Below, in pieces: positions 1 through 35,365 of a stretch of DNA of 35,365 bases. Source of the DNA: an uncultured Pelagibacteraceae bacterium (lineage in GTDB: Bacteria; Pseudomonadota; Alphaproteobacteria; Pelagibacterales; Pelagibacteraceae); NCBI GenBank assembly GCA_902618555.1, contig CACNAY010000008.1:1-35365 (forward strand), read 5' to 3'. Each line of letters begins with the position of its first letter. Within the stretch, counting starts at the first letter, position 1. The notes under the pieces were generated by a model, which was not told the DNA's origin, ran no database searches, and was given only the letters and a program-made list of their open reading frames with translations. Made by a program: the position numbers and the translations under genes.

Positions 1-2
1 AA

Positions 3-659
3 AAAAATCGGAGTGTTTCTTTAATAACCGAAATCAAAAAAGCTAGCCCATCTGCTGGTATTCTTGTAAATAATTTTGATCATTTAGAAATCGCGAAAAT
101 GTATGTAAATAATGGTGCTACTTGCCTCTCGGTTTTGACGGAAGAAAAGCATTTTTTAGGAAAATTAGATTATATTCAAGATATAAAAAAACAAATTAAA
201 GTTCCAATTTTAGCTAAAGATTTTTTTATTGATCCTTACCAAATCGCATTATCTAAAAGTTATGGTTGTGATTGTATTTTGATAATAATTGCAGCTCTTA
301 ATGGAGCCCAAGCAGATGAGATTTACTCTGAGGCGTTAAAACATAATCTATCAGTCATAGTAGAAGTACATGATCAAAAAGAAGCTGAAATGGCCTTAAA
401 ATTTGATCAAGCATTAATTGGAATTAATAATAGGAATTTGATAACACTTGAAGTTTCTTTAAATAACACTATTTCAATTTTTGAAGTTATTAAAACACAC
501 AAAGGCCCTATTATTTCTGAAAGCGGAATTAAAACTGCAGATGATGCTAAATATATTTACGAAAAAACCGGAATTAAAAATTTTCTTATTGGAGAATCAC
601 TTTTAAAATCTGACAATCCAGATGAATTAATGGAAAAATTAATTCAAATTACTCAATAA
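3..659 (+). CDS. trpC: Indole-3-glycerol phosphate synthase, 5'-truncated by window edge
   Basis: This enzyme closes the indole ring of tryptophan: it converts carboxyphenylaminodeoxyribulose phosphate to indole-3-glycerol phosphate in the cytoplasm. The frame is open from base 3, upstream of the first ATG at 99, and the N-terminal translation carries the family motif TEIKKASPSAG, so the gene begins outside the window and 99 is not a real start. About 218 residues remain of a usual length near 260. Other visible family motifs are SVLTEEKHFLG, PILAKDFFIDPYQI (with the conserved Lys), VEVHD, IGINNRNL and ISESGIK, which are successive TIM-barrel strands. lexA follows after 70 bases and has its own SOS-regulated promoter, so the two are probably separate transcription units. 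The identity is clear from the motifs. Confidence 0.95.
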   Translation, partial: KNRSVSLITEIKKASPSAGILVNNFDHLEIAKMYVNNGATCLSVLTEEKHFLGKLDYIQDIKKQIKVPILAKDFFIDPYQIALSKSYGCDCILIIIAALNGAQADEIYSEALKHNLSVIVEVHDQKEAEMALKFDQALIGINNRNLITLEVSLNNTISIFEVIKTHKGPIISESGIKTADDAKYIYEKTGIKNFLIGESLLKSDNPDELMEKLIQITQ

Positions 660-692
660 ATTAGCCATTTATTTGAAGTTGTAATTCAAAAA

Positions 693-707
693 GAACTTTT
701 ATAGAAC
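693..707 (+). promoter_or_regulatory. LexA (SOS) box upstream of lexA
   Basis: Direct repeat GAAC-N7-GAAC, with half-sites at 693-696 and 704-707. This is the reverse complement of GTTC-N7-GTTC, the LexA operator known from alphaproteobacteria. It ends 22 bases before the preferred lexA start codon at 730, which fits autorepression of lexA. The repeat is exact. The function is inferred from the known motif and its position. Confidence 0.85.
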
Positions 708-717
708 ATACATGTAC

Positions 718-721
718 GAGG
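718..721 (+). promoter_or_regulatory. Ribosome binding site that decides the lexA start
   Basis: GAGG lies 8 bases before the ATG at 730. The in-frame ATG at 712 lies upstream of this site and almost touches the LexA operator. Spacing and homology both favour translation from 730. Confidence 0.65.
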
Positions 722-729
722 TTTGTTCT

Positions 730-1404
730 ATGCTAACAAAAAAACAAAAAAACTTATTAATATTCATCAATAAGAAGATTAGATCTTCAGGGATTTCTCC
801 TTCTTATGAGGAAATGAAGAATTCACTCAACCTTAAGTCGAAATCAGGAATACATAGATTAATTTCTGCATTAGAAGAAAGAGGTTTTGTTAAGCGATTA
901 GCACATAAAGCTAGAGCATTAGAGGTGGTTAAATTGCCAGAGAACGCTAGCGCAAATGATATATTTAATACTTTCACTCCAAGCGTTATCAAAGGTGGAT
1001 TAGATAAAAATAATAATAAATCTACTGATGTTTCGGTATTAGGAAGTATTGCCGCTGGTACACCAATTGAAGCTATTCAACAAGAAGTTGATAGAGTTGC
1101 TTTACCAGAAGATCTTCAAAATAATGGTGAGCACTATGGTCTTAAAGTAAAAGGTGACTCAATGATTGAAGCAGGTATTGCTGACGGTGATACAGTTATT
1201 ATAAAAAAAGTTTCCAATGTAGATAATGGACAGATTGCAGTAGTTTTAATAGACGATCAAGAAGCTACTTTAAAAAGAGTAAGAAAAAAAGGAAACACTA
1301 TCGCTCTTGAAGCAGCAAATCGAAACTACGGAACTAAAATTTACGCTGCAAATAGAATAAAAATTCAAGGTAAACTTGTTTCTTTATATAGAAACTTTCA
1401 TTAA
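730..1404 (+). CDS. lexA: LexA repressor (SOS regulator, self-cleaving)
   Basis: LexA represses DNA-damage genes and cleaves itself when stimulated by RecA filaments. Numbered from ATG 730 (224 residues), an N-terminal winged helix-turn-helix covers about residues 1-65, with the recognition segment KSKSGIHRLISALEERGF. A linker leads to a peptidase S24 domain with the Ala-Gly cleavage site A109-G110 (SIAAGTP), the nucleophile S144 (GDSMIEAG) and the general base K182 (EATLKRV). The ATG at 712 would add six residues (MYEVCS) foreign to the family, whereas MLTKKQK at 730 matches the usual alphaproteobacterial start and has an SD. An exact GAAC-N7-GAAC operator lies just upstream, so the gene is very likely autoregulated. 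gltX begins 19 bases downstream. Confidence 0.96.
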   Translation: MLTKKQKNLLIFINKKIRSSGISPSYEEMKNSLNLKSKSGIHRLISALEERGFVKRLAHKARALEVVKLPENASANDIFNTFTPSVIKGGLDKNNNKSTDVSVLGSIAAGTPIEAIQQEVDRVALPEDLQNNGEHYGLKVKGDSMIEAGIADGDTVIIKKVSNVDNGQIAVVLIDDQEATLKRVRKKGNTIALEAANRNYGTKIYAANRIKIQGKLVSLYRNFH

Positions 1405-1423
1405 AATAGTCTAATTAATATAA

Positions 1424-2812
1424 ATGTCTTTTAATTGTAGGTTTGCGCCCTCTCCTACTGGGCCTCTTCACATTGGTGGCGTTCGTACAGCTTTGTTCAA
1501 CTGGCTTTTAGCTAAAAAGAACAAGGGTAAATACTTTCTAAGAATAGAGGACACAGACAAAGAAAGATCTAAAGACGAATTCAAAAAACAAATTATTAGA
1601 TCTTTAGCTTGGCTCGGAATTGAACATGATGGGAATGAATATATTCAATCTAAGAATATATCTAAACACGTTGCGGTTGCAGAAGAACTATTAAAAAAAG
1701 GTTTTGCATATAAATGTTATTGCTCTGAAGAGGAAATTAATGAGCAAAAAGAAAAATGCAAAAAACAAGGAATACCATATGTTTATAATAGAAAATGGAG
1801 AGATGCCAAAGATTTAAAAATTCCAGAAGGAGTAAAACCGGTATTAAGATTTAAAAGTAAAATATCAGGAAATACAATTATTAAAGATTTAGTTCAAGGT
1901 GATAGAAATATTTCAAATTCAACTATTGAGGATTTTGTAATATTAAGAAAAGATAATACTCCGACATACCAGCTCTCAGCCACGGTTGATGATCATGAAA
2001 TGAAAATAACTCATGTTATTAGAGGAGATGATCATATGATTAACTCTTTTAAACAGAGACAAATTTACGAAGCCATGGGTTGGGTGGTTCCAAACTTTGC
2101 ACACATACCTCTAATTCACAGTGAGCAAGGAAAGAAATTGTCAAAAAGGGATAATGCTTCCACTCTTGAAGATTATATTAAAATAGGAGTTATATCAGAC
2201 GCTTTAAGGAATTATTTATTAAGATTAGGATGGTCTTACAAAGATAAAGAAATTTTTACTAAGCAAGAAAGTATTGATTTATTTGATTTAAGTGGTGTCG
2301 GTAAATCTCCTTCAAAGTTAGATATGAATAGAATTTATTCAATTAATGAAACATACATAAAATCCATTGATGAAAAAGATCTTTTCAATTTTTTTAAGGA
2401 ATATGTTTCTAAATACAAAAAGCCTATAGATCAATCAAAAGAAAATATGCTTTTAAAATCAATGAGCTTTTTAAAGAATAAAGCAAAAACTTTAGAGGAT
2501 ATTTGGAATAATGCCCAATATATTATTAATGATAAAATTGAAATTGGCACAGATGACAAAAAACTTATTGATGATTTATCTAAGAAAGTAATTAAAGACT
2601 TTACTAGTGAGTATGAAAAACTATCCGCTTTATCTAGAGAAGCTTTAGAGCCTATAATCAAGTCTTTAATTGATAAACATAAGACTAATTTTAAAGGTGT
2701 GGGTCAACCGATAAGAATAGCACTAGTAGGTTCAAGATTTGGGCCAGGTATATATGATGTTATTTTGTCTTTAGATAAATCAGAAGTAATTAAAAGACTA
2801 AAACAAATTTAA
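1424..2812 (+). CDS. gltX: Glutamyl-tRNA synthetase
   Basis: Class I aminoacyl-tRNA synthetase that charges tRNA-Glu (and in many bacteria also tRNA-Gln) with glutamate. The 462-residue length is normal. The N-terminal signature RFAPSPTGPLHIGG (residues 6-19) contains the HIGH-type motif, followed by LRIEDTD (39-45). The KMSKS-type motif is KLSKR (238-242). A Cys cluster (C98, C100, C112) lies where some bacterial GluRS bind zinc. The all-helical anticodon-binding domain follows and ends in GQPIRIALVGSRFGPGIYDV. The ATG lies 19 bases after lexA. The stop overlaps the start of the nuclease-like gene by one base (TAATG), so the two are cotranslated. In many alphaproteobacteria lexA-comEC-gltX are neighbours; comEC is absent here. 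Confidence 0.96.
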   Translation: MSFNCRFAPSPTGPLHIGGVRTALFNWLLAKKNKGKYFLRIEDTDKERSKDEFKKQIIRSLAWLGIEHDGNEYIQSKNISKHVAVAEELLKKGFAYKCYCSEEEINEQKEKCKKQGIPYVYNRKWRDAKDLKIPEGVKPVLRFKSKISGNTIIKDLVQGDRNISNSTIEDFVILRKDNTPTYQLSATVDDHEMKITHVIRGDDHMINSFKQRQIYEAMGWVVPNFAHIPLIHSEQGKKLSKRDNASTLEDYIKIGVISDALRNYLLRLGWSYKDKEIFTKQESIDLFDLSGVGKSPSKLDMNRIYSINETYIKSIDEKDLFNFFKEYVSKYKKPIDQSKENMLLKSMSFLKNKAKTLEDIWNNAQYIINDKIEIGTDDKKLIDDLSKKVIKDFTSEYEKLSALSREALEPIIKSLIDKHKTNFKGVGQPIRIALVGSRFGPGIYDVILSLDKSEVIKRLKQI

Positions 2813-3579
2813 TGAAAGACGCTGTATCTTTCAGAACAAGAAAAACTTCTATTTACGATAAAAAATCTAATACTCCTTTTAAAATTAGTAGGTCTAAATT
2901 TTTCAACTTCATGAGCTGTAAAAGGTGCTTTTATTTAGATCGTGTAAAAGGATTAAAAGAACCCTCAATGCCTGGATGGGCTCTAAACGTTGCAGTCGAT
3001 GAGTTATTAAAGAAAGAATTTGATCAGTATAGAAAAGAACAAAAACCCCATCCAATTATGGTTAAACATAAACTCAACTTTGTTCCTTATAAGCACAAAG
3101 ATTTAGATGTGTGGAGAAATTCTTTAAAAGGTGGCATTTCATATTTGGATGAAAATACAAATCTTATAATTCATGGAGGCATTGATGATATTTGGTTTGA
3201 TTTAACTGAAAAAAAGTTAGTTGTTGTAGATTATAAAGCTCAATCTTCAACTTATCCCGTAACAGTTTCTTCTTATCTCGATGCTGAATGGCATCTTAGT
3301 TATAAATTACAGATGGATATTTATGTTCATATCTTAAGAAAAATGAATTTTAAAGTTTCAGACCGAACTTTTTTTTATGTTTGTAATGGGGAGAAAACAA
3401 ATAATAAATTTGATAATAAGATAGATTTTAAAACTACACTAATCCCATACAGAGTAAATACTGATTGGATAGAAAAAAAAATAATTGAAATGAAAGATGT
3501 TCTAAACTTAGATGAACCGCCTAAAATTGAAAAAACTTGTGAAAAGTGTGCTTATCTTGAAGGTGGAAAGAAATTTTAA
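2812..3579 (+). CDS. PD-(D/E)XK nuclease-superfamily protein with Cys pairs at both ends
   Basis: 255-residue protein of the RecB/Cas4-like PD-(D/E)XK nuclease group. Visible features in order: KISRSKFFNFMSCKRCFYLD (24-43), which resembles the entry motif of AddB/Cas4-type nucleases; GGIDDIWFD (122-130) with the motif-II Asp; VVVDYKAQ (137-144) with the D-x-K catalytic core; YKLQMDIYVHIL (164-175), the usual Q-x-x-x-Y motif; and a C-terminal CEKC (243-246). C36/C39 with C243/C246 would suit a Zn or 4Fe-4S site that ties the ends together, as in Cas4 and AddB; this is an inference. It is translationally coupled to gltX (TAATG) and faces the Glu-Pro repeat gene tail to tail, 1 base apart. No cas genes or helicase lie nearby. 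The biological role is unknown; DNA processing or repair is plausible. Confidence 0.75.
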   Translation: MKDAVSFRTRKTSIYDKKSNTPFKISRSKFFNFMSCKRCFYLDRVKGLKEPSMPGWALNVAVDELLKKEFDQYRKEQKPHPIMVKHKLNFVPYKHKDLDVWRNSLKGGISYLDENTNLIIHGGIDDIWFDLTEKKLVVVDYKAQSSTYPVTVSSYLDAEWHLSYKLQMDIYVHILRKMNFKVSDRTFFYVCNGEKTNNKFDNKIDFKTTLIPYRVNTDWIEKKIIEMKDVLNLDEPPKIEKTCEKCAYLEGGKKF

Positions 3580-3580
3580 T

Positions 3581-4246
3581 TTATTTGTTATTATTTTCAT
3601 CATCATTATTAGATGATTGATCTGTGTTAGATGATTGGTCTGTATTTTCTGATTGAGGTTCTTCTTGAGTAGTTTCTGTTGGTGTTTCCTCTTGAACTGG
3701 CTGTTCAGGTTCTGGCTGCGGTTCAGGTGTTGGTTCCTGTGATTGAGCTCTTGCAATATCTGCTGCACTTTGTGGAGATGGCTCTCTTCTCATAAAGAAA
3801 TATATTCCAGCAGCTATAACTGCGATAGCACCTAGAATGTACAACATGATATTTACAATACTTAATCCCTCTTTTTCTTCTTCAATTGGTGTTTCTTCTG
3901 TAACTGGTTTCACTTCCTCGTCTTCAGGTTTAGCGTCTTGTTCTTGGTTGGCTTCAGCGTTAACTTGTTCTTTTGGCTCTTCAGTTTGTGGAGCTGGCTC
4001 AGGTTCTGGTTCCGGCTCTGGTTCTTTAGCTGGTTCTGGCTCAGGTTCTGGTTCTGGCTCAGGTTCTGGCTCAGGTTCTGGTTCTGGCTCAGGTTCTGGT
4101 TCCGGCTCCTTTTTAGGCTCAGGAGCAGGCGTTGAAACTTCAGTTTTAGGTGCTTGAGCTACGTCTTCTTTATTTTTAATTAAAGGATCTATTGCCCCTG
4201 TTACCACAAGAATTATGCCAGCAGCTATAACTATAATTGGATCCAT
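3581..4246 (-). CDS. Membrane-anchored protein with long Glu-Pro repeat
   Basis: 221 residues, unknown function. A hydrophobic N-terminus ([16 protein letters not shown]) is followed by a charged region with 13 Glu-Pro dipeptides, an Ala-Lys break and five more Glu-Pro. An acidic Glu/Gln-rich stretch comes next, then a second membrane segment ([20 protein letters not shown]) ending in a positive RR, and finally a Pro/Glu/Gln-rich tail with repeated NTDQSSN units. Pro-Glu stretches form extended rods, as in TonB, so the repeat may span part of the periplasm. There is no TonB C-terminal domain. The start codon directly precedes the membrane segment, which favours this frame over the Gly-Ser open frame on the other strand. 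It is flanked by a convergent nuclease-like gene and a 134-base spacer upstream. Confidence 0.65.
3995..4108. repeat. Short tandem repeat coding for Glu-Pro
   Basis: Imperfect 6-base periodicity (GGTTCT, GGCTCA and GGTTCC units), combining into 12- and 18-base higher units. On the minus strand it encodes 13 + 5 Glu-Pro dipeptides. The base composition is far more G-rich than its surroundings. Slippage would add or drop Glu-Pro units in frame. Confidence 0.85.
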
Positions 4247-4380
4247 GAGTCGGATTCTAAACTTTTGGTTTATTAAATCACCTTTATATGTGAACGATTT
4301 GGGTGCTGTGTGAATAAAAAAATACGAAAATATTGAGATTTTAATGATAAAATTTACTCAAAATTTGATAATATTAAATA

Positions 4381-4503
4381 ATGAATTCAATTTTTCTGTT
4401 TTTTTTGACGGCATATATTATTTATTATATTTTTAGACCTGTAACAAAAAAAGAAATAGAGAAATTTGAAAATCCTGATAACTGGTCAAATATGGGACTC
4501 TAA
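4381..4503 (+). CDS. Possible 40-residue single-span membrane peptide
   Basis: Open frame from ATG 4381 to TAA 4501-4503. The peptide begins MNSIFLFFLTAYIIYYIFRP and continues with a polar tail (VTKKEIEKFENPDNWSNMGL). A hydrophobic helix flanked by Arg/Lys is what a small inner-membrane protein would look like (N-out or N-in not decided). It overlaps the 3' end of the convergent deacetylase-like gene by 18 bases. No Shine-Dalgarno is visible, which is not decisive in this genome. Without conservation data it could be a chance frame, but it fills most of an otherwise empty gap. Confidence 0.45.
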   Translation: MNSIFLFFLTAYIIYYIFRPVTKKEIEKFENPDNWSNMGL

Positions 4504-5415
4504 ACCCTTTAGGTGCTCAATTATACTTTCAGATAAAGCTTGTAGATCATAACCACCTTCCAAAAAAGAAATTACTCTTCCTTTTGAATGAATATTAGCA
4601 ATTTGAATTATTTTTTTTGTAATCGTAAAAAAATCACTAGATTCTAAGTTTATATTTGCTAGAGGGTCTCTTTTGTGGGCATCAAAACCAGCAGAAATTA
4701 AAATAACTTCTGGCTTAAACTTTTCTATAGGAGTTAAAACTTTTTTTTCAAAAATTTCATGAAATTCATCGCTTTTTATACCAGCTTTTAAATTGGCATT
4801 ATAAATATTACCTACGCCAGTTTCATTTTCAGCTCCAGTTCCTGGAAATAATGGAAATTCATGAGAGGATCCATAAGCAACAGACTTATCTTTATAAAAT
4901 ATTTCTTGGGTTCCGTTACCATGATGAACATCAAAATCAATAATGGCTACTTTTCCTATATTGTATTTTTTTTGTAAATATCTTGCTGCAACTGCAATAT
5001 TATTAATAAAACAAAAGCCACTAGCTCGAACAGTTTCTGCATGATGTCCTGGAGGTCTGACTGCACAAAAAACGCGCTCATTATTCTTAATTAAATCATC
5101 ACAAGCAGCAATACCTGAACCACAGGATCTTAAAATTGCATTTTCACTATTCGGACATAACATTGTATCTGCGTATGGCTCCTTCTCAACACCAATAATT
5201 CCTTCTTTTGGAATATTAGCAAATATCTGTTCAATATGTTTCTTAGGATGCACTAATGAAACTATTTCTAAATCCACCATAGGAGCCTCTTTAAAATCTA
5301 CTTTTAAATCGGATGATTTAATAGATTTTAGAATGCTATCTAATCTCTCTTTTCTCTCCGGATGACCTTGTCCATTAAATTTTAGTAAACAATCTGGATG
5401 ACTGTATACAATCAT
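4486..5415 (-). CDS. Histone deacetylase-family amidohydrolase (AcuC/acetylpolyamine deacetylase type)
   Basis: 309-residue arginase-deacetylase-fold zinc enzyme that would remove acetyl (or other acyl) groups from amines. Family hallmarks: RPPGHHAE with the active-site His pair (H124/H125); the zinc ligands in DFDVHHGNG (D162, H164) and GFDAH (D245); FCFINNIAVAA (134-144); SHEFPLFPGTG (184-194); and the C-terminal GGYD with the catalytic Tyr (Y289). All key residues are present, so it should be active. Bacterial members act on acetylpolyamines, acetylated acyl-CoA synthetases (AcuC) or other small amides. An acyl-CoA synthetase of the acetylatable ANL family is encoded at 17440-19353, which makes an AcuC-like role thinkable but unproven. 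It is the last gene of a three-gene operon and overlaps the SDR gene by 4 bases. Confidence 0.9.
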   Translation of the reverse strand: MIVYSHPDCLLKFNGQGHPERKERLDSILKSIKSSDLKVDFKEAPMVDLEIVSLVHPKKHIEQIFANIPKEGIIGVEKEPYADTMLCPNSENAILRSCGSGIAACDDLIKNNERVFCAVRPPGHHAETVRASGFCFINNIAVAARYLQKKYNIGKVAIIDFDVHHGNGTQEIFYKDKSVAYGSSHEFPLFPGTGAENETGVGNIYNANLKAGIKSDEFHEIFEKKVLTPIEKFKPEVILISAGFDAHKRDPLANINLESSDFFTITKKIIQIANIHSKGRVISFLEGGYDLQALSESIIEHLKGLESHI

Positions 5416-6158
5416 CTTAAATTTTTAATTTTTCCGCCGTCTATTGAAAGGTTTTTAAAATTTGAATTTTTATCTTTAATCAGCTTAAAAACTAAATTTG
5501 CGACTTCTTCAGGTTTTGTAGGTCTTTTTATTTTCTCAATTTTGCACCTTTGTTTTAAGATTTGTTTAACGCTTCTTTTAAATATTTTTGCGTCTGTTTG
5601 TAGAAGTTTTTGTAGTCTGCTTGTTAAAGTCATACCCGGATGAATTATCGATACAGAAACTTTATCAATTTTACCTTGCATAGCTAAAGCTTTTGAAAAA
5701 TTATTTAACGCTGAATTAACAGCGCCGCCTATCATAAATGTATTTGAAGGATTTCTAGCGGCCCCTCCTCCAATATTAATAACTTTTCCTTTGCTTCTTT
5801 TGAGGGCAGCCCAAAAAGCTCTGGTTAATCTTACTGCAGCTTTAAATTTTAAATTAAATCCATCTTCCCAGATATTGTCATTCAAATTTAAAAATTTTCC
5901 TCCCTTTGTTGCCCCTGCTACATTTATGAGGTAATCCAACTTTTTAATTTTTTTAGCAACTGAATTGCATGCAGATAATGATCTCAAGTCTTTGGAAATG
6001 ATTAAAGAATTTTTAGGAAATTTTAAATTCTTTTGAAAACTTTTTAATTTATTTTTTGATCTTGAAACTAAAATAACTTTAATTTTTTTATCATTAAGCT
6101 TATCAGCTATTGCTGCTCCGATGCCTTGGCTAGCCCCTGTGATTAATGCTGTTTTCAT
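5412..6158 (-). CDS. Short-chain dehydrogenase/reductase-fold protein lacking the Ser-Tyr-Lys triad
   Basis: 248-residue Rossmann-fold protein. The nucleotide-binding motif is intact (TGASQGIGAAIA, residues 7-18), and so are NVAGAT (79-84) and the structural Asn in FNLKF (101-105). In the region that normally carries Y-x-x-x-K the sequence reads GGAVNSALNNFSKALA (144-159): by alignment Tyr becomes G144 and Lys becomes N148. The usual catalytic Ser region reads NIGGGAA. The fold therefore probably still binds NAD(P) or another ligand, but classical SDR catalysis looks impossible. The C-terminal part (IIHPGMTLTSRL) keeps the family PG motif. It overlaps the hydratase-like gene upstream and the deacetylase-like gene downstream by 4 bases each, so the three are cotranslated. 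Confidence 0.85.
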   Translation of the reverse strand: MKTALITGASQGIGAAIADKLNDKKIKVILVSRSKNKLKSFQKNLKFPKNSLIISKDLRSLSACNSVAKKIKKLDYLINVAGATKGGKFLNLNDNIWEDGFNLKFKAAVRLTRAFWAALKRSKGKVINIGGGAARNPSNTFMIGGAVNSALNNFSKALAMQGKIDKVSVSIIHPGMTLTSRLQKLLQTDAKIFKRSVKQILKQRCKIEKIKRPTKPEEVANLVFKLIKDKNSNFKNLSIDGGKIKNLR

Positions 6159-6934
6159 AAGATCTTAATATTAATATCTCTTAAATTTTCGTAAGTCACA
6201 ATAATTTTATCTTTCATGTTAATTTTGTACGGTTGAGTCAAAGAACCACAAAGTAGATAATCTCCCTTTTTAAAGCTTATATTTTTATCTTTAAACTCAT
6301 CAACAAAAGCTTTTAATGAGTCTCTAGGATCTATTCTCTTTGTTCCAGTGAAATAGGGTTCAGTAACTTTGTCGTTGATTTTTAATTTTATCTTAATTTT
6401 ATTAATGTCTGTAGTTTGCCAATTCCTTATCTCCTCTCCGATAATAATCTTACCTCCATTTCCATGGTCAGAAATTCCAAGATACATTTGAACTAGTTTA
6501 TCAAATTTATTTTTTGAACTTTGTAAATATCTAGAAGATGTAATATCAATAGCTGTATATAATTTAAAATTATTTATCTTATTAAGTAATTCACCATCAA
6601 TTTTAACATCTTGATCAATTTCAAATGCATATTCACATTCCAAGTTGGAGTGAGGGATTTCTGAATATTTTATTGAGCAATTAGAAGGTAAAATAGTTTC
6701 TTTAAAAATTTTTCCTGGAACAGGCCCATCAAAGCCTTCCTCTTTTTGAACTTCTTTTGCAACTGCCCCTATTTTCCAACCTACTGTTTTTTTATCCAAT
6801 TCTTCATAAAATAAATTTAAAGCTTTGTATGCTTCATCTCGATTTTTTGGAATTTCATTTTCGCTGAACCCATTTAGATCAACTAAAGTTTTCCTCATCC
6901 ATGCATTAGCTAGTTCTGTGCCCAACTTGTTCAT
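6155..6934 (-). CDS. 2-keto-4-pentenoate hydratase/decarboxylase-family protein (MhpD-like)
   Basis: 259 residues, the usual length of the 2-hydroxypenta-2,4-dienoate hydratase / 4-oxalocrotonate decarboxylase family (fumarylacetoacetase-type fold). These act late in meta-cleavage pathways, adding water to or decarboxylating 2-keto-enoic acids. Matching segments are VGWKIGA (typical GxKIG(L/A)T), FDGPVPGKIF, LECEYAFEID with the metal-binding Glu pair, TAIDITSSRYL, and the C-terminal GDYLLCGSLTQPYKI. It is the first gene of a minus-strand operon with the SDR and deacetylase-like genes, and is divergent from the C11orf54-like gene across 51 bases. The substrate cannot be read from sequence. Confidence 0.85.
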   Translation of the reverse strand: MNKLGTELANAWMRKTLVDLNGFSENEIPKNRDEAYKALNLFYEELDKKTVGWKIGAVAKEVQKEEGFDGPVPGKIFKETILPSNCSIKYSEIPHSNLECEYAFEIDQDVKIDGELLNKINNFKLYTAIDITSSRYLQSSKNKFDKLVQMYLGISDHGNGGKIIIGEEIRNWQTTDINKIKIKLKINDKVTEPYFTGTKRIDPRDSLKAFVDEFKDKNISFKKGDYLLCGSLTQPYKINMKDKIIVTYENLRDINIKIL

Positions 6935-6985
6935 AACAAAAATTATATTTAATTGATAAACTTCTTTAAATGATATTAATAGATT
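6935..6985. promoter_or_regulatory. Divergent promoter region
   Basis: 51-base A+T-rich gap between the minus-strand hydratase-like gene and the plus-strand C11orf54-like gene. Both operons must start here or inside the neighbouring gene. I cannot assign confident -35/-10 boxes or an operator, and no regulator gene lies nearby. Confidence 0.4.
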
Positions 6986-7948
6986 ATGGAATTAACAATC
7001 GAAAAAGCCAAGTTTCATCAAATTTCCTTAAAACAAGTAAGCGAAGCTTTAAAAAAAGGTTTATCTAAAAACTATGTTGAAGTTGATGTTTCGATTGTTG
7101 AATGCCCTGATCTAAGAAAATGGGATTGCCCTGCTGAAGGTATAAGTGGAAACCAAAGAATTGTTGATGTTGGAGGCGAACCATACATGCACGATAAAAG
7201 GTTCATAGGTACAGAATTTGATTATGAAGAAATAGCAAAAAGAATAGGCTCTGAAAAATCATATGCTTTAGGTGCAGGTTCAGGAGCTATGTCGTGTTTA
7301 GAGGGTCACTGTGGAGAACTTATCATTAATGAGAATTTAATTACTAACGAGTCAAAATCTATAATTGCTCAAGTAGATAAAAATAATAAATGTAAATCAA
7401 CTCCTTACAATCACCGAAAACATGGCGGACTAGGAAATATCTATTACTCTGAGGGGAAAAAAGGAGATGTTATAAAGATTAAAATTAAAGGAAGGTCAGG
7501 TGAGCAAGGCTCTTTACCTCAATCTATGAGAACTGCACTAATTGAAAATTTACAAACAAACTTTAGTGTTGCGCTGGGTGGTGTGTTTAGGATCTTAAAT
7601 GGTAAGATTAAATCCCATGTCCAACCAGACTATGCAGATATAAAACACGAATATTATGATCCAAAACAAATGAAATGTGTTAGGGATTTTTTACAATTTT
7701 ACGATCCTATAGGGCCACATTTTCAATGCTATTCAGTTTTATGGACTAATGATCCCTCTGGAGGAAAATTAGATTTAAGAGAATCAGGAGAACACACTCA
7801 TTTTCATTCTTATAAAGGTGCTCAGGATGCAGGTCATTATCATTTCGATGTAACCCCCAATGAAATTGAATATGAATGCTATTTCAATACCGCCGAAGAA
7901 GTCCATAGAGTAAACAATATTTACAAGGAATTGAAAAATACTAATTAG
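6986..7948 (+). CDS. DUF1907 / C11orf54 (PTD012)-like zinc ester hydrolase homologue
   Basis: 320-residue protein that matches human C11orf54 (PTD012) along its length as I recall it: VSIVECPDLRKW (35-46), RIVDVGGEPY (58-67), GAGSGA (96-101), GGVFRILNGKIKSHV (198-212) and the C-terminal block ending in EIEYECYF. The zinc-binding pattern of that family, HxH followed 12 residues later by His, is present as H270, H272 and H284 (EHTHF...GHYHFD). The human protein was reported to bind zinc and hydrolyse a model ester; its natural substrate is not settled. It is the first gene of a two-gene operon with the PanB-like gene, 17 bases apart. The ATG at 6986 gives an N-terminus aligned with the family. 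Confidence 0.88.
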   Translation: MELTIEKAKFHQISLKQVSEALKKGLSKNYVEVDVSIVECPDLRKWDCPAEGISGNQRIVDVGGEPYMHDKRFIGTEFDYEEIAKRIGSEKSYALGAGSGAMSCLEGHCGELIINENLITNESKSIIAQVDKNNKCKSTPYNHRKHGGLGNIYYSEGKKGDVIKIKIKGRSGEQGSLPQSMRTALIENLQTNFSVALGGVFRILNGKIKSHVQPDYADIKHEYYDPKQMKCVRDFLQFYDPIGPHFQCYSVLWTNDPSGGKLDLRESGEHTHFHSYKGAQDAGHYHFDVTPNEIEYECYFNTAEEVHRVNNIYKELKNTN

Positions 7949-7965
7949 TTTGATTAAATATAAAT

Positions 7966-8778
7966 ATGAAAAATATTTATACGTGGGCAGCTAATCCTGC
8001 AAAAAGAACTGTCACTGTCGGTGATATTATTGAAGCTAAAGGAAAAAAAATTCTTACACAAGTAACTGCAAATAATTCATTAGAGGCAAAAGCAGCTGAA
8101 GAAGCAGGTTTTGACATGATAATAGGAAGTGCTTCAAATGTTAAGAAGGTTCGGGAAGGATCCAAGTTTCTTTTTTATACGGCAGCACTCGAACTACATA
8201 ATTATCCTACAGCCGAGGATGTTTTACGTGGAGCCTTTAAAGCTTTAGAGAATGGTGCTGATGCGGTTATGACTGCCAGAAGTATGGATGTTGTTTCTAT
8301 GCTTGCAAAAGAAGATGTTCCAGTTATGGGTCATTTAGGTTTGGTTCCTAGAAAATCTACATGGATTGGTGGCTTAAGAGCTGTAGGTAAAACTGCTGAT
8401 GAAGCATACGAACTATTTAAAAAATTTAAACGTTTAGAGGATGCTGGGGCCTTTTCAGCCGAATGTGAAGTTATTCCTGAAAATATTATGGGGGAAATAT
8501 CAAAAAGGACGAGTATTGTAACTGTATCTCTAGGATCTGGAAAAAAAGCTGATGTTATGTATCTATTCATGAACGATATCTGTGGAGAGCAAGAAAAGTC
8601 TCCTAGACATGCAAAAGCTTATACAAATTTAAAAAAGATGAAAGATGAAATTGAAATCGAAAGAGTTAAAGCCTTAAAAGCATTTATCAAAGATAGTTTA
8701 GAGGGGAAATTTCCTGGGCCTGAAAATTCAGTAAATGTTAGTGAAGAAATTCTAGAAAATTTTAAAAAGAAACTTTAA
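7966..8778 (+). CDS. PanB-like (ketopantoate hydroxymethyltransferase-family) protein, metal ligands altered
   Basis: 270-residue TIM-barrel protein of the PanB / PEP-mutase superfamily. The best family match is PVMGHLGLVPRKSTWIGG (119-136), followed by an Ala/Glu-rich helix and AECEVIPENI (165-174), which keeps the Glu equivalent to the PanB catalytic base. By my alignment to E. coli PanB from memory, the Mg ligands are not conserved: VGDS becomes IGSAS, LLADLPF aligns with a segment lacking the Asp (FYTAAL), and VKIEGG becomes VMTARS. It is unlikely to be an ordinary pantothenate enzyme. It is in an operon with the C11orf54-like gene, and a PanE-like gene lies at 16490. Its stop overlaps that of the convergent transporter gene by 2 bases. 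Confidence 0.8.
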   Translation: MKNIYTWAANPAKRTVTVGDIIEAKGKKILTQVTANNSLEAKAAEEAGFDMIIGSASNVKKVREGSKFLFYTAALELHNYPTAEDVLRGAFKALENGADAVMTARSMDVVSMLAKEDVPVMGHLGLVPRKSTWIGGLRAVGKTADEAYELFKKFKRLEDAGAFSAECEVIPENIMGEISKRTSIVTVSLGSGKKADVMYLFMNDICGEQEKSPRHAKAYTNLKKMKDEIEIERVKALKAFIKDSLEGKFPGPENSVNVSEEILENFKKKL

Positions 8779-9701
8779 TCTTTTTTAATAGGAATAGTTG
8801 GGTGTCTTGCTGTTGAAGTAACAATGTTTTTCTTTAATTTTACTTCTCTCAAAACGATATATACACCTGCTGCAATTATAATTAAGTTTCCTATATAATT
8901 ATTAATTGTAGGTATCTCATTAAAAACAACATAACCCAAAAATACACCTGCAAAAATTTGAGTATATAAAATTGATCCAAAAATCGCTCCAGGCAGATGT
9001 CTGGCGGCATTGATAACAAATATCATGGCTGTTCCTCTAGAAATTCCAGAAATAGCGTTCAAAACTAAATCATTAAAAGTCATCTCTTTGAAAACAAAGA
9101 ATACAAATATACCAGAAAACAATATCATAAAAATCTTTCCGAATATTAAAAATGAGAACAAGCTTTCCTCATAACCATATTTTCTTACTATTAAATAACT
9201 TGCAGATGCAAAAATTGGGCACAACAAAGCTACAAATACGTAACTGTTAATTTCGGCTCCAAAAGGATTAATAGAAATAAGTGTACCGATAAAACCAATT
9301 ACTATAGCAGTAAATCTTTTCCATCTAACAACTTCACCTAAAAATAAAACCGATCCGATGGTTATTAATAATGGTATTAAAAATACAATACTGTACATAG
9401 TAACCATTGGTAATAAATAGAATCCTGTGTAGGCAAAAAAAACAGCTAACACCATCGTTAAAGTTCTAAAAAAATGAATTTTTAAATTAGCACCCTTTAA
9501 TTCTTTCCAGCCATCGAGGGTTTGGGTGTACAAAATAATAGGTATAAGAGCGAACAAGGAGTTGACGAAAATTATCTGTATTATGTCGTAATCTTCAGCA
9601 ATATATTTTACTATTGCATCTTGAGTTACAAATAAAAAATACCCTAGGCAAGCTAGAAAAAATTCGGGAAGATAATTCTTCTCCGATAATTTTGAATTCA
9701 T
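8775..9701 (-). CDS. EamA/DMT-family membrane transporter
   Basis: 308 residues with about ten hydrophobic segments arranged as two EamA repeats, typical of drug/metabolite exporters. The first repeat begins LPEFFLACLGYFLFVTQDAIVKY-like (residues 12 on) and the second begins near the middle (YVFVALLCPIFASASYLIVRK). The C-terminal tail is polar and basic. Members export amino acids, intermediates or take up metabolites; the substrate is unknown. It is the last gene of the binding-protein operon and overlaps the PhyH-type oxygenase gene by one base (TAATG), so it may handle a product or substrate of that pathway. Confidence 0.88.
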   Translation of the reverse strand: MNSKLSEKNYLPEFFLACLGYFLFVTQDAIVKYIAEDYDIIQIIFVNSLFALIPIILYTQTLDGWKELKGANLKIHFFRTLTMVLAVFFAYTGFYLLPMVTMYSIVFLIPLLITIGSVLFLGEVVRWKRFTAIVIGFIGTLISINPFGAEINSYVFVALLCPIFASASYLIVRKYGYEESLFSFLIFGKIFMILFSGIFVFFVFKEMTFNDLVLNAISGISRGTAMIFVINAARHLPGAIFGSILYTQIFAGVFLGYVVFNEIPTINNYIGNLIIIAAGVYIVLREVKLKKNIVTSTARHPTIPIKKD

Positions 9702-10684
9702 TAAATAATATTTGCTAAATCTCTTTTAGTTCCTTTGAAAGTAGGAAGAGGATATTTATAAGACCATTTTCTTGGAATGCATTTTACTTTAGCTTTTTCC
9801 CATAAAGCAATCCATTGTTTGTAATTTTGCACTTTGATTTTATTTTTGTTTTTGCTTTTGACAACAAAATTAGGTAATGGATCTCTTCCTGAAGGCTGAC
9901 CTGCTTTATTATATCTCAAGTCCATACTTATTCTAAAATTTTTTGATTTATTTGGTAGTGAACAATGAAGTAGATATCTATTTAACAATATTATATCGCC
10001 GACATCAGCTTCAAGGGGCACGGTTGATAATTTATCGATTATTTCTTTGCCTCTAACTTCTACTTGTCCCTTACTTCCAAAATCGTGGTTAACAAGTCCA
10101 AATTTATGACTTTCTTTTACAGCAAGCATACAACCATTTTCTATTCTTGTTTTAGTAAAAGGTATCCAACACGTTACTAATTCAGTACCCTTCTGTCCTT
10201 TTTTATTCATAACGCCAGCATCTTGATGCCAAGGTGTTCTTCCAACTAAGCCGTCATTTAAATTCTTTTTTGCAACACCTTTTTCAGGTTGTTTAATTCT
10301 TGAATTTTGACAAGGATTAGAAGCTATCTCGGGACCTAGAATTTTTTCAATCTTATCTAAAATCTTTTTATTTTTAATTAAATTCCATATTGATTGACTC
10401 GCAAAAAAATCACTATTAGCGTTTATGTTTTTTTCAGGAAGTCTTATGTTAAAATATTGATCAAGTTCAGGAATATCTAAAGAAACCAAATATGAATATT
10501 TTTTCTTAAACTCATAATTTAGTACTTTTACTTTATCACTTTTAGGAACAAATCTATGAATGAGCCTATCCATGATAAAAGCCATATCATTTAAAATTGG
10601 TTCTAAATCCTCTTTATAATCTAAAACACCCTTTAATCTTATGAAACCTTGTTTCTCAAAAATTTTTTTAATATTTTGGCTCAT
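9701..10684 (-). CDS. PhyH-type Fe(II)/2-oxoglutarate dioxygenase
   Basis: 327-residue member of the phytanoyl-CoA dioxygenase family, soluble. The iron ligands are visible as H153-x-D155 (TPWHQDAG) and H240 (YLLHCSLPN), and the 2OG-binding Arg is R251 (NFRISMDLRY). The intervening ENGCMLAVKESHK (182-194) is a family signature. All residues needed for catalysis are there, so it should hydroxylate a small substrate using O2 and 2-oxoglutarate. It lies 38 bases downstream of LivG and overlaps the EamA gene by one base. Relatives act on acyl-CoAs, ectoine, phosphonates and quaternary amines. Nothing in the sequence picks one of these. Confidence 0.9.
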   Translation of the reverse strand: MSQNIKKIFEKQGFIRLKGVLDYKEDLEPILNDMAFIMDRLIHRFVPKSDKVKVLNYEFKKKYSYLVSLDIPELDQYFNIRLPEKNINANSDFFASQSIWNLIKNKKILDKIEKILGPEIASNPCQNSRIKQPEKGVAKKNLNDGLVGRTPWHQDAGVMNKKGQKGTELVTCWIPFTKTRIENGCMLAVKESHKFGLVNHDFGSKGQVEVRGKEIIDKLSTVPLEADVGDIILLNRYLLHCSLPNKSKNFRISMDLRYNKAGQPSGRDPLPNFVVKSKNKNKIKVQNYKQWIALWEKAKVKCIPRKWSYKYPLPTFKGTKRDLANII

Positions 10685-10722
10685 TGAATCGTAATGAATG
10701 GAAAAATATTATCAAATTTATT

Positions 10723-11520
10723 TTAGACTGCAAGTGCTTTTCTCATCTCTTCATCGTCCATTTTTTTACCCAAATACGCCTCGATTACAGCATTATCATC
10801 TTTTACTTGAGCTGGAGTACCCTCTGCAATTTTCTGACCATGGTCAAAAACAGTTACTGAATTACAAGTATCCATTACGACCTTTAAAATATGCTCTATA
10901 ATAATAAGAGTAAGGCCATATTTTTCTTTTAGCTGCATAATAATTTTCATTAAATTATCTACGTTGACTGGGGATAAACCTGCAGCTGGTTCGTCTAACA
11001 TTAGTAATTTTGGTTTCATGGCGATTGCCCTTGCTAAAACTAATAATCTTCTTTGACCTCCAGAAAGTTCACTAGCATTTAGCTCTGCATAGTCTGCTAA
11101 TCCCACAAAAGAAAGAAGTTCCATCATTTCTTCTTTGATAGCTCTTTCTTGATCCCAGATTTTTTTTCTTCCTATGACTGCATCGAAAAACTTGTAAGGC
11201 ACTCTAGTATGATATCCCGACATAACATTATCTATAACTGTCATATCTTGGTAAAGTCTTAGTAATTGGAACGTTCTTGATAAACCATAGCTAGCAATCT
11301 CATGTGGAGGTGCAAAAGTAATATCATGACCATCAAACTCAATATAGCTTCCAGGATCGCTATCATAGATTCCTGAAACTAAATTAAAAAATGTACTTTT
11401 GCCTGAGCCATTGGGTCCAATTATTCCTCTAATTTCATTTTTTGGAAGTTCAAAATCAACTTTATTTATAGCTTTCAAACCACCAAATGATTTAGATAAT
11501 TGTTTAGTTTTTAAAATCAT
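10723..11520 (-). CDS. livG: ABC transporter ATP-binding protein, LivG type
   Basis: 265-residue cytoplasmic ATPase of a branched-chain-amino-acid-type importer. Walker A is GPNGSGKS (35-42), the ABC signature LSGGQ (152-156) and Walker B LLMLDEP (172-178), followed by the LivG-typical AAGLSPVNVDNL and IIIEHILKVVMD. It overlaps LivM by 4 bases (ATGA). Its partner ATPase LivF is on the opposite strand at 14684, so the transporter is split over two divergent operons. The symbol denotes family only; the cargo may not be an amino acid. Confidence 0.92.
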   Translation of the reverse strand: MILKTKQLSKSFGGLKAINKVDFELPKNEIRGIIGPNGSGKSTFFNLVSGIYDSDPGSYIEFDGHDITFAPPHEIASYGLSRTFQLLRLYQDMTVIDNVMSGYHTRVPYKFFDAVIGRKKIWDQERAIKEEMMELLSFVGLADYAELNASELSGGQRRLLVLARAIAMKPKLLMLDEPAAGLSPVNVDNLMKIIMQLKEKYGLTLIIIEHILKVVMDTCNSVTVFDHGQKIAEGTPAQVKDDNAVIEAYLGKKMDDEEMRKALAV

Positions 11521-12509
11521 GTTGTTTTTTCTGTTCCAGTTTTCTTTTTAAATCTCTTTTCTAAGAAATATCTGTCAATAAAACCGCCTAAACCCTTAGG
11601 CATAAATAAAATAGTTAATACAATTGTTAAACCAAATATTAAAAGCTGATATTTATATAATGGTCTAGTTAAGTCATAAACAATTGTAATTACTATAGCG
11701 CCAATAATTCCACCCCAAATATGACCGAGACCTCCTAGGACAACCATAGCTAAGAAGGTTACCATTTCTATAACTGTGTAATTATTAGGATGAATGTATC
11801 CTGGGGGCATATGAGCATAAACTGCACCTGCAGCACCAGCAAACATAGCGCTAAGAATAAAAGCTAAGATCTTATATTTTTTTACATTAATTCCAGCGGC
11901 TGCAGCACAAATTGGATCCTCCCTGATAGACATAAACGCTCTTCCAACTCCAGATCTTAAAATACTGAATGAGAAGTAAACCGCTATAATCATTATTGTC
12001 ATTGAGATAAAATAATATCTATCTGGGGAGTCGAAGTTGTAACCCATTAAAGAAGGTGTTGGAATATCAGAAATACCAAATGTAGATCTAAAAAAGTTTC
12101 CGTTTTCTATAAATAATCTTATCGCCTCACCCCCACCTAATGTCGCTAAAGCTAAATAAGGACCTTCCAATCTAAAAGATGGAATCCCCATTGCTACTCC
12201 AAAAAATGCAGTAACTATTATAGCTATGGGTAAAGTTGCCCAAAAACCTAGTCCTAAATATAAAAACAATGTTCCAGCGGTATAAGAACCTACTGCAAAT
12301 AAACCAACGTGTCCTACTGTAACCTGACCGCAATAACCTTTAACAATGTTTAGTCCTGCGGCAACTACAATATTCACAAATATTAAAGTAGCTAAATGTG
12401 ACTGATAAACATCCGTGAAAACTACTGATGGTACAAAAGCCAAGATGACGAAAGCTATAATAAAAGCAATAAAAGGATAATCTCTGATAATCGATTTAAA
12501 TTTTTCCAT
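11517..12509 (-). CDS. livM: ABC transporter permease, LivM type
   Basis: 330-residue inner-membrane permease with about nine to ten hydrophobic spans, beginning with the short basic N-terminus MEKFKSIIRDYPF. Family segments include AAGLNIVKGYCGQVTVGHVG, FRLEGPYLALATLGGGEAI, RSGVGRAFMSIREDPICAAA and VVLGGLGHIWGGIIGA. It pairs with LivH (15453-16490) to form the membrane channel. It overlaps the 2OG oxygenase gene by one base (TAATG) and LivG by 4 bases. Confidence 0.92.
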   Translation of the reverse strand: MEKFKSIIRDYPFIAFIIAFVILAFVPSVVFTDVYQSHLATLIFVNIVVAAGLNIVKGYCGQVTVGHVGLFAVGSYTAGTLFLYLGLGFWATLPIAIIVTAFFGVAMGIPSFRLEGPYLALATLGGGEAIRLFIENGNFFRSTFGISDIPTPSLMGYNFDSPDRYYFISMTIMIIAVYFSFSILRSGVGRAFMSIREDPICAAAAGINVKKYKILAFILSAMFAGAAGAVYAHMPPGYIHPNNYTVIEMVTFLAMVVLGGLGHIWGGIIGAIVITIVYDLTRPLYKYQLLIFGLTIVLTILFMPKGLGGFIDRYFLEKRFKKKTGTEKTT

Positions 12510-13375
12510 TATCCAACTTCTCTCATTAAATAATCTGAGTCGTGTGAAGATGTGAGCATTCTTTTGTTTGTTCTCTTAATTTTGGGTAAATAGCTAACGT
12601 TTTTATATCTCCATACAACAGGTTTGCTTAAAGCATAACTTCCATAAATAAAAAATCTTTTCTTGCCTTTGATTTCTCTAAATAAAGATACACCATGGTA
12701 AGAGTTAGGTGTGGATTGGAAAAAAATTACACTCCCTTTTGACGGAGTAAATTCTTTAACTTTTGCTAGCTCAGAAATACCAGGAAATCTTTTAAAACTT
12801 TTTCTATATTTCATATCAGTTTTCTTTTTAAAAATTGATAAAGCTCCGCCGTTTTTTTTTGGTATATCGTTTAAATAAATAAGAAAATTATAGAGTCTTG
12901 TTACATCATCTCTGTGCGGTCTTAACCTATAACCACCCCTAGAAACAGAAAAATCTATGTCTAAATTTACATTCGGGTTTTTGTAAGTTTTACCTAACAT
13001 TTTCATTAATTCTTTTGAATTCATCAATTTTTTATTTGTAAATTTTTCCCTCAAAAATTTGCTAGGCAAGTATGCATTGGACCAACCATAATCCTTAAAA
13101 GTTTTTTTAAATCTATTTTCAACTTTTTTGTAAAAAGATTGGCTATTAAATTGTTTATATAATTTGTTAGATAATTTTGATTTTTTTAAATAATTTTTAA
13201 AATTACTTGACCCTTTGTTAATTCTATTTCTACCACCTTGTATTAAATCATCGAATGATTTTGCATTCCGAATTTCTTCTATAAGTTTTTCACAATCTTT
13301 TTTTGAAATAGCACTTTTGCCAACCATTACAGGAAAGTTGCTTTTAACTTTCTTCAATTTATTAACGTTTATCAT
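12509..13375 (-). CDS. 2OG-Fe(II) oxygenase (prolyl-4-hydroxylase-like)
   Basis: 288-residue double-stranded beta-helix oxygenase inside the transporter operon. Fe ligands are H154-x-D156 (LRPHRDDVTR) and H227 (NSYHGVS), with the 2OG-binding R240 (KKRFFIYGSY). GGALSIF (177-183) is the usual strand after the HxD motif. The N-terminal 130 residues are Lys/Asn-rich and not recognised. It is a different family from the PhyH-type enzyme four genes away. Its ATG lies 16 bases past the hairpin that ends the binding-protein transcript, so it is the first gene of the read-through segment. Bacterial relatives hydroxylate peptides, sugars or lipids; the target here is unknown. Confidence 0.85.
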   Translation of the reverse strand: MINVNKLKKVKSNFPVMVGKSAISKKDCEKLIEEIRNAKSFDDLIQGGRNRINKGSSNFKNYLKKSKLSNKLYKQFNSQSFYKKVENRFKKTFKDYGWSNAYLPSKFLREKFTNKKLMNSKELMKMLGKTYKNPNVNLDIDFSVSRGGYRLRPHRDDVTRLYNFLIYLNDIPKKNGGALSIFKKKTDMKYRKSFKRFPGISELAKVKEFTPSKGSVIFFQSTPNSYHGVSLFREIKGKKRFFIYGSYALSKPVVWRYKNVSYLPKIKRTNKRMLTSSHDSDYLMREVG

Positions 13376-13391
13376 TTTTGTGGTTTCCTTG

Positions 13392-13423
13392 AAAAAATGA
13401 GCGGTAGTTTTACCTACCGCTCA
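13392..13423 (-). terminator. Intrinsic terminator/attenuator after the binding-protein gene
   Basis: Perfect 10-base-pair stem TGAGCGGTAG / CTACCGCTCA (13398-13407 with 13414-13423) with a six-base loop, followed on the minus strand by six T (13397-13392). It is by far the strongest hairpin I noticed in the window. It lies 15 bases after the binding-protein stop and before four more genes of the same operon, so it probably trims most transcripts to the binding protein alone. A T-run also follows the hairpin on the plus strand, but no plus-strand gene ends here. Confidence 0.88.
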
Positions 13424-13438
13424 CAATTTTTTTAACTA

Positions 13439-14629
13439 TTATAAACCAGCGCTAGCATTAAATGTTACAGTACCAGCAACTTTTGTTTTAAAGTTTTTTC
13501 CACCTTTAGTGTACTCAATCATAACAGGTGTTCTGTTACCATCTCTACACTCAGGCGTTCCTGATTTACAGAAATTGATTGGACCAGAAGCTAAACCTCT
13601 AAAGTCAGTTGTCGCAGCAATTGCGTCTCTAACTTTATTTCTGTCAGCTGCTAGATCTCCAGTGAATTTAACTTTTTTAAGAGCTATCTCTAGAATATCT
13701 AGTAAGTCCATCATTTGTGAAAAGTCGTGACCAGGTACAACACCATATTTGTCTTTTACCATTTTCACAAATTTCTTAGCTACAGGTCTAGTGTCAGATG
13801 CAGCAAATGCAGCTGAGAAAGTTACACCTTTTGCAGCAGAACCAGCATTTATTGGTATTTCTACTTTAGAACCAATAGAAGCTGTTACTCTGTGAACAGA
13901 TTTTGGTATTCCAACTTCATACGATTGTACAAGTCCTCTAACTGTTTCATCCAATAAAGCTGAAATTACAAGAACTTCTGGATTAGTAGCTTTAGCTTTA
14001 GTTAAGTAACTTCTAAAGTCAGTTTCTTTTTCTCCAGATTGAACCATATAAGTTGGCTCAACGTTGTAGTTCTCTCTCATGTAATCAGCTAAAGATAATG
14101 CAAAATCTTTACCAGCAGCATCTGGACCATAGATGTAAGCTATCTTAGTACCTTGATTTTCTGCAGTAAATTTACCTTGTACGATTTTGTAAAATCTTGA
14201 TGATACAGGTACTCTAAAAATGTATTCACTACCTTTTTTAGTAATGTCAGCATTTGTTGAGTGAGGTATGATTTGTGGAACTTTAGCTTTAGCTGAAACA
14301 GGTACCATAGGTAATGTTACAGAACTACAGCTAGATCCAATTATAACGTGAACTTTATCTTGGTAAGCAAGTTTTGTTGCGTTTGCTACACCTTTTTCAG
14401 ATTTACACTCATCGTTATAAAGTGTTAAGTCGATTTTTTGACCGTTGATAGTGCCTTCTTTATTCCACTTTGCAACAGTATCAGTAATTAACTCTCCGTG
14501 TTTATAACCAACATCTGATAGCATTCTAAAAGAAACACCAATTTTGATTGTTTCTGCTTGAGCTAAAGTCGTGATTACTAAACCTGCGGAAAAGACAATT
14601 GCTGAAAAAACAAATTTAAGTTTATTCAT
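13439..14629 (-). CDS. Liv-type periplasmic substrate-binding protein
   Basis: 396 residues. The signal peptide MNKLKFVFSAIVFSAGLVIT ends in TLAQA, and the mature protein begins ETIKIGVSFRMLSDVGYKHG, typical of type I periplasmic binding proteins of the LivK/Peripla_BP_6 family. Other family marks are YNDECKSEKGVANATKL, VIIGSSCSSVTLPM, ISALLDETVRGLVQS and the Cys pair near the C-terminus (FCKSGTPECRDG). The in-frame ATG at 14641 is rejected because a GGGGGA Shine-Dalgarno sits inside that region, 4 bases before ATG 14629, which also starts the signal peptide exactly. It leads a minus-strand operon and is followed by a strong terminator. The ligand is not deducible; relatives bind amino acids, amides, urea or aromatic acids. 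Confidence 0.93.
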   Translation of the reverse strand: MNKLKFVFSAIVFSAGLVITTLAQAETIKIGVSFRMLSDVGYKHGELITDTVAKWNKEGTINGQKIDLTLYNDECKSEKGVANATKLAYQDKVHVIIGSSCSSVTLPMVPVSAKAKVPQIIPHSTNADITKKGSEYIFRVPVSSRFYKIVQGKFTAENQGTKIAYIYGPDAAGKDFALSLADYMRENYNVEPTYMVQSGEKETDFRSYLTKAKATNPEVLVISALLDETVRGLVQSYEVGIPKSVHRVTASIGSKVEIPINAGSAAKGVTFSAAFAASDTRPVAKKFVKMVKDKYGVVPGHDFSQMMDLLDILEIALKKVKFTGDLAADRNKVRDAIAATTDFRGLASGPINFCKSGTPECRDGNRTPVMIEYTKGGKNFKTKVAGTVTFNASAGL

Positions 14630-14683
14630 TATTTCCCCCATTTGTTATTTAATTGTTGCTAAGGCTATAAAATAATAGTTATA
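14630..14683. promoter_or_regulatory. Divergent promoter region of the split Liv transporter
   Basis: 54-base gap serving two divergent operons. On the plus strand TTGTTA (14642-14647) and TATAAA (14666-14671) are 18 bases apart and would give an almost leaderless livF message. The minus-strand promoter must lie here or inside the first codons of livF. If livF really starts at TTG 14741 the control region grows to 111 bases. The boxes are by eye only. Confidence 0.35.
14634..14639 (-). promoter_or_regulatory. Strong ribosome binding site of the binding-protein gene
   Basis: GGGGGA on the minus strand, four bases before ATG 14629. Strong sites are scarce in this window, so this suggests high translation of the binding protein and decides its start against the ATG at 14641. 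Confidence 0.7.
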
Positions 14684-15460
14684 ATGTCTATGACTAATAG
14701 TTACATTTTTGGTAAATCAGAAAAAAAAATTGGAGGAAGATTGCTTAAGATAGATCAACTAATTTCTGGATATGGCTCTGTACAAATTTTAAATGGAGCT
14801 AATATGAAAGTTGAAAAACAATCTATAGTTGCATTGCTTGGTGGTAATGGGACAGGCAAATCAACTATTCTTAGAGCTGCATCTGGATTGATTAGATCAT
14901 GGAAAGGTACGATCGAATTTAATGGTGAGCAAATTCAAAACTTGCCTGCTCACGAAATAGTTGGAAAAGGATTAGTGCAAGTAACTCAAGGAAAGGATGT
15001 TTTCCCTGCAATGTCTGTTACCGAAAATTTAAAATTAGGTGGATTTATTTTAAAAAGTAAACAACAACTGTCAGATAATTTAGAAAAGGTTTATAACTAT
15101 TTTCCAAGATTAAATGAAAGAAAAGATCAATTGGCCGCAACGTTATCAGGTGGAGAGTTGCAGATGTTATGTATTGGAAGAGGGTTAATGTCTAATCCTA
15201 AAATGATAATGCTAGACGAACCCAGTGCTGCTCTAGCGCCTCAAATAGTTTTAGATATCTTTAAAAATATTAATAGAATTAGACAAGATGGATTAACAGT
15301 TCTAGTCGTTGAACAAAATGTTAGGATGGCATTATTACTTGCTGATTACGGGTATGTAATTAAAGACGGTGTGATCAATGTTGAGGGCGATAGTAAGAAA
15401 TTAATGTACGACGAAAGTGTAAAAGAGTCATATCTTGGAGGGACTAAAGCGAATGTTTAA
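14684..15460 (+). CDS. livF: ABC transporter ATP-binding protein, LivF type
   Basis: 258-residue ATPase, partner of LivG. Walker A is GGNGTGKS (53-60), the signature LSGGE (154-158) and Walker B MIMLDEP (174-180), followed by SAALAPQIV and VLVVEQNVRMAL, which are typical of LivF. From ATG 14684 the protein carries about 19 extra residues before the usual family start. A TTG at 14741, preceded by GGAGGA at 14732-14737, would give MLKIDQLISGYG and 239 residues, the normal LivF length; the true start is undecided. It is divergent from the binding-protein gene and heads the long plus-strand catabolic operon. It overlaps livH by 8 bases. Confidence 0.9.
   Translation: MSMTNSYIFGKSEKKIGGRLLKIDQLISGYGSVQILNGANMKVEKQSIVALLGGNGTGKSTILRAASGLIRSWKGTIEFNGEQIQNLPAHEIVGKGLVQVTQGKDVFPAMSVTENLKLGGFILKSKQQLSDNLEKVYNYFPRLNERKDQLAATLSGGELQMLCIGRGLMSNPKMIMLDEPSAALAPQIVLDIFKNINRIRQDGLTVLVVEQNVRMALLLADYGYVIKDGVINVEGDSKKLMYDESVKESYLGGTKANV
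15437..15442 (+). promoter_or_regulatory. Ribosome binding site that decides the livH start
   Basis: GGAGGG inside the end of livF, 10 bases before ATG 15453. A TTG at 15435 is in frame but would place this site inside the coding region. Confidence 0.6.
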
Positions 15461-16490
15461 TAAACTGAGGATTGGAAAAAAAGGTGAAAATATCATATTC
15501 GGAACATTTGTGCTTCTCTATATCGGTTGGTGTGTGAATAGCCCCGATATGAATATTGAATCGCTCAAATCAGTTTTAACAATTGGTCTTTCTGTTGGTA
15601 TTATTTATGGCTTAGTTGCGCTTGGAATTTCGTTGATCTACACAGGTCTAGATGTAGTTAATTTTTCTCACGGCGAATTTTTCATGATAGGTGCTTTTGC
15701 CGGTCTTACCATGTTTAATCTTTTGGGTAATCAAGATTGGATTTTTAATATATTTCCTGATGCTTATGGTTGGATAATTTATGTCGTTTGTTTATTTACA
15801 GCCTTTGTTTCAATGGGTTTATTTGGGGTTTTTATTGAAAGAGTTTTCTTAAGACCTCTAACAAAAAAAGGTGGCGGTTACACTGTAGCTGGAATGGGAA
15901 TAATCATATGTGGATTTGGTCTTTCAGTAGTTTTAATAAACGTTGCTTATTTAATTTGGAATCCAGTAGCAAAACCTTTCCCTGCTGAATTAGGTTTACC
16001 AATGGAAATTGGAGGACTATTTTTACCGATTACTTATATTTGGATGATTGTAGTTGGTTTATCTGTAGCTGCAGGTCTTTGGTTCTTTTTAAATAAAACA
16101 AAAATGGGATTAGGTATCAGAGCTGTAGCTTACTCCAAAGATGTTTCAAATCTGGTTGGAATAAATGTACCACTATACATATCAATTATTTTTGGTATTG
16201 CTTGCGCCATAGCAGGTATAGGAGGAACTTTAGTTGGTCCAACTTATCAAGTTGTTGTATTCATGGGTTATATCATTCTTATGAAAGCTTTTGCTGCTGC
16301 GGTAGTAGGTGGTTTTGGTAATCTGCCTGGTGCAATAGTTGGCGGTTTTACAGTTGGAATATTTGAAACAGCTTCTTCTTTTTATATTTCTGGAAGTCAC
16401 AAAGATTTATACGCCTTTTTATTAATGATAGTTGTTTTAATGATCAAGCCAACAGGATTCTTTGGTGTTCAAGTTAAAATGAAAGCTTAA
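15453..16490 (+). CDS. livH: ABC transporter permease, LivH type
   Basis: 345-residue inner-membrane permease with about eight to nine hydrophobic spans. Family segments are GLSVGIIYGLVALGISLIYT, LDVVNFSHGEFFMIGAF, GLGIRAVAYSKDVSNLVGIN and AAVVGGFGNLPGAIVGGF. Start ATG 15453 is chosen over TTG 15435 because of the GGAGGG site between them. It overlaps livF by 8 bases, and its stop overlaps the PanE-like start by one base (TAATG). It pairs with the divergently encoded LivM. N-terminal residues (MFNKLRIGKKGEN) are basic and cytosolic by the positive-inside rule. Confidence 0.92.
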   Translation: MFNKLRIGKKGENIIFGTFVLLYIGWCVNSPDMNIESLKSVLTIGLSVGIIYGLVALGISLIYTGLDVVNFSHGEFFMIGAFAGLTMFNLLGNQDWIFNIFPDAYGWIIYVVCLFTAFVSMGLFGVFIERVFLRPLTKKGGGYTVAGMGIIICGFGLSVVLINVAYLIWNPVAKPFPAELGLPMEIGGLFLPITYIWMIVVGLSVAAGLWFFLNKTKMGLGIRAVAYSKDVSNLVGINVPLYISIIFGIACAIAGIGGTLVGPTYQVVVFMGYIILMKAFAAAVVGGFGNLPGAIVGGFTVGIFETASSFYISGSHKDLYAFLLMIVVLMIKPTGFFGVQVKMKA

Positions 16491-17434
16491 TGATAAAGAA
16501 AGATACAAAAGTTGCAGTATTGGGTGCTGGTGCTATGGGCTGTCTTTTCGGCGGGTTGTTAGCTGAAAAAGGTTTAGAGGTTCATCTTATTGATGTTTGG
16601 AAAGAACATGTAGATGAAATTAACAGTAAAGGTTTAAAAATGATGGGTCATGGAGGAGATCGAACTGTAAAGATCCATGCTACGACTGATCCAAAAACTT
16701 TAAAACCAGTAGATGCAATAATTATTATGTGTAAAGCCACTGCATTAGAGCAGGCTTTATCCAATTCAAAAAATATTATCGGAGATAATACAGTGCTAAT
16801 GTCATTTCAAAATGGTATTGGGCATGAAGAAATCATGCAAAAAATAGCTGGTAAAGAAAAAGTTTTAGGTGGTTCCACAACACAAGCTTCTAGTATTCAA
16901 GGTCCTGGAATAATTCAAAACCACGCAAGTTTGCCATCATGGATTGGTGAATACGAAGGTGGTTCAAGTGAAAGGGTAAAAAATTTAGCTGAAACTTTTA
17001 CTGCACATGGCTTAGAAACAATTGCTGAAGAAAATATCAAAAGAAGAAAATGGATGAAATTATTTGCTTTAACAGCAATTGGTCCTTTATCTGCAATATT
17101 TGATTTACATCATACAGATTTATACATTTCTAATAAAAATCAGACCATGTCTCGAAAATTAGGTAAAGATATAATCCTTGAAACTAGAGAAGTAGCAAAA
17201 GCCGATGGAGTTGATGTAAGTGAAAGTGATTGTTTAGAAATGTTCAATAGAATAGTAGACTCAAGACAAACTAATAAATCTTCTATGGCATTTGACGTGG
17301 TAAAGCATAGAAAAACAGAAATTGATTTCATAAGTGGAGCTGTTTCTAAAATTGGAAAAAAACATGGGATTAAAACACCTTTAAATGACCTGATGTATAA
17401 TATTATTAAGATTAAAGAGGGTATGTACGTATAA
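16490..17434 (+). CDS. PanE/ApbA ketopantoate reductase-family dehydrogenase
   Basis: 314-residue NAD(P)-dependent reductase fold that in the prototype reduces ketopantoate to pantoate. The Rossmann motif is LGAGAMG (11-17), followed by IIMCKA, MSFQNGIGHEE with the conserved Asn, and the C-terminal EIDFISGAVSKIGKKHGI with the conserved Glu. In the central helix, where true PanE has WxKLxxNxxINP, this protein reads WMKLFALTAIGP, so two Asn that contact substrate appear replaced. The substrate is thus probably a different 2-keto or 2-hydroxy acid. It is in the catabolic operon, coupled to livH by TAATG and five bases before the acyl-CoA synthetase gene. Confidence 0.85.
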   Translation: MIKKDTKVAVLGAGAMGCLFGGLLAEKGLEVHLIDVWKEHVDEINSKGLKMMGHGGDRTVKIHATTDPKTLKPVDAIIIMCKATALEQALSNSKNIIGDNTVLMSFQNGIGHEEIMQKIAGKEKVLGGSTTQASSIQGPGIIQNHASLPSWIGEYEGGSSERVKNLAETFTAHGLETIAEENIKRRKWMKLFALTAIGPLSAIFDLHHTDLYISNKNQTMSRKLGKDIILETREVAKADGVDVSESDCLEMFNRIVDSRQTNKSSMAFDVVKHRKTEIDFISGAVSKIGKKHGIKTPLNDLMYNIIKIKEGMYV

Positions 17435-17439
17435 GACTT

Positions 17440-19353
17440 GTGTCTAAAGAAATTATTTGGCAACCATCAAAAGAGCAGATTAGAAATTCAAAACTAACTA
17501 AGTTTATACAACATTGTAAACTAAAAAATTATGATGAGCTTGAGAAAAAAAGTTTTTCTGATCCTGGATGGTTATGGGACAATGTGATCAAATTTTCGGA
17601 TTTAAAATTTTATAAACCTTACTCAAAAATATTAGATGAATCAAAAGGGACTCCTTGGACAAGGTGGTGTATCGGAGGTAAAACTAATATAGTTTTAAAT
17701 TGTATAGATCGTCATAAAGATAAGGAATTTTTTAACAACACTTTCATTTTTGCTGAAAGAGAAGACGGGAAAGAAAGCTCAATTACTTATAAAGAATTTG
17801 ATAAGCAAATCTCAAAGGTTGGAAATACTTTGAAAATAAATGGCTTTAAAAAAGGTGATGTAATCGCACTTTACATGCCTCAATTTATAGAAACTTATAT
17901 TGCTTACTTTGCTATTTTAAAAATTGGGTGTGTAGTGCTACCTTTATTCTCTGGATATGGATCAAAGGCAGTTATTGAAAGACTCAACATAGCAAAAGCT
18001 AAAGGTATATTTACTGTTGAGAAAACATTTAGAAAAGCAAAAGAAATAAGAATGTTTGATCAAATCAAAAATGAATTAGATCAAGTCATTTCTTTAGAAA
18101 AAATTTTTTTATTGGGAAAAGAGAAAGGAAAGAAAATCTTTAATTGGGAAAATTTTCAAAATGTTTCTGATAATTTAAAGACAGAGGAAACTGATGCTGA
18201 AGATCCTGCTATTATCCACTTTACATCAGGTACAACTGGAAAACCGAAAGGATGTGTTTATACTCATATTGGTTTAGTTGCTAAGATGTCGTTTGATGAA
18301 GGAGTTTTAGCAGACTTTAAACAAACTGATATTCATTTGTGTATGGCCGATATGGGATGGATGGTGGGTTCTAAGTCTGCAACAATAGCTTCTTCACATG
18401 GAGCACAAATGGTAATCGCTGAGGGAGTTCCTGATTTTCCTGATGAAGTGCGTTTTTGGAAACTCATTGAAAAATACAAGGTTTCCTGGACAGAGCTTTC
18501 CCCTGCTCTCATCAGAGCACAAATGATGAAAGATGAAAAACTTTTTAAAGATTTAGATTTGAGCTCATTAAGAATGATTTGTACTGGTGGAGAACCTTGG
18601 ACAGAAAAACCTTGGAAATGGTTATTTCAAGTCATTGGTAAATCTAAAGTTCCTATTATGAATTCAGCTGGAGGCACTGAAGTTTCTGGTTCTATTTTAC
18701 ATTGTTGTTTACATCGTCCTTTTAAGGTTGGATCTTTTAATGCTCCCATTCCTGGAATGAGTGCAGACATCTTAAATTTAGATGGAAAAAAAGTTTCTAC
18801 AAATGAAATGGGTGAATTGGTCATGAGAAAATCATCAATCGGATTAACAAAGAGTTTATGGAATGACGACAAGCGTTACATCGATAATTATTGGAGTGTT
18901 ATTAAAAATTATTGGGTACATGGTGATCTTGCAAGTAGAGACACTGACGGCCATTGGTATTTACATGGAAGATCTGATGATACTATAAAAGTATCAGGCA
19001 AAAGAATTGGTCCATCAGAGCTCGAGAGCGTAATAGTCAAAAGTGGAAAAGCAAAAGAGGTCGCTGCTGTTGGAATACCTGACGCAAATAAAGGGTCAAA
19101 AATTATTTTATCTATCGTTCCAGCAGAAAATAATGATCAAAAAGAAAGTTTTTTTGAAGATTTAGTTATAAAAGATTTAGGGAAATCATTTAAGCCTGAT
19201 AAGGTAATTTTTGTAAAAGATTTACCTAAAACAAGAAATATGAAAATAATGAGAAGAGTTATAAAATCATGTTTATCAAACCAAGACCCAGGTGATTTAT
19301 CAACGCTATTAAATCCAGAATCTGTAGAGGAGATTAGATCACATGCAATTTAA
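17440..19353 (+). CDS. AMP-forming acyl-CoA synthetase (acetyl/acetoacetyl-CoA synthetase type)
   Basis: 637-residue ANL-superfamily ligase that activates a carboxylic acid to its CoA thioester with ATP. The N-terminal ACAS-type segment includes LWDNVIKFSDLKFYKPYSKI (46-65). The adenylate loop is FTSGTTGKPKG (261-271). GGTEVSG and WVHGDLASRDTDGHWYLHGR follow, then the hinge and KVSGKRIGPSELES. The C-terminal LPKTRNMKIMRR supplies the catalytic Lys, K602, which in this family is a known acetylation site. The start is GTG 17440; no ATG lies upstream in frame before the previous gene. It overlaps the crotonase gene by 11 bases, pointing to a shared pathway. The acid it activates is unknown. Confidence 0.9.
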   Translation: MSKEIIWQPSKEQIRNSKLTKFIQHCKLKNYDELEKKSFSDPGWLWDNVIKFSDLKFYKPYSKILDESKGTPWTRWCIGGKTNIVLNCIDRHKDKEFFNNTFIFAEREDGKESSITYKEFDKQISKVGNTLKINGFKKGDVIALYMPQFIETYIAYFAILKIGCVVLPLFSGYGSKAVIERLNIAKAKGIFTVEKTFRKAKEIRMFDQIKNELDQVISLEKIFLLGKEKGKKIFNWENFQNVSDNLKTEETDAEDPAIIHFTSGTTGKPKGCVYTHIGLVAKMSFDEGVLADFKQTDIHLCMADMGWMVGSKSATIASSHGAQMVIAEGVPDFPDEVRFWKLIEKYKVSWTELSPALIRAQMMKDEKLFKDLDLSSLRMICTGGEPWTEKPWKWLFQVIGKSKVPIMNSAGGTEVSGSILHCCLHRPFKVGSFNAPIPGMSADILNLDGKKVSTNEMGELVMRKSSIGLTKSLWNDDKRYIDNYWSVIKNYWVHGDLASRDTDGHWYLHGRSDDTIKVSGKRIGPSELESVIVKSGKAKEVAAVGIPDANKGSKIILSIVPAENNDQKESFFEDLVIKDLGKSFKPDKVIFVKDLPKTRNMKIMRRVIKSCLSNQDPGDLSTLLNPESVEEIRSHAI

Positions 19354-20113
19354 AGATATATTATATGAAGTCAAAGGTGACTACGCTCATGTCACTATAA
19401 ATAGACCTAAAGTGTTAAATGCTTTTACACCAGTAACTCTTCAAGAACTTAAGACAGCTCTTGATGCTGCAGAAAAAGATAAAGAAGTTGGAGTAATAGT
19501 TTTATCAGGTGCTGGAGATAGAGCCTTTTGCTCTGGTGGAGATATGAATTGGGAAAGTTCTAAAGAATTTCAAGATCATGAATACGAATTTCATATTCAC
19601 TTAACAAAATGTAGTAAACCAATCATAGCTAAAGTTGATGGGTACGCGATTGGTGGTGGAAATCATATGGCTTACTTTTGTGATTTAACTATAGCAAGTG
19701 AGAATTCTATATTTGGACAAAATGGTCCCCGAGTTGGTTCTCCAGCCGGAGGAGCTATCGTTGCTCATTCTGCAAATATTTTAGGACATAAACGAGCAAG
19801 AGAAATGTGGATGACTTGTAAAAGATACTCAGCAAAAGAGATGATGAATTGGGGTTTGGTAAATTCAGTTGTAAAAAAAGATAAATTAGATGAGGAAGTT
19901 AAGAAATATGGCGATGAAATTTTAAAAGCTGCACCAACTTGTTTAAAAATATTAAAGGCCAGTTTTAGAAAACAATTTGAAGAAATTTTAAAAATCACAC
20001 AAAAAGGTATGGTTGAAGAAGTTGCTCCTGGCTATTTTAAAACTGGAGAACAGGCAGAAGGCGCTAAGGCCTTTCTAGAAAAAAGAAAGCCAAATTTCAA
20101 AAAATTTAGATAA
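19343..20113 (+). CDS. Crotonase-family enzyme, MenB/BadI-like
   Basis: 256-residue enoyl-CoA hydratase/isomerase-fold protein. It resembles 2-ketocyclohexanecarboxyl-CoA hydrolase (BadI) and naphthoyl-CoA synthase (MenB) more than ordinary hydratases: N-terminal MQFKDILYEV, FCSGGD (62-67) and GYAIGGG (100-106) forming the oxyanion hole, IFGQNGPRVGS (123-133), CKRYSAKE (159-166) and the terminal LEKRKPNFKKF. MenB and BadI have Asp after the GS motif (GSFDGG, GSVDPG); here it reads GSPAGG, so that Asp is A135. Ring closure or opening as in those enzymes would need another base. It follows the acyl-CoA synthetase with an 11-base overlap and is coupled by TAATG to the enolase-superfamily gene. 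Confidence 0.88.
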   Translation: MQFKDILYEVKGDYAHVTINRPKVLNAFTPVTLQELKTALDAAEKDKEVGVIVLSGAGDRAFCSGGDMNWESSKEFQDHEYEFHIHLTKCSKPIIAKVDGYAIGGGNHMAYFCDLTIASENSIFGQNGPRVGSPAGGAIVAHSANILGHKRAREMWMTCKRYSAKEMMNWGLVNSVVKKDKLDEEVKKYGDEILKAAPTCLKILKASFRKQFEEILKITQKGMVEEVAPGYFKTGEQAEGAKAFLEKRKPNFKKFR

Positions 20114-21201
20114 TGAAAATTAAATCAATCAAAGCAATCACTTTGAGTATGCCGTTTAGCCATGGAGGAAAAAAGGTAATTTTTCATGGAAAAGAATGGA
20201 AAAGTTTAGAATTTAACCTAGTTAAAATTGAAACAGATAAAGGTATCACTGGTTGGGGTGAAGCCTTTGGTTATACAAGTTGGAAAGCAGTAAAAATAGC
20301 AATTGAAGAGATGGTGGCTCCTTTACTCGTTGGAAAAGATATGAGTAATATACCAGAACTTCTTTTAACTCTTCAAAAATCTTTGCACTTATTTGGTAGA
20401 TACGGGATAACAATGTTTGCAATATCTGGTGTTGAAATTGCATTATGGGATGCTTTAGGCAAAGAAAAAAATAAGCCAATTCATGAATTGTTAGGAAAAA
20501 AAAATAAAGATCTATTTAAAGCCTATTCAAGTCTTTTTAGATATGGTGATCCAAAAATAATAGAGCAAAAATGTAAGCAATCATTAGATGATGGTTACCA
20601 AGCTATAAAACTTCATGAAATAGAAAATGATTGTATTGAAGCTGGAAGAAAAGGAACAGGTAATCTTCCTTTAATGTTAGACACTAATTGTCCTTGGACT
20701 TATGAAGAAACATTATCCAAAAAAGATTTTTTAAAAAGTATGAAACTTACTTGGTTGGAAGAACCTATTTACCCACCAGAAGATTATGAAACTCTTGCAA
20801 GATTAAATAAAGAACTTGGAATACCTATAGCCTGCGGAGAGAATGCGTGTACAGAATTTGAGTTTAAATCAATGATCAAACAAAAAGCAGTTACTTTTGT
20901 TCAACCGTCAGTAATTAAAGTTGGTGGAATTTATGAGATGTTCAAAATAATCCAGCATGCAGAAAAAAATAATATATCTGTAATGCCACATACTGCTTAT
21001 TTTGGACCAGGTTTTTTAGCTACACTTCAATTAGCTTCATTAATGGAAAAAGATACCTATATTGAGAGATTCTATTTAGATATCGATCAAGAATTTTATC
21101 CTAATTTTAAAAGAGCATTAAATGGGAAATATAAATTACCTTCAGGACCAGGTCTAGGTATTGACCTGGATTATAATAAATTAAGTAAATATGAAATATA
21201 G
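20113..21201 (+). CDS. Enolase-superfamily (mandelate racemase/muconate lactonizing-like) enzyme
   Basis: 362 residues: N-terminal capping domain (about 1-125), then a TIM barrel. Members abstract the proton next to a carboxylate using Mg. Metal ligands are D190 (LMLDTN), E216 (WLEEP) and E243 (ACGEN). The acid-base motif on strand 2, usually K-x-K, reads K166-L-H168. On strand 7 His is present (H293, MPHTAYFGPG), but its usual Asp partner (QPD) reads QPS at S266. So it resembles neither textbook muconate cycloisomerase nor mandelate racemase; a dehydratase for an acid sugar or a related reaction is possible. It is coupled to the crotonase gene by one base and overlaps the CitE-like gene by 11 bases. 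Confidence 0.88.
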   Translation: MKIKSIKAITLSMPFSHGGKKVIFHGKEWKSLEFNLVKIETDKGITGWGEAFGYTSWKAVKIAIEEMVAPLLVGKDMSNIPELLLTLQKSLHLFGRYGITMFAISGVEIALWDALGKEKNKPIHELLGKKNKDLFKAYSSLFRYGDPKIIEQKCKQSLDDGYQAIKLHEIENDCIEAGRKGTGNLPLMLDTNCPWTYEETLSKKDFLKSMKLTWLEEPIYPPEDYETLARLNKELGIPIACGENACTEFEFKSMIKQKAVTFVQPSVIKVGGIYEMFKIIQHAEKNNISVMPHTAYFGPGFLATLQLASLMEKDTYIERFYLDIDQEFYPNFKRALNGKYKLPSGPGLGIDLDYNKLSKYEI

Positions 21202-21841
21202 ATCTGTTTTATTTGTTCCAGGACATGAAGAAAAAAAAATTAAAAAAGCTTATACATTAAATGCAGATTTAATTGTTATTGACTTAGAATCAACTGTTCC
21301 TGAAGATCAGAAAAAACAGGCTAAAAAAATAATAAAAGAATGCAATGTTAATAAAGATCAAACATATATAAGGATAAATAATAATTCAGATTTAGAATTT
21401 GTTACATCAGAAAAATTCCCTGGAATATTTCTTCCATTTACAGAAACAAAAAAACAATTAATTGAGATAGATATATTATTAAAAAAAACTGAGAAATTGA
21501 AAACTGATATAATCCCAATTTTGGAAAGTATAAATGGTCTAGCTAATCTTGAGGAAATTTGCTCTTTTTCAGAAAGAATTCAAATTATATCTTTTGGCTC
21601 TCATGATTTAGCTAAATCTATAAATCTTAAGATTTCAGAAGATGAAAAAGAAATATTAGAATTTAGAAAAAATATAGTAAATAAATCTAAAAATATTAAG
21701 AGCCCAATAGATACCTCTTTTTTAAACTTTAAAGATTTAAATGGATTTGAAAAATCATGTAATATGGTTAAAAAATTAGGTTTTGGTGGTAAAGCTTGTA
21801 TTCATCCAGACCAAGTTCAAATCTCAAACAAAATTTTTTAA
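21191..21841 (+). CDS. Short CitE-like (HpcH/HpaI family) lyase
   Basis: 216-residue TIM-barrel protein of the citrate-lyase-beta / malyl-CoA lyase family, Mg-dependent C-C bond lyases often acting on CoA thioesters. Motifs: SVLFVPGHEEKKIKKA (5-20), DLIVIDLESTVP (with the conserved Glu), YIRIN (with the Arg), ILESINGLANL (metal-binding Glu), SFGSHDLAKSI (metal-binding Asp), and the C-terminal GFGGKACIHPDQ. The protein stops soon after the IHPDQ motif, while most relatives run to 270-320 residues and have a C-terminal lid. All core catalytic residues are seen, so it may be active with a small substrate. It overlaps the enolase-superfamily gene by 11 bases and the GGCT-like gene by one. Confidence 0.85.
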   Translation: MKYRSVLFVPGHEEKKIKKAYTLNADLIVIDLESTVPEDQKKQAKKIIKECNVNKDQTYIRINNNSDLEFVTSEKFPGIFLPFTETKKQLIEIDILLKKTEKLKTDIIPILESINGLANLEEICSFSERIQIISFGSHDLAKSINLKISEDEKEILEFRKNIVNKSKNIKSPIDTSFLNFKDLNGFEKSCNMVKKLGFGGKACIHPDQVQISNKIF

Positions 21842-22245
21842 TGATAAATACTAAGAAACTTTTGTACTTTGCTTATGGTACAAATCTTAATAAAAAAATT
21901 TTTTTAAAAAAATATAAAAACGCTAAATATCTAAGTAAGCATATTTTAAAAGATTTTGAATTAGTCTTTAGATCAAAATATAGGGTACCAGATATACAAA
22001 GAAAAAAGGGTTCAAGTGTGAAAGGTATTATCTATGAAATAGATAAAATAACTGAGAAAAAATTAGATAGATACGAAGACTATCCTAAGTTATATATAAA
22101 AAAATTTTTTAATAAAAAAAATAAAAATGTAATGTATTATTTCATGAAAAGAAAAACTCCTATTTTAAAACCGGCAAAATACTACCTTAAAGTCATGAAA
22201 AGCGGCTATCGACAAAATAACTATAAATTTAATTTCAAATATTAA
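21841..22245 (+). CDS. GGCT/AIG2-like (gamma-glutamylcyclotransferase-fold) protein
   Basis: 134 residues from ATG 21841, which forms a TAATG junction with the CitE-like gene. An in-frame ATG at 21796 lies inside that gene and is not favoured. The YGTNLN motif (family YGSNL) near the start and the LDRYEDYPKLY segment with the acidic residue of the family support the fold. Such proteins release 5-oxoproline from gamma-glutamyl amines or act on other gamma-glutamyl compounds. It is rich in Lys and Asn, like its neighbours. Whether it takes part in the pathway or is only carried along is not clear. Confidence 0.75.
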   Translation: MINTKKLLYFAYGTNLNKKIFLKKYKNAKYLSKHILKDFELVFRSKYRVPDIQRKKGSSVKGIIYEIDKITEKKLDRYEDYPKLYIKKFFNKKNKNVMYYFMKRKTPILKPAKYYLKVMKSGYRQNNYKFNFKY

Positions 22246-22246
22246 A

Positions 22247-23287
22247 GTGAAAAACAAAATAAAGATTGCAGTTGTTGGGATTGGCTTGATGGGGAGTCAA
22301 CATTTAAAAGCTTTAAGTATTTCAAAAAAAGCAAAACTCCATTCAATTGTAGATGTAAATAAAAATTCTATAATTCATGCTAAAAAATTTAAAGTTCCAT
22401 TCTATAGATCATCGACTGAATTATTAAATAAAAATAAACCAGATGCCGTAATTGTTGCTACACCCAATCAGTTTCACGAAAAACATACGATAAGTTTTTT
22501 AAATGCAAAAATACCTGTTTTATTAGAAAAACCAATTTCCGATAATATTTCAAAAGCAAAAAAAATTATTCAAAGCTCAAAAAAAAATAAAACTCATCTT
22601 CTTATCGGCTATCATAGAAGGCACAACAGTATCGTAACTAAAGTAAAGAAACAAATCGATAGCGGAAATCTTGGAAAAATTGTTGCTGCTAATGTTATGT
22701 GCTGGTTATACAAAAATAAAGATTGGTACAAAGAAAAATGGCGTATTAAAAAAGGAGGAGGTCCTCTAGGTATTAATCTAGTCCATGATATTGATCTTAT
22801 TTGTTACTTATTAGGTCCCATAACACATGTTCAAGCAACAACCTCAAATAAAATTAGAAAATATGAAGTTGAAGATACCGCTATTGTTAATTTTTCCTTT
22901 AGATCAGGCGCGTTATGTACATTAAGTGTTTCTGATACAATTGTAGCTCCTTACAGTTATGAGCTTACAGCTGGAGAAAACCCTGCATACCCTACAACAA
23001 ATCAATCAGCATATTTTATTGGGGGGACAAAAGGCTCGATACAATTTCCTAATTTAAAACATTGGTACAATAAAGGTGAGAGAAGTTGGTGGAAACCAAT
23101 CTATCATAAGGATTTTAATATTCGTTTGAGTAGATTTACTTTAATAAATCAAATTGACCACTTATGCGATGTTGTGTCTGGAAAAGCTAAACCAAAAGTA
23201 AGTGGAAATGATGGCTTGCAATCGCTTAAAATATTTGATGCCATACTAAGAAGTACTAAAACCGGTAAAAAAATAAGAGTAAACTAA
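22247..23287 (+). CDS. Gfo/Idh/MocA-family oxidoreductase 1
   Basis: 346 residues starting at GTG 22247, one base after the previous stop. The NAD(P)-binding GIGLMG is at 11-16, the family EKP motif at 94-96 (LLEKPISD) and the catalytic-region His in LVHDIDLICYLLG at H180. The C-terminal alpha/beta domain includes CTLSVSDT and YFIGGTKGSIQFP. Enzymes of this family oxidise or reduce sugars, cyclitols (for example inositol) or related polyols. It is the first of three unlike paralogues in a row, each sharing the operon, and is coupled to the second by TAATG. The substrate is unknown. Confidence 0.88.
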   Translation: MKNKIKIAVVGIGLMGSQHLKALSISKKAKLHSIVDVNKNSIIHAKKFKVPFYRSSTELLNKNKPDAVIVATPNQFHEKHTISFLNAKIPVLLEKPISDNISKAKKIIQSSKKNKTHLLIGYHRRHNSIVTKVKKQIDSGNLGKIVAANVMCWLYKNKDWYKEKWRIKKGGGPLGINLVHDIDLICYLLGPITHVQATTSNKIRKYEVEDTAIVNFSFRSGALCTLSVSDTIVAPYSYELTAGENPAYPTTNQSAYFIGGTKGSIQFPNLKHWYNKGERSWWKPIYHKDFNIRLSRFTLINQIDHLCDVVSGKAKPKVSGNDGLQSLKIFDAILRSTKTGKKIRVN

Positions 23288-24417
23288 TGAAAAGACTTAA
23301 ACTTGGTATCATTGGTGGTGGCCCTGGATCTTGGATTGGTCATGTACATAGAATAGCCTCAAGATTCGATGATAAATATGAAATTGTAGCTGGCGTTTTT
23401 TCAAGAAATTATAAAATCAATCAATCTTTTGGGACAAGTATAGGAATAAAAAAAAATAGGTGTTACAAAAATTATAAAGATCTTTGCTATTCTGAAAAAA
23501 AAATTAAAAATGGTATCGATGTAGTAGCGATTATGACACCACCTGGGAGTCATCAAGAAATAGCGGAATTATTCATTAAAAATAACATTCATGTTATATC
23601 TGATAAACCATTTGCAGGTTCTCTACCTCAAGCTAAAAAACTTTATAAAACAATTAAAAGTAATAAAAAGATTGTTTACGGGCTCACACATAATTATTCG
23701 GCCTACCCAATGGTAAGACATGCTAAAAAATTGGTAGAAGATAAGAAACTTGGAAATATCGAATATATTAATGTCGAATATGTCCAAGACTGGTCTAATG
23801 GTAAAAAAGTTACTCCTAATTCTGCAAAAAAGATATTTAAATGGAAGTTAGATAAAAAAATAGCTGGAGTTTCTACTGTGCTAAATGAAATAGGATCTCA
23901 TGCATATCATTTATGTAATTACATTACTGGTCTTGAAGGAAAAAGCTTATTTGCAGATATCAAACAATATTCAAAAAAAATTAGATTTGATACAAACGCT
24001 CAAGTTTTCATAAATTATGAGAATGGAGCTAAGGGTTTATTTTGGGCATCAACCACTGCTAAGGGTGGTGTTTATGGATTACGAATAAGAGTATTTGGTT
24101 CAATGGGAAGTTTAGAATGGGTGCAGAATAATCCCAACTATTTGAAATATAATGCTGCTAATGGAGCAACAAAAGTTTTAGAAAGAGGTTTCAATGAAAG
24201 TGGTTTCTCGAAAAACTTTTCAAGAATAAAATACGGTCATCCTGAGGGATATTTGAGTGCTTTTTCTAATTTGTATAAAGAAATTGCAACAAAAATTAAT
24301 TCAAAAAATAGCAAGAAAAGATTTTATTTTCCAACTGCATATGAGGGTTTGCTTACAGCAAGGTTTATAGATGGATGTGTAAAGTCATCATCTAAGAAAA
24401 AGTGGGTGGCCTTTTAA
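23287..24417 (+). CDS. Gfo/Idh/MocA-family oxidoreductase 2
   Basis: 376 residues. The Rossmann segment LGIIGGGPGSWIGHVHRIA (6-24) has an insertion compared with the classic GxGxxG. The EKP motif reads DKP (106-108, ISDKPFAG), and the catalytic-region His lies in NEIGSHAYHLCNYITG. The LGxIxYINVEYVQDW-like stretch and GLFWASTTAKGGVYGLRIRV belong to the C-terminal domain. It resembles the larger Gfo/Idh/MocA subgroup that includes inositol- and galactose-type dehydrogenases. It starts one base inside the previous stop and ends directly at the next ATG. Confidence 0.88.
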   Translation: MKRLKLGIIGGGPGSWIGHVHRIASRFDDKYEIVAGVFSRNYKINQSFGTSIGIKKNRCYKNYKDLCYSEKKIKNGIDVVAIMTPPGSHQEIAELFIKNNIHVISDKPFAGSLPQAKKLYKTIKSNKKIVYGLTHNYSAYPMVRHAKKLVEDKKLGNIEYINVEYVQDWSNGKKVTPNSAKKIFKWKLDKKIAGVSTVLNEIGSHAYHLCNYITGLEGKSLFADIKQYSKKIRFDTNAQVFINYENGAKGLFWASTTAKGGVYGLRIRVFGSMGSLEWVQNNPNYLKYNAANGATKVLERGFNESGFSKNFSRIKYGHPEGYLSAFSNLYKEIATKINSKNSKKRFYFPTAYEGLLTARFIDGCVKSSSKKKWVAF

Positions 24418-25329
24418 ATGATAAAATCCTGTGTGATAGGATTATCAAAAGTAGGTATAATTCATTGTGAAAGTTTAATAAAAATAAAAAACACTTCGTT
24501 AAATTATATTTTTGATAAAAATTACAATCTAAGCAAAAAACTATCTAAAAAGTTAAAATGTAAGACTTCTAGAAACTTCAATAGTATATTGAAAAAAAAA
24601 GATATAGAACTATTTGTAATTGCATCGCCGACAACCACGCATGATTTTTATATAAAAAAATTGATAAAATTTAAGAAAATGATCTATTGTGAAAAACCAA
24701 TTACAAATAATAATAATAAACTTGATAAACTCAAAAACTTAGTAAAAAAGCATAAAATTAAATTTTGTGCTGGTTTAAATCGTAGATTTGCAAAGGAATA
24801 TGTTGCTTTGAAAAAGAAAATTAACAAAAAAAAAGTTAATTATATCCAAATAATATCTAAATCTGCCAACCATAATGTTGATCTGTCAATTAGGAATGGA
24901 GGCCTTTTTTTTGATAAAGGATTTCATTTTTTTGATTTAGCTTGTTGGTTGAGTAATTCGAAACCAGAGAAAATGATTGTAATTTCAAAATCAATTAGTT
25001 CTGAGAATTTCTTAAATAATGGAGATTTCTCAGATGCAATAATAAATTTAAAATTCAGGAATGGAATAGTCGTTGAAATTGTATTTAGTAGAAAATGCAG
25101 ATTTGGAAATTTTGAAAAAATTAAAGTGCATGGTGAAAAATTTTTATTAGATTCTGACGACTTTTCTGACAAAAAGACATTATATAATGACTTTTCTATA
25201 AGACACAGAAAGTCATACTTAAATTGTTTAAAAAAATTTATTGAAAGTAAAAATAATCTATTAATGAATGAAGCAATATTAACCCAAAAGATATGTGCTG
25301 ATGCTTTGAAAAAAGCAAGATACCAGTAA
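24418..25329 (+). CDS. Gfo/Idh/MocA-family oxidoreductase 3
   Basis: 303 residues, shorter and more diverged than the other two. The Rossmann motif is weak (CVIGLSKVGIIH, 5-16), the EKP motif is present (92-94, YCEKPITN), GLNRRFAKEY follows, and the active-site block FFDKGFHFFDLACWLS keeps the D-x-G-x-H-x-x-D arrangement. It is rich in Lys and Asn. It is the last gene of the plus-strand operon; its stop directly abuts the stop of the convergent lpxB, leaving no space for a terminator between them. Confidence 0.85.
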   Translation: MIKSCVIGLSKVGIIHCESLIKIKNTSLNYIFDKNYNLSKKLSKKLKCKTSRNFNSILKKKDIELFVIASPTTTHDFYIKKLIKFKKMIYCEKPITNNNNKLDKLKNLVKKHKIKFCAGLNRRFAKEYVALKKKINKKKVNYIQIISKSANHNVDLSIRNGGLFFDKGFHFFDLACWLSNSKPEKMIVISKSISSENFLNNGDFSDAIINLKFRNGIVVEIVFSRKCRFGNFEKIKVHGEKFLLDSDDFSDKKTLYNDFSIRHRKSYLNCLKKFIESKNNLLMNEAILTQKICADALKKARYQ

Positions 25330-26460
25330 TTATAAATATTTACTTAAAGCTCTACTTGCAAGTATTGATGAGGAAATATTAGTTTTAAATGAATTTAGGA
25401 TCAATTGAGTTTTTTCAACCTGCTCCTTAATTTTATTTGGGTCATCAATAAAAGAACTTACAGATTTGAATAAATCTTTTGGATTACACTTAGATTGAAG
25501 TAATTCAGGTATTACCTCTTTTCCTGCTGCAATATTAATAATATTTGCAAATTTAACTTTAACCAAAGATCTAACGATTAAATAGTTTAAAAAATTCATT
25601 TTATAGAGAATGATGGATGGAACTTTAGATTTGCAAATTTCAAGTGAGACTGTTCCGGATTTAGCAACTGCAAATACAGATTTCTTAAGAGTGTGGGACT
25701 TTATTTTATCATCACTAATAATTTCACAATTACTTATATTTTGAGATTTTATGTAAGATTGAATTAAATCATAATGTTGTTTTGTTGAATGAAATATATA
25801 AATAAAATCTTGATAATTTTTATTCATTAATTTTATAAAATCTAAGAGGATGGGCATTAAAACATCAATTTCAGATATTCTACTTCCTGGAAAAATTGAT
25901 ATTAAAGCTTTATTTTTTTCAAATATTTGATTAATGTCTATTTTACCTTCAGAAGACTCATCTAATAAGGGATGGCCAACAAATTCATTGCTCATATTCT
26001 CTTTATCAAAATAAGTTTTTTCAAAATTAAATAATAATAATATATGATCAATAAACTTTTTAATTTTCTTAACTCTTCCTTCTCTCCATACCCAAACTTG
26101 GGGTGCAACATAATGAACAGTTTTTATCTTTGGATCTTGTTTTTTTAAACGCTCAGCAACTCTTAAAGTGAAATCGGGGCTATCGACTGTAAATAATAAA
26201 TCTGGCTTAAAATCTTTGATGGCCTTTACTGTATCATTAATTTTTCTATTAATTTTGAAAATATTTTTTAAAACATTTGTAAAACCTATGTAGGTAATCT
26301 CTTTTAAATCATAAATTGATTTTATGCCTAAAGCTTGTAAATTTTCACCCCCGACACTTAAATATTCAATATCTGAATTATCTTTTTTTAGTTCTTGAAT
26401 TACTTTTGATGCTAGTTTGTCTCCTGATGGTTCACCTGTAAGAATAAATATCTTTTTCAC
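25330..26460 (-). CDS. lpxB: Lipid-A-disaccharide synthase
   Basis: Glycosyltransferase that joins UDP-diacylglucosamine and lipid X to form the lipid A disaccharide at the inner membrane. It starts with IFILTGEPSGDKLASKVI (family GExSGD motif) and continues with YVAPQVWVWREGRVK, FVGHPLLDE, ISIFPGSRISEI and SGTVSLEICKSKVPSIILYK. About 376 residues from GTG 26460, whose GTGA overlaps the stop of the sugar dehydrogenase gene and which has GGAG nine bases upstream. A TTG at 26475 would add five residues and is less likely. It is the last gene of the envelope operon. Confidence 0.94.
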   Translation of the reverse strand: MKKIFILTGEPSGDKLASKVIQELKKDNSDIEYLSVGGENLQALGIKSIYDLKEITYIGFTNVLKNIFKINRKINDTVKAIKDFKPDLLFTVDSPDFTLRVAERLKKQDPKIKTVHYVAPQVWVWREGRVKKIKKFIDHILLLFNFEKTYFDKENMSNEFVGHPLLDESSEGKIDINQIFEKNKALISIFPGSRISEIDVLMPILLDFIKLMNKNYQDFIYIFHSTKQHYDLIQSYIKSQNISNCEIISDDKIKSHTLKKSVFAVAKSGTVSLEICKSKVPSIILYKMNFLNYLIVRSLVKVKFANIINIAAGKEVIPELLQSKCNPKDLFKSVSSFIDDPNKIKEQVEKTQLILNSFKTNISSSILASRALSKYL

Positions 26461-27512
26461 TTGTACATTCTCCAAAGTTCACCTTTGTCAGATAGTAAAT
26501 AAAGATCTCCGCTCTCATGTATTTTTATATCTCTTATTCTTCCTATATTACCTTTAAATATAATTTCCTCTTTTATAAATTTTGATTTATTAAATTTTAT
26601 TTTTCTTAAAGATTGGTCTTTGAGAGAAGTAATTAAAGCTTCACCGTTCCATTCTTTAAATGTTTCACCTTTATAAATTGTCATAGCACTCACAGCTATT
26701 GATGGTACCCAATACTTTATTGCTTTTGTAAAACCAGGCTTCCACTTAGGACCAATTTTTGTTCCTGAATAATTCGTTCCGCCCCATCCTAAAATCTTCC
26801 AACCATAATTTTCTCCAATATTTGCTTTTCCAAACCAATCACCTCCTCTTGCACCATGATTTGTTAAATATATCTCATTATCAAAAGGTGAAAGAAACAT
26901 CCCTTGAGGATTCCTCACGCCGATTTGATAAATTTCAGGCAGCCAATCTTTTTTATTGATAAATTTAGGATTATCTTTTGGTATCGATCCATCTAAGTTA
27001 ATTCTTATAATACTTCCAGGGTGTTTAGTATGATCTTGAGCTATCATTCCTTGTCCTCTCTCACCAGCGGTTACATACAAATGTTTATTTTTTATGACTA
27101 GTCTAGATCCAAAATGATATCCAGAATTTATAGGGGGTTGGGCTTGAAAGATGTTTTTAAAATTAAGCTTCTCAGTATTAAGTTTTGCTCTTGCAACAGA
27201 GGTGCTGGACATTCCGTTTGATCTATTTTCAGAGTATGACACAAATACAATGTTGTCATTGTGAAGAATATCTAATAACCCTCCCTGGCCATCTTCTAAG
27301 ACTTTAAGATTATGGCTTATGTCTTTTATTTTTTTTTCTTTTAAATTTATAAATTTTATATTTCCTGGTTTTTCTGTAACCAATAAATTTTGGTTGTCTA
27401 TAAATGTTAAGCTCCATGGACTATCAAACCCTTGTACAATTTTTTCTAAATTAAAGTCTTCGGCACTTAAATTTGTGAATAATAAAAGAAAAATTGATAA
27501 TAATTTTTTCAT
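26457..27512 (-). CDS. PQQ-type aldose sugar dehydrogenase (GSDH family), secreted
   Basis: 351 residues with a signal peptide (MKKLLSIFLLLFTNLSA) and a six-bladed beta-propeller of the glucose/sorbosone dehydrogenase family. Family segments: FDSPWSLTFI, GQGGLLDI, HFGSRLVI, YVTAGERGQGMIAQDHTKHP, NPQGMFLSP, EIYLTNHGARGGDW and GENYGWKILGWGG. Members oxidise aldoses in the periplasm using PQQ and calcium and pass electrons to quinone or a soluble carrier. It lies between lpxI and lpxB, an unusual guest in the lipid A operon, overlapping lpxI by 4 bases and lpxB by 4. No PQQ synthesis gene is in the window. Confidence 0.88.
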   Translation of the reverse strand: MKKLLSIFLLLFTNLSAEDFNLEKIVQGFDSPWSLTFIDNQNLLVTEKPGNIKFINLKEKKIKDISHNLKVLEDGQGGLLDILHNDNIVFVSYSENRSNGMSSTSVARAKLNTEKLNFKNIFQAQPPINSGYHFGSRLVIKNKHLYVTAGERGQGMIAQDHTKHPGSIIRINLDGSIPKDNPKFINKKDWLPEIYQIGVRNPQGMFLSPFDNEIYLTNHGARGGDWFGKANIGENYGWKILGWGGTNYSGTKIGPKWKPGFTKAIKYWVPSIAVSAMTIYKGETFKEWNGEALITSLKDQSLRKIKFNKSKFIKEEIIFKGNIGRIRDIKIHESGDLYLLSDKGELWRMYK

Positions 27513-28300
27513 TTAATTAAAATAAACATTTTATTTCTATTTGCATATTGAACACTTTGACTTTTATTTAAAAAAATATTTAATTTATGTTTTAGAACTA
27601 TTCCTTTTAGTCCTGCCATTTTACATTGTTTCAAAGTTTCTAATCCTACGGTTGGAAGATCGATTCTCAAATCTTGTCTTTTTTTTGGAAATTTTATTAG
27701 TACTCCATTAGGGAATTTAGTCATTTTTTTCACTTTTTTAATCATTTTTTGTGTTCCGCCACTTCCCTCAATTGCTAAGATTTTATTATTTCTACAAATA
27801 GCGCCTTGGGTAAATGAGAAATTACCGGACTTTTTAAGAGCTTTTTGTCCGCAAAGAATATCTTTTATATCTGAGGGATTTGGTTTAGCTATTGTGTAAT
27901 TTCCCTTAGGCAAACTTATTTCTGGAGTAAATTTGTTTGAGCTAACAGTTTGAATCTTTTCTTTTTTTAAAATATTTATAATTTGTTTTAAAATTGCTGC
28001 ATCCCCTAATTTCGAACTTTTTATAATTTTTGGCATATAATAAATACCTTTGAAATCTAATTTTATAGATTTGAAATTTGGTTTTGTTACTTTTCCTGCA
28101 AATAAAACTTTTTTACAATTTTTAGATTTAAGTATAGAAATTATTTTGCCGAATTGACCAATAGATACAGCATGGGAATTTTTATCTTTTTTAAAAATCT
28201 TATTTTTTGTTAAGTCTATAATTAAATATTTACTTTTTCTTTTAACTTTTTTTAATATATATTTTGGAAGTTCTGTTTCTCCAAAAATTAACCCGATCAT
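27509..28300 (-). CDS. lpxI: UDP-2,3-diacylglucosamine pyrophosphatase, LpxI type
   Basis: 263-residue enzyme (DUF1009 family) that hydrolyses UDP-2,3-diacylglucosamine to lipid X and UMP. It is the alphaproteobacterial replacement for LpxH. Matching features: MIGLIFGETELP at the N-terminus, SIGQFGKIISILK, KKVLFAGKVTKPNF, LGDAAILKQII, the C-terminal FPKKRQDLRIDLPTVGLETL with the catalytic-region Asp residues, and MAGLKGIVLKH. It stands between lpxA and the sugar dehydrogenase in the same order as in other alphaproteobacteria (lpxA-lpxI-lpxB), apart from the inserted gene. Confidence 0.93.
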   Translation of the reverse strand: MIGLIFGETELPKYILKKVKRKSKYLIIDLTKNKIFKKDKNSHAVSIGQFGKIISILKSKNCKKVLFAGKVTKPNFKSIKLDFKGIYYMPKIIKSSKLGDAAILKQIINILKKEKIQTVSSNKFTPEISLPKGNYTIAKPNPSDIKDILCGQKALKKSGNFSFTQGAICRNNKILAIEGSGGTQKMIKKVKKMTKFPNGVLIKFPKKRQDLRIDLPTVGLETLKQCKMAGLKGIVLKHKLNIFLNKSQSVQYANRNKMFILIK

Positions 28301-28307
28301 AAATATT

Positions 28308-29087
28308 TTAACTAAGCGGTGAACAAATTGGTCTTTTTTTGTCTTTTTCTATAAACTTAATAACTTCGCTTACTAATTCATTATCTTTATATTCACCATT
28401 AATCTTGCTTAAATTTTCATGAAGATTTTTAGAGGCGAATATATCTTTAAAAGCTTTATCTAGTCCCATAATTTTTTGATTGTCGTATTTTTGTCTTCTT
28501 AAACCAATTAAATTTAGACCTTGTAAATAATTTCTATTACCTATCGATAAACCAAACGGAATTACATCCTTGAGCACACCTGTCATTCCACCAATCATTG
28601 CTAGTCTCCCGATTCTTGTAAATTGTTGGACAGCTGAGTTACCACCTATAACAACCGAATCCTCTATTGTGACATGCCCTCCTAGAGGCACATTGTTTGC
28701 TATAATCACATTATTTCCAATTATACAATCATGAGCAATATGTGATGAAATCATAAATAAACAATTATCACCGATTATTGTCTTTGAGCCTCCGCCTGCA
28801 GTTCCAGGATTAATAGTTACGTATTCTCTAATTAAATTATTTTTTCCAATTTCTAGAAAAGTTTTTTCCCCTTTAAATTTTAGATCTTGGGGTTGTGTTC
28901 CTATACTTGCAAATGGAAATATTTTTGTATTAGGTCCTACTGATGTACTTCCTTCTATGTGAACATTTGATACTAATTCTACATTCTCTGCTAATTCTAC
29001 ACTCGGTCCTATATAACAGAACGGTCCGATTTTTACGTTCTTTGAAATTTTAGCCTTTTTATCTATCACACTTGAGTTATGTATCAT
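28308..29087 (-). CDS. lpxA: UDP-N-acetylglucosamine acyltransferase
   Basis: 259-residue left-handed beta-helix acyltransferase, the first step of lipid A synthesis: it moves a 3-hydroxyacyl chain from ACP to UDP-GlcNAc. It opens with [20 protein letters not shown] and carries hexapeptide repeats through about residue 190, including the catalytic His in ISSHIAHDCIIGNNV and the motif GGHVTIEDSVVIGGNSAVQQ. The C-terminal helical domain has RNYLQGLNLIGLRR, typical of LpxA. It is coupled to fabZ by TAATG and followed by lpxI after 7 bases. Confidence 0.95.
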   Translation of the reverse strand: MIHNSSVIDKKAKISKNVKIGPFCYIGPSVELAENVELVSNVHIEGSTSVGPNTKIFPFASIGTQPQDLKFKGEKTFLEIGKNNLIREYVTINPGTAGGGSKTIIGDNCLFMISSHIAHDCIIGNNVIIANNVPLGGHVTIEDSVVIGGNSAVQQFTRIGRLAMIGGMTGVLKDVIPFGLSIGNRNYLQGLNLIGLRRQKYDNQKIMGLDKAFKDIFASKNLHENLSKINGEYKDNELVSEVIKFIEKDKKRPICSPLS

Positions 29088-29539
29088 TATTTTTTATCAA
29101 CTATTGTGGCAGACCATTCTGCATCTGCCATTCTTTTTCCTTCAACTTTTGCCGTACCCTTATACTTCCAAACTCTACCATGTGATCTTATTGCTTCTAT
29201 ATCAAGGCGAAGTTCGCAATCAGGAATTACAGGATTTCTAAATCTTGCTTTGTCAACACTCATTAAAAAAACTAATTTATTATCATATTCTTTTGGATCT
29301 ATTCCATGTGCAGTCAAGGCTGCCGCAGCTTGTCCAAAAGCTTCTACTATTAAAACACCAGGCATTACTGGTTGACCAGGAAAATGACCCTGAACATAAA
29401 ACCCCTCTTTCTTAACGTACATAATAGCGGTAGCAGACTTTAAAGGAACAATGTTAATTAACTTATCGATTAATAACATTGGTTCCCTATGTGGTAATAA
29501 ACTCTCTATTTTTTTCTTATCTATTTCTTTTTCACTCAT
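29087..29539 (-). CDS. fabZ: 3-hydroxyacyl-ACP dehydratase
   Basis: 150-residue hot-dog-fold dehydratase of fatty acid synthesis; it competes with LpxA/LpxD for 3-hydroxyacyl-ACP, which explains its place in the lipid A operon. Signatures are [34 protein letters not shown] with the catalytic His and Glu, and the C-terminal [20 protein letters not shown]. It overlaps lpxD by 4 bases and lpxA by one. Confidence 0.96.
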
Positions 29540-30501
29540 TTTTTTGAATTTTTCAAAAACTCTTTAAGTGGTACTGCTGGGTAGCCCATAACAATTTGAT
29601 TATCATCGATATCTTTGACTACTCCACTTCCACCACCAATTCTTACGTTATTACCAATCTTTAGATGACCTGAAATTCCTGCCTGGCCACCGATGGAAAC
29701 ATTATTACCGATAGTTGAGCTTCCAGCAAATCCAACCTGACCAGCTATCATGCAATCTTCTCCAATTTTTACGTTATGGGCAATGTGCACTTGATTATCT
29801 ATATAAGTATTTTTACCTATAACAGTATCATCAATCGAACCTCTGTCTATAGTACATCCTGATGCGATCTCAACATCGCTATTAATAACCACTTTTCCAA
29901 AATGTGGAAACTTAAAATTTTTTCCCTTATTAGGTAAAAAACCAAATCCTTTTTGCCCAATTTTACAGTTATCTTGTATCACAACTCTTTTATCAATTAA
30001 TGAATTCTTAATTATTACAGTAGAACCAATAATACAATTATCACCTATCTGAACATCATGTTCTATAATTGTGTTGGCACCAACTTGAGAATTTTTACCA
30101 ATTTTAACATTTTTTCCAATTAAAACATTATTTCCAAACTTTACAGTTTTAAATTTTGATTTAGCTGGTTTTTTTAAAGAAAAATCAGGATAATCTAAAT
30201 CTGAAAATGGGTACATAATTTTAGATACTCTAGCAAGTTCTACTAAAACTTTTTTGACTAAAATTTTCTCAACTGATTTTGGAAGATCTCTAGACAAATT
30301 CTCAGTAGTTATGCAGTAACGAGCCTTTGTTTGATTTGCAAGACTTTTATATTTTTTTGAGTCATAAAAAGTTAAATCTAACTTTGTAGCCTCTCCTAAT
30401 GACTTTATATTATTTAATTTTATTTTTTTTTTGAACTTTTCTCTTGGAAATAGGTCTGATATATAGATTTTTTTTTTTAAAAAAAAATTATTAGAAACCA
30501 T
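29536..30501 (-). CDS. lpxD: UDP-3-O-(3-hydroxyacyl)glucosamine N-acyltransferase
   Basis: 321-residue trimeric acyltransferase, third step of lipid A synthesis. An N-terminal uridine-binding domain (about 1-100; [21 protein letters not shown]) precedes long hexapeptide repeats. The catalytic-region block [20 protein letters not shown] contains the conserved His, and the C-terminus has [10 protein letters not shown]. Length is close to normal. It starts six bases after ompH and overlaps fabZ by 4 bases. Confidence 0.95.
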
Positions 30502-30507
30502 TAAACT

Positions 30508-31029
30508 TTAATTTAATTTAATTGATTTTAATTTTGTATTTAAAGATTGCATGATTTCTTTTGTAATATCTAACTTTTCGTCTGCTAGTATTATATTTTT
30601 TTTATCAATTACAAGTCTTACTTTTTTTTCTTGCATATAATTTTCTATGATTGGATTAAGATTTTTCAAAAGTTCGTTTCTGGCTTTAGTTCTATCTTTA
30701 GATATTTTTTCAAGAAGACTATTTCTTTCTACCTGAAGAGAAGATACTTTTTTTCTTAAATCATTGACTTTTTTGATATACTCCTCTTGAGAAATTACTT
30801 TTTTTTGTTGTATCATTTTTCTCTCTTCTTCTTGTAAAGATTTTTCTTTTTTATTTAATGAACTTATTCCGTCTTTTAATCTTTTTTGAAGATTGTCTTG
30901 CACCTTTTTTCCCGCAACGCTATTATTTAAAATATATTTAAAATCCAAATAATGAGGCATATCTGCCTTTAAATTGTTGCTTAATGATATAAATATTATA
31001 AAAAATAGAATTTTGTTTATATTTTTCAT
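30508..31029 (-). CDS. ompH: OmpH/Skp-family periplasmic chaperone
   Basis: 173 residues: a signal peptide (MKNINKILFFIIFISLSNNL, cleaved after KA), then a short beta segment (HYLDFKYILNNSVAGKKVQ) and a long Lys/Glu/Gln-rich coiled-coil arm (about 50-125). It returns to VRLVIDKKNIILADEKLDIT, the C-terminal body motif of Skp. Skp holds unfolded outer-membrane proteins on the way to BamA, whose gene lies directly upstream with a one-base overlap (TAATG). Confidence 0.92.
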   Translation of the reverse strand: MKNINKILFFIIFISLSNNLKADMPHYLDFKYILNNSVAGKKVQDNLQKRLKDGISSLNKKEKSLQEEERKMIQQKKVISQEEYIKKVNDLRKKVSSLQVERNSLLEKISKDRTKARNELLKNLNPIIENYMQEKKVRLVIDKKNIILADEKLDITKEIMQSLNTKLKSIKLN

Positions 31030-33275
31030 TAAAATGTTGTTCCTAGATTAAAATTAAAACTTTCAGTCTTGTCTGTATCTGCTTTTGACAAATTAGTTGA
31101 AAAGACAAAAGACAACGGCCCTATAGGTGAAAGCCAGCTTGCTGCTACTCCTGTTGATGATCTTATCTTACTACTTTCATCTATACTACTGTCATAGTCC
31201 ACTCCCCAAACATTCCCAAAATCTAAAAATAAACCAACATCAGTTTTATAAGCTTCTGGAAGTAAATTAGGTAATGTTGCCTCAAAATTTACTGCAGCAG
31301 CATAATTTCCACCGACATGATCGGTTCCATCTACTGGGCCTACTTTATTTCTCTCAAAACCACGTAATCTTCTAGTGCTGAGACCTAATCTTTTACTGAT
31401 CCTAACGTCATCTTCTCCTAAACCATTTATTGCGGATAAATATAATTTTCCAGCACCAACTACATCATTAGTAATTGATTGATATTTTGTAGCTTTGAAA
31501 GTATTTGAAATAGCTTGTTTATCAGCAAAGATTGGAAAAGATTGATCGAACGATATTATTGAACCGCTTGTAGGCATAAAAGCTCTATTTCTAGTATCTT
31601 TACTTAAACCATAACTTGCTAAAAGTTCAGAAAATGATCCACTTTGTTTTTTTAAGTTAGCAGATGCTGAGTCAAGTGTTCGAAGATCGTCATAACTTAC
31701 TGAAAGGCCGAGACTGGTATATATATCTTTAAATTGCTCAAAACTTGTATTCACACCAGCGGCAAAAAGTGTATTTTCATAACCTTGATCGGGCTTATCA
31801 TTTTCTGTGCTAGATACAAAATAATTTATTGAATTTCCTAAAAAGTTATAATTAGGATCTATATAATTCACTCTTCCTGATAAAGACTCTGAATCAGTTG
31901 AAATATGAAAATCTAATCTTTTACCTTCGCCTAACCAATTATTCTCAGATATAGTAGCTTCAAAACTTCCCCCTTCGGTTCCAATACCCGCACCTGCACT
32001 AATTTCTCCTGTAGGCATTTCTTCAACGCTTATATTGATCAATTTTAGATTTTTTTGAGAGCCTTCTATTACCTCCGATTTTACATTTCTAAAAATTCTT
32101 CTAGCTTTAAGTTTAGATATAGACTTATCAAGATTTAAAGTTGTAAATGGATCTCCCTCATCAAGTAATAACTCAGCTCTTATTACACTTTCATTAGTAA
32201 TACTGTTACCAATAATATTTATTCTCTCTACTAATTCTCTTTTACCTTCGAAAATATTAAATTTTATAGAAATAGTTTCATCTGAAACTACTTCTTCAAC
32301 GTTATGTTCAACAAATTGTAAATTATTTTTATCAATTATATCATCTATATCTTCTAAAATCTTCTTTATTTCAAAAGGAGAATAATATTTACCAATTAAT
32401 TTTTCATAGGATGATTTAAGAGGAAAAAATAATTCATTGTTAAAGACTGGATCTACATTTGTTGTAATCTTGTCAATTGTATATCTTGTTCCTGCATCTA
32501 TCGAATAAATCAAATCGATATTTTCTTCATCATTTATCTCGGCACTGTTAGAATTGATTGTTACATCATAATAACCAATAGACTTGTAAAAATTTTTCAA
32601 TAACCTTATATCCAAATTTATTAAGCTTTGATTAAAATTAGTATTTTTCGAAATAAATTTCCAAAATTTATTTTCTTCACTTGCTATAATATCTCTGAGT
32701 TTTTTATCCTTTATTTTTTTATCACCAATAAATTTGATACTTGTAATTTTAGTTTTTTTACCTCTATCTATTTTAATTAATAAATCAAAATTTTCATTAT
32801 TTATTCGATTCACTTTTGTTTCAACTTTAACAAAACTATAACCTACTGATGAATATAACTTTTTAATAATATCAATATCATTAGCTAAATATGATTTAAT
32901 AAAAGAATTTTTTTCTTTCAGTCTAAGATTTTTCTTAATCTCATCTGATATTTTTTTACTAGGTTCACCAACTATTAATATTTGATTAATGATTGGATAT
33001 TCTTTTAAATTTAAAGTAAGAATATTATTTTTTATTTCAACATTTATGTCTTCAAAAAAATTAGTTGAGTTTAAATTATTTATTATGTCGTTAATTTTTT
33101 GTTCACTTATATCCTCTTTAATTTTTATTTTACCATATAAGATTACAGTTTGGTCGCTTACCCTCTTATTTCCGTTTACGACTATTTTATTAACCACCTC
33201 AGCGTTTAAGCTTAGGTTAAAAGAGCTTATTATTAAAAAAATAAAATAAAATATAAAATTTTTTTTATAAAACAT
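31029..33275 (-). CDS. bamA: Outer-membrane assembly protein BamA
   Basis: Essential insertase for outer-membrane beta-barrels. From ATG 33275 there are 748 residues: a signal peptide (MFYKKNFIFYFIFLIISSFN, ending in LNA), five POTRA domains starting at EVVNKIVVNGNKRVS and a C-terminal 16-strand barrel with the RxRGF-type motif (RLRGFERN) and GPLSFVFSTNL near the end, closing in NFNLGTTF. A TTG 33 bases upstream is in frame but would place 11 residues before the signal peptide. The start lies 11 bases inside the end of dxr. The rseP protease gene that usually sits between dxr and bamA is missing. Confidence 0.95.
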   Translation of the reverse strand: MFYKKNFIFYFIFLIISSFNLSLNAEVVNKIVVNGNKRVSDQTVILYGKIKIKEDISEQKINDIINNLNSTNFFEDINVEIKNNILTLNLKEYPIINQILIVGEPSKKISDEIKKNLRLKEKNSFIKSYLANDIDIIKKLYSSVGYSFVKVETKVNRINNENFDLLIKIDRGKKTKITSIKFIGDKKIKDKKLRDIIASEENKFWKFISKNTNFNQSLINLDIRLLKNFYKSIGYYDVTINSNSAEINDEENIDLIYSIDAGTRYTIDKITTNVDPVFNNELFFPLKSSYEKLIGKYYSPFEIKKILEDIDDIIDKNNLQFVEHNVEEVVSDETISIKFNIFEGKRELVERINIIGNSITNESVIRAELLLDEGDPFTTLNLDKSISKLKARRIFRNVKSEVIEGSQKNLKLINISVEEMPTGEISAGAGIGTEGGSFEATISENNWLGEGKRLDFHISTDSESLSGRVNYIDPNYNFLGNSINYFVSSTENDKPDQGYENTLFAAGVNTSFEQFKDIYTSLGLSVSYDDLRTLDSASANLKKQSGSFSELLASYGLSKDTRNRAFMPTSGSIISFDQSFPIFADKQAISNTFKATKYQSITNDVVGAGKLYLSAINGLGEDDVRISKRLGLSTRRLRGFERNKVGPVDGTDHVGGNYAAAVNFEATLPNLLPEAYKTDVGLFLDFGNVWGVDYDSSIDESSKIRSSTGVAASWLSPIGPLSFVFSTNLSKADTDKTESFNFNLGTTF

Positions 33276-34434
33276 ATCTATCAGCTGTTTCTCTAGCCCA
33301 TTTATCAATTTCTATTATATGGTTAATATTTTTAGGTTTTCTTATAGCATATTTTTTATAATTTCTATCGTTTAGAACGCTCATTATGATTTTATTAATC
33401 CTTAAAAATTGTAGTTTTTTATTGAGAAAATGATCAACTAATATTTCATTAGCTGCATTTATAATAATTGGTGTTGATGGGTATTCTTGAACCTTATTTT
33501 TCAACTTTATTAAAGGGAAAATTTCTTTACTTACCTTGGTAAATTTCAAACCTTTTACAATTTTATCCTTAAAATTTTCTTTTTTATTTTTATAAAAAAA
33601 ATCCATATTAACATTCTCTCCAAAAATCGCATTTGCTAATGGAATGACCATTGAAGTATCGTGGTACATAAATTTTACTAAGCCATTTTGGAATTCAATA
33701 ATAGCATGTACAAGAGAATCTGGGTGTATAAGAATATCAATTTTATTTTTTGAAATATTAAATAATTTTTGAGCCTCAATTAATTCAAGAATTTTATTCA
33801 TTAACGTAGCAGAATCTATAGAAATTTTTTTTCCCATTTTCCATTTAGGATGTTTTAGTGCATCAGAAGGTTTTATTTTTTTTAGATGTTTTTTTTTAAA
33901 GTTTAAAAAAGGTCCGCCAGAAGCTGTGATATATATCTTTTTTATTTCTTTCAAAGAATGGTTTTTAAGTAAATTCAATATTGAAAAATGTTCAGAATCT
34001 ACTGGAATTATTTTAGTCCTATTTTTTATTGCTTCTCTTTTTATAAGATCCCAACCACAAATAACTGACTCTTTGTTTGCGATTAGAATTTTTTTACTTT
34101 TTTTGGTAAATAAAATTGTAGGTTTCAAACCAGCTATGCCCGGTATAGCTGAAATAGTTATGTCAGAGATTTTTTTTGATTTTATAGACTCATAATTATT
34201 GTAAATTTTAATCTTTTTCTTATTAAATTTTCTTTGAACTTTTTTGAAAATATTGTGATCGTTTATAATAAAAAAATTTGGTTTATATTTTTTAATTTGT
34301 TTGCAAATTAAATTAAAATTTTTATTTGCTGAAAGAGCGTTAATGTTAAAATTTTTTTTTTGTTTTTCAATTATCTTTAATGTATTAAGCCCTATTGAGC
34401 CAGTTGAGCCTAATATTGAAATTGTTTTTTTCAT
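33265..34434 (-). CDS. dxr: 1-deoxy-D-xylulose 5-phosphate reductoisomerase
   Basis: 389-residue second enzyme of the MEP isoprenoid pathway, which supplies precursor for the undecaprenyl chain made by UppS. NADPH motif: ILGSTGSIGLNTLKII (5-20). Other marks are ISAIPGIAGLKPT, NKESVICGWDL, PVDSEHFSI, TASGGPFLN, HPKWKMGKKISIDSATLMNK and IHPDSLVHAIIEF; the metal and substrate ligands in the DSEH and SDSATxxNK-type blocks are intact. It is coupled to cdsA by TAATG and overlaps bamA by 11 bases. Confidence 0.95.
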   Translation of the reverse strand: MKKTISILGSTGSIGLNTLKIIEKQKKNFNINALSANKNFNLICKQIKKYKPNFFIINDHNIFKKVQRKFNKKKIKIYNNYESIKSKKISDITISAIPGIAGLKPTILFTKKSKKILIANKESVICGWDLIKREAIKNRTKIIPVDSEHFSILNLLKNHSLKEIKKIYITASGGPFLNFKKKHLKKIKPSDALKHPKWKMGKKISIDSATLMNKILELIEAQKLFNISKNKIDILIHPDSLVHAIIEFQNGLVKFMYHDTSMVIPLANAIFGENVNMDFFYKNKKENFKDKIVKGLKFTKVSKEIFPLIKLKNKVQEYPSTPIIINAANEILVDHFLNKKLQFLRINKIIMSVLNDRNYKKYAIRKPKNINHIIEIDKWARETADRYVL

Positions 34435-35084
34435 TAAAATAATAAAATTAATATTATAAATCCTAGAGGTATTCCAAAAAATATACCATCAAGTCTATCT
34501 AGTATACCTCCGTGACCAGGTAAAAAATTACCAGTATCTTTTAATTTTGCTTTTCTTTTTAAATATGAAAAAAAAAGATCTCCACATTGACAAAAGAATG
34601 AAGTCATAAGGCCAATAAGAAGAAATGAAAAATTAAATAGATTGGTTTCATGATAAATCAATCCTGACACTGCAATACATGTTAAAATAAAGGAACCTAT
34701 TGCGCCAGAAATAGTTTTATTTGGACTTATTTTTGTTAGTTTTGGACCCTTAAAAATTTTCCCAAATAAAAAGCCGCCAATATCAGAAGCAATACATCCT
34801 ATTAACAAAATAAAAAGAATAAATTTTGATTCGGCAAAATTATACAAAATAAAAAAAAAAATTGAAAATAGACTTATAAAAAAGATATAAAGAAAATTTG
34901 ATACTAAATAATAAATCTTTTTTTTAAAAATTCTTTTTGTTAAATTTAAAAATTCTAAAATTGAAATTATTCCTATAATTAATAGCCCTGAAACCATAAA
35001 ATACATAGAGTTGAATATCAAAAAAACTAAAAATATTAAAAAAACAGCAGTAATAGTTCTTTTTGCTAATGAATTTTCTATCAT
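34434..35084 (-). CDS. cdsA: Phosphatidate cytidylyltransferase
   Basis: 216-residue inner-membrane enzyme making CDP-diacylglycerol for phospholipid synthesis. About six to seven hydrophobic segments are visible. The C-terminal CTP-transferase signature SYLKRKAKLKDTGNFLPGHG, continuing with GGILDRLD, is complete, and the preceding IGCIASDIGGFLFGK holds the conserved Asp. It is shorter than the E. coli enzyme (about 285 residues), mainly at the N-terminus. It overlaps uppS by 4 bases (ATGA). Confidence 0.94.
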   Translation of the reverse strand: MIENSLAKRTITAVFLIFLVFLIFNSMYFMVSGLLIIGIISILEFLNLTKRIFKKKIYYLVSNFLYIFFISLFSIFFFILYNFAESKFILFILLIGCIASDIGGFLFGKIFKGPKLTKISPNKTISGAIGSFILTCIAVSGLIYHETNLFNFSFLLIGLMTSFFCQCGDLFFSYLKRKAKLKDTGNFLPGHGGILDRLDGIFFGIPLGFIILILLF

Positions 35085-35365
35085 ATTGCTCCGAAATTTC
35101 TTTTACTATTTCTATATTTGGCAATAATTTGTTTTAAATCAGAATAATTGAAGTCAGGCCATAATTTTTTTATAAAAAATAATTCTGCATAAGCGAGTTG
35201 CCATAACAAAAAATTACTAAGCCTTTGGTGACCTCCTGTCCGTATCAATATGTCTGGATCTGGCATATTTTTAGTATAAAGATTTTTTTCAAAATTTTTA
35301 ATACTTAATTTTTTTGTTTTTTTAATTGCTCTTAAAATTTCATTTTTAGAACCATAATTTATTGC
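35081..35365 (-). CDS. uppS: Undecaprenyl diphosphate synthase, N-terminal part outside window
   Basis: C-terminal about 94 residues of the cis-prenyltransferase that makes the C55 lipid carrier. The frame is open to the window edge (first codons read AINYGSKNEILRAIKK), so the ATG in PDPDILIRT is internal. Motifs: NYG, NLYTKNMPDPDILIRTGG, SNFLLWQLAYAEL and LWPDF. Where E. coli UppS reads RTGGEHR, this reads RTGGHQR, so the conserved Glu (E198 in E. coli numbering) is His. The Glu in AYAEL is kept. It heads the visible part of the envelope operon. Confidence 0.93.
   Translation of the reverse strand, partial: AINYGSKNEILRAIKKTKKLSIKNFEKNLYTKNMPDPDILIRTGGHQRLSNFLLWQLAYAELFFIKKLWPDFNYSDLKQIIAKYRNSKRNFGAI

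Follow-up and report, generated by a model that had tools for sequence, protein, structure and literature searches.

A divided importer flanked by enzyme genes

The window analysed here, 35,365 nucleotides of an uncultured Pelagibacteraceae (SAR11) genome (contig CACNAY010000008.1), holds a complete Liv-type importer divided between two divergent arms. The binding protein (SBP), LivM and LivG are encoded on the minus strand and LivF and LivH on the plus strand, with 42 bases between the divergent starts of the binding protein and LivF (Table 1). A sequence-only reading had described this layout at 8775-25329, with two 2OG oxygenases and an EamA transporter added to the minus arm and a series of enzymes, from a PanE-like protein to three Gfo/Idh/MocA proteins, added to the plus arm. 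Open reading frames together with Pfam and NCBIfam profiles confirmed every named gene on its strand, and the plus-arm genes do overlap or nearly touch (gaps of -46 to +5 bases). The borders, in turn, had been drawn too narrowly. The unit extends left to about 5412, and the SDR, HpaH/MhpD-like, DUF1907 and PanB-like genes adjoin the cluster in all seven SAR11 genomes read far enough out (G076, G117, G010, G006, G044, G094 and G056); in G053, DUF1907 has no neighbouring PanB-like gene. The split layout is not peculiar to the genome under study: G373, G980 and G295, from two other families, have LivG-LivM-SBP / LivF-LivH in the same divergent arrangement.

Table 1. Genes of the cluster and its left edge, with the evidence for each; "loci" are SAR11 loci with full flanks.
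Feature	Position	Strand	Evidence and remarks
HDAC-fold deacetylase	4486..5415	-	Left edge; Pfam; variable, 4/7 genomes; membership doubtful
SDR oxidoreductase	5412..6158	-	Pfam, NCBIfam; 36-41% relatives adjoin PanE in SBP-linked operons of other bacteria
HpaH/MhpD-like 2-oxo-enoate hydratase	6155..6934	-	Best NCBIfam HpaH, below cut-off; ~25% relatives in SBP-linked operons
DUF1907 protein	6986..7948	+	Pfam; stays with cluster
PanB-like protein	7966..8778	+	Lacks PanB metal ligands; absent from some clusters
EamA-type transporter, possible exporter	8775..9701	-	Pfam; 40/40 loci
PhyH-type 2-oxoglutarate oxygenase	9701..10684	-	Pfam; 39/40 loci
LivG-type ATPase	10723..11520	-	Pfam/NCBIfam; ~60% identity to SBP-linked operons of other families
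LivM-type permease	11517..12509	-	Pfam/NCBIfam; relatives' neighbourhoods
Second 2OG-Fe(II) oxygenase	12509..13375	-	Pfam; variable, 24/40 loci
Periplasmic binding protein (SBP)	13439..14641	-	Pfam; 49-51% orthologs in AroQ-linked operons
LivF-type ATPase	14684..15460	+	Pfam/NCBIfam; relatives' neighbourhoods
LivH-type permease	15435..16490	+	Pfam/NCBIfam; relatives' neighbourhoods
PanE-like oxidoreductase, ketopantoate reductase family	16490..17434	+	Relatives in AroQ-CoA-transferase-MaoC operons
Acyl-CoA synthetase (ACS), acetyl-CoA synthetase group	17440..19353	+	Acyl-pocket Trp-Trp to Ala-Gly
Crotonase, FGQNGPR.GSPAGG-type subfamily	19343..20113	+	Near MenB/BadI, without their catalytic Asp
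Enolase-superfamily enzyme, KLHE/QPSV subgroup	20113..21201	+	Candidate sugar-acid-type dehydratase
Short HpcH/HpaI-CitE-fold lyase or aldolase	21191..21841	+	Pfam/NCBIfam, alignments
GGCT-like protein	21796..22245	+	Variable, 18/40 loci
Gfo1, IolG-like Gfo/Idh/MocA dehydrogenase	22247..23287	+	Nearest plasmid relatives (42%) adjoin AroQ
Gfo2, Gfo/Idh/MocA oxidoreductase	23287..24417	+	Variable, 25/40 loci; not close to AroQ-linked Gfo proteins
Gfo3, Gfo/Idh/MocA oxidoreductase	24418..25329	+	Variable, 24/40 loci

The two arms are one unit in SAR11

The two arms form one unit. Either arm was found in 45 of 121 genomes of the same genus and both arms in 37, and in the remaining eight the cluster is interrupted by a contig end. 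The arms thus belong together as proposed, and their independent occurrence in related genomes, named beforehand as the observation that would speak against the proposal, was not seen among these 121. The crotonase is present in 42 of the genomes and the PanB-like gene in 31, never without the cluster. A 12-gene core is constant in all 40 full-flank SAR11 loci, across three gene orders. The cluster genes are under purifying selection: in comparison with G044, dN is well below dS in all 20 genes with a match, from the SDR to Gfo3, the highest ratio being about 0.22 (Gfo3); the GGCT-like gene has no match in G044.

The importer is unlikely to serve branched-chain amino acids

All five importer proteins passed their Pfam gathering scores, yet every Liv NCBIfam cut-off was missed (LivG, 234.8 of 362 bits; LivF, 222.1 of 441; LivM, 209.5 of 366; LivH, 114 of 379; SBP, 76 of 477). 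The SBP has Ala and Ser at the positions of LivJ Tyr150 and Glu226, which bind the amino acid in LivJ/LivK, and it retains Ser79 and Thr102. An AlphaFold model of the SBP was too poor for use (mean pLDDT 43.5). Given the missed cut-offs and the two replaced residues, branched-chain amino acids are unlikely ligands; we rejected their uptake as the function, and the importer is probably of another than the ordinary amino-acid kind. An ordinary branched-chain amino acid transporter, beside which unrelated genes have accumulated in a variable region, is therefore highly improbable. The Pfam families are indeed those of Liv transporters and the region does vary between genomes, but the same cut-offs and residues argue against it, as do the purifying selection on the cluster genes and the lack, among the 121 genomes, of a single one with only one arm absent a contig break.

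Relatives of some parts lie in AroQ-bearing operons

By sequence relationship, the SBP with its transporter, Gfo1 and PanE lead separately to AroQ-bearing operons of the quinate/shikimate type. Orthologs of the SBP (49-51%) that occur with the transporter have AroQ nearby in 7 of 16 genomes, QuiC in four and LigB in two; most of the SBP-linked loci without AroQ are cut by contig ends, and there is one counterexample. The operon in G910 has neither AroQ, PanE nor SDR within 19.9 kb; a 35% PhyH relative follows LivG there too. G295, cut on one side, has no AroQ within 27.8 kb. All seven loci read for Gfo1 relatives contain AroQ, and six contain hpaI and hpaH. Of five loci with PanE relatives, four contain AroQ, MaoC, VOC and CoA-transferase genes, H56 being the one without AroQ. 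The SAR11 PanE proteins stand beside, not inside, the AroQ-linked groups of their tree; the Gfo tree, with very long branches and open forks, was set aside in favour of pairwise identities. No match to the SBP, DUF1907 or the hydratase was found on plasmids.

By contrast, control neighbourhoods of relatives of ACS, crotonase, enolase, PanB-like and CitE proteins had AroQ in 0 of 36 loci. Weak hpaI matches (30-41%) turned up in three of the 20 enolase loci, weak CoA-transferase matches in five of all 36 loci and a single TIM-epimerase match in the CitE locus; these neighbourhoods yielded no lead to a pathway.

Collectively, the comparisons support placing the nearest relatives found for the importer, PanE, SDR, HpaH-like hydratase and Gfo1 in AroQ operons, often with AroE, QuiC or LigAB, CoA-transferase and MaoC. 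The cyclic carboxylic acid suggested by the sequence-only reading fits these operons. About one third of the same-genus genomes sampled carry the cluster. Outside SAR11, however, the importer is accompanied by PanE, SDR, hydratase and Gfo1 and not by ACS, such a crotonase, enolase or CitE, so that these four make up the lower part in its SAR11 form.

It seems quite improbable that the ring acid is another cyclic compound, for example a cyclohexane carboxylate or an aromatic acid, with the relatives' AroQ feeding a side route only. The relatives' acyl-CoA dehydrogenase matches, among others, cyclohexane-1-carbonyl-CoA dehydrogenase below the cut-off (254.8 bits, cut-off 650; acryloyl-CoA reductase scored higher), and their SDRb matches the cis-4-hydroxycyclohexanecarboxylate dehydrogenase model, also below cut-off. 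However, the SAR11 cluster has no acyl-CoA dehydrogenase, and its putative 2,3-dihydroxy-acid dehydratase would be left without an obvious substrate.

Family tests of individual enzymes

MenB and BadI are the best-matching families of the crotonase, but their cut-offs were missed (MenB, 251.2 of 380 and 236 of 342.7 bits; BadI, 250 of 467.6), and Ala135, in SPAGG, stands where MenB (GSFDGG) and BadI-type enzymes (GSVDPG) have their catalytic Asp. On both counts we rejected membership in either family, and the ring cleavage previously read from this likeness is not supported. The PanB-like protein passed the Pfam gathering score and missed the NCBIfam cut-off (111.6 of 272 bits). Aligned with E. 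coli PanB, it has Asn, Ala and Ala at the metal ligands Asp45, Asp84 and Glu114, and PanB chemistry was rejected because these are missing; its AlphaFold model was too poor for use (mean pLDDT 38.3).

The enolase-superfamily enzyme has the metal ligands Asp, Glu and Glu (DTNC, EEP, GEN), alike in 23 aligned relatives. It lacks the KxK (or KxR) base motif and the Asp of QPD, both present in the three solved superfamily relatives compared; KLHE occurs in 23 and QPSV in 22 of 23 relatives (20 outside SAR11 and three SAR11). The HpcH/HpaI-CitE protein passed Pfam (103.9 bits, threshold 25) with the RIN, ES and D residues aligned, and missed the citE equivalog (107.2 of 443.4 bits). Replacement of Trp-Trp by Ala-Gly opens the acyl pocket of ACS. 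The best NCBIfam match of the hydratase, HpaH, is weak and below cut-off (51 bits), and the DUF1907 protein is a possible ester or lactone hydrolase.

A candidate pathway for hydroaromatic acids

We propose, at about an even chance, that these genes, about 20 kb in all, form a catabolic island with which SAR11 degrades a hydroaromatic acid. The acid would be a cyclohexane or cyclohexene carboxylate that bears hydroxyl groups, as quinate and shikimate do, and its CoA-dependent, non-aromatising breakdown would lead through C7 dicarboxylates. Support for the substrate class is fair and comes from the relatives' operons; the reaction chemistry we infer. Further points in favour are the SBP residues that differ from LivJ, the opened ACS pocket, HpaH as best match of the hydratase and the absence of QuiC and LigB from 18 SAR11 genomes. 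The importer would take up the acid, Gfo1, SDR and PanE would oxidise hydroxyls, and ACS would make the CoA ester, as a CoA-transferase may do in the relatives' operons. The crotonase would hydrate or open the ring; a 2-oxo derivative of shikimoyl-CoA would, on opening, give 2,3,4-trihydroxypimelyl-CoA. At the 2,3-dihydroxy-acid end of this product the enolase-superfamily enzyme would remove water, leaving 4-hydroxy-2-oxoheptanedioate, either free or as its CoA ester. From this compound the HpcH/HpaI-CitE-fold enzyme, together with the HpaH-like hydratase, would form pyruvate and succinate semialdehyde. A by-product may leave the cell through EamA, and DUF1907, the PanB-like protein and the 2OG oxygenases may allow further substrates to be used.

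The sequence-only reading had proposed uptake, oxidation, CoA activation and carbon-carbon cleavage of one compound class. The arms occurring together, an importer not of the amino-acid kind and a cyclic acid that fits the relatives all favour it, while we infer the cleavage, the crotonase lacking the MenB/BadI Asp. Several observations count against the proposed pathway: the cluster itself contains no AroQ, QuiC or protocatechuate gene, AroQ was not seen in the G910, G295 and H56 loci, some ligand positions of the SBP differ from those in G386, the relatives of ACS, crotonase, enolase, PanB-like and CitE proteins have no AroQ link, the hydratase resembles HpaH weakly, the crotonase lacks the Asp of ring-opening BadI, and the enolase lacks KxK and QPD. 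Itaconate, carnitine, inositol and fucose/rhamnose-type pathways fitted fewer genes and were rejected.

Alternatively, the importer and a few enzymes came to SAR11 from a hydroaromatic operon and now serve another hydroxylated acid, branched or sugar-like. After CoA activation this acid would lose water through the enolase-superfamily enzyme and be split by the CitE-like lyase. We consider this possible, though on the unlikely side. The cluster has no AroQ, QuiC or protocatechuate gene, and QuiC and LigB, the two families tested, were found in none of 18 cluster-bearing SAR11 genomes (65.5-94% complete). The SAR11-specific enzymes lack an AroQ link elsewhere, and in Octadecabacter an enolase-superfamily enzyme and a CitE homologue accompany a TRAP importer, with no AroQ. 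Moreover, the SAR11 binding protein departs from that of G386 at 5 of the 13 ligand positions compared, so the ligands of the two may differ. Against this, SAR11 has retained the importer, PanE, SDR, hydratase and Gfo1 as a set, and two of these, Gfo1 and PanE, lead to AroQ operons on their own, whatever the importer indicates.

In its most specific form the hydroaromatic proposal is speculative, and we regard it as unlikely as a whole: uncultured SAR11 would run a non-aromatising CoA pathway for shikimate/quinate-type acids (activation, oxidation, ring opening to trihydroxypimelyl-CoA, dehydration to 4-hydroxy-2-oxoheptanedioate and an aldol cleavage that releases pyruvate and succinate semialdehyde). 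In Burkholderiales, rhizobia, the G386 family and even Enterococcus, the AroQ-PanE-MaoC-CoA-transferase operons would then represent further versions of this pathway.

No bacterial group is commoner in surface seawater than SAR11, which is known to feed mostly on small amino acids, osmolytes and one-carbon compounds. If the hydroaromatic reading is true, ring acids would be a new compound class for SAR11, with the island in about a third of same-genus genomes sampled, and the cluster would be a first set of genes, testable enzyme by enzyme, for breaking down quinate/shikimate without an aromatic stage. Phytoplankton are a possible source of such acids; one paper describes a quinic acid derivative in Phaeocystis pouchetii (PMC7686483). 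A literature search covering few subscription papers and no preprints found no account of the cluster or of quinate/shikimate use by SAR11, and the route of ring-acid breakdown is perhaps an undescribed one.

Comparison with known systems

The SAR11 importer shares the five-part architecture and Pfam families of the Liv branched-chain importer, and differs in its missed NCBIfam cut-offs and replaced ligand residues. Operons for quinate/shikimate use via protocatechuate (AroQ/QuiB, QuiC, LigAB) hold relatives of the importer, PanE, SDR, hydratase and Gfo1, whereas the SAR11 cluster has CoA ligase, crotonase, enolase and CitE-fold enzymes in place of AroQ, QuiC and LigAB. The AroQ-PanE-VOC-MaoC-CoA-transferase operons of Burkholderiales, Bradyrhizobium and Enterococcus, for which the literature searched gave no description, have PanE and Gfo1 relatives and CoA activation in common with the cluster, but another importer or none nearby, a CoA-transferase instead of the synthetase and MaoC instead of the crotonase. 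The homoprotocatechuate lower pathway (HpaH, HpaI) shares with the cluster an HpaH-like hydratase and an HpcH/HpaI-fold enzyme, and real hpaH and hpaI adjoin Gfo1-AroQ in rhizobial plasmids; both SAR11 proteins, however, fall far below the family cut-offs, and the cluster has no ring-cleavage dioxygenase. The cyclohexane/cyclohexene-carboxylate pathway (AliA, BadK, BadH, BadI) is paralleled by the CoA ligase, a crotonase near BadI and the dehydrogenases, but the SAR11 crotonase misses the BadI cut-off and Asp, and SAR11 has an additional putative sugar-acid-type dehydratase.

Arrangement of the cluster and its occurrence across SAR11

All genes listed by a sequence-only reading of this DNA were recovered by ORF, Pfam and NCBIfam analysis, on the strands that it had claimed, and the described overlap or near contact of the plus-arm genes was borne out by gaps of -46 to +5 bases. 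The divergent starts of the two arms lie 42 bases apart. In the source assembly, a SAR11 genome (768 kb, 41 contigs, 65.5% complete; the window is contig 8), the housekeeping genes trpC, lexA and gltX lie to the left of the cluster, and lpxB, lpxI, lpxA, lpxD and bamA to its right.

Positions of individual features in the window and at compared loci
Feature	Sequence	Position	Remark
Acidic Pro-Glu-repeat protein with hydrophobic stretches	window	3581-4246	adjoins cluster; length varies in kin
HDAC-fold deacetylase	window	4486-5415	left edge; seen in 4 of 7 SAR11 genomes examined that far
PanB-like gene	window	7966-8778	
Periplasmic binding protein (SBP)	window	13439-14641 (-)	
Enolase-superfamily enzyme	window	20113-21201	
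Glucose/sorbosone dehydrogenase-type gene	window	26457-27512	between lpxB and lpxI; same place in kin examined
CoA-transferase, MaoC, PanE, VOC, AroQ operon	L217, Enterococcus raffinosus megaplasmid	6996-10755	
Cluster with PanB-like relative	L161, rhizobial	8729-14547	
Cluster with PanB-like relative	L162, rhizobial	8840-13704	

The reading had also proposed that the two arms belong together. A search for independent occurrence among 121 same-genus genomes agreed with this, finding none without a contig break: the crotonase was present in 42, the binding protein in 40 and both in 37, and in all eight one-armed genomes, whose neighbourhoods were all examined, a contig end falls inside the cluster. 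The hypergeometric chance of such an overlap is 4e-22 when shared ancestry is ignored. The PanB-like gene occurs in 31/121 genomes, in none of them without either arm, and is missing from some clusters (e.g. in genome G053). Relative to another genome (G044), silent-site divergence (dS) is 0.47 for the PanB-like gene and 0.54 for SBP, far below the 1.2-2.2 of the other genes compared, which hints that these two genes may have been exchanged recently.

Gene content was counted over the 40 SAR11 loci whose flanks are intact on either side. SBP, LivF, LivG, LivH, LivM, PanE, the acyl-CoA synthetase (ACS), crotonase, enolase-superfamily enzyme, CitE, Gfo1 and EamA were present in every one, and the remaining counts were PhyH (39/40), Gfo2 (25/40), the second 2OG oxygenase and Gfo3 (24/40 each) and GGCT (18/40). 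Gene order was less constant: lpxB comes next in 20 loci, the hydratase and DUF1907 genes in 14, and the order is otherwise in 6; in G086 (RIS_SAG_62), PanE-LivH-LivF has shifted to the other arm. Since order is reshuffled while genes are retained, the pattern argues for a functional unit.

At 1e-30, a 200-genome sample of relatives yielded 56 crotonase matches, 42 of them same-genus and 14 same-class only; none of the 56 came from other genera of the family, whose share in the sample is not stated. A crotonase scan of GTDB returned 74 loci, of which 71 were SAR11, with no cultured isolate among these 71 records as far as titles tell.

The importer and the AroQ operons of its orthologs

By score cut-offs and ligand residues, the window's importer is not of the ordinary amino-acid kind, in keeping with the same reading: none of its proteins reached the Liv NCBIfam cut-offs, and ligand positions were replaced. 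We aligned SBP with E. coli LivJ and LivK at positions that we take to be ligand contacts. Two of them, Ser79 and Thr102, are conserved; His replaces Ala100, Ala replaces Tyr150 and Ser replaces Glu226. Glu226 holds the amino group of the ligand, and its loss suggests that the SBP ligand lacks one. The replacements are common to SAR11 SBP and its orthologs in the group of genomes G373, G295 and G386; of 13 positions compared between SAR11 and G386, however, 5 differ, so their ligands need not be identical.

A class-wide search of 337 genomes found SBP orthologs only in these three genomes (49-51%) and as a fragment in G180 (54%). SBP was present in 12 of 111 relatives of G386 and in 2 of 106 relatives of G373, each count including the named genome, and 16 SBP-linked genomes were compared in total. 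Their operon type begins with hydratase, AroQ, PanE, SDR, acyl-CoA dehydrogenase, CoA-transferase, Gfo1 and MaoC, continues with SDRb and a TIM-barrel epimerase, and ends with LivF, LivH, SBP, LivM and LivG. In G373, AroQ and AroE score above NCBIfam cut-offs and QuiC reaches 815 of 1200 bits; LigA, LigB, PrpF and an amidohydrolase lie downstream in G386. AroQ was found in 7/16 genomes (G373, G386, G872, G903, G877, G885 and G911), QuiC in 4/16 (G373, G872, G877 and G897) and LigB in 2/16 (G386 and G903). No AroQ was seen in the other nine, of which G180, G980, G878, G880, G891, G897 and G907 have a contig end on the AroQ side; in G295, whose contig is cut on that side, none was found within 27.8 kb. 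G910 is a counterexample, with AroQ, PanE and SDR all missing in 19.9 kb (the left 2.3 kb of the contig lies outside). PhyH follows LivG in G910 too (35%), as in SAR11, and the divergent SAR11 order LivG-LivM-SBP / LivF-LivH recurs in G373, G980 and G295.

Gfo1 and PanE relatives

Gfo1 had 165 matching records in a search of plasmids, and seven loci from the best 12 of these were examined. AroQ lies within 10 kb of the Gfo1 relative in 7/7; AroE occurs in 6/7, true hpaH together with hpaI beside Gfo1-AroQ in 6/7, and QuiC and PanE-VOC-MaoC-CoA-transferase in 1/7 each. Gfo1 aligns nearly full length with the AroQ-linked Gfo proteins (28-42% identity, 193-316 bits), whereas no other Gfo-family protein in the comparison, Gfo2 and Gfo3 among them, exceeds 67 bits. 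For PanE, 20 records matched, and four of five loci examined from the best 15 carry AroQ, MaoC, VOC and CoA-transferase; all four are missing from the fifth (H56, P. fungorum). The same probes found AroQ in 0/36 control neighbourhoods, which surround relatives of the enolase (20 loci), the crotonase (11), the PanB-like protein (2), ACS (2) and CitE (1); the loci compared for AroQ were the available ones, not drawn at random, and some of them are closely related to each other. Judged by gene neighbourhood, Gfo1 and PanE lead to the same AroQ operon setting as the importer.

An operon of this type also occurs in Enterococcus raffinosus (Gram-positive, gut-type), which hints at an end point other than aromatic ring cleavage for the AroQ-PanE-MaoC-CoA-transferase type. 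Separately, close rhizobial relatives of the PanB-like protein (~56%), likewise without most PanB metal ligands, lie in a conserved cluster of ribokinase, PanB-like, sterol desaturase-type, Rieske and FAD oxidoreductase genes.

Enzymes of the SAR11 cluster

QuiC and LigB were found in none of 18 cluster-bearing SAR11 genomes (the window's own and 17 picked as fuller; 65.5-94% complete), while the same searches, run on 14 control genomes, detected QuiC in 7 and LigB in 4. As far as these two enzymes show, the 18 genomes therefore probably lack the protocatechuate route that the relatives have.

In the ACS, Ala-Gly replaces the acyl-pocket Trp-Trp of acetate-CoA ligases. The crotonase belongs to a subfamily that has Ala at the Asp position of MenB and BadI; its other members (52-60%) come from alphaproteobacterium G635, proteobacterium G560, Tepidamorphus, a betaproteobacterium and a Pseudonocardia MAG, and from a plasmid of Leisingera. 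The enolase-superfamily enzyme keeps three metal ligands and has KLHE and QPSV versus KxK/KxR and QPD in the three solved relatives compared. KLHE/QPSV marks a distinct subgroup, found at 1e-60 in 25 of 288 other alphaproteobacterial genomes sampled and also on plasmids. The CitE-fold enzyme is short.

Proposed route and comparison with known systems

Shikimate is a cyclohexene-1-carboxylate bearing three hydroxyls. As a CoA ester, its double bond could be hydrated, the new hydroxyl oxidised and the ring opened hydrolytically, which would give 2,3,4-trihydroxypimelyl-CoA; BadK, BadH and BadI follow the same logic of hydration, oxidation and opening on an unhydroxylated ring. In the enolase superfamily, 2,3-dihydroxy acids are the substrates of sugar-acid dehydratases, and the cluster's enolase-superfamily enzyme would dehydrate such an end to 4-hydroxy-2-oxoheptanedioate. 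This compound is the substrate of HpaI-type aldolases and would be split into pyruvate and succinate semialdehyde. The best match of the window's hydratase is HpaH, at 51 of 351.5 bits. Carbon count and gene content agree with this putative route.

Growing Phaeocystis pouchetii is described as containing a derivative of quinic acid (PMC7686483), and quinic acid is named in a compound list for Roseovarius mucosus (PMC4511512). In PMC full text, as judged by listings and the starts of abstracts, neither the SAR11 cluster nor the AroQ-PanE-MaoC-CoA-transferase operon was found described, and no use of quinate or shikimate by SAR11. The SAR11 cluster may encode a new pathway.
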